A stretch of 64,000 nucleotides of DNA from Flavihumibacter fluvii (GTDB lineage Bacteria > Bacteroidota > Bacteroidia > Chitinophagales > Chitinophagaceae), in contig NZ_CP092333.1 of NCBI RefSeq assembly GCF_018595675.2, positions 3,992,001 to 4,056,000 of the forward strand, in the 5' to 3' direction. Positions 1-64,000 of this stretch are shown here, piece by piece; position 1 is the stretch's first letter, and every line of letters begins with the position of its first letter. Below the pieces are notes generated by a model, which was given only the letters and a program-made list of their open reading frames with translations, searched no databases and was not told the DNA's origin. A program made the translations under genes and the position numbers.

Positions 1-1
1 A

Positions 2-934
2 AAGGAATTAGCGCCACTGGGAAATATGTATACTGATCTGTACACACCAAAGGTGGGGGCAAATTTGTATACCATTTCCCCTGATGTTGCGGCAGGAATT
101 GTTGGGGCAGACTGGCCCGCCTTATTGCAGTCTTCCAAAACCGGCAGGGTTGCGGCTAAAATCGTTCCGACTGAACTGGCGCTTGAATTGAATAAGACTG
201 TACTTAAACTGCAAAGCAGTAATGTATTGGGTTATATAGAAGGGACCGATAAAAAAGATGAATGGCTGATCATTACCGCGCACTACGACCACCTGGGTAA
301 AAAAGGCGATGTCATTTACTACGGTGCAGATGACGACGGATCAGGCACGGTGAGCGTTTTGGAAATTGCTGAAGCTTTCGCCAAGGCAAAGGCAGCAGGA
401 ATGGGACCGCGCAGGAATATCCTGTTCATGACCGTAAGTGGGGAAGAAAAGGGTTTATGGGGTTCAAAATATTATTCAGATCACCCAACCATCCCTATTG
501 AGAAAGCCACTGCCGACCTGAATATTGATATGATTGGCCGTGTGGATACAGAACGCAAGTCTGCCGATACCCTGAACTATGTGTATGTGGTGGGTGATGA
601 TAAACTGAGCACCGACCTGAAACCCATCAGCGAAACGGTGAATAAGAAATACATGAAAATGAACCTGGATTATAAGTTTAATGATCCGAATGACCCTCAA
701 CAGATTTATTTCAGGAGCGACCATTATAATTTCGCTGCCAAGGGTGTGCCGGTTATCTTCTATTATGATGGAATGTTGCTGGCAGATTACCACCAGCCAA
801 CTGATACCCCGGAAAAGATCAATTATACCTTGTTGAAAAGAAGGGCCCAGCTGGTATTTTACACAGCCTGGGAAATGGCAAACCGGAATGACCAGATCAA
901 AAGGGACCTGGCCATACCTACGATGACCCGGTAA
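2..934 (+). CDS. M28-family zinc metallopeptidase, 5' end outside window
   Basis: The reading frame is open from the first bases of the window, so the N-terminus, with any signal peptide and the start of a PA domain, is missing. The visible 310 or so residues carry the M28 two-zinc centre: AHYDHLG (first His), GADDDGSG (bridging Asp), SGEEKGL (general-base Glu followed by a metal-ligand Glu), NIDMIGR (Asp) and a late RSDHYNF (His). The residues before the first His look like the end of a PA insert. M28 enzymes of this layout in Bacteroidota are secreted aminopeptidases that trim peptides outside the cytoplasm; I infer the same here. The gene ends at TAA 932-934, just before a dyad-rich leader of the next gene. 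Confidence 0.9.
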   Translation, partial: KELAPLGNMYTDLYTPKVGANLYTISPDVAAGIVGADWPALLQSSKTGRVAAKIVPTELALELNKTVLKLQSSNVLGYIEGTDKKDEWLIITAHYDHLGKKGDVIYYGADDDGSGTVSVLEIAEAFAKAKAAGMGPRRNILFMTVSGEEKGLWGSKYYSDHPTIPIEKATADLNIDMIGRVDTERKSADTLNYVYVVGDDKLSTDLKPISETVNKKYMKMNLDYKFNDPNDPQQIYFRSDHYNFAAKGVPVIFYYDGMLLADYHQPTDTPEKINYTLLKRRAQLVFYTAWEMANRNDQIKRDLAIPTMTR

Positions 935-941
935 TTTTTTT

Positions 942-1008
942 TGGGGTGGATTAAACCTTGTTTCCAGCTATCGGTCTATGATAGTATAAAACGAATTATT
1001 CCACCCCA
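942..1008. repeat. Nested inverted repeat in the leader of the heptad-repeat gene
   Basis: The 9-base arm TGGGGTGGA (942-950) is exactly complemented by TCCACCCCA (1000-1008). Inside it a second pair, CTATC (968-972) and GATAG (980-984), forms a smaller hairpin. The structure fills the gap between the peptidase stop and the start at 1021. It could be a termination structure for the peptidase gene or a folded 5' leader. No T-run follows it, so a standard intrinsic terminator is unlikely. Confidence 0.4.
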
Positions 1009-1020
1009 GAAAATTAAACC

Positions 1021-1329
1021 ATGAACACAACAAACCTCCTTAAGAAAATTGGCTTTATTACTCTTACCGCTGCCAGCCTGTGCCTGACCTCTGAAACATT
1101 TGCCCAGCATGGCCGGCATGACCGCAGGGAAAACGTGCGCGACCGCCGGGAAGACGTGCTTGACCGTAAAGAAGATAAGCGCGACCGGCGCGAAGACCGC
1201 CGTGACGCTCAATTTAATGGCGGCAGGCGCGACAAGCGCGAAGATGTTCGTGACCGCCGCGAAGATGTACGCGATCATCGGGAAGACAAACGCGACCTTA
1301 AGGAAGATCGCCGCGACAGAAGGCATTAA
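1021..1329 (+). CDS. Secreted protein of charged Arg/Asp/Glu heptapeptide repeats
   Basis: This 102-residue protein begins with a signal peptide (about 29 residues, ending in TFAQ). The mature part is almost wholly built of seven-residue units of the form RDRREDV, RDHREDK or RDLKEDR, about eight copies in two blocks split by a short AQFNGG linker. Acidic and basic residues alternate so that opposite charges fall four residues apart, which is the pattern of stable single alpha-helices. There is no Cys and no known catalytic motif. I do not recognise a characterised family. Export to the periplasm or cell surface is the only firm prediction. Binding of a polyanion, metal or membrane surface would be guesswork. 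Confidence 0.75.
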   Translation: MNTTNLLKKIGFITLTAASLCLTSETFAQHGRHDRRENVRDRREDVLDRKEDKRDRREDRRDAQFNGGRRDKREDVRDRREDVRDHREDKRDLKEDRRDRRH

Positions 1330-1359
1330 TTGTTTTTGATCCGTACCCTGGAGAAAGTG

Positions 1360-1443
1360 AACGGTGAACAGAAAACGGTGAACGGGGCATTTTAGCCCGC
1401 TTCCCGTTTACTGTTCACCGTTTCTCATATACCGTTCACCGTT
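1360..1443. repeat. Inverted repeat of the decamer AACGGTGAAC between convergent genes
   Basis: The decamer AACGGTGAAC occurs at 1360-1369 and 1374-1383. Its complement GTTCACCGTT occurs at 1413-1422 and 1434-1443. The arms frame a central GGGC-ATTTTA-GCCC hairpin (1385-1398). The last copy overlaps the stop codon of the minus-strand gene ending at 1443. The element lies exactly between two convergent genes, so it may act as a two-way transcription stop. It also has the look of a dispersed intergenic palindromic repeat, although I see no second copy in this window. Confidence 0.6.
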
Positions 1444-2417
1444 TACCACCCCAATATATAAGCGAAGATCAGGGGCGCAACGATCGTCGCATCACTTTCA
1501 ACAATGAATTTAGGGGTATCTATACTTAATTTACCCCAGGTGATTTTTTCATTTGGCACAGCGCCACTATAAGATCCGAAAGAGGTTGTGCTATCACTGA
1601 TCTGGCAGAAATAACCCCAGAAAGGAACATCATGCCATTCCAGGTCCTGGTACATCATTGGCACTACACAAATGGGAAAATCACCAGCGATGCCACCACC
1701 AATCTGGAAAAATCCTACTCCTTTACCCCCGCTGTTCTGCCGGTACCATTCGGCCAGCCAAACCATGTATTCGATACCGTTTTTAACAGTACTTGCTTTC
1801 AGTTCATTTTTGATGACATAACTGGCGAAAATATTACCGGTTGTACTGTCTTCCCAGCCCGGAACTACAATGGGGATATTTTTTTTCGCAGCAGCCACGA
1901 TCCAACTATCTTTTGGATCGATCTCATAGTATTGTTCAAGGTCGCCGCTCAATACCACTTTATATAAAAACTCATGCGGGAAATACCGTTCGCCCTTCGC
2001 TTCAGCGTCTTTCCATTGCTTTACCAGGTGCTTCTGAAGGCGGCGAAAGGCTTCCTCTTCAGGAATGCAGGTATCGGTTACCCTGTTATAATGATTTTCC
2101 AGGAGATCCCATTCATCCTGCGGTGTAAGGTCACGGTAATTCGGAAGCCTTTTATAGTGACTATGGGCCACCAGGTTCATCACATCTTCTTCAAGGTTGG
2201 CACCGGTACATGATATAATTTGAATTTTATCCTGCCGGATCATTTCTGCGAGCGATACCCCAAGTTCTGCCGTACTCATGGCACCAGCCAAAGTGACCAT
2301 CATTTTTCCACCTTCCAAAAGGTGGGTCTCATAACCTTTTGCCGCATCAACCAATGCAGCGGAATTGAAGTGACGGTAATGGTGTTGGATGAACTGCGAA
2401 ACCGGACCTTTACTCAT
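1443..2417 (-). CDS. Deoxyhypusine synthase-family protein
   Basis: This 324-residue protein aligns by eye with deoxyhypusine synthase. It keeps the NAD-binding segments SCTGANLEEDVMN and GGGIAGDFPICVV, and the C-terminal WGKL motif, whose Lys (Lys296) corresponds to the lysine that carries the aminobutyl group in the eukaryotic enzyme. Eukaryotic and archaeal enzymes transfer aminobutyl from spermidine to eIF5A/aIF5A. Bacteria lack that substrate, so bacterial members must act on something else, possibly a polyamine as in homospermidine synthases. The family call is firm and the substrate is open. The gene stands alone between convergent neighbours. Confidence 0.85.
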   Translation of the reverse strand: MSKGPVSQFIQHHYRHFNSAALVDAAKGYETHLLEGGKMMVTLAGAMSTAELGVSLAEMIRQDKIQIISCTGANLEEDVMNLVAHSHYKRLPNYRDLTPQDEWDLLENHYNRVTDTCIPEEEAFRRLQKHLVKQWKDAEAKGERYFPHEFLYKVVLSGDLEQYYEIDPKDSWIVAAAKKNIPIVVPGWEDSTTGNIFASYVIKNELKASTVKNGIEYMVWLAEWYRQNSGGKGVGFFQIGGGIAGDFPICVVPMMYQDLEWHDVPFWGYFCQISDSTTSFGSYSGAVPNEKITWGKLSIDTPKFIVESDATIVAPLIFAYILGW

Positions 2418-2451
2418 TTTTAAGCTGATTTAGGTTGCAAAGGTAGCGGAA

Positions 2452-2484
2452 AAACAAAAACAGCTCTACCTATCCGTAGAGCTG
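2452..2484 (-). terminator. Intrinsic terminator for the minus-strand PepSY-like gene
   Basis: A perfect 9-base stem, CAGCTCTAC (2461-2469) and GTAGAGCTG (2476-2484), has a six-base loop. Read on the minus strand it is followed by a T-rich tract (complement of 2452-2460). It lies about 35 bases past the stop of the gene ending at 2520. Confidence 0.85.
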
Positions 2485-2519
2485 TGCACTTTCCAACAAA
2501 ACCTAAGAGAAAAAAGGTA

Positions 2520-2972
2520 TTATTTCCTGAGTTTAGATTTGACAAACCAGCTGCTGGCATTCTCACTTTTCAGGGTCAGTTTCTGGTCACCATTCTCGAT
2601 GGTAACATAATAATTGGTCTGGTTTTCTTTTGCCACTTCTAATAATTCCGTAATCCAGTAGCCTGAATAATCTTCTTTTAATGTTGACATCAGGGGCATT
2701 GGTAATTGGCTGGACAGGATATTGCGGTAAGTGCCAAGTAATACACCGTCTTCATTGAGGAAAGCGAACATTACTTGTCCGTTCAATACAAACTGGGCCT
2801 TGTAGATATCGTTGATCTTTGTCCAGCTTGTGTTCTCCGCATTCGAAAATTCTTTCTTAAAGGATCTTTCAACCTGCTCTTCAACATTATTGTTTTTGTT
2901 GGTTCCATTTGCAAAAGTGGCTGTTGCGGTTAGTATAACCATTGCCACGATGGCTGTGATAATCTTTTTCAT
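2520..2972 (-). CDS. Secreted PepSY-like protein, downstream copy
   Basis: This 150-residue protein has a clear signal peptide (first 21 residues, ending in ATFA). The mature part follows the pattern of the PepSY-like / beta-lactamase-inhibitor-like small secreted proteins of Bacteroidota: an early NAENTSW segment, strands around YKAQFVLNGQVMFAFLNEDG, and a TNYYVTIENG strand near the end. It is a diverged paralogue of the neighbour at 3030-3476, with the same order and spacing of these segments. Members of this family are periplasmic and of unknown role. A strong terminator follows, so the tandem pair probably forms one transcription unit read from the promoter near 3540. Confidence 0.8.
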   Translation of the reverse strand: MKKIITAIVAMVILTATATFANGTNKNNNVEEQVERSFKKEFSNAENTSWTKINDIYKAQFVLNGQVMFAFLNEDGVLLGTYRNILSSQLPMPLMSTLKEDYSGYWITELLEVAKENQTNYYVTIENGDQKLTLKSENASSWFVKSKLRK

Positions 2973-3029
2973 TTTGATTCGGTTTGAAAATTTCTTGTTG
3001 CTATTATGACGGCGAATGCCATCTTAAGG

Positions 3030-3476
3030 TTACAGTTTATGTTTGATTTTTTTTGATACACTAAAATCACCGGATGGAGATACTGCAACAACCAGTGATG
3101 ATTTTGGACTGTTCAGTGTTACGTGATAAGTGGTAGATCCGTTAGCTATGCGTTCTATTACGGTTTGAATCGCGTGGTCAGGATAGCGCTCATTGATTTC
3201 CTTGGATACCATAATGGGCAGGTTAGCCTTGTTGATATAACGCGCTACAGCGACCATTTCACCGTCCTCACTGTAGAATGCACTTAACTCACTGTTCTGG
3301 TAATTGAAGGTGGCCTGGAATAAGCCTGATTCATCAAGTGATTTCCATTGTACGTTTTTTGCATCAGCAAAAGAAGCGCGGAATGCCTCCAGTACTTTAC
3401 CGGTTACAGGATCTACGTTTGCGAAACTTGCCATGCTGGCAAAAGCGGCAGCGGCAATTAGGATAATCTTTTTCAT
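3030..3476 (-). CDS. Secreted PepSY-like protein, upstream copy
   Basis: This 148-residue protein has a signal peptide (about 19 residues, ending in SFA). The mature part has the PepSY-like features ADAKNVQW, FQATFNYQNSELSAFYSEDG and a TTYHVTL strand. It is paralogous to the downstream gene at 2520-2972, from which it is separated by 57 bases, and the two look like an old tandem duplication. It is closest to the putative promoter and dyad at 3531-3575. No catalytic residues are evident. A periplasmic binding or inhibitory role is only suggested by the fold family. Confidence 0.8.
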   Translation of the reverse strand: MKKIILIAAAAFASMASFANVDPVTGKVLEAFRASFADAKNVQWKSLDESGLFQATFNYQNSELSAFYSEDGEMVAVARYINKANLPIMVSKEINERYPDHAIQTVIERIANGSTTYHVTLNSPKSSLVVAVSPSGDFSVSKKIKHKL

Positions 3477-3530
3477 AAATAAAAATTGAAAGGTTTAATG
3501 ATTAATGTGCGTTTGAATAATATGACGATG

Positions 3531-3575
3531 TAAAAGTATTTATGTTACAGGCTGCAGTCAAGCAATACTTGACTG
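3531..3575 (-). promoter_or_regulatory. Putative promoter with overlapping dyad for the PepSY-like pair
   Basis: On the minus strand a TTG (complement of 3559-3561) is followed after 20 bases by TACTTTTA (complement of 3531-3538), which fits the Bacteroidota -33/-7 pattern. The predicted start is about 48 bases before the ATG at 3476. The -33 part lies inside a perfect 8-base inverted repeat, CAGTCAAG (3555-3562) and CTTGACTG (3568-3575), with a five-base spacer. That is a natural place for a repressor or activator to bind. Confidence 0.4.
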
Positions 3576-3765
3576 GTGGTGATGTTTATAGATAAATGAA
3601 GCAATAGCATGATAAATTGGCGTTTACGGGCAGCGAATAATCCGCTGAAAGCATTGCCAGGCAAGGCATTGATAAAATTTGTTAATTAAAGAATAAATCC
3701 GGGTTAATCCATGGTTAAATTAGAGAAGTGGAAAAGCGTATTACAGTGATATTGCGCAACTTATC

Positions 3766-3796
3766 TTGAAAACATTTGCAGTAGATTGTACCTTCA
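3766..3796 (+). promoter_or_regulatory. Putative Bacteroidota-type promoter of the hydrolase gene
   Basis: TTG (3766-3768), 20 bases, then TACCTTCA (3789-3796), close to TAnnTTTG. Transcription would start near 3802, about 13 bases before the ATG at 3815. Confidence 0.4.
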
Positions 3797-3814
3797 ATTC
3801 ATTAATCACTTTCT

Positions 3815-4945
3815 ATGCGTGGAATTATTTTATTAGTGGTTGGCCTGTTATCTTTTCATGCAGGCTATTCACAGGAGAAGAATAACGCACGTCCGCAAAC
3901 ACCGGTTCCGCCTTTTCCCTATACGATCGACTCCCTGGTGTATCATTCCACAGGAGACAGCCTGGTATATGGCGTTACTATTACGAAACCTTCTACCAGT
4001 GGACCTTTCCCGGCAATAATTTTCATCACAGGGTCTGGCCAGCAGGATCGCGATGAGAATATTTTTAGCCATAAGCCTTTTGCTGTCCTGGCCGATTTTT
4101 TAACAAAGCGGGGATTCCTGGTTATGCGTGTTGATGATCGGGGCATAGGGCTGTCGAACGGTGATTTCAAAAATTCAACGTCCTACGATTTTGCGAAGGA
4201 TGTCAACAACCATATTGATTTCCTGCTTAAAAGAAAAGATGTAAAAAAGAACCGGGTGGGTTTACTGGGTCATAGCGAAGGCGGAATGATCGCCCCGATG
4301 GTCGCGGCTTCCCGGAAGGAAATACAATTCATAATTCTACTGGCTGCACCAGGCATTCCGATAGCACGGTTGATGGCAGAACAAAATGAAGCCGTATTAA
4401 AAAGCATGGGCGTTGATTCAGCGGCTGCAAAATCCTACAGTGCGTTTTTTGGTAAGGCCATGCCAAAAGTTGCAGCGGCTCCGGATACTGCCAGCGCAAA
4501 AGCAGGCCTGCTGGCAGATTTGAAAGACTGGCAGGCAAATGAACACCCTAACCGTGTAATGGCAACTACTGGAATACGTGATGAAAAAACTCAGTCTGTT
4601 TTCCTGAACCAGGTAGTGAAACAAATTTATACGCCCTGGTTTAAGGCCTTCCTGTTATTTGATCCGCGACCCAACCTGAAAAAACTGACCTGTAAAGTGC
4701 TGGCAATAAATGGTGGAAAGGATATCCAGGTGCTGCCGGCCTCCAATCTCCAGGGGATCAGGGAAAGCCTGGCAACTGCCGGCAATAAAAATTATACGGT
4801 GGAAGAATTGCCTGGCCTTAACCATTTGTTCCAAACCTGCAATGCCTGTTCCGTGAAGGAGTATGGTGTTTTAACAGAAACATTTTCACCGGTTGCCCTT
4901 GAAAAAATAGGGGATTGGTTAAACAAGGAAATCTCCAGCCGGTGA
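3815..4945 (+). CDS. Exported alpha/beta-hydrolase
   Basis: This 376-residue protein has a signal peptide (about 20 residues, ending in GYSQ). It has an alpha/beta-hydrolase core with the nucleophile elbow GHSEGG (Ser154), an oxyanion segment FITGSGQQDRDEN, and candidates for the rest of the triad at Asp303 (NGGKDIQV) and His337 (GLNHLFQ). Residues about 185-275 form a helical lid insertion. The family covers exported esterases and acyl hydrolases, and the substrate cannot be read from the sequence. The stop overlaps the GTG start of the next gene (GTGA), implying translational coupling. Confidence 0.85.
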   Translation: MRGIILLVVGLLSFHAGYSQEKNNARPQTPVPPFPYTIDSLVYHSTGDSLVYGVTITKPSTSGPFPAIIFITGSGQQDRDENIFSHKPFAVLADFLTKRGFLVMRVDDRGIGLSNGDFKNSTSYDFAKDVNNHIDFLLKRKDVKKNRVGLLGHSEGGMIAPMVAASRKEIQFIILLAAPGIPIARLMAEQNEAVLKSMGVDSAAAKSYSAFFGKAMPKVAAAPDTASAKAGLLADLKDWQANEHPNRVMATTGIRDEKTQSVFLNQVVKQIYTPWFKAFLLFDPRPNLKKLTCKVLAINGGKDIQVLPASNLQGIRESLATAGNKNYTVEELPGLNHLFQTCNACSVKEYGVLTETFSPVALEKIGDWLNKEISSR

Positions 4946-5547
4946 ATTATTTAGCCCATGCATACCTGTCTTTGCGCCAGCCGGAATTACTGGTGGGAAA
5001 CCTGATCAGCGATTTTGTGAAGGGCAGGGCACAGTTTGATTACCCGCCGGGTATCCAGCGGGGTATACAATTGCATCGTGCGATCGATAGTTTTACTGAT
5101 GCACATCCCGTGAATGCTTTAGCAAGGAAGGTTTTCAAGCCAGCAGTTGGATTATATGCCGGTGCATTTGTAGATATAGTATATGACCACTACCTCGCAA
5201 AAGATAACCTGGCTTTTCCCGGGGAAAGCCTTCTGGTGTATAGCCAATGGGTGTATTCGGCCATGGGTGATTATACCGCCCATTTCCCTGAAAAGTTTGC
5301 CAGGATGTTCCCATATATGAAAAGCCAGGACTGGCTGACCAATTACCAGCAGCGTACCGGTATTGAAAGAAGTATGGAAGGCCTGGTACGCCGTGCCAAA
5401 TACCTGGAAAACAGCCAGGAGGCATTTGCTGCCTTTGAAGCAGAATACGATTACCTGGAGAAATGTTACCATCGTTTTTTCCCGGAACTGCTCTTGTTTG
5501 TCAACAATTATTACAGGCAATTACTCACCAGCCCGGAAAAACCTTAA
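4942..5547 (+). CDS. ACP phosphodiesterase-like protein (DUF479/AcpH family)
   Basis: I take the GTG at 4942 as the start because it gives the family-typical N-terminus MNYLAHAYLS. A longer TTG-initiated frame would lie inside the previous gene. The 201-residue product has the AcpH-type pattern: GNLISDFVKGR, RGIQLHRAIDSFTDAHP and a FVDIVYDHYLA helix, whose His and Asp residues form the metal site of this HD-like fold. AcpH removes 4'-phosphopantetheine from acyl carrier protein in E. coli. Whether Bacteroidota members do so is untested as far as I know. The 3' end overlaps the convergent CoA-transferase gene by 23 bases. Confidence 0.85.
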   Translation: MNYLAHAYLSLRQPELLVGNLISDFVKGRAQFDYPPGIQRGIQLHRAIDSFTDAHPVNALARKVFKPAVGLYAGAFVDIVYDHYLAKDNLAFPGESLLVYSQWVYSAMGDYTAHFPEKFARMFPYMKSQDWLTNYQQRTGIERSMEGLVRRAKYLENSQEAFAAFEAEYDYLEKCYHRFFPELLLFVNNYYRQLLTSPEKP

Positions 5548-6820
5548 AACGTTCGTGGCAGGCGCGATCCAGGGCTTCGCGGTCGTCGGGATGGGCGATA
5601 TTGATCAGTGCATGGGCACGCTGCCGTAGGTTTTTCCCATATAAATAAGCAACTCCGTATTCTGTTACCACATAATGAATATGTCCGCGCGTGGTAACCA
5701 CACCAGCGCCTTGTTTAAGGAAGGGTACGATCCGGGAAATACCCTTGTTGGTTTGTGCGGGGAGGGCAATAATGGGTTTTCCGCCTTCACTTAGTGCAGC
5801 CCCGCGCATGAAATCCATTTGTCCGCCGATACCGGAATACTGGTAGGTTCCGATAGAATCTGCGCATACCTGGCCGGTGAGGTCAATTTCAACTGCGCTG
5901 TTGATAGCCACCATTTTCGGGTTCCGCCTGATCACAGAGGTTTCATTCACGTAATCTATATCCAGGAAAGCAAAGGCCGGGTTATCATTTACATAATTGT
6001 ACAACCGTTGAGTGCCCAATGCAAATCCGGTCACCGATTTATTCGGGTGGATATGTTTGTATTTATTGTTGATGATATCCGCTTCTACCAGGTCGATAAC
6101 TCCATCGCTGAACATTTCCGTGTGTATACCCAGGTCTTTATGGTTATACAGGCACTTCAAAACAGCATCGGGAATTGAGCCAATGCCCAGCTGTAAGGTG
6201 CTGCGGTCATCGATGAGTGTGGCGATGTATTCCCCGATCTTCAACTCCTGTTCAGAAATAGCGCCCCCATAAACTGATTCATGCAAAGGGTCTTCACAAT
6301 ACACCATTGCAGAAAAACGGGTAACATGCACCATCCCGTCTCCATGGGTCCTGGGAACGTTCGGATTCACCTGGGCAATCACAAAGCGGGCTGTATTAAC
6401 AGCAGAACGGGCAATATCCACAGAAACACCCAGGGAACAATACCCATGCTGGTCCGGTACTGAAACATGAACGATAGCAACATCGATCGGTAATATACCC
6501 TGCTTAAAAAGTTCCGGAATCTCACTCAGGAAAACGGGCACATAATCTGCCCGGCCTTCGCGGACGGCATCCCTGATGCTGGCGGAAACAAACAGCGAAT
6601 TAATACTGAAATGGCCTGCATATTCCGGTTTGTCCACCACCATATCACCATATACGGTAATGTTCACCAGTTCTACATTACGCAGGCGATGGGCCTGGGC
6701 TGCCAGGTGCTTCATCATGAATGATGGCGTTTGCGCGCTGCCGTGAATGAAGACCCGGTGACCCGACTGAACCACAGACAGGGCTTCTTCAGGGCTGGAA
6801 TAGTGAATTGGTGGACGCAT
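5525..6820 (-). CDS. Acetyl-CoA hydrolase/transferase family protein
   Basis: This 431-residue protein matches the acetyl-CoA hydrolase / 4-hydroxybutyrate CoA-transferase family in length and motifs. Glu235 in GIHTEMFSDG is at the place of the glutamate that carries CoA as a thioester in class I CoA-transferases. The GxGGQxD motif near 331-336 lines the CoA site. No signal peptide is present, so it is cytoplasmic. The likely reaction is exchange of CoA between acetate and another short acyl group such as succinyl, butyryl or 4-hydroxybutyryl. It stands as a single gene, with a 124-base gap to the divergent DUF2911 gene. Confidence 0.9.
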   Translation of the reverse strand: MRPPIHYSSPEEALSVVQSGHRVFIHGSAQTPSFMMKHLAAQAHRLRNVELVNITVYGDMVVDKPEYAGHFSINSLFVSASIRDAVREGRADYVPVFLSEIPELFKQGILPIDVAIVHVSVPDQHGYCSLGVSVDIARSAVNTARFVIAQVNPNVPRTHGDGMVHVTRFSAMVYCEDPLHESVYGGAISEQELKIGEYIATLIDDRSTLQLGIGSIPDAVLKCLYNHKDLGIHTEMFSDGVIDLVEADIINNKYKHIHPNKSVTGFALGTQRLYNYVNDNPAFAFLDIDYVNETSVIRRNPKMVAINSAVEIDLTGQVCADSIGTYQYSGIGGQMDFMRGAALSEGGKPIIALPAQTNKGISRIVPFLKQGAGVVTTRGHIHYVVTEYGVAYLYGKNLRQRAHALINIAHPDDREALDRACHERFKVFPGW

Positions 6821-6944
6821 GGGAAAATTTTAGCAAAACTAAAACATTAGGATAATGGCGACTGTTGATGAATATCAGCAAAGAGAATGAATATTGTTAT
6901 ACTACTGCTTTATTTTTGACTGTTCAAATAACCTGCTTCAGTAT

Positions 6945-7508
6945 ATGAAAAGAATAACCCTGGTTTTATTAATTGGTTTTTGCAGCCTGTCAGTATTCGC
7001 TCAGACGCGGTTTCCGGTAGTGGATAAGTCCCCTATGGACATGAGTTATTATCCTGCCAATTATCCCATCCTGAAAATCCAGGATAAAGCAACTGAGCCG
7101 CTGATGGCGCGGGTAGTGTACAGCCGGCCACAGAAAAATGGCCGCAAGGTCTTCGGGGAACTGGTTGACTATGGGTCAGTGTGGCGGATGGGTGCAAATG
7201 AAGCCACGGAACTGGAGTTGTATCGGGATGCTAAAATCGGGAATACGAAAGTAAAAAAGGGACGATATTCTCTATATGCCATTCCTACCACTACAAAATG
7301 GACCATCATACTCAATAAGGAAACCGATATCTGGGGTGCATTTCGTTATGATACCAAGAAGGATGTGGCAAAAATTGATGTACCGGTTCTGGCCAGTACG
7401 GAAGAAATCGAATCGTTGAGTATGTATTTCGATAAAAGCAACAATACCATTAACCTGGTTATTGGTTGGGATGATGAAATAGTCCGCATGCCGATCAGCT
7501 TTTTTTAA
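6945..7508 (+). CDS. DUF2911 secreted protein
   Basis: The ATG at 6945 gives a 187-residue protein with a signal peptide ending in VFAQ. A TTG further upstream would put unrelated residues before it. The mature protein shows the DUF2911 features common in Bacteroidota: VVYSRPQKNGRKVFGELV, then VWRMGANEATELEL, then KKGRYSLYAIP and a WTIILNKE strand. The family is beta-rich, exported and of unknown function. The stop is 35 bases before asnB, so the genes may be co-transcribed, but no functional link is obvious. Confidence 0.85.
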   Translation: MKRITLVLLIGFCSLSVFAQTRFPVVDKSPMDMSYYPANYPILKIQDKATEPLMARVVYSRPQKNGRKVFGELVDYGSVWRMGANEATELELYRDAKIGNTKVKKGRYSLYAIPTTTKWTIILNKETDIWGAFRYDTKKDVAKIDVPVLASTEEIESLSMYFDKSNNTINLVIGWDDEIVRMPISFF

Positions 7509-7543
7509 GCCGGGCATTTACCGCTTTACCTGATATTTACAGT

Positions 7544-9409
7544 ATGTGCGGAATTGCCGGTATCATATCTCCCCGCCAGCAGGCGGATCGTTCGGTCAGG
7601 GATCAGCGTGATATCCTTGCCATGACCGAACAGCTGGTGCATCGCGGTCCGGATGGTTCGGGCTTCTGGCACAATGATGCGTGTACGGTGCGCTTTGGCC
7701 ATCGCCGGCTGGCTGTTATTGATACCAGTCCAGCTGCGGCACAGCCCATGCATTATGCCCAACGGTTTACCATCGTATATAATGGCGAACTATATAATTA
7801 CCGGGAGCTTAAAAGCGAATTGCAAAGGCTGGGGCATCGTTTCCAAACCGAATCAGATACAGAAGTGATTTTGGCAGCATTTGCCCAATATAAGGAAGAA
7901 TGCCTGCAGCGCTTCGACGGTATGTTTGCCCTTGCCATCTGGGATGAGTTGGAGCAGCGCCTGTTTATGGCGCGGGACCGGTTTGGCGAAAAGCCATTTT
8001 TCTTTCATGAGGACGATAATGGCCGCTTCTTGTTTGCTTCAGAAATGAAGGCCTTATGGGCCCTGGGTGTCACCCGGCAGATGGACGCGAACCATAGCCT
8101 ATTGTTCCTGGCTACCGGCCAGACCGGTTTTCCACTGGCCCCGGAACGCACCTCCTACACAACTATTTTCCAGTTGCCAGCTGCCAGTTATATGTGGCTG
8201 AAACTTGAAAGAGACACCTATTCCCCGGGTAAAAATATTCGGTACTGGGATATCAATACCCGCCAGGAATATGCCGGAACAACCATGCAGGCAGCAGCCG
8301 AATTAAAAGAAAGGCTATTGCTGTCTGTACAGATGCGCTTAAGGTCTGATGTGCCTGTTGGAACGTCTTTAAGTGGTGGTATTGACAGCGGCACCATTGC
8401 TGCGCTGGTACACCAGCTAAAGGGCTTGAAATTCCAGGCCTTTTCAGCTGTTTTTCCAGGTTTTGAAAAAGATGAATCGGCCCTGATTCAAACATTATGT
8501 CAGCAATTTGCCCTGGAAAGCAGGCAAACCGTTCCTGGGGCCGGGGACTTGTTGGCAGATTTTGACCGGTTGCTCTGGCACCAGGAAGAACCGATTGGTT
8601 CAGCCAGTGTTCTGGTGCAGTATAAAGTGTTTGAACTGGCCAAAGCATTTGGGGTCACCGTGTTACTCGATGGACAGGGTGCAGATGAAATATTGGGGGG
8701 GTATACCCAGTATATCCCCTGGTTTTTACAGGAAAAATGGCGATCCGGCCAATGGAAGTCATACCGGAAAGAGTTGGAAATATTCAGGCGCCATGGCCAG
8801 CAGTTTAAATGGGGTCTCAAAAATTATGGTGCTGCATTGTTTCCGCATGCAGCCCAATCACAGCTCATCAGCCGGCAGGCAGGCAGCATCAGCCGTTTAC
8901 CCATGGTGAACCCCGAATTTGCGGCAGCTTTTGATGCCCGTGAATTGCTCTACAAACCCCTGGTAACAGATTTGAATGACCTCCTGTATTTCGATACCAC
9001 CATGGGTAAATTGCCGGAATTATTGCGTTACGCTGACCGCAACAGCATGGCACATGGCAGGGAGGTCCGTTTACCTTTCCTGCAACACAGCCTGGTACAA
9101 TGGCTGTTTTCATTGCCGGCAAACTATAAAATGAAAGACGGGTATACCAAATGGATCCTTCGTAAAAGCATGGAAAATATATTGCCTCAAACCATTTGCT
9201 GGCAAAGCAGGAAAATTGCATTTGAGCCGCCACAATACCAATGGATGCAGGAAGCGGCAGTCCGGGAAAGAATCAGGGCTTCCAGGGAAAAACTGGTGCA
9301 GCAGGGCATACTCCATAAAAAGATATTATCTACTGCAGTAAGCGCGGCACCGGCGCACGCCAAAGAAAATTATGACTGGCGATATTGGGTGCTTGCCAGC
9401 CTGCAGTGA
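7544..9409 (+). CDS. asnB: Asparagine synthase, glutamine-hydrolysing
   Basis: This 621-residue protein begins MCGIAGI, so Cys2 becomes the N-terminal nucleophile of the glutaminase domain (residues 1 to about 200, with HRGPDGSG and YNGELYNYREL). The synthetase domain follows, with the pyrophosphate loop SGGIDS at 277-282 and the DGQGADEILGGY segment. It converts aspartate, glutamine and ATP to asparagine in the cytoplasm. The length is typical of AsnB of the type often found in sugar or peptide clusters as well as in primary metabolism. The neighbours do not suggest a secondary-metabolite role. Confidence 0.93.
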   Translation: MCGIAGIISPRQQADRSVRDQRDILAMTEQLVHRGPDGSGFWHNDACTVRFGHRRLAVIDTSPAAAQPMHYAQRFTIVYNGELYNYRELKSELQRLGHRFQTESDTEVILAAFAQYKEECLQRFDGMFALAIWDELEQRLFMARDRFGEKPFFFHEDDNGRFLFASEMKALWALGVTRQMDANHSLLFLATGQTGFPLAPERTSYTTIFQLPAASYMWLKLERDTYSPGKNIRYWDINTRQEYAGTTMQAAAELKERLLLSVQMRLRSDVPVGTSLSGGIDSGTIAALVHQLKGLKFQAFSAVFPGFEKDESALIQTLCQQFALESRQTVPGAGDLLADFDRLLWHQEEPIGSASVLVQYKVFELAKAFGVTVLLDGQGADEILGGYTQYIPWFLQEKWRSGQWKSYRKELEIFRRHGQQFKWGLKNYGAALFPHAAQSQLISRQAGSISRLPMVNPEFAAAFDARELLYKPLVTDLNDLLYFDTTMGKLPELLRYADRNSMAHGREVRLPFLQHSLVQWLFSLPANYKMKDGYTKWILRKSMENILPQTICWQSRKIAFEPPQYQWMQEAAVRERIRASREKLVQQGILHKKILSTAVSAAPAHAKENYDWRYWVLASLQ

Positions 9410-9472
9410 TTCCGCAGGGTAGTAAAAATTACTGCACCTTTGTTACCTCAGCGTAAACTACTAATTAACCAT

Positions 9473-10612
9473 ATGAAACTTGCAACTAAAATCATACATG
9501 CCGGAATGGAACCAGATCCGTCCACAGGGGCTATCATGACGCCGATCTATCAAACTTCTACCTATGTGCAGGAAGCCCCGGGTGTAAACAAGGGATTTGA
9601 ATATGCGCGGTCACAAAATCCAACGCGGAAGGCGCTGGAAGAAGCTCTTGCCGCAATTGAAAATGGTAAACACGGGCTCGCATTCAGCAGTGGTGTTGCG
9701 GCAACGGATGCGGTGATTAAATTATTGCAACCTGGTGATGAAGTGATTGCAGCCAGTGATATGTATGGCGGTACGTATCGTCTCTTCACGAAGATTTTTG
9801 AAAAATTCGGTATTAAGTTTATTTACACAGACACTACAGATCCGGCGAATGTAGCCGCCGCCATCACACCGAAGACCAAATTGATCTGGCTGGAAACACC
9901 CACCAATCCTTTAATGAATATAACAGATATCACAGCTATTGCAGATATTTCAAAAAAGGCGGGGACATTGCTTTGTGTGGATAATACATTTGCTTCGCCA
10001 TACCTGCAAAACCCCCTTGACCTTGGTGCAGATATCGTCATGCATTCTTCAACAAAATACATTGGCGGGCATAGTGATATTATCCAGGGCGCATTGATAA
10101 TGAATGATGATGCGCTTCGCGAGCAGCTGTATTTTATCCAGAAAAGTTGTGGTGCGGTACCGGGTCCGATGGATTGCTTTTTAGCTTTACGCGGCATTAA
10201 AACCCTGCACCTGCGCATGCAAAGGCATTGTGAAAACGGGGTGGTGATAGCACATTGGTTGCGCAAGCATCCAAAAGTGTCCAGGGTTTACTGGTGTGGA
10301 TTTGAAGACCATCCCGGATATGCGGTGGCAAAAAAGCAAATGCGGGGATTTGGCGGTATGATGAGTTTCGAACTAAAGGATGACAGTACTGATACAACAA
10401 AGAAAGTATTGTCCGGCACACATCTTTTTTCACTTGCTGAAAGCCTGGGAGGTGTTGAATCATTAATTAACCACCCGGCCTCTATGACGCATGCTTCCAT
10501 CCCAAGGGAAGAGCGTATTAAAAATGGTTTATCAGATGCACTGATTCGGTTAAGCGTGGGCGTTGAAGATGCAGATGACCTTATTGAAGATTTGCAAAAA
10601 GCGATTGGCTGA
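9473..10612 (+). CDS. Cystathionine gamma-synthase / gamma-lyase family PLP enzyme
   Basis: The ATG at 9473 gives 379 residues starting MKLATKIIHAG, as usual for this family. Lys195 in SSTKYIGGHSD is the PLP-binding lysine, and YARSQNPTR near residue 43 and VDNTFASPYLQ near 165 are cofactor- and substrate-site motifs. Sequence alone does not separate MetB (O-acyl homoserine plus cysteine to cystathionine) from the reverse-direction gamma-lyase. Both belong to transsulfuration in the cytoplasm. The TGA stop overlaps the ATG of the next large gene (TGATG). Confidence 0.88.
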   Translation: MKLATKIIHAGMEPDPSTGAIMTPIYQTSTYVQEAPGVNKGFEYARSQNPTRKALEEALAAIENGKHGLAFSSGVAATDAVIKLLQPGDEVIAASDMYGGTYRLFTKIFEKFGIKFIYTDTTDPANVAAAITPKTKLIWLETPTNPLMNITDITAIADISKKAGTLLCVDNTFASPYLQNPLDLGADIVMHSSTKYIGGHSDIIQGALIMNDDALREQLYFIQKSCGAVPGPMDCFLALRGIKTLHLRMQRHCENGVVIAHWLRKHPKVSRVYWCGFEDHPGYAVAKKQMRGFGGMMSFELKDDSTDTTKKVLSGTHLFSLAESLGGVESLINHPASMTHASIPREERIKNGLSDALIRLSVGVEDADDLIEDLQKAIG

Positions 10613-13437
10613 TGGCAGCAGAGATGAAAGTATCCCAGGTAAGATTAGTAGTAAAAGGATTCGTTCTGGTTGCTTTGATGGCAGTCCCAATTCTTTTGCC
10701 GGCACAGGACAGTGCCAGGAAAGTTATTGTTGACCGGCAAATGATATTAAGTGGTATCCAGGTTGGTCCGCAGGTCAGCCAACTGGAAAAAGCAATACCC
10801 CTGTTTTCTTTTGAAGCCGATAACAAATACTATACCGCAGACAATCCCGGAGATAAAATCGAGTGCCAGCTGGCCTTTAAGGATACAGCTGCTGCTTTTA
10901 TAACCGGCCTCTTAACTTTCCGGAATATATCGCCTGATACTGTAGTGTTGCGCAATATCATGCCCCTGGTAAAAGAGCGCGCTGAAGTCTGTATCACCGG
11001 ATGGGGAACCCATGAACTTTCCAGGACCCATTTGTTTTTACCAGGAAAAGTGCCGGTGAATGTTATTGTACCGGATAATGCCTGGGACCTTGGATACAGC
11101 AGTATCGCCTATGCGAATAATAATAAAATCGCATTACTCACACGGCGCGACAGAAGTTCTATTGTGAAAGGCCAGCGGACGAGGTTTGAGACCATTCTTT
11201 ATCCCGGTGGAACTGTCCGGTACAAACTATATATAGAACATTTCAGTGGCGATTGGCAAAATGGACTGGTTAAGATTTTCCAGCAACGGATGTTATATGA
11301 CCTTCCTGGTTTTGACAGCAGCCTTTACCAGCGTAAAGATTTGCAATGGATCAGGCATGCTTACGTACAGCACCTGATGTATGCCTGGGATAAATTTTAT
11401 TTTGATGCGGAAGATGGCAAATACCATCTCCGGGAATTTCTTGAACGTGGAAAGAAACTGTATGGCGGTGATGATATTGTAAGTATCTGGCCCACATGGC
11501 CAACCCTTGGCCTTGACCAGCGAAACCAGTTTGACCTGTTCCGGGATCTGCCCGGCGGAACAACGGCAATGCGGAAGCAGGCCGATATCAGCCGTAAGCT
11601 TGGTGCCCGTTTTTTTATTTGTTACAACCCCTGGGATGGCAGTACCAGGGCCGAGGATCATTATGCCGGACTAACTGATTTAATCCGGAGCACATCTGCA
11701 GATGGAGTTGTGCTGGATACCAAAGGGGAATCGAGCCGTGAACTGCAGCAGGCCGCCGATATTGTACGGCCTGGAGTGGTGATGTATAGCGAAGGCATGG
11801 CTGTTCCGCGTGATATGCCGGGCATCGTTTCCGGCCGGGTACATAACGCCCTTTATTACCCACCCATGTTAAACCTGAACAAGCTTATCAAACCCTCTTT
11901 TGCCATTTTCCGCGTTGCTGAATTGTACAAAGAAAAAATCAGGCGGGAATTCGCAACCTCCTTTTTCAATGGCTATGGTACTGAGATGAATATTATGGCA
12001 CCCGGACAACCAGACTGGGCCGATGAGCAATATCGCTACCTGGGCCGCACTTCGCGTATTTTGCGGGAGAACGCTGATAATTTTACAGCGAATGGATTGA
12101 AACCGCTGGTCCCGGTTACAGCAGATAGCATCTGGGTAAATGAATGGATTACGGCTACCAAAACAGTATACACAATTTACAGTGTGCAGCCAGCAGGATA
12201 CAAGGGGGAACTATTTGAAGTGACCCCGGCTGGAAATACCCATTTTGTGGACCTTTGGCACCATCGTTTACTCACGCCAAAACAGGTTGGTGGAAAATGG
12301 TTGATCGAGGCGCAGACAGATGCATTTAATGCCAGCGACCTGGGTACCAATAATGAAGGCGAAGTTGATTGCATTGCCCGCTTGCCCAATTTGATTCGGG
12401 CGGAATTAAATGGGAATGACCTGAATATTGTTACAAACGGAGATGCCACCGAACTGCGGGTTTGGGCAGGCAAACCAACCTATGAAAAGCAGCCGGTTTT
12501 GCTGAAGCCCGGACTACAAAAACTGCGGGTTGACCAACATTTCGGACGATTCGAAGGAGACCTTGTGATTCAATTGGTGAAAGAAGGTATTCTACTTGAT
12601 GAACAAATTGTACAGATAATTCCAGGTTCTGCACGCAGGATTTCGGTTGTGCTGCCCACCGAAAAGACAACTCTGGCCCCAAAAGGAATGGTGCATATAC
12701 CCGCCGGCAAATTCACTTTTAAAGTGGCCAATGGAGATGAATTCATCGGGTATCCGAAACAGGATGTGGACAGTACATTCAATATGCCTTCCTGCTTCAT
12801 GGATCGTTTCCCGGTCACCAACCGGCAATACCGGCAATTTTTACAAGCGACGCATTACAGGCCTGCCGACACGGCCAATTTCTTAAAACACTGGAAAGGG
12901 CAACGGATTCCTGCCGGTGAAGAAGACTTTCCCGTAGTGTATATCAGTTATGAGGACGCTAAAGCCTATGCCACATGGGCCAAAAAAAGGTTACCCACAG
13001 AAATAGAATGGCAGTATGCCGCACAAACAGCATCTCTTCGGGAATGGCCGTGGGACCAGAAGAATCCGGTGGTGCGCAGGGATGAAGTTGTCAATGCCAC
13101 TTTAACAGTTACAAAACTGGAAGGCATTGATACCGGGGTTTGTAACCTGGGCAATGGCCGCAATTATAAAGTAGGCTCATATCCTAAAGGCGCCAATCCA
13201 TTTGGTCTGCAGGATCTTGTGGGCTGTGTCTGGCAATTGACGAACGACCAGTATATGTCCGGCAGCCATCGGTATATCATCATGAAAGGCGGTTCCTTTT
13301 TTAAACCATCCTCCAGCTGGTGGTATGTTCAGGGGGGGCCAAAGGAATTATATTACAGGCAGTACCTGCTTCGGGTGAGCCAGGGATTTGAACGGAATGC
13401 TACGGTTGGCTTTCGTTGCTTAAAGGATTCGGAATAA
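10612..13437 (+). CDS. Exported glycosidase-like barrel fused to a SUMF1/FGE-type domain
   Basis: This 941-residue protein has an N-terminal hydrophobic signal (residues about 13-30, ending near PAQ). Residues about 35-240 look like a beta-sandwich. About 250-520 look like a glycosidase-type barrel, with the strands FFICYNPWD, DGVVLDTKGESS and VMYSEGMA placing an Asp and a Glu as acid candidates. From about 690 to the end runs a complete formylglycine-generating-enzyme/SUMF1-type domain: MVHIPAGKF, FPVTNRQYRQF, RLPTEIEWQYAA, GSYPKGANPFGLQDLVG, then VGFRC. That module occurs in true sulfatase-maturing enzymes and in many non-catalytic binding proteins. I do not know a characterised protein of this architecture. 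It is followed after 15 bases by a GH127 arabinofuranosidase, which favours a role on plant or algal polysaccharide. Met5 (10624) is an alternative start. Confidence 0.7.
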   Translation: MAAEMKVSQVRLVVKGFVLVALMAVPILLPAQDSARKVIVDRQMILSGIQVGPQVSQLEKAIPLFSFEADNKYYTADNPGDKIECQLAFKDTAAAFITGLLTFRNISPDTVVLRNIMPLVKERAEVCITGWGTHELSRTHLFLPGKVPVNVIVPDNAWDLGYSSIAYANNNKIALLTRRDRSSIVKGQRTRFETILYPGGTVRYKLYIEHFSGDWQNGLVKIFQQRMLYDLPGFDSSLYQRKDLQWIRHAYVQHLMYAWDKFYFDAEDGKYHLREFLERGKKLYGGDDIVSIWPTWPTLGLDQRNQFDLFRDLPGGTTAMRKQADISRKLGARFFICYNPWDGSTRAEDHYAGLTDLIRSTSADGVVLDTKGESSRELQQAADIVRPGVVMYSEGMAVPRDMPGIVSGRVHNALYYPPMLNLNKLIKPSFAIFRVAELYKEKIRREFATSFFNGYGTEMNIMAPGQPDWADEQYRYLGRTSRILRENADNFTANGLKPLVPVTADSIWVNEWITATKTVYTIYSVQPAGYKGELFEVTPAGNTHFVDLWHHRLLTPKQVGGKWLIEAQTDAFNASDLGTNNEGEVDCIARLPNLIRAELNGNDLNIVTNGDATELRVWAGKPTYEKQPVLLKPGLQKLRVDQHFGRFEGDLVIQLVKEGILLDEQIVQIIPGSARRISVVLPTEKTTLAPKGMVHIPAGKFTFKVANGDEFIGYPKQDVDSTFNMPSCFMDRFPVTNRQYRQFLQATHYRPADTANFLKHWKGQRIPAGEEDFPVVYISYEDAKAYATWAKKRLPTEIEWQYAAQTASLREWPWDQKNPVVRRDEVVNATLTVTKLEGIDTGVCNLGNGRNYKVGSYPKGANPFGLQDLVGCVWQLTNDQYMSGSHRYIIMKGGSFFKPSSSWWYVQGGPKELYYRQYLLRVSQGFERNATVGFRCLKDSE

Positions 13438-13452
13438 ATTAATTGATGCGAT

Positions 13453-15414
13453 ATGCGTAGTCTCACAACTTTTGCTTTCCTGCTAGGGGCCATCCCGGCC
13501 AGCCTGATGGCGCAGGAATCCCAACAGAAATTGTACCCGGTAAATTTCTCACAGGTTAATATTACCGACGGTTTTTGGCTGGGAAGAATGCGTACAGTAG
13601 CCACCAGTACCATTGATGCTTGTATCCTGTATACAGAAACAAAAACAGGCAGGATCAGGAATTTTGAGAAAGCAGCTGCGCATAGCGGAAAACATGAAGG
13701 CGTTTATTATGATGATTCTGATGTGTATAAGGCCCTGGAGGCAATGGCCTATTCCTTAAAGAATAATCCAAATCCGGTGATTGAAAAGAAAGCTGATGAA
13801 TGGATCAGCAAAATCGCAGCAGCGCAATTACCCGACGGATACCTGAATACTTATTATGAATTAACAGATATCAATAAGCGCTGGACAGATATGGAGAAGC
13901 ACGAAGATTATTGTGCGGGCCACTTAATTGAAGCAGCGATTGCTTACCATAATACAACCGGTAAAAGGCAGTTGCTGAATGTGGCGATCCGTTTTGCCAA
14001 CCATATTGATTCCATCTTTCGTAAAAGCAACCGGCATTGGGTGAGTGGCCACCAGGAAATAGAGTTGGCCCTCATGCGTTTGTACCACCATACCGGGGAC
14101 CGGAAGTATCTTGAACTGGCACAATGGTTCCTGGAAGAAAGAGGCAAAGGCTATGGAAAAGGGGTGATCTGGGATGACTGGAAAGATCCTTTTTATTGCC
14201 AGGATGGTGTTCCGGTAAAAGAGCAGAAGGAAATAACCGGGCATGCTGTCCGGGCCATGTATATGTACACCGGAGCGGCTGATGTTGCCGCTGTAACCAA
14301 TGATGCGGGGTATATCAAGGCCATGAAAACGATCTGGGAAGATGTTGTTTACAGGAATATGTACATCACCGGCGGGATTGGTGCAGAAGGGAAAAATGAA
14401 GGTTTTGGTGCAGACTATGATTTGCCAAACGAGACGGCATATTGTGAAACCTGTGCTTCAGTAGGCATGGTTTTCTGGAACCAGCGGATGAATATGCTGA
14501 CCGGTGAATCAAAGTATATTGATGTGCTGGAGCGCAGTTTATATAATGCCGCATTGGATGGCCTGTCACTTAGTGGCGACCGGTTTTTTTACGGTAATCC
14601 ACTGGCATCTACCGGTAATGACCAGCGCCGGGAATGGTTTGGAACAGCTTGTTGCCCGTCTAATATTGCCAGGCTGGTGGCATCGTTGGGAAATTATATT
14701 TATAGCCAGTCCGACAGGGCGGCCTGGGTAAACCTTTATATCGGGAGTACAGTCAGGTTACCCATGCACAAAGAATTCCTGGGACTATCCATGCAAACGG
14801 GGTATCCATGGAAGGGGAATACGACCATTGCCATAACTGAAGCGCCGAAGAAACCTGTTCAATTGCGGTTGCGTGAACCGGGATGGCTGAAAGAACCGGC
14901 ACCCGGCGCACTCTATTATTATACTGATGTACCAAATAATGCTGTCCTTCAAATTACAGTAAACGGGAAGGCAATTGCTTTCCGGGAGGAGGCGGGATAT
15001 GCCGTGATTGATCGCCAATGGAAAAAAGGAGACCTGGTTGAAATAATTGCGCCGATGGAAGTCCGCCGTATCAGCAGCCGCGCAGAACTCACTCAGAATG
15101 CAGACCGGACTGCCCTGCAATACGGGCCCATGGTGTATTGTGTGGAAAGCGCGGATAACAACCAGCAAGCCTGGAATTTTATTTTGCCGGCTGATGCAAC
15201 ATTTTCAGTACAGCATGAAGCTGGTTTATTGGGTGGTGTGAATACCATTACTATGACGGCGAAAATTGCCGCTGCAAGTGCCGATGGCCAGGGCATTAGT
15301 ATTTTGACAAAGCCGGTCAAGGCAATTCCCTATTTTGCCTGGAACAACCGGGGCGCAGGTGAAATGCAGGTTTGGTTACCCACTGCATTTCGCGCTATTA
15401 AGGTAAATCAATAG
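13453..15414 (+). CDS. GH127 beta-L-arabinofuranosidase, exported
   Basis: This 653-residue protein has a signal peptide ending in LMAQ. The rest matches GH127: WLGRMRTV near the start, the CAGHLIEAAIAYH helix, an ETC motif (Glu332, Cys334) and CCPSNIAR (Cys400 and Cys401). In the GH127 enzyme HypBA1 a Glu and three Cys in these motifs bind zinc, and one Cys of the CC pair is the nucleophile. All four are present here. The enzyme would release beta-linked L-arabinofuranose, as found on hydroxyproline-rich glycoproteins and some pectins. It fits with the arabinose catabolic operon 40 kb downstream and with the glycosidase-like fusion gene immediately before it. Confidence 0.92.
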   Translation: MRSLTTFAFLLGAIPASLMAQESQQKLYPVNFSQVNITDGFWLGRMRTVATSTIDACILYTETKTGRIRNFEKAAAHSGKHEGVYYDDSDVYKALEAMAYSLKNNPNPVIEKKADEWISKIAAAQLPDGYLNTYYELTDINKRWTDMEKHEDYCAGHLIEAAIAYHNTTGKRQLLNVAIRFANHIDSIFRKSNRHWVSGHQEIELALMRLYHHTGDRKYLELAQWFLEERGKGYGKGVIWDDWKDPFYCQDGVPVKEQKEITGHAVRAMYMYTGAADVAAVTNDAGYIKAMKTIWEDVVYRNMYITGGIGAEGKNEGFGADYDLPNETAYCETCASVGMVFWNQRMNMLTGESKYIDVLERSLYNAALDGLSLSGDRFFYGNPLASTGNDQRREWFGTACCPSNIARLVASLGNYIYSQSDRAAWVNLYIGSTVRLPMHKEFLGLSMQTGYPWKGNTTIAITEAPKKPVQLRLREPGWLKEPAPGALYYYTDVPNNAVLQITVNGKAIAFREEAGYAVIDRQWKKGDLVEIIAPMEVRRISSRAELTQNADRTALQYGPMVYCVESADNNQQAWNFILPADATFSVQHEAGLLGGVNTITMTAKIAAASADGQGISILTKPVKAIPYFAWNNRGAGEMQVWLPTAFRAIKVNQ

Positions 15415-15415
15415 T

Positions 15416-16195
15416 ATGCAGGTATCGAGGCAAAACATCATCGATTTTTTAAACCGGAAAGTGTTGGAATATGACCAGCCCCGGTTTATACCGGATGATC
15501 CTGTTTGCATCCCACACCAGTTTAGCCAGCCTGCAGATATTGAGATTGCAGGCTTATTTGCTGCAATCTTTGCATGGGGCAACCGTACGACCATCATCAA
15601 TAAAAGCCGGGAACTGATGGCACTGATGGGAAATAGTCCACATGCTTTTGTACTGCACCACAGTCCAGCTGATTTAAAGCGGCTGGTATCATTTAAACAC
15701 AGGACTTTTACCGCCACCGACCTGCTTTATTTCATTGATTTTTTACAGAGGCATTACCAGCAATACCCTTCGTTGGAATCCGCTTTTCTAAAGGGCCTTC
15801 AGCCAGGTGACCAGGACACTACAGGTGTGCTGAATGGATTCCACCATTATTTTTTTTCGGGCGAAGATGTTCCACCAAGGACCCGGAAACATATTGCGGC
15901 ACCCTTTAAGAATTCCACCTGCAAACGGTTAAGCATGTATCTCCGCTGGATGGTCAGACAGGATCCACATGGTGTTGATTTTGGTTTATGGCGGGGGATT
16001 AGTCCTTCCCAATTGGTTTGCCCCATTGATGTTCATGTTGCGCGGGTGGCCCGCCGCTTTAACCTTTTGCAGCGCGAAGCCATCGACTGGAAGGCAGCCC
16101 TTGAGTTGACCAGCTGGCTGCGCAAACTTGACCCAATTGATCCGGTCAAATATGACTTTGCCCTCTTCGCCCTGGGTATAGTTGAAAAATACTGA
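15416..16195 (+). CDS. TIGR02757 family protein
   Basis: This 259-residue protein starts two bases after the GH127 stop. It matches the TIGR02757 (DUF2400) family in length and in the conserved segments FAWGNRTTIINKS, FKHRTFTATDLLYFIDFL, KRLSMYLRWMVRQD and CPIDVHVARVARRF. The last segments resemble the helix-hairpin-helix region of base-excision glycosylases, but no catalytic Lys/Asp pair is clear to me. No signal peptide, so probably cytoplasmic. The function of the family is unknown. Its tight spacing to the glycosidase is most likely just operon packing. Confidence 0.88.
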   Translation: MQVSRQNIIDFLNRKVLEYDQPRFIPDDPVCIPHQFSQPADIEIAGLFAAIFAWGNRTTIINKSRELMALMGNSPHAFVLHHSPADLKRLVSFKHRTFTATDLLYFIDFLQRHYQQYPSLESAFLKGLQPGDQDTTGVLNGFHHYFFSGEDVPPRTRKHIAAPFKNSTCKRLSMYLRWMVRQDPHGVDFGLWRGISPSQLVCPIDVHVARVARRFNLLQREAIDWKAALELTSWLRKLDPIDPVKYDFALFALGIVEKY

Positions 16196-16244
16196 TGTAC
16201 CTTTCACCTGCCGGTGATAATATAGCAGGTGGAAAAAAGCAACT

Positions 16245-16562
16245 ATGGACCAGGAACTAATTGTTGGATTAGAGCAGCAGCTGGGCATCAGCCTGGTTAC
16301 CGAAACTTCTTTTGAAGCTTTGCGGAAGCGGCTTGCCGGAAAAGTAACTGAACTGATCAACCACGATTTCCCGGAACTGGTGCGCATACTATACCGGGTG
16401 GATGTGAATGAGAATAAGCTGAAATTTTTATTGAAGGAAAAAGTTGGTGAGGATGCTGCATACATCATTGCCGACCTGCTGATAGAACGCCAACTGCAAA
16501 AGGTGGCTACCAGGAAGCAATTTCAGCAACCCCCGCCGGAAAACGAAGCAGATAAGTGGTGA
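16245..16562 (+). CDS. Small conserved-looking hypothetical protein
   Basis: This 105-residue protein is predicted mostly helical and has no signal peptide or membrane segment. It contains LIVGLEQQLGISLVTETSFE and an acidic/basic helix ending in LLIERQLQKV, followed by a Pro- and Gln-rich tail. I do not recognise a family. It follows the TIGR02757 gene by 49 bases and ends four bases before the convergent enoyl-CoA hydratase gene, so it is probably the last gene of the forward unit that starts near asnB. Confidence 0.6.
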   Translation: MDQELIVGLEQQLGISLVTETSFEALRKRLAGKVTELINHDFPELVRILYRVDVNENKLKFLLKEKVGEDAAYIIADLLIERQLQKVATRKQFQQPPPENEADKW

Positions 16563-16566
16563 TAGG

Positions 16567-17346
16567 TCAGGCTTTTACCTTGCTGGTGAATTTGGCAATT
16601 GCTTCCCTGGCAAATGAACCCAGGATCAGCCGGCCACTGATGGCAGCCCTTTCAGCCAGAAGCTGGTCCCAGTTTTCAGTACCCTTCCAAAAAATTTTTT
16701 TCATTTCCAGCATCGCGTCGGGCGAAGAAAGTGCGAGGGTGCCTGCCAGTCTGTTGATCGATTCATCCATGCCTTCTGCTGAAGGATGCAACTCTGCAAA
16801 TAAACCCTTCCGCCTTGCCCAATCTCCATTGCGCCACATAGAAGCATCAATGGCCAGTTGTGTAAATGCAGAGGTTCCTATTTTTCGTTCAACTGCAGGT
16901 CCAACCACAAATGGCCCGATTCCAACTGCCAGTTCACTTAGTTTTATTTCAGCACTTTCCACAGCAATGGCATAATCTGCGGCAGCCGCCAGGCCTACGC
17001 CGCCACCCACACATTTACCCTGGATCCTGGCGATGATCAGTTTTGGTGCTTTTCGCATGGCATTTATGACCAATGAAAAGCCATTAAAAAATGCCAGTCC
17101 CTGCTCGGCTGTTTTTATAGAACGCAACTCATCAAAAGATGCACCGGAACAAAAAACGCCATCTCCACCGGAACGAAGCAGGATTACTTTTACCCCGGGC
17201 TCATTTCCATTGGTTTCAATTTCATGGGCTAATTCATGCAAAAGCTTACCCGGCAATGAATTACTTTGCGGATGCCCGAATTCGATGGTTGCGATTCCCT
17301 TATGGAGTTCAGATTTTACATAGCCTCCTGATGTTTCCTGCAACAT
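16567..17346 (-). CDS. Enoyl-CoA hydratase/isomerase family protein
   Basis: This 259-residue protein has the crotonase fold: FCSGASFDEL and GKCVGGGVGLAAAADYAIA give the two peptide NH groups of the oxyanion hole, followed by a SELAVGIGPFVVGPAVE segment. It lies directly downstream of PaaZ with a gap of 61 bases on the same strand, so the likely substrate is an intermediate of CoA-linked aromatic or branched-chain breakdown. A PaaF/PaaG-like role is possible but not shown. No export signal. Confidence 0.87.
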   Translation of the reverse strand: MLQETSGGYVKSELHKGIATIEFGHPQSNSLPGKLLHELAHEIETNGNEPGVKVILLRSGGDGVFCSGASFDELRSIKTAEQGLAFFNGFSLVINAMRKAPKLIIARIQGKCVGGGVGLAAAADYAIAVESAEIKLSELAVGIGPFVVGPAVERKIGTSAFTQLAIDASMWRNGDWARRKGLFAELHPSAEGMDESINRLAGTLALSSPDAMLEMKKIFWKGTENWDQLLAERAAISGRLILGSFAREAIAKFTSKVKA

Positions 17347-17407
17347 AATGGTGAGTATTAGTGAATGAATTAGTTAACCAATTTCCGGCAGTAATAGTTC
17401 TTTCTGG

Positions 17408-19456
17408 TTAAGGTTGTTTTTTCTGCACCATAGTAAGAATTGTGGCCAGGGCCACTTGCTCTTCCAGTTGATCCAGCACCTCAACATACCACTTAACGAT
17501 TCCTTTGGGCAAATCAGTATCCTGTTTTTGTTCCTGCTCAATTTTTTCTTTACAGGTAAAACGTACCTGGATGGTTGTTCCTGCATAAACAGGTTTTACA
17601 AAGCGAAGTTCGTCTAAACCGTAATTCAACAGCACCGGACCTTTTGCACTGCTATCAACGAACAATCCGGCTGCGGCACTTAAAATAAAATAACCATGTG
17701 CCACCGGTTTTTCAAAAAGGGTGCCTTCAAGGGAAGTATGGTCGGTATGGGCATAGAAATGGTCCCAGCTGAGGTTGGCAAAATTCACAATATCACCTTC
17801 TGTTATAGTTCTTTTGCCGGTAAGCAGCTGGTCGCCCACCCTTATTTCCTCAAAATATTTCTGGAATGGATGCACATTATCTTCCAGGCCTTTTGCATGA
17901 GGCTGGTACACCCCGGTTATTGCAGTAACCATATCTGGCGAGCCCTGGATAGCCACCCTTTGCATATAATGTTTGATTCCCCGCAGGCCACCCATTTCTT
18001 CCCCCCCGCCTGCCCTGCCCGGACCACCGTGCACCAAAAGTGGCAACGGAGATCCATGGCCGGTTGATTCTTTTGCACAGGCCTCGTTTAAAACGAGGAT
18101 ACGGCCATGCCAGGGTCCGGCACCCAGGACATATGCCTTTGCTATTGCCTGATCAGCCGTTACGATTGTACTACACAGCGATCCTTTCCCCATTCGGGAC
18201 AACTCAATAGCGTCTTCTGCATTTTTATACGGCATGATGGTGCTCACCGGGCCAAATGCTTCAATATCATGTGAAGCGGTATGTTTAAAGGGCTGGTCAT
18301 TCACCAATAAAAGCGGACTAATAAAAGCCCCTTTTGTTTCATCCGCATCGATCAGTGCCACGCTGTCAAGTGACCCGTATACCAGCTGTGATCCGGCAAG
18401 CAGCCTGCCAACCTGGTCTATTACTTCCTGTTTCTGGGTTTGTCCGGCCAGAGAGCCCATCCGCACTTTTTCATTCAATGGATTGCCAATCGTCGTTTGT
18501 TGTAAAGCTTTTGCGATGTCTTTCCACACCGCATCCATTTTATTTTCCGGCACAAAAATCCGGCGGATGGCTGTGCATTTTTGCCCGGCTTTCACGGTCA
18601 TTTCTTTCCTGACTTCTTTGATGAAAATATCCCAGTCTGTGGTGCCCGGTTCCACATCCTTACCCAAAACGATGCAGTTCAATGAATCTGCTTCCATATT
18701 AAATGGAACCGATTCACGTAATATGGCCGGATGCGCTTTCAGCATATGCCCCGTGCTGGCTGATCCGGTAAAGCTGACTACATCCTGTGATTGCACGTGG
18801 TTAAGCAAATCGCCGGCGCTGCCGCAGATCAATTGCAATGCACCATCAGGTAAAATGCCAGAAGCGATAATCTCTTTCACCACGGCTTCCGTAAGGAAAG
18901 CCGTAACGGTAGCGGGTTTCACAATTGCCGGCATTCCTGCCATCCAGTTCACCGCTACTTTTTCCAGCATGCCCCAAACCGGGAAATTAAATGCATTGAT
19001 ATGGATGGCCACACCCTCCTTGGGTACCAGCAGATGGGTACCCATGAAGCTGTTTTGTTTACTTAGGTTATGCGATTCACCATCAACAAAAAAGGGTTCA
19101 TTGGGAAATTTCCGGCGAAGGGAAGCATAAGCGAAAAGATTGCCAATGCCACCTTCAATATCTACCCAGCTATCGGCTTTTGTAGCACCTGACTGATAAC
19201 TCAGGGAATAGAAAGCAGGCAGGTGTTGCTGCAGGTGAAGTGCCAGTGCACGAAGCATGCGGCCCCTTTCAGGAAAGGTCATTTTCCGTAAAGCCGGATT
19301 ACCCACTTTTCGGGCATAATCGGTCATGGCGGCGAAATCGAGTCCTGATGAACTGGCAGCAGCAATCGGTTCACCGGTCACAGCATTGAAGAGCACTTGT
19401 CCGTCACCCGCGCCAGTCACCCATTGCCCTTTTATATAGTTTCCCAGTTTATACAT
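17408..19456 (-). CDS. paaZ: PaaZ-type bifunctional aldehyde dehydrogenase / enoyl-CoA hydratase
   Basis: At 682 residues this matches PaaZ in length and order of domains. Residues 1 to about 515 are an aldehyde dehydrogenase with Glu255 (FNMEADS) and Cys294 (AGQKCTAIRR), one residue from the E. coli positions. Residues about 540-682 are a MaoC-like hydratase with the SWDHFYAHTDH motif. In E. coli the C-terminal domain opens the oxepin-CoA ring and the N-terminal domain oxidises the resulting semialdehyde in phenylacetate breakdown. The paaABCDE epoxidase genes and paaK are not in the window, so the pathway is either completed elsewhere or this copy serves another ring-opening route. Confidence 0.9.
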   Translation of the reverse strand: MYKLGNYIKGQWVTGAGDGQVLFNAVTGEPIAAASSSGLDFAAMTDYARKVGNPALRKMTFPERGRMLRALALHLQQHLPAFYSLSYQSGATKADSWVDIEGGIGNLFAYASLRRKFPNEPFFVDGESHNLSKQNSFMGTHLLVPKEGVAIHINAFNFPVWGMLEKVAVNWMAGMPAIVKPATVTAFLTEAVVKEIIASGILPDGALQLICGSAGDLLNHVQSQDVVSFTGSASTGHMLKAHPAILRESVPFNMEADSLNCIVLGKDVEPGTTDWDIFIKEVRKEMTVKAGQKCTAIRRIFVPENKMDAVWKDIAKALQQTTIGNPLNEKVRMGSLAGQTQKQEVIDQVGRLLAGSQLVYGSLDSVALIDADETKGAFISPLLLVNDQPFKHTASHDIEAFGPVSTIMPYKNAEDAIELSRMGKGSLCSTIVTADQAIAKAYVLGAGPWHGRILVLNEACAKESTGHGSPLPLLVHGGPGRAGGGEEMGGLRGIKHYMQRVAIQGSPDMVTAITGVYQPHAKGLEDNVHPFQKYFEEIRVGDQLLTGKRTITEGDIVNFANLSWDHFYAHTDHTSLEGTLFEKPVAHGYFILSAAAGLFVDSSAKGPVLLNYGLDELRFVKPVYAGTTIQVRFTCKEKIEQEQKQDTDLPKGIVKWYVEVLDQLEEQVALATILTMVQKKQP

Positions 19457-19555
19457 AACAGCATCGTTTGTAGCTGCAAATTAGCTGAAAATGCTCTTCT
19501 GAAATGGTAAACCATTGCGTAAACAGGTGCATATTTGCAGGATAAAAGCCACTAC

Positions 19556-20020
19556 ATGAAGAATTTTTTTGCACTAGCCATTGCTTTATCTGTTTTTGCC
19601 GCCTGCAATAATTCCGCACACCAACATGAAGACCGTAAAGACGGATTTTCAGATAATGCTAAAACACCTGAGGACAGTTTGTTTCAATTGGTGATGGATG
19701 GCCATGATGTGGGAATGGCAAATATTGGAAAAATAAGGGCTTCCCTTGCGCTGGCGAAAGCCGGATTAGATAGTGTTGCAAAACTAAAAGATTCACCTGA
19801 AAAAGAAAAGCTGCAGCAGGCTTTTATGGATATACAGGAAGACCTGAATTATGCCGAATATGGCATGAATACCTGGATGGCAGAATTCAACCCCGATTCA
19901 GCAACTGGAAATATGGATGCCCGCATTAAATACCTTTCTGATGAAAAAACAAAGGTGGATAAGGTAAAAGAAAGCATCCTGTCAAGCCTGCAAAGGGCAG
20001 ATTCGCTGTTTAGGAAATAG
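19556..20020 (+). CDS. Lipoprotein resembling Bacteroidota 'viral A-type inclusion' family
   Basis: The ATG at 19556 gives 154 residues with a lipoprotein signal (VFAAC, Cys17). A TTG seven codons upstream is a weaker start. The mature part is helical, with a conserved-looking VMDGHDVGMANIGKI segment, a helix with regularly spaced Lys and Asp, and a WMAEFNPD motif. This order fits small lipoproteins often labelled viral A-type inclusion protein in this phylum, a name without functional meaning. It is probably anchored in the periplasm or outer membrane. The gene is monocistronic and divergent from paaZ. Confidence 0.75.
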   Translation: MKNFFALAIALSVFAACNNSAHQHEDRKDGFSDNAKTPEDSLFQLVMDGHDVGMANIGKIRASLALAKAGLDSVAKLKDSPEKEKLQQAFMDIQEDLNYAEYGMNTWMAEFNPDSATGNMDARIKYLSDEKTKVDKVKESILSSLQRADSLFRK

Positions 20021-20022
20021 GG

Positions 20023-20553
20023 TCATCCATTTTCCAATACCCGCTTCAGGTTCATCGAGTTTTCATCCATGTCCTTCTTGACCATCTTTGAAAAAATTGC
20101 CGTCATCAGGTTCATGGGAATGGCTGACCTGCCTTTGAAGGTTGTTGTCACTTTTGTTTGCCCGGGAGATATTGCCTCGGTAGTTGTTACCGCCTGGTTG
20201 GTTGCTTTGAAAGGCTTTTCAAAACGAATCTCCACCTCATATTTTTCACCGGCTGCAATTTTGGTGATTTCCTGTTCGCCAATGCCCACATTCTTCATGG
20301 CACTTACCCAGGCCGATTTGAAACCAACAGTACCATCTGTACCTGTATAGGTCAGTTTAACGTTAGGGTCAGCCATTACCCACTTGCTGTATTTTTCCTG
20401 GTTGCGCAAATGTTTCACATAGTCAAATACCATGTCTTTAGGACGGTTGATGAGGACTTCAGAAGTTATCGTAAACTCTTTTTTCATGATCAGCGCCAGC
20501 AAAAAGACAACAGCAATAATAACGCCGATTACAATTAGAATGGACTGAAGCAT
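20023..20553 (-). CDS. SRPBCC (START-like) domain protein with N-terminal membrane anchor
   Basis: With the start at 20553 the protein has 176 residues: one membrane segment (residues about 3-22), then a START/polyketide-cyclase-like domain with KEFTITSEVLINRPKDMVFDYV, a KYSKWVMADPN loop and GTDGTVGFKSAW, typical of Bacteroidota SRPBCC proteins. An ATG at 20670 would add 39 residues with a second hydrophobic stretch, but it would leave only 22 bases to the divergent gene and no room for its promoter, so I prefer the shorter form. The family binds hydrophobic ligands. The ligand here is unknown. Confidence 0.8.
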   Translation of the reverse strand: MLQSILIVIGVIIAVVFLLALIMKKEFTITSEVLINRPKDMVFDYVKHLRNQEKYSKWVMADPNVKLTYTGTDGTVGFKSAWVSAMKNVGIGEQEITKIAAGEKYEVEIRFEKPFKATNQAVTTTEAISPGQTKVTTTFKGRSAIPMNLMTAIFSKMVKKDMDENSMNLKRVLENG

Positions 20554-20657
20554 ATTGAATGGATTTTGGTTAAAATTTCTGTGAAGTAAAAGTACAGTCC
20601 ATAAAACTAATGGTATCATTTGTAATCCATACAGGGCAAATACGACAATGTGTTGGG

Positions 20658-20688
20658 TTGATTGCGACATTGGAAATGCCTACTTTTA
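20658..20688 (+). promoter_or_regulatory. Putative promoter of the AraC-type regulator
   Basis: TTG (20658-20660), 20 bases, then TACTTTTA (20681-20688). The predicted start falls at or next to the ATG at 20693, so the transcript would be nearly leaderless. This weakens the call or points to a slightly different start. Confidence 0.3.
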
Positions 20689-20692
20689 TTTC

Positions 20693-21655
20693 ATGAAAAA
20701 TGTCATCATTCTGGTTCCCGAAACAGCAGTACCTGCGGCAATTGTTGATCCGAGGTATATGTTTACAGCGGTCAACGAGTTTTTCAGGTCCGCGGGGCAT
20801 ACGCCTTATTTTAAAGTGCAGCTTGCCGGGCTCACACCGGCTGTTCAGCTGAATGACGGGTTGATCACCATTCATCCAGACCTGCTGCTGAAAGATGTAA
20901 AGAAGGCCGACCTGGTCATTGTTCCTGCGCTAAGCGGAAATATGTCTGCAGCTGTTGAGCAGAACCGGGAATTTATCCCATGGATCATTGACCAGTATAA
21001 GGCCGGAGCTGAAGTTGCCAGCCTGTGCCTTGGGGCATTCTTATTGGCCTCCACTGGCTTACTTGACGGTAAGTCCTGTTCAACACATTGGCTTTTTGCG
21101 AATGATTTTAAGGCGATGTTTCCTGCTGTTGCGTTAACGCATGACCGTATCATTACAGAGCAGAATGGATTATATACCAGCGGCGGAGCTACGTCTTATT
21201 GGAATTTATTGTTGTACCTGGTAGAAAAATATACAACGCGTGAAATGTCCATTATGGCATCCAAGTTTTTCCTGCTTGAAATGGGGCGGGAATGGCAATC
21301 GCCTTTTATGATGTTCAAAGGGCAGAAAGACCATGAAGATCTGGAAGTGGTAAAGGCCCAGGAATTTATAGAGAAGAATTATATGGCCAGGTTAACCGTT
21401 GATGAATTATCAGGCAAATTTGGCATTGGCCGGCGCACATTTGAAAGGAGGTTCAAGAAAGCCACTGCCAATACTGTGGTGGAGTATATTCAACGCGTAA
21501 AAGTAGAAGCGGCTAAAAAACAATTGGAGCATGGCCGGAAAACGGTGAATGAAGTGATGTATGAGGTAGGTTATACCGATAACAAGGCTTTCCGTGACGT
21601 GTTCAAAAAAATTGTTGGCATGTCACCCATTGAGTACCGCCATAAATACAATTGA
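20693..21655 (+). CDS. GlxA-type regulator: DJ-1/PfpI domain plus AraC helix-turn-helix
   Basis: The ATG at 20693 gives 320 residues beginning MKNVIILVPE. Residues 1 to about 185 form a class-I glutamine-amidotransferase-like (DJ-1/PfpI) domain with a nucleophile-elbow Cys112 (SLCLGAF) and the usual LLDGKSCSTHW. Residues about 225-320 are an AraC DNA-binding domain with both helix-turn-helix units (FGIGRRTFERRFKK and VGYTDNKAFRDVFKK). Members sense small molecules and activate neighbouring genes. The divergent SRPBCC gene is the nearest candidate target. The effector is unknown. Confidence 0.9.
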   Translation: MKNVIILVPETAVPAAIVDPRYMFTAVNEFFRSAGHTPYFKVQLAGLTPAVQLNDGLITIHPDLLLKDVKKADLVIVPALSGNMSAAVEQNREFIPWIIDQYKAGAEVASLCLGAFLLASTGLLDGKSCSTHWLFANDFKAMFPAVALTHDRIITEQNGLYTSGGATSYWNLLLYLVEKYTTREMSIMASKFFLLEMGREWQSPFMMFKGQKDHEDLEVVKAQEFIEKNYMARLTVDELSGKFGIGRRTFERRFKKATANTVVEYIQRVKVEAAKKQLEHGRKTVNEVMYEVGYTDNKAFRDVFKKIVGMSPIEYRHKYN

Positions 21656-21666
21656 TGGCTGATCAT

Positions 21667-22128
21667 TCAAATTAACCCAAATTGCCGCAAGTGGTGAATG
21701 GCATGTTTGTGTAAGAAGTGTACCTGCTGGTCAAAATTGAGCGGACCAAAGAAAGGATTAATGATTTCCTTCTGAGGGTCATTTTGGAAGGCCAACTGGA
21801 AACTTTGAGTAGCTCTTTTTAATTCACTGATGGCTGTTGGCATATCTGGCAACCTGGTCGGCGCAGGCTGGTCCTGCATCAATGGGTTTTTTGTATTTTC
21901 CCGGAATGGCGCGTCGCTGAATAAAAATTCCCGCATCTTTGGCAGGCGGTCGGCTGGTGTAAACAATTGCAGGGGGATTTTTCCAGCGGCGACCAACACC
22001 ACTTCAATAAAATGTTCAACCATTTGCTGGCCGTTCATTACCCCCCACTTTCCCCTGGCGTCTGCATCTAATTGTATAAGCAGTTCTGGTAACTTTTCAA
22101 CCAGGAAATCAAGTTTGTTTTGCTCCAT
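21667..22128 (-). CDS. DUF1569 protein (DinB-like four-helix bundle)
   Basis: This 153-residue protein has the DUF1569 pattern: MNGQQMVEHFIEV near the start and HFLHKHAIHHLRQFGLI at the end. The histidines at these places form the metal site of the DinB/YfiT-like four-helix bundle. No signal peptide. Family function is unknown, with thiol-dependent transferase activity known for distant relatives. It lies 18 bases downstream of adk on the same strand and may be co-transcribed with it. Confidence 0.85.
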   Translation of the reverse strand: MEQNKLDFLVEKLPELLIQLDADARGKWGVMNGQQMVEHFIEVVLVAAGKIPLQLFTPADRLPKMREFLFSDAPFRENTKNPLMQDQPAPTRLPDMPTAISELKRATQSFQLAFQNDPQKEIINPFFGPLNFDQQVHFLHKHAIHHLRQFGLI

Positions 22129-22146
22129 AGTTTTGCAGGCGACGGG

Positions 22147-22728
22147 TTATGCCGCCTTTCTTTTCTCAATCTCATCGCACAGTGCGCTGAAAATCTCGTC
22201 TACAGTTCCTTCCCCCTTAACGCCTACAACCTTGCCAAAAACCCGGTAGTGGTCGGCAACAGCAGATGTTTTATTATGGTATTCTGTGATACGGGCGCGT
22301 ATAATGGATTCATTAACATCGTCCGTCCGGCCACTGGTAAGACCCCGATTAAGGAGGCGTTTTACCAGCTCCTCTTCTGTTACTTCCAGGGCAAGGACCA
22401 CATTGATGGCTTCACCGCGCTGTACCAACAGGTTGTCGAGAGCTTCGCTCTGGGCTTTTGTACGGGGAAAACCATCAAAAAGAAATCCTTTTGCCTGGGG
22501 ATTATTATCCAGGGCAGTCCGGATCATGCCAATCACCACTTCATCAGGAACCAGTTCACCCCGGTCCATCAATGATTTGGCTTCCAGGCCCAGGGCTGTC
22601 TGGTTGGCAATTTCTGCCCGTAAAATATCACCTGTTGACAGGTGTTTAAGCCCATATCGGGCAATTAGCCTTTCAGATTGGGTGCCCTTTCCACTACCTG
22701 GAGGGCCGAAAAGAATTAAATTGAACAT
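22147..22728 (-). CDS. adk: Adenylate kinase
   Basis: This 193-residue protein has the P-loop GPPGSGKGTQ (residues 8-17), the AMP-site HLSTGDILRAEI, FDGFPRTKAQ, and a short lid (GRTDDVNESIIRARI) lacking the zinc cysteines, so it is the short-lid form. It interconverts ATP plus AMP and 2 ADP in the cytoplasm. A 171-base gap separates it from the divergent msrB gene. Confidence 0.95.
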   Translation of the reverse strand: MFNLILFGPPGSGKGTQSERLIARYGLKHLSTGDILRAEIANQTALGLEAKSLMDRGELVPDEVVIGMIRTALDNNPQAKGFLFDGFPRTKAQSEALDNLLVQRGEAINVVLALEVTEEELVKRLLNRGLTSGRTDDVNESIIRARITEYHNKTSAVADHYRVFGKVVGVKGEGTVDEIFSALCDEIEKRKAA

Positions 22729-22899
22729 GATTTTTATCCTGCGTGGTTAGGTTCAAATTTAAGGGATGCTGTTTAAAATTGATCGATAAATTGGGGCTTT
22801 TGGTTGAATAAAATTCAAAAAAAGTCCTGTTAAAATGATACAAACGTTAGTTAGCAGAGATCTGAGAGAACCTTGTCTGCGTAGGTTTGTTATATAAAT

Positions 22900-23454
22900 A
22901 TGCGAACTATGATTCGGAATATCATCCTTTTTAGCTGCCTGCTGAGTTTTCAGCAATGCACCTATTCCCAGCCTGCCGATAAAAAAGCAATCCCTTCAAC
23001 AAAAGCAACTATGACGATGGACAGTTCAAAAAAGAACCCGGTATATTCCCGGACAGCAACAGACAAAGTAAACATTTCAGAGGAAGAGTGGAAGAAGATC
23101 CTGCCCGAGGACGTGTATTATATCGCCCGCCAGAAAGGAACGGAGCGCCCATGGACCAGTAAGTTCGAAGCCTTCAATGAAATCGGTACCTACTATTGTA
23201 AGGCCTGCGGAAATCCTTTATTTAAAAGCGATACCAAATTCGATAGCGGATGTGGCTGGCCCAGTTTTTATGAACCGGTTACCAAGGGCAGTATTATTTA
23301 TACACCGGATAACACCCTTGGTATGAAACGGACCGAAGTTACCTGTGGCCGGTGTAAAGCCCACCTGGGCCATGTTTTTGAAGATGGGCCGCCGCCAACG
23401 GGACTGCGCTACTGCATCAACGGCGTAGTACTTGATTTTGACAAATCGAAGTAA
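22900..23454 (+). CDS. msrB: Peptide-methionine (R)-S-oxide reductase, exported
   Basis: This 184-residue protein has an N-terminal export signal (FSCLLSFQQC), then a linker, then a full MsrB domain. The domain has two zinc CxxC motifs (CKAC and CGRC), the substrate loop SGCGWPSFYEP and the catalytic Cys in RYCINGVVLDF. It reduces the R-epimer of methionine sulfoxide in proteins, here probably in the periplasm. The Cys in the signal region does not fit a strong lipobox. An ATG nine bases downstream (22909) is an equally possible start. Confidence 0.92.
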   Translation: MRTMIRNIILFSCLLSFQQCTYSQPADKKAIPSTKATMTMDSSKKNPVYSRTATDKVNISEEEWKKILPEDVYYIARQKGTERPWTSKFEAFNEIGTYYCKACGNPLFKSDTKFDSGCGWPSFYEPVTKGSIIYTPDNTLGMKRTEVTCGRCKAHLGHVFEDGPPPTGLRYCINGVVLDFDKSK

Positions 23455-23633
23455 TATGCCCAGTTATCGAATGAATGGATAGTATTGTCGAAAGGATTCT
23501 TTACAGGGAATAATCCGATGCATCTTTACATCAGAAACAACGAGGAACCCCCTAAACCCTTTTAAGATATTTTTCGGTTGTTACTTTCGATCTGGACAAA
23601 CATGGAGATCATTTTACAGGATTCGCGTAAAAG

Positions 23634-23659
23634 AAAAAGCCCCTTAACCGGGGCTTTTT
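23634..23659. terminator. Bidirectional intrinsic terminator
   Basis: A perfect 10-base stem, AAAAAGCCCC (23634-23643) and GGGGCTTTTT (23650-23659), with a six-base loop lies between the convergent msrB and yceI-like genes. It has an A-tract on one side and a T-tract on the other, so it can stop transcription from both directions. The rest of the 229-base gap (23455-23683) holds nothing I can call. Confidence 0.85.
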
Positions 23660-23683
23660 CGTGCATATACATCTGTCAGGTGT

Positions 23684-24271
23684 TTATTTCACCTGGTCCA
23701 TTTCTACTTTAATAGATATCTCCACATCTTTTCCTACAACAAGTCCGCCGGCTTCAGTAGCACGGTCCCATTTCAGTCCGTAGGCCAGCCTGTCTACGGT
23801 AGCAACAGCTTTAAACCCAGCCTTGGTGCCTCTTTGTCCGGTGATAGAACCACCATAAGTAACATCAAAAGTAACCGGCTTGGTGATATCGCGCATGGTT
23901 AGGTTACCATTCAGTTTGTATTTATTGTTGCCTAACGGCTGCATTGAAGTACTTTCAAATTTGATCGCAGGAAATTTTTCGGCATTGAAAAAATCATCAC
24001 TCTTCAGGTGCTTATCGCGGTTTTCATTTTCGGTATTGATGGAATTCACATCGATGGTGAAGGATATTTTTGCGTCACTGAAGTCGGGTTTGGTGTTTTC
24101 AACGGTACCATCCCATACTTTAAAAGTCCCTTCAACTTCCGAAACGGTCATATGCGTTACGGTAAAACGGACATTTGAATGGGTTTTATCAAGTTTCCAT
24201 TTGGTTTGTGCTGAAACTGTTCCGGCGATTAACAAGGCCACTGCAGCCAAAATGGTTTTCATTCTTTTCAT
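23684..24271 (-). CDS. YceI family periplasmic protein
   Basis: This 195-residue protein has a signal peptide ending in VSAQ. It shows the YceI lipocalin-like pattern: WKLDKTHSNVRFTVTHM at the mature N-terminus, VNSINTENENRDKHLKSDDFF in the middle and LTMRDITKPVTFDVTYGG. E. coli YceI is a stress-induced periplasmic protein binding isoprenoid-type lipids. The ligand here is unknown. The start may be the ATG at 24271 or three codons later at 24262. Confidence 0.9.
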   Translation of the reverse strand: MKRMKTILAAVALLIAGTVSAQTKWKLDKTHSNVRFTVTHMTVSEVEGTFKVWDGTVENTKPDFSDAKISFTIDVNSINTENENRDKHLKSDDFFNAEKFPAIKFESTSMQPLGNNKYKLNGNLTMRDITKPVTFDVTYGGSITGQRGTKAGFKAVATVDRLAYGLKWDRATEAGGLVVGKDVEISIKVEMDQVK

Positions 24272-24317
24272 TGCTCAGATTTAATTGTTTAAACACTAAG
24301 ATAGGAATTCTATATTT

Positions 24318-24665
24318 CTAGAAGTCCAGCGCATTGAGTTGTTGCTGGGAAAATGGCTTTTCTATAACATATAGGCGTTTGGTACTGTGGTGTTCAGGTA
24401 TTTTGGGGTGGAAGGCACTGATCAGGTGAATCACCAGTTCGGGGTAATGTTCAAGTAATTCCGGTGCTTTTTCCCAACCCAGTCCATCAGGCAGATTATT
24501 ATCCAAAAAAAGGACATCAGGGTGCCAGCTTTCCAGTTTTTCCAGTCCATCAGTCAGGGTATTTGCGACGCTCACCTCATATTTTTTGCGGGTGAAATAA
24601 ATCTTCAGCAATAGGCAAAGATCCTCCTCATCATCCACAATTAAGATTTTCTTCTGCGGGCTCAT
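24318..24665 (-). CDS. Single-domain response regulator
   Basis: This 115-residue protein is a bare receiver domain: acidic pair DDEED after ILIVDD, phospho-acceptor Asp55 (VLFLDNNLPD), a Ser in HLISAFH and Lys in VIEKPFS. No output domain is present, so it probably works by protein contact or as a phosphorelay shuttle. The nearest kinases are the CHASE3 kinase at 26.5-27.9 kb and those of the rpoN operon. It is transcribed away from the YtxH-holin cassette. Confidence 0.88.
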   Translation of the reverse strand: MSPQKKILIVDDEEDLCLLLKIYFTRKKYEVSVANTLTDGLEKLESWHPDVLFLDNNLPDGLGWEKAPELLEHYPELVIHLISAFHPKIPEHHSTKRLYVIEKPFSQQQLNALDF

Positions 24666-24797
24666 ATATGAATAAGTATAAAACCAGTGCCAATGTTTTT
24701 AAAGGCCATGGTTGGGCTTTGACGACAAAACGGGCAATTTTATTCCCGTAATTAAAGGGTTTTGGTGAATTATTTAAAGAGAATAATTCTTTTGTGG

Positions 24798-24815
24798 TGG
24801 CATGAAGTTTTAATG
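24798..24815 (+). promoter_or_regulatory. TGG-N-A-N5-TTT element upstream of the YtxH gene
   Basis: TGGCATG-AAG-TTTTAATG. The TGGCA half equals the -24 box of sigma-54 promoters, and the TTT lies at the right spacing for the -12 box, but the GC of the -12 is replaced by TA. Taking GG as -25/-24, transcription would start near 24824, 34 bases before the ATG. The same pattern recurs before several genes in this region. Confidence 0.35.
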
Positions 24816-24857
24816 TATGGATTAAAATCAACACATCACACTTTAAAATTATTCACT

Positions 24858-25127
24858 ATGAACACTAATTCAAAAATTGTTTTGGGCATTTTAGGAGCAG
24901 CTGCAGCAGGAGCGGTAATTGGTCTTTTAGTAGCACCTGAAAAAGGCTCGGATTTAAGGAATAAACTGTCAAATAATGCCAGGGACCTGGCCAGTGAGTT
25001 TGCGGATTGGCTTAATACAAGGCAAAAAGACCTGAAAGACGTTAAGAACTCCCTGGTAAGTTCAGCTGAAGGCCTGGCAGAAGAAGCCGGCGCCGAATGG
25101 AAAAAGGCGAAGAGTACATTGAGTTAA
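24858..25127 (+). CDS. YtxH domain protein
   Basis: The ATG at 24858 gives 89 residues. A glycine/alanine-rich membrane segment (VLGILGAAAAGAVIGLLVAP, residues about 8-27) followed by EKGSDLRNKL is the YtxH signature, and the rest is an amphipathic helix rich in Lys and Glu. YtxH proteins are general-stress-induced membrane-associated proteins in many bacteria. It is the first gene of a three-gene cassette with a holin-like and an unknown protein, and it is followed by a terminator-like hairpin that could limit read-through into the other two. Confidence 0.85.
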   Translation: MNTNSKIVLGILGAAAAGAVIGLLVAPEKGSDLRNKLSNNARDLASEFADWLNTRQKDLKDVKNSLVSSAEGLAEEAGAEWKKAKSTLS

Positions 25128-25135
25128 TCCACAAT

Positions 25136-25165
25136 CCGCACAGTAACTGCTGTGCGGAATTTTTT
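25136..25165 (+). terminator. Hairpin with T-tract between the YtxH and holin-like genes
   Basis: An 8-base stem, CCGCACAG (25136-25143) and CTGTGCGG (25150-25157), is followed by six T (25160-25165). It lies 12 bases before the next ATG, so it probably works as a partial terminator or attenuator that keeps ytxH mRNA in excess over the downstream genes. Confidence 0.7.
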
Positions 25166-25176
25166 AAAATACTTTT

Positions 25177-25518
25177 ATGGATGATTTAAGAGATACTGCC
25201 GAAGAGGTTATTGACCATTCAGGCGACCTCCTCGAAACCTATTACCGGCTATTATTAGTTAATGCCACGGAGAAGGGAAGTGCCGTGATTTCAGTTGGTA
25301 TATCAGCAGTCCTGGTTGGATTTCTTGCAGCTATGGCAATTCTGTTAGCAGGGGTTGGCATGGCCTGGTGGATAGGTGAGGTATTACAGAATATGAAGGC
25401 TGGTTTTTTTATAATGGGCGGCGTCTTTATTTTAATGTTTTCGCTTTTTTTAGCGCTAAGCAAACGCACCATATACCCTTTTATCAGAAATACCATTATC
25501 CGGAAATTGTATGAATAA
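25177..25518 (+). CDS. Phage-holin-like superfamily membrane protein (DUF1469 type)
   Basis: This 113-residue protein has an N-terminal amphipathic helix and two membrane segments (about 38-63 and 72-93) with a short glycine-rich turn (NMKAGFFIMGG), as in the Phage_holin_3_6/DUF1469 family. Despite the name, these chromosomal proteins occur in stress cassettes beside YtxH and are not lysis genes. Its last eight bases overlap the start of the following gene, so the two are translationally coupled. Confidence 0.75.
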   Translation: MDDLRDTAEEVIDHSGDLLETYYRLLLVNATEKGSAVISVGISAVLVGFLAAMAILLAGVGMAWWIGEVLQNMKAGFFIMGGVFILMFSLFLALSKRTIYPFIRNTIIRKLYE

Positions 25519-25885
25519 ACAAAACAGCTACGAACTATTGCTGGTAGAAAAGAGGCGACTGGAAGACCTCGCCCAAAAGCAAAAAGCTATTATCAGGCAG
25601 GATCTTCATCAAATGAAACAACAGCTACTGCCGGCATACCAGTTATTGAATAAAATTGGCCTTTTTGAAAAAAATTCAGCACCAACACCATTATTGACTG
25701 CAGGAATCGGAATAGGCACGGATTTTTTATTGGGCAGCAAACTTTTACGGAAGGCAGGTCCGCTGCTTAAGTTTGGATTGCCAATTACTATCCGGTTAAT
25801 CGGATCCCGGATATTTTCGAAAAATGGTGGGATAATGCAAATGGTGGGCAGGCTCTTCAATAAAACCAAGCCGGTCCAGCATTAA
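25511..25885 (+). CDS. Hypothetical protein of the YtxH-holin cassette
   Basis: This 124-residue protein overlaps the holin-like gene by eight bases. The N-terminal 45 residues are a charged coiled-coil-like helix (KRRLEDLAQKQKAIIRQD). The C-terminal part is moderately hydrophobic, with Gly-rich stretches (TAGIGIGTDFLLGSKL) that may touch the membrane but do not look like clear spanning segments. I know no named family. Position and coupling suggest a partner of the holin-like protein. The stop overlaps that of the convergent response regulator by four bases. Confidence 0.7.
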   Translation: MNKQNSYELLLVEKRRLEDLAQKQKAIIRQDLHQMKQQLLPAYQLLNKIGLFEKNSAPTPLLTAGIGIGTDFLLGSKLLRKAGPLLKFGLPITIRLIGSRIFSKNGGIMQMVGRLFNKTKPVQH

Positions 25886-26316
25886 ACTGCAATCTGCGCG
25901 GTGTTCAGCCAATAGGCCCGGATATCTTCAATGGTACTTAATAAAGATTCAAATTCAACTGGTTTAACCACATAGGTATTTGCCCCTAATTCATAGCAAC
26001 GGCTGATCTCAGTTTCGTTTTTATTGGTGCTGAAAATGATGACGGGGATCTTTTTAAGGCGGGCATCTTCCTTTATTTCTTTCAATGCTTCACGGCCGTC
26101 TTTTTTAGGCATATTCAGGTCAAGCAAAATGAACTTTGGCAAATTACAATCCCTGACATTTTCCCCAGTTACCTGGTTCTTCAGATATTCCAGTAATTCA
26201 ACGCCATTTTCGACAAAAGTCAGTTTTTCTTCATAGCCTTTTTCTGCAAAAGCCGTTTCCAATAAGAAACGGTCATCAAAGTCGTCTTCTGCTACAAGGA
26301 TATAAATATTACTCAT
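25882..26316 (-). CDS. Rcp1-type single-domain response regulator
   Basis: This 144-residue receiver domain has acidic residues EDDFDD at 10-15, phospho-acceptor Asp66 (FILLDLNMP), Thr97 and Lys118 (YVVKPV). The extended loop between strand 2 and Asp66 and the lack of an output domain fit the Rcp1-like regulators that pair with phytochrome-like or CHASE kinases in Bacteroidota and Cyanobacteria. It lies 148 bases downstream of the CHASE3 histidine kinase on the same strand, its likely partner. A 9-base inverted repeat sits in its leader. Confidence 0.9.
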   Translation of the reverse strand: MSNIYILVAEDDFDDRFLLETAFAEKGYEEKLTFVENGVELLEYLKNQVTGENVRDCNLPKFILLDLNMPKKDGREALKEIKEDARLKKIPVIIFSTNKNETEISRCYELGANTYVVKPVEFESLLSTIEDIRAYWLNTAQIAV

Positions 26317-26349
26317 GGACTAAATTTAGCTGAATACAGTAGAAAGTAA

Positions 26350-26378
26350 TAGATATTATCGCAGATATGTAATATCTA
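26350..26378. repeat. Perfect 9-base inverted repeat before the Rcp1-type regulator
   Basis: TAGATATTA (26350-26358) and TAATATCTA (26370-26378), 11 bases apart, lie 34 to 62 bases upstream of the ATG on the minus strand. The spacing and AT content are more like an operator than a terminator. Confidence 0.45.
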
Positions 26379-26464
26379 CCTGTAATAGTATTGTTTAACA
26401 AACATTCGGGGAAAATTTGCCACTATTCTACAAAGCATTTTGGTTCCAGTTCGCCCCTAAAAAA

Positions 26465-27877
26465 TTAATCTGCAGGAAAATACAGAATAAAACTGGCGCC
26501 TTTACCGGGATTTCCTTCGGCGATGATAAACCCCTGGTGATTACTCATAACACGTTGGCAGATGGCAAGGCCAATACCTTTTCCGCTAAAATCTTCTGCG
26601 TTGTGTAATCGCCTGAATAACTGGAAGATTTTGTCGCGGTAAGCATTGTCAAAGCCAATGCCATTATCGTTGAAATGAATCGCCCAATAGCTTTTATGGA
26701 TGGATGTTTCCAAAAGGTTGCTCAGTTGTTCTCCTTTTAGCTGTTCGCTAAATATTGAAATTTCCGGCGGGATACCAGGTTTTGAGAATTTCAGTCCATT
26801 ATCAAGCAATGCCTGGAAAAGCAGGCTTACCTGGTTTGGATAGGCCATAAATTCCGGAAGCCGTCCTATTTGTATGGTGGCCCCGGTTGTGAAGATCGCC
26901 GGTTCATTTTTTTGAATCACCTCAGCCACGATATCCTGGAGCACTACCCATCGTTTTGTTTCTTCACTGCCAATAAGGTTCATATAATTCGAAATATCTT
27001 CCAGCATGCCCTGTAAGCGCCGGGCTGAAAAATCGATCCTGCCCAATATCATCAGGTCTTCTGCCGGTAAGGAATGTTTTTGTTTCATGAAAAGGCGATC
27101 AGAGAAAATGCGCATTTTCCGCACTGGTTCCTGCAGGTCATGCGATGCTGCAAATGCAAGCTGGGTCAGCTCATCATTACTTTGTTTTAATGCCTGTAAC
27201 TGTTGCTGAAGTGCTTTCTGGAAGCGAAGCCGGCGAAATAATTCTATCCCCAAAAAAATAAACAATACCAGCGAGATAACCCCAACCAGCATAGATAATT
27301 GCCTGAAGATATTGGGGGCTAATTTCTGGTAGGTTTCTTTCTGGATAAATCTTGTATGTAACAGGTTCTGCTCTTCCTTCCTGATTACATCCAGCTCAGA
27401 CCTGAATGCGTTCATCATTTCCTTGCCTTTCTCCATCCTTTCAATCATGACCTCATCGTAAGTGCCGGCATTTACGAGGGTGAGGGCATCTTCCAGGATT
27501 TTCAGGCGCAGAATGAGGGTATTCCGTAGCATGCCCAAACGAACCTGTTGCATATCATTATCGGTCATTAATTTTCTAAGGGAGTCCAGGATACCAGGGA
27601 TATTACGGCGGGCAAGGTAAAGGGGTTCCAGGTAGCTGCTGTCTTTTGTGAGGATGTATCCCCGAACGGCTGTTTCTGCATCTATAGCCAGGTTGCCGAG
27701 CACTTCAACTTTTTCAATCACCTGGTAGGTATGTTCAACCTGGTCTGAATAAGCAATCAGTGCATTCAGGCGCTTATTTGTCAATAAAACGAACACACCC
27801 AATACCAGGAGCATCAATACAAAGCCGATGGACAAATAAAGGAGGCTATACCTTCTATTCCTTAAATAATTTCCCAT
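26465..27877 (-). CDS. CHASE3-domain sensor histidine kinase
   Basis: The ATG at 27877 gives 470 residues (a TTG 16 codons upstream is less likely). Membrane segments at about 13-33 and 192-213 flank an extracytoplasmic all-helical CHASE3 domain with the typical AETAVRGYILTKDSSYLEPL stretch. After a short coiled coil comes a HisKA domain with the phosphorylated His246 (FAASHDLQEPVRKM), then an ATPase domain with NGIGF, FQLFRRLH and GKGIGLAICQRVM boxes. CHASE3 inputs sense unknown external or membrane signals. The probable partner is the Rcp1-type regulator just downstream. It is divergent from rpoN. Confidence 0.93.
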   Translation of the reverse strand: MGNYLRNRRYSLLYLSIGFVLMLLVLGVFVLLTNKRLNALIAYSDQVEHTYQVIEKVEVLGNLAIDAETAVRGYILTKDSSYLEPLYLARRNIPGILDSLRKLMTDNDMQQVRLGMLRNTLILRLKILEDALTLVNAGTYDEVMIERMEKGKEMMNAFRSELDVIRKEEQNLLHTRFIQKETYQKLAPNIFRQLSMLVGVISLVLFIFLGIELFRRLRFQKALQQQLQALKQSNDELTQLAFAASHDLQEPVRKMRIFSDRLFMKQKHSLPAEDLMILGRIDFSARRLQGMLEDISNYMNLIGSEETKRWVVLQDIVAEVIQKNEPAIFTTGATIQIGRLPEFMAYPNQVSLLFQALLDNGLKFSKPGIPPEISIFSEQLKGEQLSNLLETSIHKSYWAIHFNDNGIGFDNAYRDKIFQLFRRLHNAEDFSGKGIGLAICQRVMSNHQGFIIAEGNPGKGASFILYFPAD

Positions 27878-28058
27878 TTTGGGTAATAAATGCCCCACGA
27901 GTTGTTTTTCTTTCCTGGCGCTCAATGATAATGTGATTAATGTGTTATATAATTATTTGTAAATCAATTATTTATAATAGAGCAAAATTTTATTTCAACG
28001 CAATGGCATTTCTGGCTTCGGTATTGTTCCTACAACAGTGAACCTGAAAGCATGAATT

Positions 28059-29465
28059 ATGATTAGCCAACGCCAACAACAGCACCAGACCTTAAAGATA
28101 TTACCGCAACAGATTCAGCTGTTGAATCTTTTTCAGTTAAACAACCTGGAACTGCAAATGCACTTAAGGCAGGAAATGGATCAAAATCCATACCTCGAAG
28201 AAATTGGTTCGAACGAGGAGGTCGTAAAGGACAATTTTGATCCGAATGGGGAACAGGAATATAAAGATTGGGAAGAGTATGCATATAATGACCTGGCAGA
28301 CTATAAAACAGAACATGCCAATTATTTCAGTAGTGAAAACATCCCTGAAAAACCAATTGCTGCGATACCTGATTTCAGGGCTGAGGCAAAACAGGTCCTG
28401 ATGATGAGCACAACAGATGACCGCCTGCAAAAAATCGCAGCCTACCTGATCGATTCCCTGGAGGAATCCGGTTTCCTGGAAAAAGACCTGGAAAGCGTTG
28501 CTGATGACTTTTCTTTTTCCGGATTTATGACCACACCTGAGGAGGTACAAGCTGCACTGCAACTTGTACAGGCACTGGAGCCTGTGGGGTTGGGTTGCCG
28601 GGATATCAGGGAATGCTGGTTGCTTCAGCTTAAACGGATGCACATTACTGGCCCCGGAATCCAACATGCCATAGAATTGCTGGAGAAGTACTATGAAGAT
28701 TTTAAATCACGCCGATTTGAAAAAATAATGGCAGAACTGGGCATTGAACAGCATGCGTTCAGGGCAATTGTTGAATTACTTGGCAAATTACCCATGCGCC
28801 CGGTAGCAGAACAGCAATTGAGCATTTCCCCTAAAGACAATATTGTACCTGATGTTGAGATCAGCCTGGATAATGATGTTTTCACTATTACAGTGGGTGG
28901 CATAACTGCAGAGAATTTCAAAGTAAGCGACTCGCTGAAAGAAAATATGCAAAAAACCACCGACAAGGCTGCCCTGCAATTTCTGCGCAGCAAAATGCAG
29001 TCTGCCAACTGGATTTTATATGCGCTGCGCCAACGGAATGAAAGTATGCTGAAAATCATCAAAGCCATCGTTAACCTGCAGAAAGAGTACTTTACAGAGG
29101 GAGACATCACTAAGCTCCAACCTATGATCCTGAAGAATATTGCAGATCAGGTTGGATTGGATATTTCAACAGTATCGCGACTCACCAGTAATAAATATGC
29201 AGATACGCATTTTGGAACTATTCACCTTAAAGATTTGTTTACTGAAGGTATCATCAACAAGACCGGCGAAGTGATCAGCAACCGCGTTATCCGGAATGCC
29301 CTTGAAGAATTGATTGAGCAGGAGGATAAAAAGAATCCATTTACCGACCAGCAGCTGGTGGAGATTCTAATGAATAAGGGCATAAAGGTTGCGCGAAGGA
29401 CCATTGCCAAGTATCGTGACCTTATGCAGATACCGGTTGCACAATTAAGGTCTATGTGGGCATAA
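28059..29465 (+). CDS. rpoN: RNA polymerase sigma-54 factor
   Basis: This 468-residue protein has the Gln-rich N-terminal activator-interacting region (QIQLLNLFQLNNLELQMHL), the acidic region II, the core-binding domain, and a C-terminal domain ending with the RpoN box ARRTIAKYR just before the end. It directs polymerase to -24/-12 (GG-N10-GC) promoters and needs an ATPase activator. The next gene, 37 bases downstream, encodes such an activator, followed by two kinases, so the sigma factor and its control system look like one operon, which is unusual. The 133-base leader is very AT-rich with two copies of AATTATTT. Confidence 0.95.
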   Translation: MISQRQQQHQTLKILPQQIQLLNLFQLNNLELQMHLRQEMDQNPYLEEIGSNEEVVKDNFDPNGEQEYKDWEEYAYNDLADYKTEHANYFSSENIPEKPIAAIPDFRAEAKQVLMMSTTDDRLQKIAAYLIDSLEESGFLEKDLESVADDFSFSGFMTTPEEVQAALQLVQALEPVGLGCRDIRECWLLQLKRMHITGPGIQHAIELLEKYYEDFKSRRFEKIMAELGIEQHAFRAIVELLGKLPMRPVAEQQLSISPKDNIVPDVEISLDNDVFTITVGGITAENFKVSDSLKENMQKTTDKAALQFLRSKMQSANWILYALRQRNESMLKIIKAIVNLQKEYFTEGDITKLQPMILKNIADQVGLDISTVSRLTSNKYADTHFGTIHLKDLFTEGIINKTGEVISNRVIRNALEELIEQEDKKNPFTDQQLVEILMNKGIKVARRTIAKYRDLMQIPVAQLRSMWA

Positions 29466-29502
29466 ATTAATGAGTAAATTAGAAAACAGATAAGGATTTT
29501 AC

Positions 29503-30960
29503 ATGCAGAAAATTTTGGTCATAGATGATGACAGGGATATGTGTTTGTTATTAAACCGCTTCCTCACCAGGAAACAGTTTGAGGTCATTGAATTATACAA
29601 TGGGAAAAAAGCCATTGAGTATATGGAATCTGTAAAACCTGACCTGGTTCTATGTGATTTCAGGCTGGAAGACATGGATGGCAAACAAGTCCTGGTGAAA
29701 ACAAGGGAATTATATCCTTTGGTTCCTTTTATTATCATTACCGGATACAGCGATGTTAAACTTGCCGTAGAGGTCCTTAAACTGGGCGCCTTCGATTATG
29801 TCACAAAGCCGGTTTTCCCCGATGAGATCCTTGCATCAATCAGGAAAGCACTTGCATTACCTTCTTCCCCAAAACCTGCTTTGCCCGAAATTCAAGCACC
29901 AGGCGCAAAAAAGCCAACATCGCTTAAGCCAGCTGAACGATACATTTTCGGGAATTCCCCTGAAATGAAAAAGATCGTAAACCAAATTGAACTGGTTGCA
30001 CCAACCAATTATAGTGTGATTATATATGGCGAAAGCGGTAGTGGTAAAGAGGCCATCGCCAGCAAGATCCATGAGCAGAGCAAAAGAAAAGATAAACCCT
30101 TTATTGCCATCGATTGTGGCGCCTTGTCCAAAGAACTTGCCGGCAGTGAATTGTTTGGCCATGAAAAAGGGGCATTTACCGGTGCATTGAACCAAAAGAC
30201 GGGAAGCCTTGAACTGGCAGATGGTGGTACCGTATTCCTGGATGAAATAGCCAACCTGCCTTATGATGTCCAGGTGTCTTTATTAAGGGTGGTACAGGAA
30301 AGAAAAATCAGGCGGATAGGTGGTAATAAAGATATTTTATTGGATATCCGTATCATTGTTGCCTCTAATGAAAAGTTGTGGGAAGTAGCGCGTAATGGAA
30401 AATTCAGGGAAGACCTGTTTCACCGCTTTAATGAGTTCAGTATTAATTTGCCGCCTTTACGGGAAAGAAAGGGAGACATATTATTATATGCCCGGCATTT
30501 TTTGGCGCTGGCAAATGCAGAACTGGGTAAAACTATAACGGACTTTAGCCACGAGGTGCAGCAGGTATTGATCAATTATTCCTGGTATGGCAACCTTCGT
30601 GAGTTACAGAATGTGGTTAAAAGGGCAGCGTTGCTTACAGATACAGACCGGATAGAAATCCAGGCGCTTCCATTTGAAATTACATTTTACGATAAACTGA
30701 ATTTTGAACAGCCTGCAACGATCCAGGGAGCAACTGTTCCAATTAAACCAGCAGCAGAACCGGTTACTGAGACAGTCAAAAGGCCGATGATCACAGATCA
30801 GTCCCTTAAACTGGCCAGTATTGATGCAGAATATGAGACCATTGTAAAAGCCCTGCGCCAATCAAATTTCAATAAAACAAAAGCGGCCAAATTATTAAAC
30901 ATCGACCGCAAGACCTTGTATAATAAAATGAAAGAGTACCAGCAATTTAAAGATCTGTAA
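29503..30960 (+). CDS. NtrC-type sigma-54 activator response regulator
   Basis: This 485-residue protein has three domains. Receiver, residues 1-120, with Asp52 and Lys102. AAA+ ATPase, about 145-385, with Walker A GESGSGKE (176-183), the sigma-54 contact loop GAFTGA (223-228) and Walker B GTVFLDEIAN. Fis-type helix-turn-helix, about 450-483 (NKTKAAKLLNIDRKTLYNKM). With GAFTGA intact it should be able to open sigma-54 promoters when phosphorylated. Its stop codon shares one base with the ATG of the first kinase (TAATG). Confidence 0.95.
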   Translation: MQKILVIDDDRDMCLLLNRFLTRKQFEVIELYNGKKAIEYMESVKPDLVLCDFRLEDMDGKQVLVKTRELYPLVPFIIITGYSDVKLAVEVLKLGAFDYVTKPVFPDEILASIRKALALPSSPKPALPEIQAPGAKKPTSLKPAERYIFGNSPEMKKIVNQIELVAPTNYSVIIYGESGSGKEAIASKIHEQSKRKDKPFIAIDCGALSKELAGSELFGHEKGAFTGALNQKTGSLELADGGTVFLDEIANLPYDVQVSLLRVVQERKIRRIGGNKDILLDIRIIVASNEKLWEVARNGKFREDLFHRFNEFSINLPPLRERKGDILLYARHFLALANAELGKTITDFSHEVQQVLINYSWYGNLRELQNVVKRAALLTDTDRIEIQALPFEITFYDKLNFEQPATIQGATVPIKPAAEPVTETVKRPMITDQSLKLASIDAEYETIVKALRQSNFNKTKAAKLLNIDRKTLYNKMKEYQQFKDL

Positions 30961-32936
30961 TGGAAACAGAGCAAGACTTAAACCCGATACACCAATTAAG
31001 GTCGATACTGGCATCCGGAGAACTTAATGAAGACTTCCTGCTACAGGTTACGGACCTCTACCCGGCACTGGTATATGTGTATGATGCTGACCAGCGAAAA
31101 CTCCGCTATATCAACCGAAGGATCACCGATTTGCTGGGATATGCCTGGGAAGATGTGAGCAAGTGGGACAACGACCTGAACAAAATAATATTCGAGGAAG
31201 ACCAACAACTTGTTAAAGAAGAACTGGAAAAATATTACCAGCTCGAAGGCCAGTCCAGCTATTCATATAATTGCCGCCTAACCCATAAAACAGGAGATTA
31301 CCGGTATTTTAAGACAATTGGTACAGTCTTAAGGCGTAATGAAAAAGGTGCACCAGCGTCAATGCTTTTCATGGCGGAGGACATTACCGAACACATGCAG
31401 GCAGAGAAAGAAAAGAAAGCTGCCAGGAAACTAATGGATGAGACGGAAAAAATGCTCAGCATTGGGATGTGGAACTGGGATAAGGCAAGTGGTAAAACGG
31501 AATGGTCGGATGGTATGTATGCACTGATGGGATATACGCGGGAAGAAATGCCTGTGATTGGAGAAGATTTTTTCCTGTCGCATGTTTGCAAGCCTGAACA
31601 ACAGGACGTACGCAATAAAATTCAGGAAGCTATTGAAACGGGCAAAGAGTACCGCCTCGAGTTCTCAGTAGAATTGAAAGACGGCACCCGCCTTTTTCTC
31701 AATTGCCTTGGAAAACCTGAATTGAATGCTGCCGGCGAGGTGATCAGGCTTACCGGGATCAGTCGGGATATTTCAGACCAGTATATGCAGGCGTTGGAAT
31801 ATAAAGCCAATAAGGAATTGCAGAAGCAGACCGAACAGATGCTGAATTACGGTGTATTTATCTGGGATATAGAAAACGATATAACGACCTGGACCGACGG
31901 GCTGTATGAAATATTTGAGTTAAACAAAGAAGGCAATGAATCGATCGTTTCCTATGATTGGTACCTTTCACAGGTAGAAGCAGAAGACCGCTTGAGATTT
32001 GACCAGGCTATTAAATCATGCTTAAATGAAAGGACCGGTTTTGAATTGGATTACTCCATCATAACGGCCAGTGGACAACAAAAAATTGTAAGCACTAAGG
32101 CCAGCCTGATCAAGGACAATAATAATGTTCCCATCAGGATGGTTGGCAATACCCGCGATATCACACAATTTAAGAAAGTGCAAAATGAACTGCAGCGCAA
32201 CCTGCGGGAAGTGAACAGGTCTAACCTGGAGCTGGAGGAATTCGCTTATGCAGCATCGCATGACCTGCAGGAACCTTTAAGGAAAATTACCACCTTTGGC
32301 TCCCGATTGCAGCATAAATTCGCCAGTCAGTTGGGTGATGAAGGCGCCATGTATATAGACAGGATGCAGGTAGCAGCTGACAATATGCGCAACCTGATAG
32401 ATACCTTACTTGAGCTGTCCAGGGTTACCCGCAACAACCAGCCTTTTGAGAAAGTTGATATGAACCTGTTGGTTAAAGCAACCATCACTGACCTGGAACT
32501 TGCCGTTGATGAAACCGGCGCTGAAATCATCATTGGCCCATTGCCAATTATAGATGCCATTCCATCACAGCTTCGCCAGATGTTTACCAATTTACTTACA
32601 AATGCCTTGAAATTCAGGAAGCCGGGAATCAGTCCGCTAATACAGATCAGTGCAATAAAAATGGATCGGGCTGCAAAGGAGGAATTTTTTCTTGATCCGG
32701 AAAAGAATTTCTACAAAATAGATATCGCAGATAATGGAATAGGCTTCGACCAGGAATACGAACAACGTATCTTCCAGATCTTTCAGCGGTTACACGGAAA
32801 ATCAACCTATCCCGGCTCTGGTATTGGCCTGGCTATCTGTAAAAGAATTGCAGAACGGCATAGCGGACTCATCCATGCAAAAGGTGAGGAAGGGAAGGGG
32901 GCAGTATTTACGGTCATTTTACCCGATCAACAATAA
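30960..32936 (+). CDS. Soluble histidine kinase with three PAS domains
   Basis: This 658-residue protein has no membrane segment. Three PAS/PAC units follow each other, at about 25-145, 160-275 and 295-415. The second and third have PAS_3-like starts (GMWNWDKASGKTEWSDGMY and GVFIWDIENDITTWTDGLY). HisKA follows with His434 in YAASHDLQEPLRKI, then an ATPase domain with NGIGFDQEYEQRIF and SGIGLAICKRI boxes. It is translationally coupled to the sigma-54 activator, so it is its most likely phosphodonor. The PAS units may sense redox state or small ligands. No haem or flavin motif is obvious. Confidence 0.93.
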   Translation: METEQDLNPIHQLRSILASGELNEDFLLQVTDLYPALVYVYDADQRKLRYINRRITDLLGYAWEDVSKWDNDLNKIIFEEDQQLVKEELEKYYQLEGQSSYSYNCRLTHKTGDYRYFKTIGTVLRRNEKGAPASMLFMAEDITEHMQAEKEKKAARKLMDETEKMLSIGMWNWDKASGKTEWSDGMYALMGYTREEMPVIGEDFFLSHVCKPEQQDVRNKIQEAIETGKEYRLEFSVELKDGTRLFLNCLGKPELNAAGEVIRLTGISRDISDQYMQALEYKANKELQKQTEQMLNYGVFIWDIENDITTWTDGLYEIFELNKEGNESIVSYDWYLSQVEAEDRLRFDQAIKSCLNERTGFELDYSIITASGQQKIVSTKASLIKDNNNVPIRMVGNTRDITQFKKVQNELQRNLREVNRSNLELEEFAYAASHDLQEPLRKITTFGSRLQHKFASQLGDEGAMYIDRMQVAADNMRNLIDTLLELSRVTRNNQPFEKVDMNLLVKATITDLELAVDETGAEIIIGPLPIIDAIPSQLRQMFTNLLTNALKFRKPGISPLIQISAIKMDRAAKEEFFLDPEKNFYKIDIADNGIGFDQEYEQRIFQIFQRLHGKSTYPGSGIGLAICKRIAERHSGLIHAKGEEGKGAVFTVILPDQQ

Positions 32937-32944
32937 ACCAGTCT

Positions 32945-34399
32945 ATGTCGCCTTTCCTGCAGAAAACAACCCGCATCTTAATTGTGGATGATGATGAAGA
33001 TGACTTTTTTATAACCAGCCAATATATACTGGATATTGAAGAAGGCAAGTTTTATATTGAATGGGCCAAACAGTTCAATGAAGCTTTAGAGTTGATGCGC
33101 GACCATGCTTTTGATATCTATTTTATTGACTATCGGCTTGGTGCAAAGACAGGCGTCGAACTCCTACAACTGGCTATTGAGGCAAAATGTGAAGAGCCGA
33201 TCATCCTGCTTACGGGAAAGGGAAACCGTGAAATTGACCGGTTGGCCATGAAAATAGGTGCATTTGATTACCTGGTAAAATCAGAGTTAAATACAGAAAA
33301 ACTGGAAAGAACCATACGGTATGCACTGGAAAGATCCTCCTATATTAATGCGATCCGCAAAAATGAACGGAAATTCAGGAACATTTTTGAACAGTCTTTA
33401 GATGCAGTATTCATCACTGATATTAATTTGCAATTCAGGGAACTCAATAAAGCATCTAATGAATTGTTTGGATATTCATCAGAAACCTTGTTGCTGATGC
33501 ATCTACCTGATCTGTTGGAAGACCAGTTATTGGGTGAACGGTTGAAACATTACCTGGAGAGCGGCCAGGATGTGAATGACCTTGAGATGGATATCATTAC
33601 TGCCAGCGGGGATAAGCGGACCTGCATACTCTCTGCTACCGTAGAAACAGACCTTGAAGGCAAACATTATATCCAGGGCCTCTTACATGACATCTCTAAC
33701 CTGAAAAAAACCGAATGGCTCACGCTGCAGGCTGAAAAACTGGCGGCAACCGGACGACTGGTCAGGACCCTTGCGCATGAAGTAAGGAACCCGTTGAATA
33801 ATATCACCCTTTCTGCTGATCAGTTGCTGCAGGAAAACACCGATCAGGAGGCCGGTGTATACATGGATGTGATCAGGAGAAATGCCCAGCGGATTAGCAA
33901 TATTATCACACAATTGCTCAATAGCTCCAGGCAGGCCGAAATCGAAGTTATAGCCGGGACAATCCAATTATTACTGGAGGAGGTATTGGCAGAAGCTGCA
34001 GACAGCATTACACTGAAAGAGGTTGCCTTGGTGAAGCTCATCCAGGAAGGCCCGCTGACCATATTATCGGATCATCATAAACTGAAGATCGCTTTCATGA
34101 ATATTATTGTAAATGCCATTGAAGCGATGAATGATAAAAATGATGCGAAACTGATGATCAGGGTTTCCGGGAAGAATGGCTACGCCATAACAGAAATTAC
34201 AGATAATGGTTGCGGCATCTCACCTGAAAGTATGGGCCGTTTATTTGAACCATATTATACGTCTAAAAGAAATGGTATGGGACTCGGCCTTGCTTCAACC
34301 ATGAATATTATCCAATCGCACAAAGGATTTATTGAAGTTAATTCAGAGGTAGGGAGGGGCACTACATTCAGTGTTTATCTACCGCTGCACGAAGAATAA
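32945..34399 (+). CDS. Receiver-PAS-histidine kinase
   Basis: This 484-residue protein begins with a receiver domain (acidic DDDEDD at 15-20, Asp62 in FIDYRLGAKTG, Lys112 in YLVKSE), followed by a PAS domain (about 140-255) and a kinase core with His278 (RTLAHEVRNPLNN), then NGCGIS and GMGLGLASTMNI boxes. The receiver-first order suggests that its kinase activity is set by phosphorylation from another kinase, possibly the one encoded eight bases upstream. The kinase core is of the NtrB type, which commonly feeds NtrC-type activators. It is the last gene of the rpoN operon, with a hairpin at its stop. Confidence 0.93.
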   Translation: MSPFLQKTTRILIVDDDEDDFFITSQYILDIEEGKFYIEWAKQFNEALELMRDHAFDIYFIDYRLGAKTGVELLQLAIEAKCEEPIILLTGKGNREIDRLAMKIGAFDYLVKSELNTEKLERTIRYALERSSYINAIRKNERKFRNIFEQSLDAVFITDINLQFRELNKASNELFGYSSETLLLMHLPDLLEDQLLGERLKHYLESGQDVNDLEMDIITASGDKRTCILSATVETDLEGKHYIQGLLHDISNLKKTEWLTLQAEKLAATGRLVRTLAHEVRNPLNNITLSADQLLQENTDQEAGVYMDVIRRNAQRISNIITQLLNSSRQAEIEVIAGTIQLLLEEVLAEAADSITLKEVALVKLIQEGPLTILSDHHKLKIAFMNIIVNAIEAMNDKNDAKLMIRVSGKNGYAITEITDNGCGISPESMGRLFEPYYTSKRNGMGLGLASTMNIIQSHKGFIEVNSEVGRGTTFSVYLPLHEE

Positions 34400-34426
34400 G
34401 AGGGAGCTTTTTAAGCTACCCTCTTA
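34397..34426 (+). terminator. Long hairpin at the end of the rpoN operon
   Basis: TAAGAGGG (34397-34404, including the stop codon) pairs with CCCTCTTA (34419-34426). An inner AGCTT/AAGCT stem continues it with one bulge. No T-run follows, so it is a stable 3' end structure or a weak terminator. Confidence 0.45.
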
Positions 34427-34470
34427 TTGAAAACAACCCTTGAAACCGAACCTACCTATAGACCAACCGT

Positions 34471-34974
34471 CTAAAGTTTCATTTTGCCCATTACACCGTC
34501 CTCATATTTTTCGCCCTTTGCAATGGCCTTAAGCATATTTGCGAATACGATCATTTTATTGGAGCTGCTGTTCCAGTAATACGCTTCTTCTGTCATTACT
34601 TTTAACAGGCATAATTTCGGATCATCCAATCCTCCGGGAAACCACGCTTTCATTAAAGGGTTCCAGAATTCCTTCATCTTTGATTTATCAATGATGATTT
34701 TACAGGAGCCTTTGATATTCAGGTAAATATTTTTCCCTGGATGCGCATATATAAGATTTACCGAATTATCTTTTGAAACCTCCTGGATTTTTTCTGAGTA
34801 TTCATTTGTGAAAAACCAGATATTGGCTTCATCGTCAATGTGGACAGTTCCCATTGGACGACTTGCAATGGATCCCTTATCATCTGTTGTCGTAAACATG
34901 CAGATATCCACCTCATGTATCATTTTACTCAGGGCCTGGATATTTGCTGCTGTTTGATTATTTGTCTTTTCCAT
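34471..34974 (-). CDS. General stress protein 26-like PPOX-fold flavoprotein
   Basis: The ATG at 34974 gives 167 residues starting MEKTNNQTAAN. It matches the pyridoxamine-phosphate-oxidase-like general stress family: VDICMFTTTD, IASRPMG, ANIWFFTNEYSEKI and VNLIYAHPGKNIYLNIKG strands, then the KEFWNPLMKAWFPGG segment. Relatives bind FMN or FAD and are induced by stress. The enzymatic role is unclear. A TGGCATG-type element lies 24 bases upstream (34998-35015). Confidence 0.88.
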   Translation of the reverse strand: MEKTNNQTAANIQALSKMIHEVDICMFTTTDDKGSIASRPMGTVHIDDEANIWFFTNEYSEKIQEVSKDNSVNLIYAHPGKNIYLNIKGSCKIIIDKSKMKEFWNPLMKAWFPGGLDDPKLCLLKVMTEEAYYWNSSSNKMIVFANMLKAIAKGEKYEDGVMGKMKL

Positions 34975-34997
34975 ATGATTACCTTTCTGATTGTTTC

Positions 34998-35015
34998 TAT
35001 TAAAACACCATGCCA
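34998..35015 (-). promoter_or_regulatory. TGG-N-A-N5-TTT element upstream of the PPOX gene
   Basis: On the minus strand TGGCATG-GTG-TTTTAATA, nearly the same as the element before the YtxH gene (15 of 18 positions). Counting from GG as -25/-24, the start would be near 34989, 15 bases before the ATG at 34974. The 186-base gap to 35161 holds nothing else I can call. Confidence 0.35.
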
Positions 35016-35160
35016 CGGAACGCTTACCTGTATAGATTCCCTACCCGGCTCAATCAGGTACAGTAACTCCCCACTCAAAGCGCCTGATCGAATATTCCGG
35101 GGATGATTTTCTACAAAATGGTGTCAAAAATTTGAAGCAGAAGTATCCGGCCCTTGGTGC

Positions 35161-36363
35161 TTACCTGTTAAAACCGAATAATTGCGCATTTTTATTTTTA
35201 CGTCCCTTTAGCCTGTCGCGAATGATCTCTCCCGCCAGCAGGCTAAAGGTGATACCATTTCCTCCGAAGCCAAGGGCAAATGAAGTGTTGGGTCTTTGCC
35301 TGATGCTGCCGATATATGGCAGGCCATCTTTCGTGGATGCAAATGTTCCGGCCCATTTGAAATCCGGCCGGAATGTTATACGGGGAAATAGTATGGAAAA
35401 ACGGTCAAGTAGTTTTGCCGATTTTTTATTGATCTGACGGTCTCTTTTTTCGGGAGAATAAAAATCATCATCCAGTCCACCAATTAAAATCCTGTTGTCT
35501 GCTGTGGTCCGCATGTATAAATAGGGATGGGCTGTCTCCCAGATCAGGGCCCTTTTATGCCAGAATTTTGTTCCGGGCATAGGTTCACTCACCATTGCAT
35601 AGGTCGATTCCAGGGTTTCTATCTTTTGGTCAATATAGGTTTGCGATGCATATCCGCAGGCGATGACAAGGTGACGGCAAGTAATGGTAAGTTGGTTAGC
35701 TGTTTGCAGGCTTACAGAGTCCTTTTGGTGTTTGATGCCTGTTATTTCCGTATTATTAAATACCTGCGCCCCATTGTGAAGGCAGCTGTCCAATAAAAAG
35801 TGGGTCAATTGGTATGCATCCAACTCGGCACCAAGGCCCGAATAAATGGCAGCAGGTGCAGTAAAACCCAGAAGTTTTTGAATTTTTTCAGGGGTCAGGA
35901 ATTGCACATCAAATCCAATTTTTTTTCGTAACTGGTATTCCTGGTATAACGGGTCAACATGGGTTTTGAATGAGGCATATTGAATGCTTGGCCTTCTTTT
36001 GAATCCAACTTTTTGCTTAAACTGTCCGCATATCTTTTCCAGGGCGATTATTGCTTCAGCGCAGGCGATATAACTGTTGGCTGCGTGGTGAGCACCCACC
36101 TTTTTTTCCAGGTCAACCAGGGGCGTATCTATTTCGTATTGCAATAATGCCGTACTCGCCGCTGTACTGGCCATTCCGGAATGCGCTTTATCTACAATGG
36201 ATACTTTAAAACCCGCCTGGCTCAAATGCCAGGCCACAAGTGCTCCGGTTATACCTGCTCCCATGACCAGGATGTCGGTTTGATGGCTGGAGTGCAAAGA
36301 TGGATAGGTGTTCATGTATCCATTCTTCATTAACCAATAGGGGCTATTTGACCGTAGATCCAT
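35161..36363 (-). CDS. FAD-dependent amino-acid oxidase-like protein (DAO family)
   Basis: This 400-residue protein has an N-terminal FAD-binding Rossmann motif (DILVMGAGITGALVAWHLSQ, residues about 30-49), then HSGMASTAAS, typical of glycine/D-amino-acid oxidases, and a C-terminal LGFGGNGITFSLLAGEIIRDRL that closes the FAD site. It would oxidise an amine or amino acid in the cytoplasm. The substrate is unknown. The start overlaps the end of the YihY gene by 20 bases, so the two are coupled. Confidence 0.88.
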   Translation of the reverse strand: MDLRSNSPYWLMKNGYMNTYPSLHSSHQTDILVMGAGITGALVAWHLSQAGFKVSIVDKAHSGMASTAASTALLQYEIDTPLVDLEKKVGAHHAANSYIACAEAIIALEKICGQFKQKVGFKRRPSIQYASFKTHVDPLYQEYQLRKKIGFDVQFLTPEKIQKLLGFTAPAAIYSGLGAELDAYQLTHFLLDSCLHNGAQVFNNTEITGIKHQKDSVSLQTANQLTITCRHLVIACGYASQTYIDQKIETLESTYAMVSEPMPGTKFWHKRALIWETAHPYLYMRTTADNRILIGGLDDDFYSPEKRDRQINKKSAKLLDRFSILFPRITFRPDFKWAGTFASTKDGLPYIGSIRQRPNTSFALGFGGNGITFSLLAGEIIRDRLKGRKNKNAQLFGFNR

Positions 36364-37279
36364 ATCGGGTGCTATTGTTTAATTCCTTTGATTCGGATTT
36401 GATAATATAAACAGCATTTTTATTGGGGGCGATTCCCTGCCCGATGGTTATCGCATAGGCATTGGTGAAAGCAGCTCCAAAATAAAGGATCACGGAAGAG
36501 TAGTACACCCAAACCAAAAGGATCATGATGGATGCAGCCGTTCCATAAGTTAAACCAAAATCGGCATTACCCAGGTAAATGCCTATGAATAACTTGCCCA
36601 ATAGAAATAGTATGGCAGTAAATCCGGCACCCAGGAACGCGTCTTTCCATGCAATCCTTGCGTCTGGAAGCACCTTGAAAATGATGGCGAATAAAATGGT
36701 TATGACAAGGAATATGGTCAACAGGTTAAATATATAAAATACGTAAATCGCCACCTCGGGAAACAGGCTCGTCATTTTGGCATTCATGATATCCAGAACA
36801 GCATTTACCACAAGAGCAACCATCAGGATAAAACTTGTAGCGGCTAACAGAGTAAATGATAAAAAGCGATTGAACAGCAGTTTGATCCAGCCTTTTTTAG
36901 GTGTTGCTTTAATGGACCACATATAGTTTATTGAACCCTGGATTTCAGTAAAAACGCCAGTGGCACCAACTAACAGGATGATGAATCCAACTATGGCGCC
37001 CCCTGTACTATGGTCCGATTTTTCAATACTGGCAATGGTAGATTGAAGTTGGTAAGCAGCTGAATTGCCGACAAGTCCCTTTATCTGTCCGAATAATTTT
37101 CCCTGGATGGCCTCCCGTCCATATAATATCCCCGCTAATGAAATGACGATCAGTAATAATGGCCCCATGGCGAATATGGTATAATAGGAGAGCGAGGCGC
37201 TTAATTTTAAGGCATCATCATGTGCAAAACGCTTTGCAGCAGTTACCAGTAAATGCAGGAATTTCCGGATGTTGATCAT
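36344..37279 (-). CDS. YihY/BrkB family inner-membrane protein
   Basis: With ATG at 37279 the protein has 311 residues (a TTG five codons upstream is less likely). It has the YihY family start ALKLSASLSYYTIFAMGPLLLIVISL and about six membrane segments, with the conserved GAIVGFIILLVGATGVFTEIQ and TYGTAASIMILLVWVYYSS stretches. It was once called RNase BN by mistake. Members are membrane proteins of uncertain role, often near stress or envelope genes. Coupled to the downstream oxidoreductase by a 20-base overlap. Confidence 0.92.
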   Translation of the reverse strand: MINIRKFLHLLVTAAKRFAHDDALKLSASLSYYTIFAMGPLLLIVISLAGILYGREAIQGKLFGQIKGLVGNSAAYQLQSTIASIEKSDHSTGGAIVGFIILLVGATGVFTEIQGSINYMWSIKATPKKGWIKLLFNRFLSFTLLAATSFILMVALVVNAVLDIMNAKMTSLFPEVAIYVFYIFNLLTIFLVITILFAIIFKVLPDARIAWKDAFLGAGFTAILFLLGKLFIGIYLGNADFGLTYGTAASIMILLVWVYYSSVILYFGAAFTNAYAITIGQGIAPNKNAVYIIKSESKELNNSTRYGSTVK

Positions 37280-37337
37280 AAGTCGGCCTGTCAAGGTATT
37301 ATGCCATGAAATTCACTGGCTGAATTTTTAGTTATTA

Positions 37338-37380
37338 TCCATGCAATAACCAAAGCAACGCATAATGGCTATTGCATGGA
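37338..37380. repeat. 14-base inverted repeat between the PA2169-like and YihY genes
   Basis: TCCATGCAATAACC (37338-37351) and GGCTATTGCATGGA (37367-37380) pair with one mismatch around a 15-base loop. No T-tract follows on either strand, so it is more likely a regulatory or mRNA-stability structure downstream of the PA2169-like gene than a simple terminator. Confidence 0.45.
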
Positions 37381-37400
37381 CAACGTTCATACTGTAAAAT

Positions 37401-37862
37401 TTAGAGCACCTTGTGCAAGTCGAGGTATTTTTTAATCACATCATGAGATGTCCGTAAGGATTGTTGCTGGCCGGTGATCATCTGCCGGATCGTGGTACTC
37501 ATTTCAGCGTCTGATGCAAGGGCCTCATTATAGGCTTTCTGTGCAGCATCTTCTCCAAATTCGCACAATTCCAGGATGGATTGCCTTTCTTTTGAACTGA
37601 ATGCTGTTCTGACATCCATCCAGGTCCGGTAAATCATGCCGGAAACGGTGGTTCCTTCAGCAGGTGCTTCGCCAAGATCCTGTACGGCTGCCGTTAATTC
37701 ACGTACATTGTCGCGGCTGTCATTTTCCATCTTGCTGAAAATGGCTTTCAGATCCACGTCTATGTCATCCGCTTCAGTAATTGCTTTTTCGTAACCTTCA
37801 ATCCGGTCATTATTTATTCGGATAAGGTCATTTAATACTTCAGATAATGCTGTGTTTGCCAT
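37401..37862 (-). CDS. PA2169-like four-helix-bundle protein (DUF2383)
   Basis: This 153-residue helical protein has the ferritin-like DUF2383/PA2169 pattern: LNDLIRINNDRIEGYEKAI at the start, RDNVREL in helix two, YRTWMDVRTAFSSKERQSIL in the middle and a C-terminal GQQQSLRTSHDVIKKYLD helix. No signal peptide. Relatives are found in stress and biofilm settings and their role is not settled. A TGGAATG-type element lies 21 bases upstream. Confidence 0.88.
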   Translation of the reverse strand: MANTALSEVLNDLIRINNDRIEGYEKAITEADDIDVDLKAIFSKMENDSRDNVRELTAAVQDLGEAPAEGTTVSGMIYRTWMDVRTAFSSKERQSILELCEFGEDAAQKAYNEALASDAEMSTTIRQMITGQQQSLRTSHDVIKKYLDLHKVL

Positions 37863-37882
37863 GATTAATGATTTTCTGGCGG

Positions 37883-37900
37883 GGTAAAAAAGTCATTCCA
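37883..37900 (-). promoter_or_regulatory. TGG-N-A-N5-TTT element upstream of the PA2169-like gene
   Basis: On the minus strand TGGAATG-ACT-TTTTTACC. With GG as -25/-24 transcription would begin near 37874, 12 bases before the ATG at 37862, a spacing close to that seen at the PPOX and 38027 genes. Confidence 0.3.
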
Positions 37901-37987
37901 CAGCGCTGACCATTGCTATTATTTTTCCTTCATATAAAACGGGAAAATTATTCCCCATTTCCTGCAGCATATGTGGTCTTTCTGCTA

Positions 37988-38005
37988 TGGTATCCTTTTT
38001 TAGTA
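37988..38005 (+). promoter_or_regulatory. TGG-N-A-N5-TTT element upstream of gene 38027
   Basis: TGGTATC-CTT-TTTTAGTA. With GG as -25/-24 transcription would begin near 38014, 13 bases before the ATG at 38027. It faces away from the element at 37883-37900, so the two form a divergent pair of like elements about 90 bases apart. Confidence 0.3.
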
Positions 38006-38026
38006 GTAAGGTCAAGAATCATTCAT

Positions 38027-38518
38027 ATGTCACACTATTCCACATTACAGCAATTGATGGGTAGCTTTAATTTTGGCCTGTTTTTCAACCTTAGTTCAAA
38101 CCATATTAAGTTGCCAAACGGCATTGTCAGGGTTTTGGATGTTGATGATGCCGGTTATTGCTGGTTCCTTTTTCAGTATTCTGTAGAAGATACTTTCGAT
38201 ATTGAAACTGAATTCCCGGCACGCTTCAGGTTATATGAAAAGGGGCGGGATTGTTATGTGGAAGTAAATGGCACTGCTGCCTACATAACTGATCCGGGAG
38301 AGTGGACAAAATGCGCTAAAATATCTTATGGAATGGCCAAGGCTTTACAATACCAGGGATTGGTAATCCGGTTACAAATTGAACAGGCCATTGTTTATCA
38401 ATGTAAAAGATATTCCAGAAGAAACAAGGTGCAAAAAATTATGGATGGGGTTGAATCATGGGTAAATGGTAAAAGAGTTTCTGAGACCATCTACCAGTCT
38501 GCGATTTCATTATATTAA
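38027..38518 (+). CDS. Hypothetical protein
   Basis: The ATG at 38027 gives 163 residues. Any upstream frame would encode an unrelated hydrophobic stretch across the promoter region. The protein seems beta-rich in its first 110 residues (GFNFGLFF-like start, IVRVLDVDDAGYCWFLFQYS, FRLYEKGRDCYVEVNG), a pattern reminiscent of the flavin-binding split barrel of PPOX stress proteins, though I cannot see cofactor residues. A basic helix with RRNKVQKIMDGVESW ends it. It is followed after nine bases by another unknown gene, and both are probably co-expressed. Confidence 0.65.
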   Translation: MSHYSTLQQLMGSFNFGLFFNLSSNHIKLPNGIVRVLDVDDAGYCWFLFQYSVEDTFDIETEFPARFRLYEKGRDCYVEVNGTAAYITDPGEWTKCAKISYGMAKALQYQGLVIRLQIEQAIVYQCKRYSRRNKVQKIMDGVESWVNGKRVSETIYQSAISLY

Positions 38519-38527
38519 ATATATTTT

Positions 38528-39094
38528 ATGACAAATAACATGAGCAAGCATTTGCAGGAATACCTGGGTGCGAATATTGAAAAAATTAATCCTAATACTC
38601 AGGCTATTGATGATAGTACCAGGCACCAACGCTATGATTTGCTGGCCCAGGCTGCTGTTCCGGCGGTGCTTGTAGCCTATTATAAATTCACCAGGATGGA
38701 AGATGGTGTAAAGCAGATTATTTCCGACAATGGCAAACAAGCCCCGCTTGATTATTTACTGGGCGATAAAAAAATGGAAGTCGTTCACCGTGTTGCCGAT
38801 TACGCCACTGTTTCTGAAAGCCAGGCTGAAACAACGATGGATGCCATTGCAGATGAATGTCTTCGGTTTGTAAAGAATGAATTGGGCAGCACGCTAACTC
38901 CTGAAAGCCTGCAGTTATATTTCGCGGCACAGCGCCAATCTATTTTAAGTTATTTGCCGGAAGACCTGCGTATGGGTGAGTTGCTGAACGATTCAACGAT
39001 TGATGACAGAACCAATAAAATGGAAGGCCCCATATCTGGACTGGCCCAAAGCATTCAAAATTTATTTTCATCTTCCGGGATGGAAAAAGAATAA
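38528..39094 (+). CDS. Hypothetical helical protein
   Basis: This 188-residue protein is mainly helical and polar, with no signal peptide or membrane segment. An internal stretch, AAVPAVLVAYYKFTRMEDGVKQI, and a C-terminal GPISGLAQSIQNLFSS recall DUF937-like proteins, but the resemblance is weak. I do not recognise the family. It shares a transcription unit with 38027-38518 (nine-base gap) and ends at a strong terminator. ATG 38540 is an alternative start. Confidence 0.65.
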   Translation: MTNNMSKHLQEYLGANIEKINPNTQAIDDSTRHQRYDLLAQAAVPAVLVAYYKFTRMEDGVKQIISDNGKQAPLDYLLGDKKMEVVHRVADYATVSESQAETTMDAIADECLRFVKNELGSTLTPESLQLYFAAQRQSILSYLPEDLRMGELLNDSTIDDRTNKMEGPISGLAQSIQNLFSSSGMEKE

Positions 39095-39120
39095 GCCTGG
39101 TTTTTCAGGCTTTTTTATTT
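39093..39120 (+). terminator. Intrinsic terminator after the 38.0-39.1 kb pair
   Basis: AAGCCTG (39093-39099), a six-base loop, CAGGCTT (39106-39112), then a T-rich run. It begins inside the stop codon of the forward gene and lies across the last codons of the convergent minus-strand gene. Confidence 0.8.
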
Positions 39121-39317
39121 CCACCGAGAACTATTGCAACTCCTGCAATTGTTACAATTAAACCTGCGTACATTGGCCAGTTAACACTCTTTTTTTCGTT
39201 CCTGTTAATTTCAACCGGTCCAAGGTCAACAATTTTCTTTTCCTGCGTAAAGCTGAATCCCCTGAAGATCAACATAGCGATTCCGGCGATGATCAGCACA
39301 ATTCCAAATGTTTTCAT
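39105..39317 (-). CDS. DUF3185-like small membrane protein
   Basis: This 70-residue protein has two hydrophobic segments (about 4-22 and 48-66) joined by a polar linker with KKIVDLGPVEINRNEKK, as in the DUF3185 family. It is predicted to lie in the inner membrane with a Gly-rich second helix (LIVTIAGVAIVLGG). Function unknown. Relatives are common near stress genes in Bacteroidota. Its last codons overlap the terminator of the convergent pair. Confidence 0.78.
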   Translation of the reverse strand: MKTFGIVLIIAGIAMLIFRGFSFTQEKKIVDLGPVEINRNEKKSVNWPMYAGLIVTIAGVAIVLGGNKKA

Positions 39318-39439
39318 ATACTTATTTTAATGTTTTCCCGGGGTGTAAGTTCCTTTATTAATACCAACAGCCCGTGGTGGTGTAAATTTTACCCTTCTTT
39401 ATCCGGAATAAAAAAATTATGCCCGGTGCTTTGGTAAAC

Positions 39440-39457
39440 TGGCAGTAACTTTAGGTA
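39440..39457 (+). promoter_or_regulatory. TGG-N-A-N5-TTT element upstream of hpf
   Basis: TGGCAGT-AAC-TTTAGGTA. With GG as -25/-24 transcription would begin near 39466, 36 bases before the ATG at 39502, about the same leader length as predicted for the YtxH gene. Confidence 0.3.
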
Positions 39458-39501
39458 AGTAGCCAGGTTGTTTGATTTTTTGCACCACAAATCAAAAAAT
39501 T

Positions 39502-39834
39502 ATGACCATTGATATTCACACCCCACATGAGGGACTTGAGGACAAAGTCATCCAGCATGCCAAAAAGGCCTTGATCAGGTTGTCGAAACAGTATAAAACT
39601 ATTAGTCGGCTGGAGTGTGTAATGCGGCAGGATCAATCGATCAACATGGCAGATAATAAGGTCTGTGAAATAAAACTGTCTGTATATGGGGAAAACCTGT
39701 TTACCCATTCCCGGACAGGTAAGTATGAAACTGCAGTAACAGAAGCTATCGAACATATGAAAAGCCAGCTTGAATTGCTGGCTTCCCGTCAAAATGATTT
39801 ACCCGATAAGGTTACGACAACAGTAAAAGTATAA
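39502..39834 (+). CDS. hpf: Short-form ribosome hibernation promoting factor (S30AE)
   Basis: The ATG at 39502 gives 110 residues. The beta-alpha-beta-beta-beta-alpha pattern of HPF/RaiA is visible: IDIHTPHEGLEDKVIQHAKKAL, then ISRLECVMRQ, a CEIKLSVYGENLFTHS strand pair and a final helix YETAVTEAIEHMKSQLE. It lacks the C-terminal dimerisation domain of long HPF. It would bind the decoding and P-site region of resting ribosomes in stationary phase. The stop is four bases from the end of the convergent DUF3127 gene. Confidence 0.88.
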   Translation: MTIDIHTPHEGLEDKVIQHAKKALIRLSKQYKTISRLECVMRQDQSINMADNKVCEIKLSVYGENLFTHSRTGKYETAVTEAIEHMKSQLELLASRQNDLPDKVTTTVKV

Positions 39835-39837
39835 CTA

Positions 39838-40179
39838 TTAGAATGGCAGGTCATCCTCTGGCATCTGGTCGATAGGACCGCTGAATGCTGGTGCCGGGCC
39901 GTCAATGCTTCCCTGGCCTTGTCCAACTACTTTCCATGCTTTTACATCCGTGTACCAGCGCCCGTTATATTCCCGGCTTTCAACATCAAAGGATACTTGA
40001 ACCGGGTCTCCAATCCTGAATTGGCTCATGTCTATTTTATCTCCCCAAACAGCAATACAAACTTTTTTTGGGTAGGCATCCCCGGTTTCGAGAATGAAAT
40101 CCTGTTTTTTCCATGGACCGTTTTTACCCTGCCCGGTCGTAACGCCAAGTAACTGAATTATTTTTCCGTTGATATCCAT
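39838..40179 (-). CDS. DUF3127 protein with SSB-like acidic tail
   Basis: This 113-residue protein has one OB-fold-like domain: MDINGKIIQLLGVTTGQGK, FILETGDAYPKKVCIAVWGDK, GDPVQVSFDVESREYNGRWYTD and VKAWKVV. It matches DUF3127, a Bacteroidota family. After a Gly/Pro-rich linker it ends in MPEDDLPF, which copies the acidic Asp-Asp-x-Pro-Phe tip by which single-stranded DNA-binding protein recruits repair and replication partners. I infer that it binds nucleic acid and may share SSB partners. No experiment is known to me. Confidence 0.85.
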   Translation of the reverse strand: MDINGKIIQLLGVTTGQGKNGPWKKQDFILETGDAYPKKVCIAVWGDKIDMSQFRIGDPVQVSFDVESREYNGRWYTDVKAWKVVGQGQGSIDGPAPAFSGPIDQMPEDDLPF

Positions 40180-40240
40180 CGTTGTTTTTGGGCAAAGAAA
40201 GGAAAAAATGCCGGTCTTTGGTTATTGGCCTGATCTTTAA

Positions 40241-40714
40241 TTAGTGGGTAAAGGTGACGGTTATTTTATCCGTTGTCCCCTCTTCAAAAGGATCGGTAAG
40301 GGAAACTTTCAGTGTGGTTGCAGATAATTCAACAATAGTAAAATCGAGTCCCTCAAAATTCAGGATGGTTTCATTTTCTTTTAATGCCCATGCAAATGAT
40401 TGTGTTTGGGGATCTGAGGCATCGCATTTTGTCGCCCCTTCATTGAGTTCACCTACACCATTTGCTTTAAATGTTGTCAGGTCATCCTTGTCACAGGCAT
40501 CCAGATCTGCATACATATCAGTATCTACCGGATCCACCACCCCATCGCCATCATAATCACCATGAAAAACCTGGGCGGTTAATTTCCAGGGAGCAGTCAT
40601 CAGCAATTCTGTTTTTGTAGCAGGCTTGTCCTCATTTTTATTACAGGCAATGGCCAGGTTGAAAAGCGCAATGAGGAACATGTAGGATACCTTCCTGGAC
40701 GAATTTGTTGGCAT
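40241..40714 (-). CDS. Lipoprotein with a calcium-loop-like motif
   Basis: This 157-residue protein has a lipoprotein signal with Cys24 (NLAIAC). The start at 40714 keeps the basic n-region, while Met12 would leave too short a signal. The overall plan (KTELLMTAPWKLTA, central strands, LKVSLTDPF and a TVTFTH end) resembles lipocalin-like lipoproteins of Bacteroidota. An insertion with DYDGDGVVDPVDTD looks like a calcium-binding loop of the EF-hand or thrombospondin-3 type. Two further Cys may form a disulfide. Function unknown. Confidence 0.7.
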   Translation of the reverse strand: MPTNSSRKVSYMFLIALFNLAIACNKNEDKPATKTELLMTAPWKLTAQVFHGDYDGDGVVDPVDTDMYADLDACDKDDLTTFKANGVGELNEGATKCDASDPQTQSFAWALKENETILNFEGLDFTIVELSATTLKVSLTDPFEEGTTDKITVTFTH

Positions 40715-40776
40715 GGTATAAGGTTTAGGTGTCCTATAAGGTACGCCATTATTGTGTAATCACCCGCCTGGTCTAC

Positions 40777-41859
40777 CTAATTTTTCAGCCCCCTGATGAT
40801 GACAGCGCCGGTTCCGCCGGGCTTGCAGGGATAGGTGAAAGCAGTCGAGGCTGCTTTTGGATTGTTGATGGTCGTATAAAATTTATTGATGAAGTCGAGG
40901 GACCATTTCCGGTATGCGGCTGAGAGCCGGGGGTCGTCCCGGTACAGCGTTTCAATAGCATTCCTCTGCTTGTTAAACAGGGCAAAAATGGGTTGTAAGG
41001 TTTCCATAGATTCAATACAAAATCCACGGTAACGGCGCTCTTTGACCGATTCAAGCTCCAGTTCGGCTGCGGGTAAAGCATAAGGGGCATTCACCAATCC
41101 GGCGTGGTCGAAGTCATAGGCCAGGGGTGTCGGAGAGCCATTGGTTATTGCCGTGGCCAGCTCTATATTATGCAGGTATTGGACCGACCAGTCCGTATTT
41201 GCGACAAAAAACTGGAAAACAGCCATCAGGTTGAAATCACTGGGTACCAGGAACTCCGGACTTAAACCCATCTTTTTAAGCGGCTGTAAACCATTGCGCA
41301 AAGCTGCCTGCTCAGGTGGTTCTAAGAGAAATCCCTCTATTTCTTCCGTTTTTTTTGGGTTTGCACTATCAACTACTAGAATTTTCACCAACCTTGCCCG
41401 GAGGCTGAAGGGGGTTAACAGGTTATATACTTTATACACCAGGTACTCCCGTTCAACAAGGTCATCTGAGGCGCATGGCATAACAAGCTTTAGCTTGTTT
41501 TGGTCCGCAAATACGGTATTCTTTTTCCTGTCGTCACCCTCCAGGTTCAGCAGCAAAGGCGCATACCGGCAGACTGTTTTATCTTTCCTGAAATGCCCCC
41601 TTGACCGCACATTTGCCGGCAGCATAATGGGTTTTCCATCATTATCCGCCAGGCTGAGCACACCGGAGTGGTATTGCGGATCATCTCCCCTGTCGGCCCA
41701 AAGGGCTGATTTATTGATCGTTAAGGTAAGTGGTAAAATTTCATCAGACCTGAATAAGGGCAGGGGTTCTTTAATGGAGTGGGTATCCTGTGCAACCAGG
41801 CAAACCGGAACCAGGTTCAGGCAAAAGAGCCCCAAAATGATAGGATGTCGCAATTTCAT
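40777..41859 (-). CDS. Exported CotH-like / kinase-fold protein
   Basis: This 360-residue protein has a signal peptide ending near LVAQ. The mature part has features of the CotH-type protein kinase fold: an early RSRGHFRKDK segment, KLKLVMPC, LVEREYLVYKVYNLL, an FFVANTDWSVQYLHN block whose Asn-Thr-Asp and His-Asn would be the catalytic loop, and LAYDFDHAGLV, where DFD would bind metal. CotH of Bacillus phosphorylates spore-coat proteins. The target of such exported proteins in Bacteroidota is not known to me. It is a single gene, 62 bases from the lipoprotein gene. Confidence 0.68.
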   Translation of the reverse strand: MKLRHPIILGLFCLNLVPVCLVAQDTHSIKEPLPLFRSDEILPLTLTINKSALWADRGDDPQYHSGVLSLADNDGKPIMLPANVRSRGHFRKDKTVCRYAPLLLNLEGDDRKKNTVFADQNKLKLVMPCASDDLVEREYLVYKVYNLLTPFSLRARLVKILVVDSANPKKTEEIEGFLLEPPEQAALRNGLQPLKKMGLSPEFLVPSDFNLMAVFQFFVANTDWSVQYLHNIELATAITNGSPTPLAYDFDHAGLVNAPYALPAAELELESVKERRYRGFCIESMETLQPIFALFNKQRNAIETLYRDDPRLSAAYRKWSLDFINKFYTTINNPKAASTAFTYPCKPGGTGAVIIRGLKN

Positions 41860-41928
41860 TGGTTTGAAATGGAAGGTACGAAAATGAGCCTTGTATATTT
41901 TTCATAACTTTGCGCCTCAATTCTTCCC

Positions 41929-43776
41929 ATGAGCGACCCAATAAAGCATGAATGTGGACTGGCATTCATTCGTTTACGCAAACCATTCTCTTATTATTTG
42001 CAGGAACATGGAACGGTGATGTATGGGCTGAATAAGCTCTACCTGCTGATGGAAAAGCAACATAACAGGGGGCAGGACGGGGCTGGAATTGCTGCAGTAA
42101 AGTTAAATGTTGAGCCGGGGTATCCATTTTTACATCGTTTAAGAAGTGTCGCCACCCAGGCTATCGCCGATCTTTTCAGGCAGGTAGGGGAAGAAATCCA
42201 GGATTTTGAAAAATACCAGCCCGATATCCGTAAGCACCCGGGCCTGCTCAAAGGTCATGTGAGGTTTATGGGTGAATTGCTCCTTGGGCACCTGCGTTAT
42301 GGCACACAAGGCAAAAACAATGTGGAATTTTGTCACCCTTTTATTAAAAGAAATACGATCCAATCGAGAAACCTTGCACTTGCAGGGAATTTCAACCTGG
42401 TAAATACTGAAGAGTTATTCGGATTGGTAAATATTGATCCGGGTGTCTTCCAAAAACAAAGTGACCTTGCCGCGATGATGGAAGTGGTGCACCATTTCCT
42501 GGTACAGGCCGATGAAGTAAACCCTGGCCATCCGGATATCGCTGCCGTGCTTCGTAATGCAAGCAAATGGTTTGACGGCGGGTATCACTTCGGCGGACTA
42601 GTTGGAAATGGAGATAGTTTTGTAATGCGTGATGCCCATGGCATCCGTCCTTCATATTATTATGTTTCAGACGATGTGATTGTTGCTGCTTCCGAACGAG
42701 CGGCAATCCGCACCAGCTTTAATGTTGGTGAAAATGAAGTGAAGGAACTGATGCCCGGCCAGGCTTTGATCGTATATGCGGATGGCCGTTATAGTGTAGA
42801 GCAAATCCTGGAACCTAAAGAGCGCAAGGCCTGCAGTTTCGAAAGGATCTATTTCTCCCGCGGAAATGATGAAAAAATTTACCGCGAAAGAAGCCAGCTC
42901 GGCTATAACCTTCGTGATGCGGTGCTCAAATCCATCGATTACGACCTCAAGAATACCATCTTCTCTTTCATCCCGAATACAGCAGAAGTTGCATTTTACG
43001 GACTTGTAAAAGGCATGGAAGATTATATGAACCAGATTAAAGTGCAGCGGATCCTGTCCTGGGGAAAAGACTTTGATGAAGAGAAGCTCACAGAAATGAT
43101 CAACCGAAAGATCAGGATCGAAAAAATTGCCATCAAGGATGTGAAGATGCGCACCTTCATTACCGAAGACTCCAACCGGAATGAAATGGTGCAACACGTG
43201 TATGATGTCACATATGGCACCGTAAAGCCAAAGCAGGATACCCTTGTAGTGATTGATGATTCTATTGTGCGGGGCACCACCCTGAAGGAAAGTATCGTCC
43301 GCATGCTGAGCCGGCTTAACCCAAAAAAGATTATCGTTATTTCTTCCGCCCCGCAGATCAGGTACCCGGATTGCTACGGTATCGATATGAGTAAACTCGG
43401 TGATTTTATTGCTTTCCGTGCTGCTATTGCACTGATTAAGGAAAAAGGCATGGACCATCTGCTGGAAAGCCTCCACGAAGAGGCAAAGGAATTATCCCGG
43501 ACTGGCCAGCTACATAGTAAAAATATTGTTAAAGAACTTTACCAGCCCTTCACGGCGGAAGAAATCTCTGCAAAGGTCGCCCAGCTGATTACCCCTTCTG
43601 ATATTGAGTTAAAAGTTGAAGTGATCTTCCAGACCATTGAATCGCTGCACCATGCTTGTCCAACGAACACAGGGGACTGGTATTTTACCGGTAACTACCC
43701 TACTTCAGGTGGTAACAAGGTGGTTAATAACGCCTTCCTCAATTACATGGAAGGTAAAAATGTACGGGGATATTGA
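41929..43776 (+). CDS. purF: Amidophosphoribosyltransferase, enlarged form
   Basis: This 615-residue protein is about 110 residues longer than E. coli PurF. The glutaminase nucleophile is probably Cys9, exposed after removal of the eight-residue leader MSDPIKHE. GAGIAAV, GHLRYGT and the FNLVN strand follow. The phosphoribosyltransferase part carries the PRPP loop VVIDDSIVRGTT near 440-452. Extra length lies in the glutaminase domain (about 75-115), before the PRPP loop, and in a C-terminal tail ending in YMEGKNVRGY. It would make phosphoribosylamine in purine synthesis. Bacteroidota often carry a shorter PurF too, so this could be a second, specialised copy. Confidence 0.85.
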   Translation: MSDPIKHECGLAFIRLRKPFSYYLQEHGTVMYGLNKLYLLMEKQHNRGQDGAGIAAVKLNVEPGYPFLHRLRSVATQAIADLFRQVGEEIQDFEKYQPDIRKHPGLLKGHVRFMGELLLGHLRYGTQGKNNVEFCHPFIKRNTIQSRNLALAGNFNLVNTEELFGLVNIDPGVFQKQSDLAAMMEVVHHFLVQADEVNPGHPDIAAVLRNASKWFDGGYHFGGLVGNGDSFVMRDAHGIRPSYYYVSDDVIVAASERAAIRTSFNVGENEVKELMPGQALIVYADGRYSVEQILEPKERKACSFERIYFSRGNDEKIYRERSQLGYNLRDAVLKSIDYDLKNTIFSFIPNTAEVAFYGLVKGMEDYMNQIKVQRILSWGKDFDEEKLTEMINRKIRIEKIAIKDVKMRTFITEDSNRNEMVQHVYDVTYGTVKPKQDTLVVIDDSIVRGTTLKESIVRMLSRLNPKKIIVISSAPQIRYPDCYGIDMSKLGDFIAFRAAIALIKEKGMDHLLESLHEEAKELSRTGQLHSKNIVKELYQPFTAEEISAKVAQLITPSDIELKVEVIFQTIESLHHACPTNTGDWYFTGNYPTSGGNKVVNNAFLNYMEGKNVRGY

Positions 43777-43829
43777 TTTCGGTCAATAGTTTATTGTTGA
43801 CACATTAATTTACCCCCATATCCATCTTC

Positions 43830-43845
43830 TGGCAACATATTTGCT
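43830..43845 (+). promoter_or_regulatory. Consensus sigma-54 (-24/-12) promoter
   Basis: TGGCAACATATTTGCT has GG at 43831-43832 and GC at 43843-43844, exactly ten bases between, and agrees with TGGCAc-N5-TTGCt at all but one position. Transcription would begin near 43856, giving a 120-base leader before the SixA-type gene at 43976. It shares TGG-N-A-N5-TTT with the incomplete elements of the 24-40 kb block. Confidence 0.6.
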
Positions 43846-43975
43846 AATATTTTGCGACCGACCGTTTTTAAGACATAACCTATGAGGGACCAGTTAAACA
43901 GGCCTGTTTATATTTCCCATTTTGTACCCTTTGTAAAGCAGTTAAGGAATCACAAAACCCAGCTACCTTTAGATC

Positions 43976-44467
43976 ATGAAGACCTTATATGTAGTGAGGC
44001 ATGCAAAAAGCAGCTGGGGTGACTTAACAACACCAGATTTTGATCGACCATTAAGTGATCGCGGGCAGCGTAATGCGCCAGAAATGGCGCAGCGTTTGCT
44101 TTCCAGGGGCTTCAGGATTGATGCCTTTGTGACCAGCACGGCCAGGCGCGCCATGCAAACCTCCCTGTATTTTATTAAAGCATATGGCCGGTCTCCTGAA
44201 GAGCTGATTCTTCGTGAAGACCTTTACCATGCCCCGGCTGAAGTCTATTTTTCTGTTGTTGCACAACAGGATGACAAGTACTCATCCATCGCAATATTTG
44301 GCCATAATCCGGGCATCAGCGCTTTTGTAAATGAACTGACAACAACCAGGATCGATGACATGCCTACCTGTGCCATTTTTGCGGTCCAGGCTGATGTCAG
44401 GCACTGGGCAGAATTCCCCGCAGCAAAAAAGCAGTTTTTATTTTTTGATACACCTAAACAGGGTTAG
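43976..44467 (+). CDS. SixA-type phosphohistidine phosphatase
   Basis: This 163-residue protein of the histidine phosphatase superfamily has a short SixA-like form: YVVRHAKSSWGD places the nucleophile His near residue 8, and SDRGQRNAPEMAQRL, TSTARRAMQTS and GHNPGISAFVNEL supply the second Arg and His. SixA removes phosphate from histidine of phosphorelay proteins. Its likely sigma-54 promoter makes a link to the two-component proteins of the rpoN block attractive, though not shown. The end overlaps the convergent transporter gene by 14 bases. Confidence 0.9.
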   Translation: MKTLYVVRHAKSSWGDLTTPDFDRPLSDRGQRNAPEMAQRLLSRGFRIDAFVTSTARRAMQTSLYFIKAYGRSPEELILREDLYHAPAEVYFSVVAQQDDKYSSIAIFGHNPGISAFVNELTTTRIDDMPTCAIFAVQADVRHWAEFPAAKKQFLFFDTPKQG

Positions 44468-45347
44468 GACTTTTCCTTCCCACCAGCCACACGCCCGAAA
44501 TAATCAGTATTGCCGCCAGGATTTTATTCATAGCGAGCTCTTCCCCAAGGAAAACAACCGCAATAATGGTGGCGAAAATCGGTTGGGTATAAATATATGA
44601 ACCCGTGACCCCCGCACCCAGTTTACTGATGCCATATAAATTGAACAGGTAGGCGAAAAAGGTTGCGCCAAAAACAATCATGGCCAGGGACATCCATTCA
44701 AGTCCGGCGAAACGCTCCCAGTGAATGGTCCGGAATTCGGACCAACCTATAAGGGCTACAAAGGGCAATCCAATGGTAAATACCCACCGCATCACATGTA
44801 TGGGCTTGTATTCCTCCATTAAGGGTTTTACAAGGGCAAAATAAAAAGCATAGGAAATGGCACTGATAATCACCAGGATATTTCCAAAAAGCATATTTTC
44901 TGCCTTTCCCTCGTGGCCATTACCGGCCACCAAAAAAACCGCTCCTGCAATACCCAGGGCAAGCCCGGTTAACTTCCAGGAGGTCAGGGCTTCCTTATCG
45001 ATCCATACGGCTGCAAAACCTATAAATATGGGTGTAGCCAGTTCCAGCAGGGCTGCATGAATACTAAATGTCAGCGAAAGTCCCTTTATAAAGAGCAATT
45101 GTGTTATCACAATGCCGGTGATAGCACAAAGTATAAATCGCGGGATATGTGCTCTTTTAATCCCAATCCTGCCGGGATAGGCCAATAATAGAACCCAGAA
45201 CAACAACACACAAACGGCTACCCTGATATAATTAAGGGCAAATGGTGGAATATATCCCTGGGTAATATGCTGAACAGCGCTGAAATTGATCCCGAAGAAG
45301 AGATTGGCTGCCAGGACAGCCAGGTGTGGTTGGAGATCGCGGCTCAA
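44454..45347 (-). CDS. EamA/DMT superfamily transporter
   Basis: This 297-residue protein has ten predicted membrane segments in two five-helix EamA repeats (about 8-140 and 153-290). The second repeat has the usual GAGVTGSYIYTQPIFATIIAV stretch. It would export or exchange a small metabolite across the inner membrane, substrate unknown. The only workable start I see is TTG at 45347, 17 bases after the glycosyltransferase gene, so the two probably form one unit. Confidence 0.9.
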   Translation of the reverse strand: MSRDLQPHLAVLAANLFFGINFSAVQHITQGYIPPFALNYIRVAVCVLLFWVLLLAYPGRIGIKRAHIPRFILCAITGIVITQLLFIKGLSLTFSIHAALLELATPIFIGFAAVWIDKEALTSWKLTGLALGIAGAVFLVAGNGHEGKAENMLFGNILVIISAISYAFYFALVKPLMEEYKPIHVMRWVFTIGLPFVALIGWSEFRTIHWERFAGLEWMSLAMIVFGATFFAYLFNLYGISKLGAGVTGSYIYTQPIFATIIAVVFLGEELAMNKILAAILIISGVWLVGRKSPNPV

Positions 45348-45364
45348 ATTTTTCCGTAAATATA

Positions 45365-46405
45365 TTATTGGATCGCTGCGAGAAGCTCGGAAACCTGCAA
45401 TTTGTTTTGGTCAATGGCGGTAATCCGGCCCTGGCTGGCTAGAAAGCCGGAAAGGTATTCCTGTTCTGTTTGTCCGGGTGTTGCTACCATAAAACATTGT
45501 TTTTTGAGCGGAATAAGGTCCATAATACTGCTATACCCACTCCTGCAAAGGATGGCCCGCGCATTGGCCACTTCCTGGGAAAACCCGGCAACGGACAGGT
45601 GATTATACACCCGGGCATTGGGAATATTGGGAAGATTGGCCTTTTCAAGGGGCAAGCCCCGCACCAGTACCATGGATTCCCCTGGCCGGGCGGACCATTG
45701 TTTGATAACCAGCTTTTCCAGGATGGTCCTTTGCGGTTCCGGACCCGAAAGCAGGACCAACAACTGGGTGTTGCTATTGGGTTCTGGTGTAGTGAGCCGG
45801 CTAAGCGGACCCAGGTAACGGACCGGGATAGCAGGCAGGAGTGCCGGATGCGATAATTCGCCCGCCAGCGATGGCTCCTTTTCAAAATCGGGCACCCAGC
45901 ATTCTGTAAACCGGTTGATCAGTTTATACAGGCGTCGTTGAACCAGGTGGTTAACGCCATCCCCAAAAGCCGTTTTTACCAGTAACTGGTGGGTGACCAG
46001 GTAGGAGGGGATGGTGGAACAGGATAACCCATACCGGTTGTCACTAATGATGGCATCGAAGGCCTGGGCATCTAATATGGTATCAAGCCAGTTGGCCTCC
46101 GCCCTAATGGTCCACAGGATGCCAGGCATTGAAAATACAAGCCTGGCAACGGTTACGGCTCGGTTTTTGTGGTATTTTATATCGTATAGGGGCGGTGTGA
46201 GAAAAGAGATATTTGGGAATGCTTCATTGATTATAGCCCGCTGTGCACCAGTGGCAGCAACGGTAACCTGCGCATTCTTTTCATTGATCAGGCGCCCTAT
46301 AAGGGGTATGCATCGGCTGGCGTGACCCAGTCCCCAATCGAGCGGAGCCACCAGGATTCTGGCGTTTTGTGAAATATTTTGTGGAAAATCAGAAAAATGG
46401 CGCAC
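45365..46405 (-). CDS. MurG-like glycosyltransferase-fold protein
   Basis: This 346-residue protein starts with GTG at 46405. The N-terminal half has the GT-B nucleotide-sugar fold start ARILVAPLDWGLGHASRCIPLIGRL. The C-terminal half has the family-28-like LLVLLSGPEPQR and ILCRSGYSSIMDLIPLKKQCFMVATPGQTEQEYLSGFL, the donor-binding motif seen in MurG-type enzymes and UDP-GlcNAc 2-epimerase-like folds. It probably moves a sugar onto a lipid or glycan in the cytoplasm. Donor and acceptor are unknown. A weaker reading is an uncharacterised UDP-sugar-binding protein. Confidence 0.78.
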   Translation of the reverse strand: MRHFSDFPQNISQNARILVAPLDWGLGHASRCIPLIGRLINEKNAQVTVAATGAQRAIINEAFPNISFLTPPLYDIKYHKNRAVTVARLVFSMPGILWTIRAEANWLDTILDAQAFDAIISDNRYGLSCSTIPSYLVTHQLLVKTAFGDGVNHLVQRRLYKLINRFTECWVPDFEKEPSLAGELSHPALLPAIPVRYLGPLSRLTTPEPNSNTQLLVLLSGPEPQRTILEKLVIKQWSARPGESMVLVRGLPLEKANLPNIPNARVYNHLSVAGFSQEVANARAILCRSGYSSIMDLIPLKKQCFMVATPGQTEQEYLSGFLASQGRITAIDQNKLQVSELLAAIQ

Positions 46406-46424
46406 TCTTAAATACTTTTTTCTC

Positions 46425-46442
46425 TGGAAATAAGTTTAAATT
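46425..46442 (+). promoter_or_regulatory. TGG-N-A-N5-TTT element upstream of the small lipoprotein
   Basis: TGGAAATAAG-TTTAAATT, with GG at 46426-46427. The implied start near 46451 leaves only five bases before the ATG at 46456, so this match is less convincing than the others. Confidence 0.2.
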
Positions 46443-46455
46443 AGAAATCTAAATT

Positions 46456-46587
46456 ATGAAGAAGACGCTGATATACGTCGTTCTCGTTGTACTGGTTAGT
46501 AGTATGGTAACCGCATGTGGAACAAATGGTAAACTGAAGAATAAGAATTGCGGTTGCAACATGAATAAAGGTTATGTTGGTTATTAA
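46456..46587 (+). CDS. Very small Cys-rich lipoprotein
   Basis: This 43-residue product has a lipoprotein signal: MKK, a hydrophobic core, and lipobox VTAC with Cys21. The mature part is only 23 residues and contains KNKNCGCNMNKGY, with two more cysteines in CGC. The sequence cannot show whether these bind a metal or form a bridge. The signal peptide, clean stop, and position 12 bases before the next gene support it as a real gene. Confidence 0.65.
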   Translation: MKKTLIYVVLVVLVSSMVTACGTNGKLKNKNCGCNMNKGYVGY

Positions 46588-46598
46588 AATCTGATGAA

Positions 46599-46844
46599 AT
46601 GAAATCGCCAAACAGAGATTTACTTGTTCTGGTTAAGCATGCCCATGATAATCAAGAGGCAATGGAACAGGAATTGACACAATTGCACAGTTTGTTACTT
46701 GATGTTGAAACACCAGGTACTTTTTGTAGTGTCTATGAAGTTATCGACTGTAACAAATTCCGCGTATATGCTGACCAGAAGCGGATTTTGAAAACAATTG
46801 CAGGTGGTGAATCCGCCTTTGTTTTCCTGAACAACAAGAATTAA
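46599..46844 (+). CDS. Small hypothetical protein
   Basis: This 81-residue protein has a helical N-terminal half (LVLVKHAHDNQEAMEQELTQLHSLL) and a beta-like C-terminal half (FRVYADQKRILKTI, ESAFVFLN). No signal peptide or membrane segment. I know no family. It follows the small lipoprotein by 12 bases and is closed by a good terminator, so the two form a short operon. Confidence 0.6.
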   Translation: MKSPNRDLLVLVKHAHDNQEAMEQELTQLHSLLLDVETPGTFCSVYEVIDCNKFRVYADQKRILKTIAGGESAFVFLNNKN

Positions 46845-46867
46845 CCTGTTTTAAAAATAGTTTGAAG

Positions 46868-46892
46868 ACCACTTTTTTAAGGTGGTTTTTTT
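46868..46892 (+). terminator. Intrinsic terminator of the small lipoprotein operon
   Basis: A hairpin with ACCACTTT (46868-46875) and AAGGTGGT (46879-46886), one G-T pair and a three-base loop, is followed by six T (46887-46892). Confidence 0.8.
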
Positions 46893-46898
46893 ATTTCC

Positions 46899-48155
46899 TC
46901 ACTGCAGTTTTTCCAGTGCCTGTTGTAATAGATTGAGCATCCCCGTTATGTCTTCCTTTCTGCATGTTCCAACACTGAGCCGGTACCATGGAGAGGTTTT
47001 TGCAGCTCCAAATGCATAAAATGGTACTACAGCCAGTTTGGCTTCATTTAATAAATAGGCGGATACATCTGCCTGTGTATTTAGCGTGTGGCCGCTCGCT
47101 GTTTTCCTGCCCACCAGGTCTATTTTAATGGTCAGGTAGATAGCAGCCTGCGGGGTAACGGCATCCACATTATGCCCGGCGGCCTTAAGGGCAATAAATC
47201 CGTCATAAATTTTCCGGAGCCGTTCTTCCACTTCACCCTTGAAATGGGCGAGGTATTCTTTAATGGCTTCCTTTTTATACAGGAATTTGGCAACCCCTTT
47301 TTGTTCAGCCATTGGTGCCCAGGCGCCAATATGACCGAGTATGGCCTTCATTTTATTGATGATGATTTCCGGGCCGAAGCTCCAGCCGACCCTTACCCCT
47401 GTTGCGGCAAATACCTTGCTGACGGCATCCACGAAAATGGTGTATTCGCGCATGGCCGGACGAAGACTTACCGGGTTAAAGTGCTGGATCTCGCCATATG
47501 TCAGGTGCCAGTACATCTGGTCGTACATAACATAGAGTTTCTTTTCCTCCCCGGCCCGCAAGGCATTTTCGGCAAGCACCAGGTCGCAGATCTTTTCCAG
47601 CGCTTCTTTGGTGAACACCGTGCCCGTCGGGTTCTGCGGTGAACATAATGCCAGCAGGGTAGCTCCTCTCAGCAAAGGCGCCAGGTCATCCGCCGAAGGC
47701 ATAAAATTATTTTCCGGTCCCACTTCTACCACCACATGTTCTCCTTCAACAAAATGGGTATAGTGGTTATTATTCCAGGAAGGCACCGCATATACCACCT
47801 TATCCCCTTTATCCACAATGGCCCGGAATATGGCATAGATCAGCGGCCGGCCACCGGAAGCAACCAGGTATTCAGAAATGGAATAGTCCAGCCCCTCCCA
47901 TTCCCGGGTAAATTCGGCAATGGCTTCGCGCAGGTCCAGGTTGCCTTCCGCCAGCGGATAATTTGTAAAGTGCTGGCGATAAGCTGCAATGATCTCTTCT
48001 TCCAGTGCCTGTGGGATGGGAAAAACCTGCGGGTCAAAATCACCCACGGTAAAATTGAAGATTTTCTCCCCCAGCCGGATTTTCTCACGGATTTCACCGC
48101 CCAGTTTAACGATTTCAGAGCCAATAAGGGTTTCAGAGAGGTGACTAAGTTTCAT
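46899..48155 (-). CDS. Class I/II PLP aminotransferase
   Basis: With ATG at 48155 the protein has 418 residues starting MKLSHLSETLIGSEIVKLGG (a TTG eight codons upstream is less likely). Fold-type I aminotransferase motifs are present: YPLAEGNLDLREAIAEF, CSPQNPTGTVF, YVMYDQMYWHL, and DAVSKVFAATGVRVGW with the PLP lysine. It is of the aspartate-aminotransferase group, cytoplasmic. The amino-acid substrate cannot be fixed from sequence. It is divergent from the SNF2 helicase, with 50 bases between the starts. Confidence 0.9.
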   Translation of the reverse strand: MKLSHLSETLIGSEIVKLGGEIREKIRLGEKIFNFTVGDFDPQVFPIPQALEEEIIAAYRQHFTNYPLAEGNLDLREAIAEFTREWEGLDYSISEYLVASGGRPLIYAIFRAIVDKGDKVVYAVPSWNNNHYTHFVEGEHVVVEVGPENNFMPSADDLAPLLRGATLLALCSPQNPTGTVFTKEALEKICDLVLAENALRAGEEKKLYVMYDQMYWHLTYGEIQHFNPVSLRPAMREYTIFVDAVSKVFAATGVRVGWSFGPEIIINKMKAILGHIGAWAPMAEQKGVAKFLYKKEAIKEYLAHFKGEVEERLRKIYDGFIALKAAGHNVDAVTPQAAIYLTIKIDLVGRKTASGHTLNTQADVSAYLLNEAKLAVVPFYAFGAAKTSPWYRLSVGTCRKEDITGMLNLLQQALEKLQ

Positions 48156-48205
48156 GCAATCCAGTTTATTCGGGGCCAAAGGTACATGTATATTTGCCAG
48201 CCCTT

Positions 48206-51073
48206 ATGACAAAACCCGATACAAAAACTGCACTTTTTATCAAACCATCGCGACTAAACCGGCGCTGGTCACCGATTGAACTGATCCACATTACCCGCAC
48301 GGCCAGGGGGCTCGATTATGCCCGGGAAGCACTGGACCCGGACCTGGTGGGTAAGTATTTTGGGGCATTCCCCATGGCTATGCGGAATATACTGGTCGCG
48401 CTGGGGGATGAAGCCCTGCAACAAACCATTCAACAATTAACCCGGAACCATGCCAAACAAAAAGCCGGCACTTCCTTAACAGCCTATATTGACCGATCCT
48501 TATTGCGGACGGTTCACCAGCTATTTATACAATTACTGCCGTTTGCGCAGGAATTGGGATGGTATCACCAGGTCGTGAATCCGGCAACCGGTAACCCTCT
48601 CACCGCGGGTTGTGTACTGCATAGCGAAATGCCGCGCTTATCGTTCAAAGTGCATCGTGCGGAAGATGGCATGCTTCAATTATTGGTTTTTGTCACCATT
48701 GCCGGTGAACCGGTTCCCTTGTCGGATTTCACCCGCGATTTCTTCTTTTTGATGCGGGATAAGAACTATTTTCTCTTGTCCTTTGCCGATTACCAGACCC
48801 TGCAATGGCTCTCTGCCAATGACCCTTTGGTGTATGGGTATGATGCTGCCGGGTTTTCTACGCATGTACTCCAACGCCTTGAAGCAGATTACGAAGTGGA
48901 GATGGGCTCTTTGTTGAATAAACAGGTGATCACAGTGGAACCGGTGAATGCGATCTACCTGAGTGAGATCAGCGGTAGCTTCCTGATGTTGACTCCCCGA
49001 TGGAATTACGATGGATTTTGGGTGGAAGGCCCCTGGCAACACACCGAAGAATTTACCCGGAATGGTGAAGTGTTTGTGGTGAAGCGCCACCTGGAAAAAG
49101 AAAAATCCTTTCATGATACCCTGCAAACCATGCACCCGAATTTTTCACGCCAGTTGAACGGGGTGTTTAACCTGCCTTTTGCAGAAGCAAAGAAAAAGCA
49201 CTGGTTTTTAAAAGTGTATCACCAACTGCTGGAGGATAATGTTGAACTGCTGGGAATGGAAATGCTGAAACATTTCAGGTACTCGCCTTTTCCTGTAGTA
49301 ACTGACCTGCAGATTATTAAGACAGTGGATAGTACCATGCATTTATTTATGCGGGTAAGTTTCGGAAAAGAGGAAGTGCCGCTGGCTGAATTGCAAAAAC
49401 TCCTGCTGGCTGCACAAAAATCCCTGATGCTGAAGGACCATTCCATTGGTGTGCTCACCGAAGAATGGCTGAACCAGTATAGCCTCCTGCTAAAGCACGG
49501 CAAGGTCTCGAAAAATGAACTGATCGTTCCGCAATGGATTTTATTGGGTATGGAACAGGTTGAAGGAGCGGGCTCAGCAAGGCCGGCAATTCCTGCCGAC
49601 TGGTGGAAACGCTGGTTGCAGTGGCAGCAATCTGATGCCCCGGTCTACATGGTTCCGGCTATGGTAAATGCTACCCTGCGGCCTTACCAGCAAAAGGGCT
49701 TCGAATGGATCTGCCTGCTATCCGAGATCGATGCGGGCGCCTGCCTGGCCGACGATATGGGCCTCGGTAAAACCCTGCAAACCATCTGCTTCCTCGCCCA
49801 CCTTTCCACCCGTCGGGTAAAACCTGGCGGATGGTATATGATCGTGTGCCCGGCGAGCCTGATGCACAACTGGCGGGCAGAGCTCGAAAAGTTTGCAGCA
49901 GGCCTGGGGGCCTTTGTATACCACAACAGCTCCCGGGACCTTGATGCCTTTTTTGCTTCAGGAGCCCAGGTGCTGATTACCAGCTACGGCACCATGCGGT
50001 CCGATTTTGACCTCTTACAGGCAATTCATTGGGAGGCCATTGTCCTGGATGAAAGCCACACCATAAAAAATCCATCCGCACAGGTCACAAAAGCGGTCTA
50101 CCAGTTGCGGGCCAGGTCCAGGGTGGCGCTGAGCGGCACACCGGTTATGAATAACACATTTGACCTGTATGCACAATTGCAGTTCCTGGTGCCGGGTTTG
50201 TTTGGTGGTCCCGAATTTTTCCGGAAAGAATATGCGTATCCGATCGATCGCGAGCGCAGTGAAGAAAAGATCCAGGCGTTGCAAAAGATTACTGCGCCTT
50301 TTGTCCTGCGCCGGACAAAGCAGCAGGTGGCCACCGACCTTCCGCCTAAAACCGAATCGGTCATGTGGTGCGAAATGGGCGCCGACCAGAAAGCCTTATA
50401 CGATGAAACAAAGGCCCGGATCAGGGATAGCCTTTTCCTGAATATCAAATCAGAAGGACTGAATAAATCAAAACTCTCGATACTGCAGGGCATGCAAAAA
50501 TTACGGCAGATCTGCGCAGCGCCACAATTACTAAAGGAGGGCGGCCTGCAGGCAGTATCTTCTATCAAGGCAGAGCTTTTACTCGAAGAACTGCAGGTCA
50601 ACCTGCGCAATAATAAAGTCCTGGTCTTTTCCCAATTCAAAGGCATGCTGCACCTTATTGGCGATGCCTGCCGGAAAGCCGGCCTGGCCTATTACCATTT
50701 CGACGGGGAAACGCCACCGGAAAAACGATCTGAATTAGTTGCGCAATTCCAGTCGGAAGGCAACACGGTGAATATCTTTCTCATCAGCCTCAAAGCAGGA
50801 AATACAGGTCTCACACTTACTGCGGCAGATTATGTATTCCTGGTTGATCCCTGGTGGAATACCGCCGTGCAGCAACAGGCTATTGACCGCGCATACCGCA
50901 TTGGCCAGACAAAAAATGTATTTGCCTACCAGATGATCTGCAAAGACAGCATCGAAGAAAAAATCGTTGAATTACAGGAAAGGAAAAAAGCCTTATCCGA
51001 CGCACTGATCGCGGAAGATGAAAGCTTCCTCAAGCAATTGAGCGAAGAGGATATCCGGTATTTATTTTCCTGA
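48206..51073 (+). CDS. SNF2-family DNA translocase/helicase
   Basis: The ATG at 48206 gives 955 residues. A TTG four codons upstream sits in a promoter-like TATATTTG. The C-terminal half is a complete SNF2 motor: Walker A DMGLGKT (about 517-523), Walker B DESH (615-618), GTPVMNN near 646, and the helicase-C motif QAIDRAYRIGQ near 893. The first 480 residues are unlike a SWIM zinc finger and form mixed alpha/beta structure I cannot assign. Bacterial SNF2 proteins of this size are thought to remodel protein-DNA complexes, including RNA polymerase as in RapA. The target here is unknown. Confidence 0.92.
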   Translation: MTKPDTKTALFIKPSRLNRRWSPIELIHITRTARGLDYAREALDPDLVGKYFGAFPMAMRNILVALGDEALQQTIQQLTRNHAKQKAGTSLTAYIDRSLLRTVHQLFIQLLPFAQELGWYHQVVNPATGNPLTAGCVLHSEMPRLSFKVHRAEDGMLQLLVFVTIAGEPVPLSDFTRDFFFLMRDKNYFLLSFADYQTLQWLSANDPLVYGYDAAGFSTHVLQRLEADYEVEMGSLLNKQVITVEPVNAIYLSEISGSFLMLTPRWNYDGFWVEGPWQHTEEFTRNGEVFVVKRHLEKEKSFHDTLQTMHPNFSRQLNGVFNLPFAEAKKKHWFLKVYHQLLEDNVELLGMEMLKHFRYSPFPVVTDLQIIKTVDSTMHLFMRVSFGKEEVPLAELQKLLLAAQKSLMLKDHSIGVLTEEWLNQYSLLLKHGKVSKNELIVPQWILLGMEQVEGAGSARPAIPADWWKRWLQWQQSDAPVYMVPAMVNATLRPYQQKGFEWICLLSEIDAGACLADDMGLGKTLQTICFLAHLSTRRVKPGGWYMIVCPASLMHNWRAELEKFAAGLGAFVYHNSSRDLDAFFASGAQVLITSYGTMRSDFDLLQAIHWEAIVLDESHTIKNPSAQVTKAVYQLRARSRVALSGTPVMNNTFDLYAQLQFLVPGLFGGPEFFRKEYAYPIDRERSEEKIQALQKITAPFVLRRTKQQVATDLPPKTESVMWCEMGADQKALYDETKARIRDSLFLNIKSEGLNKSKLSILQGMQKLRQICAAPQLLKEGGLQAVSSIKAELLLEELQVNLRNNKVLVFSQFKGMLHLIGDACRKAGLAYYHFDGETPPEKRSELVAQFQSEGNTVNIFLISLKAGNTGLTLTAADYVFLVDPWWNTAVQQQAIDRAYRIGQTKNVFAYQMICKDSIEEKIVELQERKKALSDALIAEDESFLKQLSEEDIRYLFS

Positions 51074-51089
51074 CTGGTATGCTGTTGCC

Positions 51090-51569
51090 TCAGGGTATCC
51101 AGCTCATCAGGTATTCATCCACAAACCGGTCCTCGTTTTTTAACCAGGTATAATTCCGCATGCGGCCTTCTATGGCAAATCCAGCCCGCTCGTATAACCG
51201 GATTGCTGCTGTATTGTCAATTGCCGTGGATAATTCAATCCGCTTCAACCTTTTTTCCCTTGCAAGGCTGATGATCTCGCCCATCATGCGCAACCCATAT
51301 CCTTTTCCTGTATAACCAGGATGGATGGCCACCCCGCCCAGGTAAAGGCTATGTGCATTACGATGGTATTGCGGCACCAGTTTACACATCCCAACATCCA
51401 CTCCATCAGCCTGGAATTTGTACAATACACCTTTTGCAAGGAGGTCATCAAAGATCGGCTGGAACTCATCTTCAGTCATAGGGTCGTACAACAAATACGG
51501 ATTTATCGCCGGGTGCATATATAATGAAAAAAAGAACCGGGTATCTTCTTTGGTGGCTGGCTGTAGCAT
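51090..51569 (-). CDS. GNAT family N-acetyltransferase
   Basis: This 159-residue GNAT-fold protein has the acetyl-CoA loop HPGYTGKGYGLRMMGEII (motif A, Q/R-x-x-G-x-G/A form) and LSTAIDNTAAIRLYERAGF (motif B). The N-terminus TKEDTRFFFSLYMHPAINPYLLYD recalls acetyltransferases acting on small molecules or N-terminal amines. The substrate is unknown. It converges with the SNF2 gene, 16 bases apart. Confidence 0.9.
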   Translation of the reverse strand: MLQPATKEDTRFFFSLYMHPAINPYLLYDPMTEDEFQPIFDDLLAKGVLYKFQADGVDVGMCKLVPQYHRNAHSLYLGGVAIHPGYTGKGYGLRMMGEIISLAREKRLKRIELSTAIDNTAAIRLYERAGFAIEGRMRNYTWLKNEDRFVDEYLMSWIP

Positions 51570-51583
51570 CTGAAAAACTTGTG

Positions 51584-51612
51584 TTGCAATATAACAGAAC
51601 CCATTAAGTTTG
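51584..51612 (+). promoter_or_regulatory. Bacteroidota-type promoter of the thermonuclease gene
   Basis: TTG (51584-51586), 18 bases, then a perfect TAnnTTTG box, TAAGTTTG (51605-51612). The predicted start is near 51618, about 14 bases before the ATG at 51632. Confidence 0.45.
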
Positions 51613-51631
51613 AATAGGTTTACATCCAGCT

Positions 51632-52120
51632 ATGGTTAAATATTTTTTATTCCTTTTTTGCAGTGTATTATCCGGTTCCCCTGACTATACAGAACTGCGT
51701 CCCGACCTATCCGGAAAGGTGATATCCATTGTGGATGGTGATACCTTCAAGTTATTGATAGCCGATAAACAAACAGTAAAAATCAGGCTGAACGGTATCG
51801 ATGCCCCTGAAAAAGGGCAGGATTATTCCCGGACAAGCAAAGAATACCTGGGGAAATTAATATCCGCCCGCCCCATCCGCGTGGTTGATAAAGGGAAGGA
51901 TAAATATGGCCGTATCATTGGCGATGTATTTACAGACCAGGGATTGCTGGTGAACCTGGAACTGGTAAAGGCAGGGATGGCCTGGCATTTTGTAAAATAT
52001 TCAAAAGACCCCCGCTTGGCCGAAGCCGAAACAATCGCCCGGCAAAACAAGTCCGGACTATGGCAGCAAGCTGCACCTGTCGCACCCTGGGATTACCGGA
52101 AACGGAAAAGAAAACCGTAA
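51632..52120 (+). CDS. Secreted thermonuclease (SNase-like)
   Basis: This 162-residue protein has a short signal peptide (FLFLFCSVLSG). The staphylococcal-nuclease domain shows IVDGDTFKLL, VKIRLNGIDAPEKGQDY with Arg, Asp and Glu of the active site, and DKYGRIIGDVF with the second Arg. It ends in a WxYRKRKRK basic tail. It would cut DNA or RNA outside the cytoplasm using calcium. The following rhamnose-mutarotase gene starts 33 bases later and may share the transcript. Confidence 0.9.
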   Translation: MVKYFLFLFCSVLSGSPDYTELRPDLSGKVISIVDGDTFKLLIADKQTVKIRLNGIDAPEKGQDYSRTSKEYLGKLISARPIRVVDKGKDKYGRIIGDVFTDQGLLVNLELVKAGMAWHFVKYSKDPRLAEAETIARQNKSGLWQQAAPVAPWDYRKRKRKP

Positions 52121-52153
52121 AAGGAAAGTACCGGATTTATGTATTTTTAAGAC

Positions 52154-52498
52154 ATGAACAAACGCTATTACCTGGCTCTCGACCTGAAAGATGAACCTGA
52201 AGCTATTGCCACCTATGAGGACCTTCATAAAAGGGTGAGTCCACACATTATTGCCTCGATAAGGAACTCAGATATTACCCAAATGGAACTCTACCGCACC
52301 GGAAACCGGCTATTTATGATTATGGAAACCGGCCCGGACTTTTCTTTTGAAGCGAAAGCCCTTGCCGATGCTTCGGATCCGCTTGTCCAGGAATGGGAGA
52401 CCCTGGTCGGCACTTACCAACAGGCCCTTCCATGGGCAAAACCAGGGGAAAAATGGGTACTGATGGACCCCATTTTCCGGCTAACGGACTATCTTTAG
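52154..52498 (+). CDS. rhaM: L-rhamnose mutarotase family protein
   Basis: This 114-residue dimeric ferredoxin-like protein has RYYLALDLKDEPEAIATYEDLHKRVSP, with a His at the usual catalytic place, then MELYRTGNRLFMIMET and a C-terminal W-containing PIFRLTDYL. RhaM converts alpha- to beta-L-rhamnose. No other rhamnose gene is near, so a related sugar (L-fucose or arabinose) as substrate cannot be excluded. Confidence 0.88.
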   Translation: MNKRYYLALDLKDEPEAIATYEDLHKRVSPHIIASIRNSDITQMELYRTGNRLFMIMETGPDFSFEAKALADASDPLVQEWETLVGTYQQALPWAKPGEKWVLMDPIFRLTDYL

Positions 52499-52501
52499 TT
52501 C

Positions 52502-53032
52502 ATGATCATCATACACGCTGTACAAAAACTGCAGAATACGAGCAGGATGAAAGCGCCATTGTATGTGAGTGAAGCATCCCCCTCGCAGCTCCTGCACAAT
52601 TGGTATGCACGGCTGGTGAACACCGGTTTCCCCGGTAAAATGCTGGTGATGTATATGCATGATCCCTCCGGACTAACGATTCTTGTGCATGGGAAGACGA
52701 TACAATCCACCCAGTTTTATTTCCGCGACCGGCTGCTGCGGCTTTTGCACAGGCTGGGATTTTCACCTCTATTTGTTGAAAAGGAAATGGCCCTCCTGGA
52801 GGAAGGTTTTGTGGTGGGAAAAACAGATAGCCGGAGTATGCTGGGCAGGATGAACCAGATCAATTTCCATATTGAGATCCAGTGTACAAAATCGGCCGCG
52901 TATGAAGAGATCCCTTTGCATTGGATAGAAGACCAGATCGCAGATTACCCATACCTTGATCCGGTTACCAAAAAGTACCGCACGCTCATGGATTTCTTCA
53001 GGGATCTGGGTGTCCTGGAGAAGAAGCCTTAA
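52502..53032 (+). CDS. DUF6933-like hypothetical protein
   Basis: This 176-residue protein starts three bases after rhaM. The opening MIIIHAVQKLQN, an early LLHNWYARLVN segment and LTILVHGKTIQSTQFYFRDRL fit the DUF6933 family, which is cytoplasmic and of unknown function. It resembles partner proteins encoded near toxin-antitoxin-type genes in some genomes, but nothing of that sort is next to it here. The 3' end overlaps xseB by four bases on the other strand. Confidence 0.72.
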   Translation: MIIIHAVQKLQNTSRMKAPLYVSEASPSQLLHNWYARLVNTGFPGKMLVMYMHDPSGLTILVHGKTIQSTQFYFRDRLLRLLHRLGFSPLFVEKEMALLEEGFVVGKTDSRSMLGRMNQINFHIEIQCTKSAAYEEIPLHWIEDQIADYPYLDPVTKKYRTLMDFFRDLGVLEKKP

Positions 53033-53232
53033 TTATCCTGGCCAAGCTGCTTGATGATCTTCCCTACTTCAGATTCGGTTGCCCGTAGCTGTGACTGGCA
53101 AAAATTAATGAGGGTAGCTGCCCGCTTCAGCTTTTCAGCCAGCTGGTCAACTGTTATGGTTTCATTTTCTATAGCCGCAGCAATTTGCTGCAACTCTTCA
53201 AATGCCGACTCATAGTTCAAATGGTTTTCCAT
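53029..53232 (-). CDS. xseB: Exodeoxyribonuclease VII small subunit
   Basis: This 67-residue helical protein has YESAFEELQQIAAAIENETITVDQLAEKLKRA, the XseB signature of a helix-turn-helix hairpin. Several copies of it coat the large subunit in ExoVII, which degrades single-stranded DNA to short pieces. It overlaps xseA by 23 bases, so the two are translationally coupled. Confidence 0.95.
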   Translation of the reverse strand: MENHLNYESAFEELQQIAAAIENETITVDQLAEKLKRAATLINFCQSQLRATESEVGKIIKQLGQDN

Positions 53233-54535
53233 TGTAGGGTTTTTTTTGGTGAACGGTACTGTCGATGGCAGTGCCTGATAAGATAATGGTCAGTTCATCG
53301 CCAATGCTGACAGTTGCAGCATCAGAAATGATTTTTCCTTTCAATTCAATGATCGCAAACCCACGCTGCAATACCTTTTCCGGCGATGCCATTTTAAAAA
53401 GCCGCACCAGGTTGTCAACGTTTGCCTGTTTATTCCGAAGGTATTCCCCGGGCATCCTTTTAATGGATGATTCCACCTGTTGTAAAACCGACCGGTGATG
53501 GAAGATATTGGCTTGTGTCTGGTACGCCAGTGCAGACCTTAACGATTGCAATTCCTGTTTGGCGCCAGTCATATATTGTTGTGCATGGATGATCAGTGAT
53601 TGCTGTAATCCCGTGAGGCTGTTTTCAAATGTGCGGTTATGCTGGATAATAAACTCCGCCACTTTTGTAGGCGTTTTAAGGGCGGTATTGGCCACCAGGT
53701 CGGTAATGGTTTCATTTTTCAGGTGGCCAATGCCGGTGATCACGGGAAATGGGCAGGAGGCAACAGCCGCAGCGATCTCAAACTGGTCAAAGATCAGCAG
53801 GTCTGTACTGGCACCGCCACCGCGTATAATGACTACTGCATCATAATCCAGCCCGTCTTCCTCAGCACGACTGACGATCTTTTCAACACTGGCAGCAAGG
53901 GCCGGCGCATTATTTTCTCCCTGAACCGTCGTAAAAAATGCATGGGTAATAAAATGATAGCCAAATGGATTTTCTTCCAGGCTATGCAGGAAATCTTCAT
54001 AACCCGCAGCTGTAGATGAACTGATGATCGCTACCCGCTGAATCACCACCGGTAGCTGCAGGTCCTGGTTAAAGGTCATGATCCGCTCACCTTCTTTCCA
54101 GATATAATCGGGTAATTCATCAAGCAACCTGTTGATGGTGGCCTGTCGCTGTTGTTCCAGCAGGCCAAGGGTAAAACGCGGATCGATATCCACCAGGGTC
54201 AGCTTCAATCCGTATACCGGATGAAAATCTACCGTAACCTCTGCGAGCACCTGCAGGTCGTTCCCAAAACGCTGGCCCGTTGCTGCTTCAAATGCCTTGA
54301 TCCGGGCAGCGCCGGCACTCCATGCTACCGCAGCCATTTTTGTGATGAGGCTGCCCTTGCTTTTTAGTCCGGCCTTTTCTGTTTCAATGAGGTCAAAATA
54401 ATGAAAGCCTTTTTGGGCATAGAAGCTATGGTTGCTGATCTCGGCTACTACCCAAAACCGCCTGAAGGAAAATGTCTCGCTGATGACCTCCTGGAGCAGC
54501 AGGCTGAGTTGTGATAAACGAAGTGGCGATGACAT
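53210..54535 (-). CDS. xseA: Exodeoxyribonuclease VII large subunit
   Basis: This 441-residue protein has an N-terminal OB fold (FWVVAEISNHSFYAQKGFHYFDL, residues about 25-47), then the catalytic domain with IIRGGGASTDLLIFDQFEIA and FPVITGIGHLKNETITDLVANTALKTPTKVAEF. The GIGH is followed by LKNET where many proteobacterial enzymes have ETD, a variation I believe is normal in Bacteroidota. A coiled coil at about 300-380 carries the small subunits. Confidence 0.93.
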   Translation of the reverse strand: MSSPLRLSQLSLLLQEVISETFSFRRFWVVAEISNHSFYAQKGFHYFDLIETEKAGLKSKGSLITKMAAVAWSAGAARIKAFEAATGQRFGNDLQVLAEVTVDFHPVYGLKLTLVDIDPRFTLGLLEQQRQATINRLLDELPDYIWKEGERIMTFNQDLQLPVVIQRVAIISSSTAAGYEDFLHSLEENPFGYHFITHAFFTTVQGENNAPALAASVEKIVSRAEEDGLDYDAVVIIRGGGASTDLLIFDQFEIAAAVASCPFPVITGIGHLKNETITDLVANTALKTPTKVAEFIIQHNRTFENSLTGLQQSLIIHAQQYMTGAKQELQSLRSALAYQTQANIFHHRSVLQQVESSIKRMPGEYLRNKQANVDNLVRLFKMASPEKVLQRGFAIIELKGKIISDAATVSIGDELTIILSGTAIDSTVHQKKPYNGKPFEL

Positions 54536-54563
54536 GCGATAAAGATAAGTAATGTGCTGCTTC

Positions 54564-55040
54564 TCAGATATTTGGCAGGGAGCCTTCGGCTAATCTACTA
54601 ATGGCCCTGGCCATTCTTTCAATACGGGCCTCGTCAGACAATGGCGCTTCGAGCCACTTCAGTAGCCGGCGTTTTTCTTCATCGGCTAACGCCTGGAAAT
54701 GTGCTAAGGCTCCGGGTTCATCTTCCAGGCAGAGCCGGAAATTTTCAGGCACCTGAATTATTTCAGTATCTGCGTATAGTATCACTTCAACATAATCACC
54801 GGCTTCTTTTTTGATCTGTTTCCGGATGGCCGCCTTTACTGGAAGGAACAATTGGCCCTTACCCATCGGCATGAGATTATAATGTTTCAACGCAACACCA
54901 TCTACCGTCCCGTTGACACGCACCCAGCCAAAATGCGCATGCTTATCTGCAGCGATTTCAGGCAGCCGGGCATAGGTCCAGCCGCCCTTTCCCGGGAATT
55001 TTTCCAGCAATACTTTCTTATGGAGGAGTGGCTCACTCAT
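54564..55040 (-). CDS. DUF1905 / YdeI-like protein
   Basis: This 158-residue protein has a DUF1905 barrel (residues about 5-95: KKVLLEKFPGKGGWTYARLP, GWVRVNGTVDGVALKHYNLMPMGKGQLFLPVKAAIRKQI) and a C-terminal YdeI/OmpD-associated segment with EEKRRLLKWLEAPLSDEARIERM. Such proteins are common in Bacteroidota. Their role is unknown, with a loose link to bacteriocin resistance for YdeI. It lies 28 bases upstream of xseA on the same strand. Confidence 0.85.
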   Translation of the reverse strand: MSEPLLHKKVLLEKFPGKGGWTYARLPEIAADKHAHFGWVRVNGTVDGVALKHYNLMPMGKGQLFLPVKAAIRKQIKKEAGDYVEVILYADTEIIQVPENFRLCLEDEPGALAHFQALADEEKRRLLKWLEAPLSDEARIERMARAISRLAEGSLPNI

Positions 55041-55122
55041 TTAACAGCCATAAAATTAAGCAGGCTTCCCGGTTTTCCAGGTACTGAATTCCGGGAATAC
55101 CTTTTTTCATTATTTCGCAATA

Positions 55123-55141
55123 AAGTGTAAATTGTACAATT
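55123..55141. promoter_or_regulatory. Candidate arabinose operator upstream of the GH51 gene
   Basis: The minus strand reads TTTACACTT (complement of 55123-55131), identical to nine bases before araB (60620-60628). It runs into a perfect 12-base palindrome AATTGTACAATT (55130-55141). The site ends 22 bases before the ATG at 55164, a position suited to repression. Confidence 0.35.
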
Positions 55142-55163
55142 ATTAATTTTCAATACGCTGATC

Positions 55164-56729
55164 ATGCGAAAAACGATTGCTTCCCGGCTTCCCGGCGCCT
55201 TGGTATTTCTTTTGGTAACCATACTATCCAATCCTTTACACAGCCAGCAAGCCCGGGCTGCTTTGCGGCCCGCTACGGCAAAAGTGGTGATCAATAAAAA
55301 CATCTACGGGCATTTTGCAGAACACCTGGGTACCTGCATTTATGGCGGATTTTATGTTGGTGAAAAAAATACCACGATTCCCCATTCCGATGGTGTCCGT
55401 AACGATATCATCGAGGCATTACGCGTATTGAAAGTGCCGGTATTGCGCTGGCCTGGCGGCTGCTTTGCCGATACCTACCACTGGAAAGATGGCGTAGGCC
55501 CGAAAGAAAAACGGCCGACGATGGTCAATGCCTGGTGGGGCGGCGTTACAGAAGATAATAGTTTCGGCACGCATGATTTCCTGAATATGTGCGAAAAGAT
55601 CGGGGCCTCACCGTACCTGGCCGGTAATATTGGTAGCGGGACAGTGAAAGAGTTGTCTGATTGGGTACAGTATGTAAATTTTAACGGGGTTAGCCCAATG
55701 AGTAAATGGCGCGAGGAAAATGGCCGTGCAAAACCCTGGAATGTCCAGTATTGGGGCGTTGGAAACGAAGCCTGGGGCTGTGGTGGCAATATGACAGCAG
55801 AGTATTATGCCAATGAATACCGCAAGTATGCCACATTTATGACCGACTGGACGAACAGCGGCAAGATGTTCAGGATTGCTTCCGGGGCTAGCGATGCAGA
55901 TTACCACTGGACGGAAGTCATGATGCGGGATATCCCGGGCGGACTGATTGAAGGTATCGCCCTGCACCATTATTCCGTGATCAAATGGGAAGAAAAAGGT
56001 CCCTCGACAACTTTCAGCGAACAACAGTATGGCGATATCATGTACCAGGCTTTAAAGATGGAAGAACTGGTAACCAAACATTCGGCCATCATGGATAAAT
56101 ATGATCCCGCAAAAAAGATTGCCCTGGTCGTGGACGAATGGGGTGGATGGTATGATGTAGAACCAGGTACCAATCCGGGTTTCCTCTACCAGCAAAACAC
56201 CATGCGCGATGCCATGATCGCCGGGGTAACGCTGAATATCTTCAATAACCATGCAGACCGCGTCCGGATGGCTAACCTCGCGCAGTCCATCAATGTATTG
56301 CAGGCGGTTATCCTCACCAACAAGGAAAAAATGATCCTTACCCCCACCTACCATGTGATGGAAATGTACAATGTGCACCAGGATGCTACCCTGATTCCCG
56401 TGACTGTGCAGAGCCCGGAATATATCATCGGGAAAGATACCCTGCCTGCCGTATCTGTATCTGCATCCGTGGACAAAAATGCACAAACCCATATTTCCGT
56501 GGTGAATATTGATCCTTCAAAGAATAATACGGTCACGATCGACCTGGGAAATACAGCGTATAAAAAAGTAAGTGGCAGGATACTGGTATCTGGCAAATTG
56601 CAGGACTATAACGATTTCGATCATCCGCAAAAGATCAGGCCGGCAGTGTATTCCAACGCCGTATTGAAATCAAATACCCTTACTGTTCCGTTACCCCCGG
56701 CCTCTGTTGTGGTATTGACCCTGCAATAA
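55164..56729 (+). CDS. GH51 alpha-L-arabinofuranosidase, compact exported form
   Basis: This 521-residue protein has a signal peptide (about 28 residues, ending near LHSQ). The GH51 barrel has the start KNIYGHFAEHLGTCIYGGFYV, RWPGGCFADTYHW, acid/base Glu202 (GVGNEAWGCGG) and nucleophile Glu325 (VVDEWGGWYD). A C-terminal beta-domain follows (NPGFLYQQNTMRDA to VVLTL). It frees terminal alpha-L-arabinofuranose from arabinan or arabinoxylan oligomers. It is the first gene of the arabinose locus, 17 bases before a second GH51 gene. Confidence 0.94.
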   Translation: MRKTIASRLPGALVFLLVTILSNPLHSQQARAALRPATAKVVINKNIYGHFAEHLGTCIYGGFYVGEKNTTIPHSDGVRNDIIEALRVLKVPVLRWPGGCFADTYHWKDGVGPKEKRPTMVNAWWGGVTEDNSFGTHDFLNMCEKIGASPYLAGNIGSGTVKELSDWVQYVNFNGVSPMSKWREENGRAKPWNVQYWGVGNEAWGCGGNMTAEYYANEYRKYATFMTDWTNSGKMFRIASGASDADYHWTEVMMRDIPGGLIEGIALHHYSVIKWEEKGPSTTFSEQQYGDIMYQALKMEELVTKHSAIMDKYDPAKKIALVVDEWGGWYDVEPGTNPGFLYQQNTMRDAMIAGVTLNIFNNHADRVRMANLAQSINVLQAVILTNKEKMILTPTYHVMEMYNVHQDATLIPVTVQSPEYIIGKDTLPAVSVSASVDKNAQTHISVVNIDPSKNNTVTIDLGNTAYKKVSGRILVSGKLQDYNDFDHPQKIRPAVYSNAVLKSNTLTVPLPPASVVVLTLQ

Positions 56730-56746
56730 ACCCTAATGCTTTTTAC

Positions 56747-58735
56747 ATGAGATTAAAAAAATTCGCACTGGCTGTTGCTGTAATTATGGCTTCAAACTAT
56801 CCCGGCTATGCGCAAACCGCCAATCCTATCCTGGTCAAAGCCGGAACTGCTGTAGCACCGGTGCAATCCACCATGTGGGGGATTTTTTTTGAAGACATCA
56901 ACCTGGGCGCGGATGGTGGTATTTATGCAGAACTGGTGAAGAACAGGTCCTTTGAATTCAATGATCCGCTGATGGGCTGGAATATTTCAGGCGATGGCGT
57001 TAAGGAAGGCAATTTCCTTATACTTAACCGCCAATCGGAAAATCCCAACAATCCCAGGTACCTGCGGGTAACGGCTACCGGGGAACGAAAAGGCCTTATG
57101 CAATTGAGCAATGAAGGTTTCCGGGGCATGGGCATCAAACAGGGATTACGGTATGATTTCTCAGTTAAGTACCAGCAGCTTATACCCGGAATGAAATTGC
57201 ACCTGGAACTGGTTAATGAAAAAGGGGAACCGATTGGCGCTGCGGCATTTGAACCGCTGTCCGGCACCGGCTGGCAGCAGGGAAATATCAGTTTTACCGC
57301 CAATGCAACTGTGGCCAAAGCAAAATTCAATATCCGGTTCGAAGGTTCCGGCCAGCTTGACCTCGACATGATCTCCCTCTTTCCTTCAGATACCTGGAAA
57401 GGCAGGAAAGGCGGATTAAGGGCCGATATGGTGCAGATGCTGGCAGACCTGAAACCCGGGTTCGTGCGTTTTCCAGGTGGATGCATTGTAGAAGGCCGCG
57501 ACCTGAATAACCGCTACCAGTGGAAAAAAACAATTGGTCCCATTGATCAACGCCAACAGATCGTCAACCGCTGGAATACAGAATTTTCCTACCGCCCGGC
57601 GCCTGATTATTTCCAGACCTTCGGATTGGGTTTCTTTGAATATTTCCAGATGGCAGAAGATATTGGCGCTGAAGCATTGCCCATCCTGAACTGTGGCATG
57701 GCCTGCCAGTTCAATACTGCCGAGCTGGTGCCAATGGCCGATATGGATCCATATGTACAGGATGCGCTGGACCTGATTGAATTCGCTAATGGTGACGCAA
57801 CTACGCAATGGGGAAAATTGCGGATCGAAATGGGCCATCCCGCGCCATTTAACCTGAAAATGATGGGCGTTGGTAATGAAAACTGGGGGCCTCAATACCT
57901 GGAACGCCTGCAACTCTTTACCAAAGCCATTAAGTCGAAGTATCCTGCTTTTAACCTTATTTACAGCGCCGGGCCATTTTCAGATGGTGAACTCTTTACA
58001 CAACTGGATACCGCACTCCGCAAAATGGGCGCTGATTATATTGATGAACATTATTACCGTAAACCGGACTGGTTCCTGAAAAATGCAGCCCGTTACGATA
58101 ACTACGATCGTAATGGGGCTAAAATCTTTGCGGGTGAGTATGCTGCACATATCACGGAACAGAAAAAGGATCCCATAGAAAGGAGCAACTGGCTCGCGGC
58201 CATGTCGGAGGCGGCTTTCATGACCGGACTGGAACGCAATGCGGCAGTTGTTCAAATGGCTTCCTATGCACCACTGTTTGCCCATGTTGATGGCTGGCAA
58301 TGGAACCCCGACCTCATCTGGGTGGATAACCTGCGGGTTTGCGGTACGCCAAGTTATTATGTGCAGCAATTGTTTTCCACCAATAAAGGGACCGATGTGG
58401 TGTTGGCTACCAGCAATGGACAACCGCTGACTGGCCAGGACAGCCTCTATGTATCTGCCGTAGTCAACAGCAAGACAAATGAACTGATCGTAAAACTGGT
58501 AAATACGGGGCCGGTTGTTATGGAAAAGGACCTCGTGATTGAAGGCATAAAGAGAAATGGCGCATCGGTTCAGGTATTCACGCTGAAGGGGGAAAAACCG
58601 GATCTTTCCAATTCGCTTGACCAGCCTTCGGTCATAGTCCCGGTAAAGTCATTGCTACATGCAGGCGGGAAAAAGATCAGGGTAAACCTTTCCCCATATT
58701 CATTGACCGTGCTTAATATACCGTATAAAAAATAA
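56747..58735 (+). CDS. GH51 alpha-L-arabinofuranosidase with N-terminal CBM-like domain
   Basis: This 662-residue protein has a signal peptide ending in YAQ. A short opening strand block (QSTMWGIFFEDINLGADGGIYAE) leads into an inserted carbohydrate-binding-like beta-sandwich (about 70-205). The catalytic barrel has RFPGGCIVEGRDLNNRYQWKK, acid/base Glu378 (GVGNENWGPQ) and nucleophile Glu464 (FAGEYAAH), then a C-terminal beta-domain. The plan matches larger GH51 enzymes acting on polymeric arabinan or arabinoxylan, complementing the compact enzyme upstream. Confidence 0.94.
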   Translation: MRLKKFALAVAVIMASNYPGYAQTANPILVKAGTAVAPVQSTMWGIFFEDINLGADGGIYAELVKNRSFEFNDPLMGWNISGDGVKEGNFLILNRQSENPNNPRYLRVTATGERKGLMQLSNEGFRGMGIKQGLRYDFSVKYQQLIPGMKLHLELVNEKGEPIGAAAFEPLSGTGWQQGNISFTANATVAKAKFNIRFEGSGQLDLDMISLFPSDTWKGRKGGLRADMVQMLADLKPGFVRFPGGCIVEGRDLNNRYQWKKTIGPIDQRQQIVNRWNTEFSYRPAPDYFQTFGLGFFEYFQMAEDIGAEALPILNCGMACQFNTAELVPMADMDPYVQDALDLIEFANGDATTQWGKLRIEMGHPAPFNLKMMGVGNENWGPQYLERLQLFTKAIKSKYPAFNLIYSAGPFSDGELFTQLDTALRKMGADYIDEHYYRKPDWFLKNAARYDNYDRNGAKIFAGEYAAHITEQKKDPIERSNWLAAMSEAAFMTGLERNAAVVQMASYAPLFAHVDGWQWNPDLIWVDNLRVCGTPSYYVQQLFSTNKGTDVVLATSNGQPLTGQDSLYVSAVVNSKTNELIVKLVNTGPVVMEKDLVIEGIKRNGASVQVFTLKGEKPDLSNSLDQPSVIVPVKSLLHAGGKKIRVNLSPYSLTVLNIPYKK

Positions 58736-58771
58736 GCGTACCATTGTCATTCATTTATTAGAAGTATTGCC

Positions 58772-59923
58772 ATGAAATTCATCACACAAGTACTATTCGC
58801 AGGATGTATATTTACCGCTATGTTGTCCTGCAACAACAACACAAAAAATGAAACGGTGGAAGCAGAAAAAACAACCTCCGGCACCAGCCGCAAAGAATGG
58901 GGTAACATCGAAGGACAACCCGTGTATTTATATACCTTGTCAAATGCGAAAGGTACTGTTGTGAACATCACCAATTATGGTGGCATCGTTACTTCATTTG
59001 TTACAAAAGACAAGCAAGGTGTAGCCTCCAGTATTGTACTCGGCTTTGACAGCCTGGCCCCTTACCTGCAAAAACACCCCTACTTCGGTGCAATAATAGG
59101 CCGCTATGGCAACAGGATCGGGGATGCAAAATTTTCTATCGGGAAAGAACACTATACGCTGGCTGCGAATAATGGCAAGAATGCCTTGCATGGCGGATTG
59201 AAAGGTTTTGATAAAGTGATCTGGTCTGTAGACCCGCCTGTTGATTCCGTACCGTCCATTACCCTGCATTATATGAGCAAAGACGGCGAGGAAGGCTACC
59301 CGGGCAACCTCAATGTGACTGTAAAATATACCCTGGGTGATAATGATGACCTGTCTATTGTCTATGATGCCACCACGGACAAGGCCACTCCGGTTAACCT
59401 GACTAACCACAGTTATTTTAACCTGAGCGGTGATGTTAAGGAAACCATCCTGGGGCATGAAGTGCAGATCAACGCCAATAGCTACACCCCGGTGGATACA
59501 ACGCTGATCACAACAGGGGAGATAACATCCGTGAAAGGAACCCCTTTTGATTTTACTACTCCGCAAACCGTTGGTAGCCGCATTGATGCCGTAACCGGTA
59601 ATCCTGGTGGCTATGACCATAACTATGTGCTGAATCGCCAGGGCACCGGACTGGAAACTGCTGCTACTGTTTATGATCCGGTAAGTGGCCGCGTGCTCGA
59701 AGTGAAGACCACAGAACCCGGCATGCAGTTCTATACCGGTAACTTCCTGGATGGCAGCGTTATCAACCATACCGGAACACCGGTGAACTTCCGTACGGCC
59801 CTCTGCCTGGAGACCCAGCATTTTCCTGACTCCCCCAATAAACCGGCATTTCCAACGACCATCTTGCAGCCCGGCGAAACCTATCATTCCGAAACCGTAT
59901 ATACCGTCTCCTTGCGTAAATAA
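58772..59923 (+). CDS. galM: Aldose 1-epimerase, lipoprotein form
   Basis: This 383-residue protein has a lipoprotein signal with Cys20 (AMLSC), then a spacer of acidic residues and a full mutarotase domain: NYGGIVTSFVTKDKQG, GAIIGRYGNRIGDAKF, NALHGGLKGFD, NLTNHSYFNLSG (catalytic His), and CLETQHFPDSPNKP (catalytic Glu). Placed among arabinofuranosidases it probably turns released arabinose into the anomer preferred by uptake or by the isomerase, acting in the periplasm. Confidence 0.93.
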   Translation: MKFITQVLFAGCIFTAMLSCNNNTKNETVEAEKTTSGTSRKEWGNIEGQPVYLYTLSNAKGTVVNITNYGGIVTSFVTKDKQGVASSIVLGFDSLAPYLQKHPYFGAIIGRYGNRIGDAKFSIGKEHYTLAANNGKNALHGGLKGFDKVIWSVDPPVDSVPSITLHYMSKDGEEGYPGNLNVTVKYTLGDNDDLSIVYDATTDKATPVNLTNHSYFNLSGDVKETILGHEVQINANSYTPVDTTLITTGEITSVKGTPFDFTTPQTVGSRIDAVTGNPGGYDHNYVLNRQGTGLETAATVYDPVSGRVLEVKTTEPGMQFYTGNFLDGSVINHTGTPVNFRTALCLETQHFPDSPNKPAFPTTILQPGETYHSETVYTVSLRK

Positions 59924-59932
59924 TCCCACAAC

Positions 59933-60586
59933 ATGACCGCAGAAGTATCCTCCTATAAAGCTTTTTTATTCGACCTCAATGGAACCATGATCGATGATAT
60001 GCGCTACCATGTAAAAGCCTGGGGTGATATCCTGAACAATGACCTGAAAGCCGGATTAAGCATAGCCGAGGTCTCTGCCCAGATGTATGGGAAGAATGAA
60101 GAACTGCTGGTGCGCATCTTTGGCGAAGGACGTTTTACAAAGGAAGAGATGTTCAGGTTATCCATGGAAAAAGAGCGGCGCTACCAGGCCGCCTACAAGC
60201 CGCACCTCAAACTGATCGATGGCCTGGAGCAGGTGCTGGTAGAAGGCCAGGACGAGGGGATAAAGATGGCCATCGGGTCTGCTGCCATTCGCTACAATAT
60301 TGATTTTGTGATCGATAACCTGGGTATCAGGAATTTTTTTGACACCATTGTTAGCGCCGACGATGTCACCATCAGCAAACCCCATCCCGACACCTACCTG
60401 ATTTGTGCCGATCACCTGGGCCTGTCCCCGGCAGATTGCGTGGTTTTTGAAGATGCACCCAAAGGTGTGGAAGCCGCTCAAAATGCAGGTATGGATTGCG
60501 TCGTGCTCACCACCATGCATGAAGCCCGTGAATTCAGGGATTACCCGAATATTATCCGGTTCATTGCAGATTATACCCAACTTTAA
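59933..60586 (+). CDS. HAD-superfamily phosphatase/mutase-like protein with Asn at D+2
   Basis: This 217-residue protein has a C1-capped HAD fold like beta-phosphoglucomutase: motif I LFDLNGTMIDD, motif II IGSAA, motif III KPHPDTYLI and motif IV FEDAPKGVEAAQNAGM. The residue two after the nucleophile Asp is Asn, where beta-phosphoglucomutases and most phosphatases have Asp as acid/base. The DNA reads GAC-CTC-AAT. This probably slows hydrolysis or marks a distinct subfamily. It starts ten bases after galM, so it belongs to the arabinose locus. A sugar-phosphate detoxifying role is a reasonable guess. Confidence 0.87.
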   Translation: MTAEVSSYKAFLFDLNGTMIDDMRYHVKAWGDILNNDLKAGLSIAEVSAQMYGKNEELLVRIFGEGRFTKEEMFRLSMEKERRYQAAYKPHLKLIDGLEQVLVEGQDEGIKMAIGSAAIRYNIDFVIDNLGIRNFFDTIVSADDVTISKPHPDTYLICADHLGLSPADCVVFEDAPKGVEAAQNAGMDCVVLTTMHEAREFRDYPNIIRFIADYTQL

Positions 60587-60619
60587 TAAGGTCTCCTTTT
60601 ATTTCAATTAAACGTATAT

Positions 60620-60635
60620 TTTACACTTAAATGTA
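60620..60635. promoter_or_regulatory. Candidate arabinose operator upstream of araB
   Basis: TACACTTAAATGTA (60622-60635) is a 14-base near-palindrome with one mismatched pair. Its TTTACACTT core (60620-60628) recurs on the other strand before the first GH51 gene. It lies about 45 bases before the araB start, in a 93-base AT-rich gap. No arabinose regulator gene is in the window. Confidence 0.4.
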
Positions 60636-60679
60636 GAAATAGTATATTGTATTTTGATTGCTTGACCTAATTAACTGCT

Positions 60680-62344
60680 ATGTCTTCAACTTTTGTGATC
60701 GGGGTCGATTTTGGAACCGATTCCGTCCGTTCTGTGATCGTGGATACTGCCAATGGCAGTGAAGTAAGTTCATCAGTTTTTTATTATCCCCGCTGGCGGG
60801 ATGGACTTTTCTGTGATGCCGCAGCCAGCCTGTTCAGGCAACATCCCCAGGATTATATCGATGGACTTGAAAGCACCATTACCGGTTGTTTGCAAAAAGC
60901 CGGTGCTGCGGTTGCACAACGGGTGAAAGCCATTTCTGTGGATACAACGGGCTCCTCCCCGGTCGCAGTCGATCGGAAAGGGGTGCCACTTGCCCTCCTT
61001 CCGGAATTTGCCGGCAATCCAAATGCCATGTTTGTGCTTTGGAAAGACCATACTGCTGTAAAGGAAGCCGCAGAACTGAATGCACATGCCACCAGGTTTT
61101 CACCGAACTACCTGCAATACGTTGGCGGCATTTATTCTTCCGAATGGTTCTGGGCCAAGCTTTTGCACGTGTTACGGGAAGATGCTGCACTGCGTTCAGC
61201 CTGTTATTCCTGGGTGGAACATTGTGACTGGATCCCCTTTTTATTAACCGGGGGCAATGATGTTCACCAGCTTAAACGGGGAGTCTGTTCTGCCGGGCAT
61301 AAAGCCCTGTGGGCGGCAGAATTCGGCGGACTTCCACCGAATGATTTTTTCAGTTCATGGGATCCCTTACTGGACGGTTTTACCAGCCGCCTCTTTACAA
61401 CTACATATACTGCTGATCAGCCTGCCGGTTTGATCTCTGCGGAATGGTCCGCCAGGCTTGGCCTTAACAAAGATGTGGTGATAGGCATTGGTGCTTTTGA
61501 TGCGCATATGGGCGCAGTAGGCGGCCAGATCGAACCGTATCACCTCAGCAAGGTGATGGGTACATCCACCTGTGATATGTTAGTGGCACCCATGCATGAC
61601 GTGGAAAAGATCCTGGTGAAAGGAATTTGCGGACAGGTTCCGGGCTCAGTGATCCCGGGCATGATGGGGATGGAAGCGGGGCAATCCGCCTTTGGTGACA
61701 CCTATGCCTGGTTCCGGAAAATGACCACTTCTGCTATCGGGAAATTATTACACAGTTCCACATTGATCGACCCTGCATTGGCAACTGCACTTGAGGCCGA
61801 ATTGAATGACCGTTTCGTTAAAGAAGTTTCTATTGAAGCCGCTGCTTTGCCCCTGGCCGAAACCGATGAACTCGCTGTAGACTGGCTGAATGGCCGGCGC
61901 ACGCCCGATGCTAACCAGGTGCTGAAGGCCGCCATTACCGGGCTTCACCTGGGTACGGATGCACCCCGCATCTTGCGTGCCCTGATTGAATCTACCTGTT
62001 TCGGCGCGAAAGCAATTGTTGACCGGTTTAACGAACAAAGCGTTCCCGTAAAAGGCTTGATCGGCCTCGGTGGCGTTGCTAAAAAATCACCCTATATCAT
62101 GCAGGTAATGGCTGATGTAATGCAGATGCCGATCCGGATTCATCGCTCTGAACAGACCTGTGCTGCCGGTGCCGCCATGTTTGCAGCAACTGCTGCAGGC
62201 ATCTTTCCTAAAGTTGAGGCAGCAATGGAAAAAATGGGCCAGGGATTTGATGCCGAATACCAGCCCAACAGCAGGAACGCAGACCATTACACTAAAAGAT
62301 ATGCGCGCTTTAAGGCGCTCGGAAGTTTTATAGAAGGTCAATAG
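60680..62344 (+). CDS. araB: Ribulokinase
   Basis: This 554-residue FGGY-family kinase has the phosphate-1 motif GVDFGTDSVRSVIVD (residues 8-22), SVDTTGSSPVAVD, a GAFDAHMGAVG loop, MGTSTCDML and a C-terminal LIGLGGVAKKSPYIMQVMADV adenosine motif. Length and motifs match AraB rather than xylulokinase. It phosphorylates L-ribulose with ATP to L-ribulose-5-phosphate. First gene of araB-araD-araA, all on one strand with gaps of 35 bases or less. Confidence 0.95.
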   Translation: MSSTFVIGVDFGTDSVRSVIVDTANGSEVSSSVFYYPRWRDGLFCDAAASLFRQHPQDYIDGLESTITGCLQKAGAAVAQRVKAISVDTTGSSPVAVDRKGVPLALLPEFAGNPNAMFVLWKDHTAVKEAAELNAHATRFSPNYLQYVGGIYSSEWFWAKLLHVLREDAALRSACYSWVEHCDWIPFLLTGGNDVHQLKRGVCSAGHKALWAAEFGGLPPNDFFSSWDPLLDGFTSRLFTTTYTADQPAGLISAEWSARLGLNKDVVIGIGAFDAHMGAVGGQIEPYHLSKVMGTSTCDMLVAPMHDVEKILVKGICGQVPGSVIPGMMGMEAGQSAFGDTYAWFRKMTTSAIGKLLHSSTLIDPALATALEAELNDRFVKEVSIEAAALPLAETDELAVDWLNGRRTPDANQVLKAAITGLHLGTDAPRILRALIESTCFGAKAIVDRFNEQSVPVKGLIGLGGVAKKSPYIMQVMADVMQMPIRIHRSEQTCAAGAAMFAATAAGIFPKVEAAMEKMGQGFDAEYQPNSRNADHYTKRYARFKALGSFIEGQ

Positions 62345-62371
62345 AAGGTCAATTTCACCAATACAATTAGT

Positions 62372-63067
62372 ATGCTTTACCAGGACATCAGAGAACAGGC
62401 TTTCCACGCCAATATGCAACTTCCTGCACTGGGACTTGTCCTGTTCACCTTTGGCAATGTAAGCGCTGCAGATCGCAGAAAGGGTGTTTTTGCGATCAAA
62501 CCAAGCGGGGTTCCTTATAATGAACTGAGTCCGGAAAAAATGGTGATCGTAGATTTTGATGGAAAGATCGTCGACGGCAGCCTCCGGCCTTCTTCCGATA
62601 CCCTTACCCACGCCGTTCTCTACAAACACTGGGATGGCATTGCTGGAATTGCACATACCCATTCAGTGTATGCTACGTCCTGGGCACAGGCATTACGCGA
62701 TATTCCCATTTTCGGAACCACCCATGCCGACCATAATACCGTGGACATCCCTTGTGCACCACCCATGGACGACGCTGCTATTAGAGGCAATTATGAATAT
62801 GAGACAGGTTTCCAGATCATGAATTGTTTCGCCGGCCGCCAACTCAATTACAAAGAAGTGGAAATGGTACTGGTGGGTAATCACGCCCCTTTTACATGGG
62901 GCAAGACCGCTGAAAAGGCCGTATATAACAGTGCCGTCCTGGAATCCATCGCAAAAATGGCGATGCATACCGAGCAGATCAATCCGGCCGCCCCCCGCCT
63001 CAAAGAAGCCCTGATCAAAAAACATTTTGAACGAAAACATGGTCCGGACTCCTACTACGGACAATGA
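62372..63067 (+). CDS. araD: L-ribulose-5-phosphate 4-epimerase
   Basis: This 231-residue protein keeps every key residue at the E. coli numbering: zinc ligands His95, His97 and His171, Asp76 and Asp120, and Tyr229 near the C-terminus. It interconverts L-ribulose-5-phosphate and D-xylulose-5-phosphate by retro-aldol cleavage. It ends with ATGA, where an in-frame ATG for araA overlaps the stop, though I prefer a start 39 bases further on. Confidence 0.96.
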
Positions 63068-63102
63068 ACCAAAATAAACACACATCCAGAAATCGAACAC
63101 GC

Positions 63103-64000
63103 ATGAACGAGCTAAAAAAATCAGAACTGTGGTTTGTAACAGGAAGCCAGCATTTATATGGTGAAGAAACACTGAAGCTTGTTGCAGAGCATTCGCAGAC
63201 CATTGCCTCGGCATTAAACGCGTCTGGTCGCATACCCGTGACTGTTGTCTACAAACCGGTACTTAAATCCCCTGATGAAATTTATGCACTTTGCCAGGAC
63301 GCCAATACTGCCGCCAATTGCATTGGTATTGTGGCCTGGATGCATACTTTTTCACCGGCCAAAATGTGGATCGGCGGATTAAAGATCCTTCGAAAACCCC
63401 TGTTACACCTCCATACCCAATTCAACCGCGATATCCCCTGGGGCAATATCGACATGGATTTTATGAACCTGAACCAGAGCGCACACGGTGATCGTGAGTT
63501 TGGTTTTATCATGACCCGTATGCGCCTTCGCCGTAAAGTTGTGGTGGGCTATTGGGAAGACCCCGCCGTACAGGAGCGCATCAACGTCTGGGCCCGCGCT
63601 GCAGCCGGATGGCACGACTGGCAGGGCGCCCGGTTTGTGCGTTTCGGCGATAACATGCGCCAGGTAGCAGTTACGGAAGGGGATAAGGTAGAAGCTGAAA
63701 TTAAATTCGGGTACTCAGTGAATACCTATGGCGTGGGTGACCTGGTTAAAGTGATCAATGAAGTGACCGATGCAGAAGTGGAAAAACTATGTGCAGTATA
63801 CGAAGACCAATATAAACTGGTTGATTCGCTGGCCAAAGGAGGCGCCCAGCGGGCATCCCTGACCGAAGCGGCCCGTATTGAACTGGGCCTGCGGTATTTT
63901 TTGGAGCAGGGTAATTTCAAGGGCTTTACAGATACATTCGAAGACCTGCATGGCATGGTTCAATTGCCCGGCATTGCTTCCCAAAGGCTGATGGCCGACG
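63103..64000 (+). CDS. araA: L-arabinose isomerase, 3' end outside window
   Basis: About 299 of roughly 500 residues are present. The start at 63103 gives [20 protein letters not shown], the standard AraA N-terminus. An in-frame ATG at 63064 overlapping the araD stop would add 13 polar residues. Further motifs: [52 protein letters not shown] and [19 protein letters not shown], the last holding an active-site region and metal-ligand-adjacent Glu. The enzyme converts L-arabinose to L-ribulose. Confidence 0.95.

Follow-up and report, generated by a model that had tools for sequence, protein, structure and literature searches.

Promoter elements around a second sigma-54 gene in Flavihumibacter fluvii look like those of a dedicated stress regulon with counterparts in related genomes

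The window analyzed here, a 64-kb stretch of contig NZ_CP092333.1 from Flavihumibacter fluvii (Chitinophagaceae, Bacteroidota), carries an rpoN gene (rpoN2, 28059..29465, + strand) whose 468-aa product contains the activator-interacting, core-binding and DNA-binding domains of sigma-54 (Pfam PF00309, PF04963 and PF04552, all above cut-off). Its RpoN box, the -24 reader, is ARRTIAKYR for ARRTVAKYR, with minor changes only across the aligned RpoN2 proteins. The gene encodes the second sigma-54 paralogue of this genome, a circumstance not knowable from the window; the other copy, RpoN1, is encoded at C1:4450866-4452335 and is ~35% identical to RpoN2, and RpoN2 and RpoN1 rows separate 100/100. Adjoining rpoN2 is the gene for an NtrC-type enhancer-binding protein (EBP; 29503..30960, +) with a receiver, a sigma-54 activation domain and HTH_8 (PF00158, PF02954), which retains GAFTGA and combines the AAA+ with the DNA-binding domain of a bEBP. 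Two histidine kinase genes of the same operon, one of PAS type (30960..32936, +) and one of receiver-PAS type (32945..34399, +), were assigned by Pfam and are syntenic in the related loci L003, L004 and L005; L003 is the same contig as L042 and was excluded from counts. Gene starts follow a simple custom ORF rule, no gene finder being used.

Around this operon, six copies of the motif TGG-N-A-N5-TTT had originally been predicted just upstream of start codons as marks of one stationary-phase or stress regulon. All six occur at the coordinates and on the strands given for them, and each fits the motif. They were scored with an element matrix whose training set came from the RpoN2 loci of other genera and excluded the window and its four closest relatives. 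Four of the six are supported: TGGCATGAAGTTTTAATG (24798..24815, +, score 12.2) before ytxH (24858..25127, +; PF12732), TGGCATGGTGTTTTAATA (34998..35015, -, 14.6) before the PPOX/GS26-like gene (34471..34974, -; PF16242), TGGAATGACTTTTTTACC (37883..37900, -, 14.9) before the PA2169/DUF2383 gene (37401..37862, -; PF09537), and the weakest of the four, TGGTATCCTTTTTTAGTA (37988..38005, +, 11.6, with 16 window places scoring as high), before gene 38027 (38027..38518, +), whose product weakly resembles the PPOX-like one (PF16242, E=0.0058, below cut-off). The remaining two, before hpf (39440..39457, +, 5.3, equaled at 172 window places) and a lipoprotein gene (46425..46442, +, 3.0, equaled at 391), are at background score and are not supported; neither has an upstream palindrome of the kind described below, and the sole hpf orthologue examined (L003), hpf being among the genes singled out for the original test, is without an element in the hpf direction. 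The ytxH element is retained in L003/L042, L004 and L005 despite diverged flanks and also precedes ytxH in L043, and the PPOX element of the L005 orthologue reads TGGCACAGAATTTTTAGA; the conservation expected of orthologous promoters is thus seen for both genes. A fifth good site, overlooked in the original prediction, is TGGCACTGGTTTTATACT (24675..24692, -, 14.6), which precedes the divergent gene for a single-domain response regulator (24318..24665, -; PF00072) and is retained in L003, L004 and L005. The hpf upstream region also holds, on the opposite strand and directed away from hpf, the candidate element GGGCATAATTTTTTTATT (39407..39424, -, 17.2; TGGCACAATTTTTTAATG in the L042 orthologue), which faces the gene for a 70-aa membrane protein (39105-39317, -); a palindrome pair of the kind described below was sought for it in the window and none was found.

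The -24 half of the element is, as predicted, sigma-54-like: it reads TGGYAY in the matrix, and GG within TGGCA is nearly invariant there, partly by construction. In the -12 half the loss of GC stands: GC at the fixed spacing is absent at all five supported window sites, and TTGC is present in 2/59 upstream TGGCAY sites. TT is kept at positions 12-13, and the half is better described as a run of T at positions 11-14, often followed by A, than as the proposed TA. Of the 19 genomic copies of a tighter pattern, TGGCAY-N4-TTTWWA, three fall within 10.3 kb here, against 0.04 expected for a stretch that was chosen after the sites were seen. Leader lengths, counted by hand from the positions, are 12 (DUF2383), 13 (gene 38027), 15 (PPOX), 34 (ytxH), 36 (hpf) and 5 (lipoprotein) bases; although these do follow from the positions, the argument from two tight leader groups is weakened because the hpf and lipoprotein elements, two of its six points, drop out.

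The elements are accompanied by a palindrome, YGNRGAA-N4-TTCYNCR, present within 150 bp of 45/116 elements compared with 46/4000 random windows; 71/116 elements lack this putative upstream activating sequence (UAS) at the threshold used, and the UAS matrix was trained on those same elements with the window left out. The word TGTAGA-N6-TCTACA, perfect or with one mismatch, was found 23 times in 735 kb of RpoN2 loci and once in 1.29 Mb of other stretches. The putative palindrome is present at all five supported window sites. Divergent genes have one copy in common: ACGGGCAATTTTATTCCCGT (24730..24749) lies between the ytxH and response-regulator elements and is the weakest of three (UAS matrix 9.1), a UAS in a like position in L004, L005 and L042 scoring 14.3-14.7, and the strong ACGGGAAAATTATTCCCCAT (37939..37958, 15.6) lies between the DUF2383 and gene 38027 elements. 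The third, CCGGGGATGATTTTCTACAA (35097..35116, 16.6), precedes the PPOX element by 91 bp. Element and UAS pair at exactly five places in the window, all before expected genes, against 0.24 expected at joint cut-offs set just below the weakest window site; stricter joint cut-offs leave 2 of the 5. Among DUF2383 genes far from rpoN2 (n=12), eight have a T-rich element and only two a UAS.

RpoN2-type genes were identified in 35/147 sampled genomes of the family. For pattern counts and the EBP search we used 80 of the 147, namely all 35 with RpoN2 and 45 high-completeness genomes without it. An EBP match at E<=1e-90 is present in 35/35 of the former, adjoining rpoN2 in 33 and elsewhere in two (G035 and G077), and in 23/45 of the latter. 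The expectation that the element be enriched upstream of genes was borne out: in intergenic DNA, RpoN2 loci carry TGGYAYRRTTTTTTWA at 5-fold the density found elsewhere. Scored with a matrix trained on the RpoN2-locus set, intergenic densities per 10 kb were 6.9 at RpoN2 loci, 1.4 in the rest of the same genomes and 1.3 where RpoN2 is absent; held-out halves gave 4.4 and 3.05 per 10 kb, compared with 0.67 and 0.46 within the genes of those loci. Counts were 138 sense, 107 antisense and 11 shuffled, the antisense count being a poor control because divergent genes have upstream DNA in common. Elements in the sense orientation, and only these, show a peak at 20-25 bases from the ATG (23/95 vs 1/63). 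A reading of the elements as sigma-A -33/-7 promoters was tried and rejected: across 82 strong elements, the 46-base stretches contain a single TAnnTTTG, which overlaps the element. The genes behind the elements at RpoN2 loci encode YtxH, PA2169, DUF5670, DUF1328, Ku and similar proteins, and the EBP itself is among them in 3/101 cases (101 of 132 downstream proteins, hand-picked, with near-duplicates and spurious-looking ORFs removed). Genome-wide, TGGCAYN4TTTWWA fails to separate genomes with RpoN2 (663 vs 297 reversed) from those without (917 vs 471) in the 80 genomes, the reversed word being a poor control because it contains CG, and around the other EBP genes of the F. fluvii genome T-rich sites were few, with no second regulon clearly apparent.

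Promoters of grpE were used as a paired control for those of DUF2383. In 30 of the 80 genomes (16 with RpoN2, 14 without), grpE promoters carry TTG at -12 in 27/30, as TTGA in 18/27 sites and TTGC in 6/27, and 1/30 pass the T-rich matrix. DUF2383 promoters of RpoN2 genomes, in the best 30 of 37 places with the locus, are T-rich in 24/30 and of TTG type in 2/30; in genomes without an RpoN2-type match (best 30 of 35 places), 13/30 are T-rich. Position 6 of the element also differs between grpE and DUF2383 sites; no p-value for position 6 or 14 was used, since the site-picking patterns partly fix both, and the promoter-class counts just given are the fair ones. As a marker of RpoN1, grpE serves better than counts of the canonical TGGCACRN4TTGCW, which matches in 42/80 genomes, mostly 1-3 times and about as often as its reverse, and is clearly raised only in G097 (23 vs 2 reversed) and G026 (8 vs 1). 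Stress clusters in 20 chosen stretches of RpoN2-free genomes (13 with a passing DUF2383 promoter, 7 others) hold several T-rich elements, and the DNA-binding region of RpoN1 in 20 RpoN2-free genomes displayed no RpoN2-like change. T-rich promoters thus exist in genomes without RpoN2, which speaks against a pure RpoN2 code, and reading them would therefore not need RpoN2. The EBP tracks the DUF2383 gene in these genomes (20 with both, 3, 3, and 19 with neither; Fisher p=7.8e-7).

We propose that the supported elements probably serve as core promoters for a stress regulon of sigma-54 type, run by RpoN2, the EBP and the UAS, and the promoter design around rpoN2 looks, on sequence grounds, like that of a dedicated stress regulon. 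RpoN2, presumably the sigma factor that reads the elements, would hold RNA polymerase at the -24 TGGYAY and a T-rich -12 in which TTTT or TTTA replaces GC. The adjoining EBP, phosphorylated by the neighboring operon kinases, would bind YGNRGAA-N4-TTCYNCR ~40-90 bp upstream of the element, where a single copy may serve two divergent genes, and would then drive open-complex formation to turn on YtxH, PA2169, PPOX and similar genes. The targets form a coherent set, as had been predicted, and their gene content suggests a general stress regulon with stress as the signal.

That AT-rich upstream DNA fitted a loose motif by chance in all six original cases would account for the hpf and lipoprotein copies and for a motif that is unenriched in the 64-kb window (28 vs 26.6 expected) and abundant in the 5.0-Mb genome (2082 copies, reversed pattern 1516); by itself the loose pattern means little. 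For the other four, the conservation of the ytxH element amid diverged flanks, the enrichment of the held-out motif and the UAS pairing make chance very improbable. It is also unlikely that another sigma factor, the primary sigma-A or an ECF sigma, uses the element and that its -24-like TGG is coincidental: although the sites lack the sigma-54-defining -12 GC, T-rich examples occur in RpoN2-free genomes and position 6 differs between grpE and DUF2383 sites, the GG-to-TT spacing is that of sigma-54, and the elements cluster at rpoN2-EBP operons, precede EBP genes and carry an upstream palindrome as sigma-54 promoters need. Of the two readings first offered, a sigma-54 of Bacteroidota that is less strict at -12 comes nearer than another alternative sigma factor.

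A more serious contender, which we still hold to be somewhat improbable, is that a T-rich -12 is a general sigma-54 option in the family, in which RpoN1 reads both TTG(A/C) and T-rich sites and the EBP defines the regulon, some lineages having recruited an additional copy, RpoN2, to the EBP operon. T-rich DUF2383 promoters in RpoN2-free genomes and the co-occurrence there of DUF2383 and the EBP are as it predicts. Against it, grpE promoters are almost never T-rich, with RpoN2 and without it alike; DUF2383 promoters are more often of TTG type without RpoN2 (6/19 vs 1/25, p=0.03, in a comparison picked post hoc); and both the UAS and the peak in element density are associated with RpoN2 loci. 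On the RpoN2 reading, we tentatively suggest that a lineage of Bacteroidota may quite possibly rely, for its general stress response, on a dedicated paralogue of sigma-54 whose -12 preference has moved from GC to a run of T, with its own EBP, kinases and palindrome; such a response would be ATP-dependent, enhancer-driven and insulated by promoter sequence from the chaperone genes that the ordinary sigma-54 controls.

YtxH, PPOX/GS26-like, YciE-like DUF892, PA2169 and DUF1328 proteins resemble in flavor the general stress targets of sigma-B in Bacillus and sigma-S in E. coli; here, sigma-54 with an EBP would run the regulon, and not a sigma-70-type factor. To our knowledge, no master regulator of the general stress response is known in Bacteroidota, and none appears by title among the literature matches listed. 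The present analysis names a candidate sigma factor, activator, enhancer, core promoter and gene list for such a response, testable at once. The -12 GC of sigma-54 promoters is regarded as contributing to the silence of the closed complex, and the elements supply natural sigma-54-like promoters without it; two -12 classes in one cell would make -12 recognition and EBP insulation approachable by domain swaps. In Flavobacterium psychrophilum, the sigma-54 regulon (motif SM4) has a single sigma-54, typical -24/-12 promoters, and chaperone and gliding genes as targets, grpE included (PMC9723704). Like that regulon, the system proposed here would be stress-related and is found in Bacteroidota, with a sigma-54-like site before grpE; unlike in that regulon, the YtxH/PA2169 class is T-rich, and in the grpE class TTGA outnumbers TTGC. 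Rhodobacter (Cereibacter) sphaeroides and Bradyrhizobium japonicum likewise have at least two RpoN copies with promoter sets that differ near -12: the sets of R. sphaeroides are reported to differ only at -11 and those of B. japonicum only at -12 (PMC3162934), and R. sphaeroides rpoN2 serves the flagellar locus in which it sits (PMC7277832). Here, in a different phylum, a run of T replaces GC, there is a further shift at element position 6, and the genes concerned are of stress type and not flagellar.

All six TGG-N-A-N5-TTT elements that the original prediction placed before ytxH, PPOX, DUF2383 (PA2169), gene 38027, hpf and a lipoprotein gene were found in the window. The loose pattern alone is no proof, because it is common in the genome (2082 copies versus 1516 for the reversed pattern) and shows no excess in the window (28 found versus 26.6 expected). 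Comparison with the rpoN2 loci of three relatives revealed that the ytxH upstream element is kept as TGGCATAAAATTTTATAA (L003), TGGCACGAAGTTTTAACG (L004) and TGGCATGAAGTTTTAATA (L005) despite diverged flanks, the conservation that had been proposed as a check on orthologous ytxH promoters, and that a second conserved element, overlooked in the original prediction, precedes the response regulator gene divergent from ytxH. TGGCATGGTTCTTTT is kept upstream of the response regulator beside rpoN2 at L003:9294 (-), L004:1874 (-) and L005:9365 (-).

The single 5.0-Mb contig, of which the window covers 3,992,001-4,056,000, carries two rpoN genes: rpoN2 (28059-29465 in the window), encoding a protein with all three sigma-54 domains, and rpoN1 (4,450,866-4,452,335 on the contig), whose product is 35% identical to RpoN2. 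Behind rpoN2 lie two histidine kinase genes and the gene for an NtrC-type enhancer-binding protein (EBP; receiver, sigma-54 activation domain and HTH_8) that keeps the GAFTGA motif. The surroundings of rpoN2 are syntenic in L003, L004 and L005, the last from Flavihumibacter petaseus NBRC 106054, whose RpoN2 is 72% identical to the window copy. At least one sigma-54 match occurs in all 147 family genomes sampled and an RpoN2-type match in 35, each of which has at least one further sigma-54 match; among the matches listed, the 37 of RpoN2 type score at least 346.9 bits (39-100% identity) and all others below 300 bits. A tree split 39 RpoN2 from 24 RpoN1 proteins cleanly (100/100), with the bootstrap not fully settled.

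Behind upstream TGGCAY halves, before any matrix training, T prevails at the free -12 positions (0.71 at position 12, 0.63 at position 13), and TTGC follows in 2 of 59 sites. Upstream segments, taken from as much as 20 kb of sequence surrounding RpoN2 in genomes with an RpoN2-type match, gave a matrix with the consensus TGGYAYRRTTTTTTWA, whose strongest positions are GG, A5 and T11-T13. The sigma-54-like -24 half and the loss of GC at -12 described in the original prediction are supported, but what stands at -12 is a run of T more than the TA proposed. At scores of at least 13, intergenic density was 6.9 per 10 kb in the RpoN2 loci, which are the matrix's own training set, versus 1.4 elsewhere in the same genomes and 1.3 in genomes without RpoN2. 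Because of this training, we scored each half of the loci with a matrix from the other half, keeping same-genus pairs together, and the expected enrichment upstream of genes persisted (4.4 and 3.05 per 10 kb intergenic versus 0.67 and 0.46 intragenic). Distances from sense elements to the ATG peak at 20-25 (23 of 95, versus 1 of 63 antisense), which implies leaders of about 12-17 bases, given position 1 as -26. A Pfam scan of 101 downstream proteins returned most often YtxH (12), DUF2383 (11), response regulators (10) and DUF5670 (7), followed by SDR, DUF4142 and DUF1328 (4 each), EBP-type sigma-54 activators and CHASE3 kinases (3 each), and DUF892, PPOX-like and Ku (2 each); several of these families we take to be stress-type.

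Further T-rich elements were noted. One in L043 precedes a 54-aa protein resembling DUF1328 members; a high-scoring one at 39407-39424 (-), conserved in a relative (L042 near 17725), is oriented towards the gene of a 68-70-aa membrane protein adjacent to hpf, with no palindrome of the kind described below found there; and CGGCATGATTTTTTCATA, a strong element (16.4) at G000:C1:1991388 (L124:15389), stands directly before a 1026-aa gene, presumably AsmA-like, with another of that genome's EBP genes about 5 kb away.

In F. psychrophilum, grpE and other chaperone genes are described as preceded by sigma-54 promoters (PMC9723704). Across 30 family genomes, grpE promoters read TGGCAR-N5-TTG in 27, usually TTGA, the T-rich matrix passing one; the element of the present genome is TGGCAAAAAAATTGACC. 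Position 15 is A in 18 and C in 6 of the 27 sites, and this preference for TTGA over TTGC may account for the low yield of canonical TTGC searches. DUF2383 promoters of genomes with RpoN2 are T-rich at 24 of 30 loci and TTG-type at 2, and DUF2383 genes distant from rpoN2, outside the training set, have T-rich promoters in 8 of 12 cases. Canonical TGGCACR-N4-TTGCW sites number 23 in one genome (G097), versus 2 reversed, and several of them read TGGCACACTTTTTGCT; besides two RpoN2-type genes, this genome has a third sigma-54 match.

De novo motif discovery in the DNA preceding the elements returned TGTAGA-N6-TCTACA. Perfect copies occur in 9 of the 116 upstream regions, versus at most 1-2 in shuffles; they represent 7 different palindromes, since two of these each enter the count for two elements. 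Refinement gave YGNRGAA-N4-TTCYNCR. With a matrix trained on the same 116 elements minus the window's own, 45 of the 116 have a palindrome within 150 bp, compared with 46 of 4000 random windows and with 1 of 27 grpE sites. Element-palindrome pairs number 54 in 714 kb of RpoN2 loci versus 3 in 796 kb of control stretches, and 10 in 390 kb of DUF2383 stretches from genomes without RpoN2. The window holds exactly five (0.24 expected), at ytxH, the response regulator, PPOX, DUF2383 and gene 38027, under cut-offs of 11.5 (element) and 9 (palindrome) chosen with the window scores known, just below its weakest site; at 12.5 and 10 the counts are 2 in the window, 42 in RpoN2 loci and 2 in control stretches. 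The palindromes of these five window pairs are at 24730-24749, 35097-35116 and 37939-37958, the first and the third each lying between a divergent pair of elements. Another enhancer-like palindrome (27879-27898, score 12.7) lies in the first codons of a CHASE3 kinase gene, about 160 bp before rpoN2, and possibly serves rpoN2 autoregulation, but no T-rich element turned up ahead of rpoN2.

The T-rich class is not exclusive to genomes with RpoN2. DUF2383 promoters are T-rich in 13 of 30 cases without it, their surroundings containing further T-rich elements, often at the same spacing; palindromes there are rare (3 of 31). An EBP match occurs in 23 of 45 such genomes (mostly 43-57% identity, 62-66% in 6) and coincides with DUF2383 (both in 20, EBP only in 3, DUF2383 only in 3, neither in 19; p=7.8e-7). 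Since RpoN1 of 20 of these genomes has an ordinary DNA-binding region, T-rich promoters are read either by RpoN1 as well or by some factor that the analysis missed. Absence of RpoN2 goes with a higher share of TTG-type DUF2383 promoters (6 of 19, versus 1 of 25 where it is present, p=0.03, a comparison picked post hoc), so RpoN2 may have sharpened the T preference. The original prediction of one promoter class holds for four of the six elements, joined by the overlooked site, and is not supported for hpf and the lipoprotein gene; these five probably represent an EBP-linked, sigma-54-like stress promoter class that recurs in the family, with RpoN2 as the best candidate sigma factor. Two points slightly lower our confidence: the window scores were known when the joint cut-offs were chosen, and in two genomes with RpoN2 the EBP does not adjoin rpoN2.

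None of the open-licence papers listed by our searches deals with Chitinophagaceae that have a second RpoN or T-rich sigma-54 promoters, and the words RpoN and sigma-54 are absent from the main text of two Bacteroides transcriptome papers (PMC12596196, PMC7366714). In a cross-phylum survey from 2025 the consensus is TGGCAC-N5-7-TTGCT, and its authors state that their method captures promoters departing strongly from this consensus only to a limited extent (PMC12316311). Paralogous sigma-54 factors whose promoters differ at -11 or -12 are described in R. sphaeroides and B. japonicum (PMC3162934).
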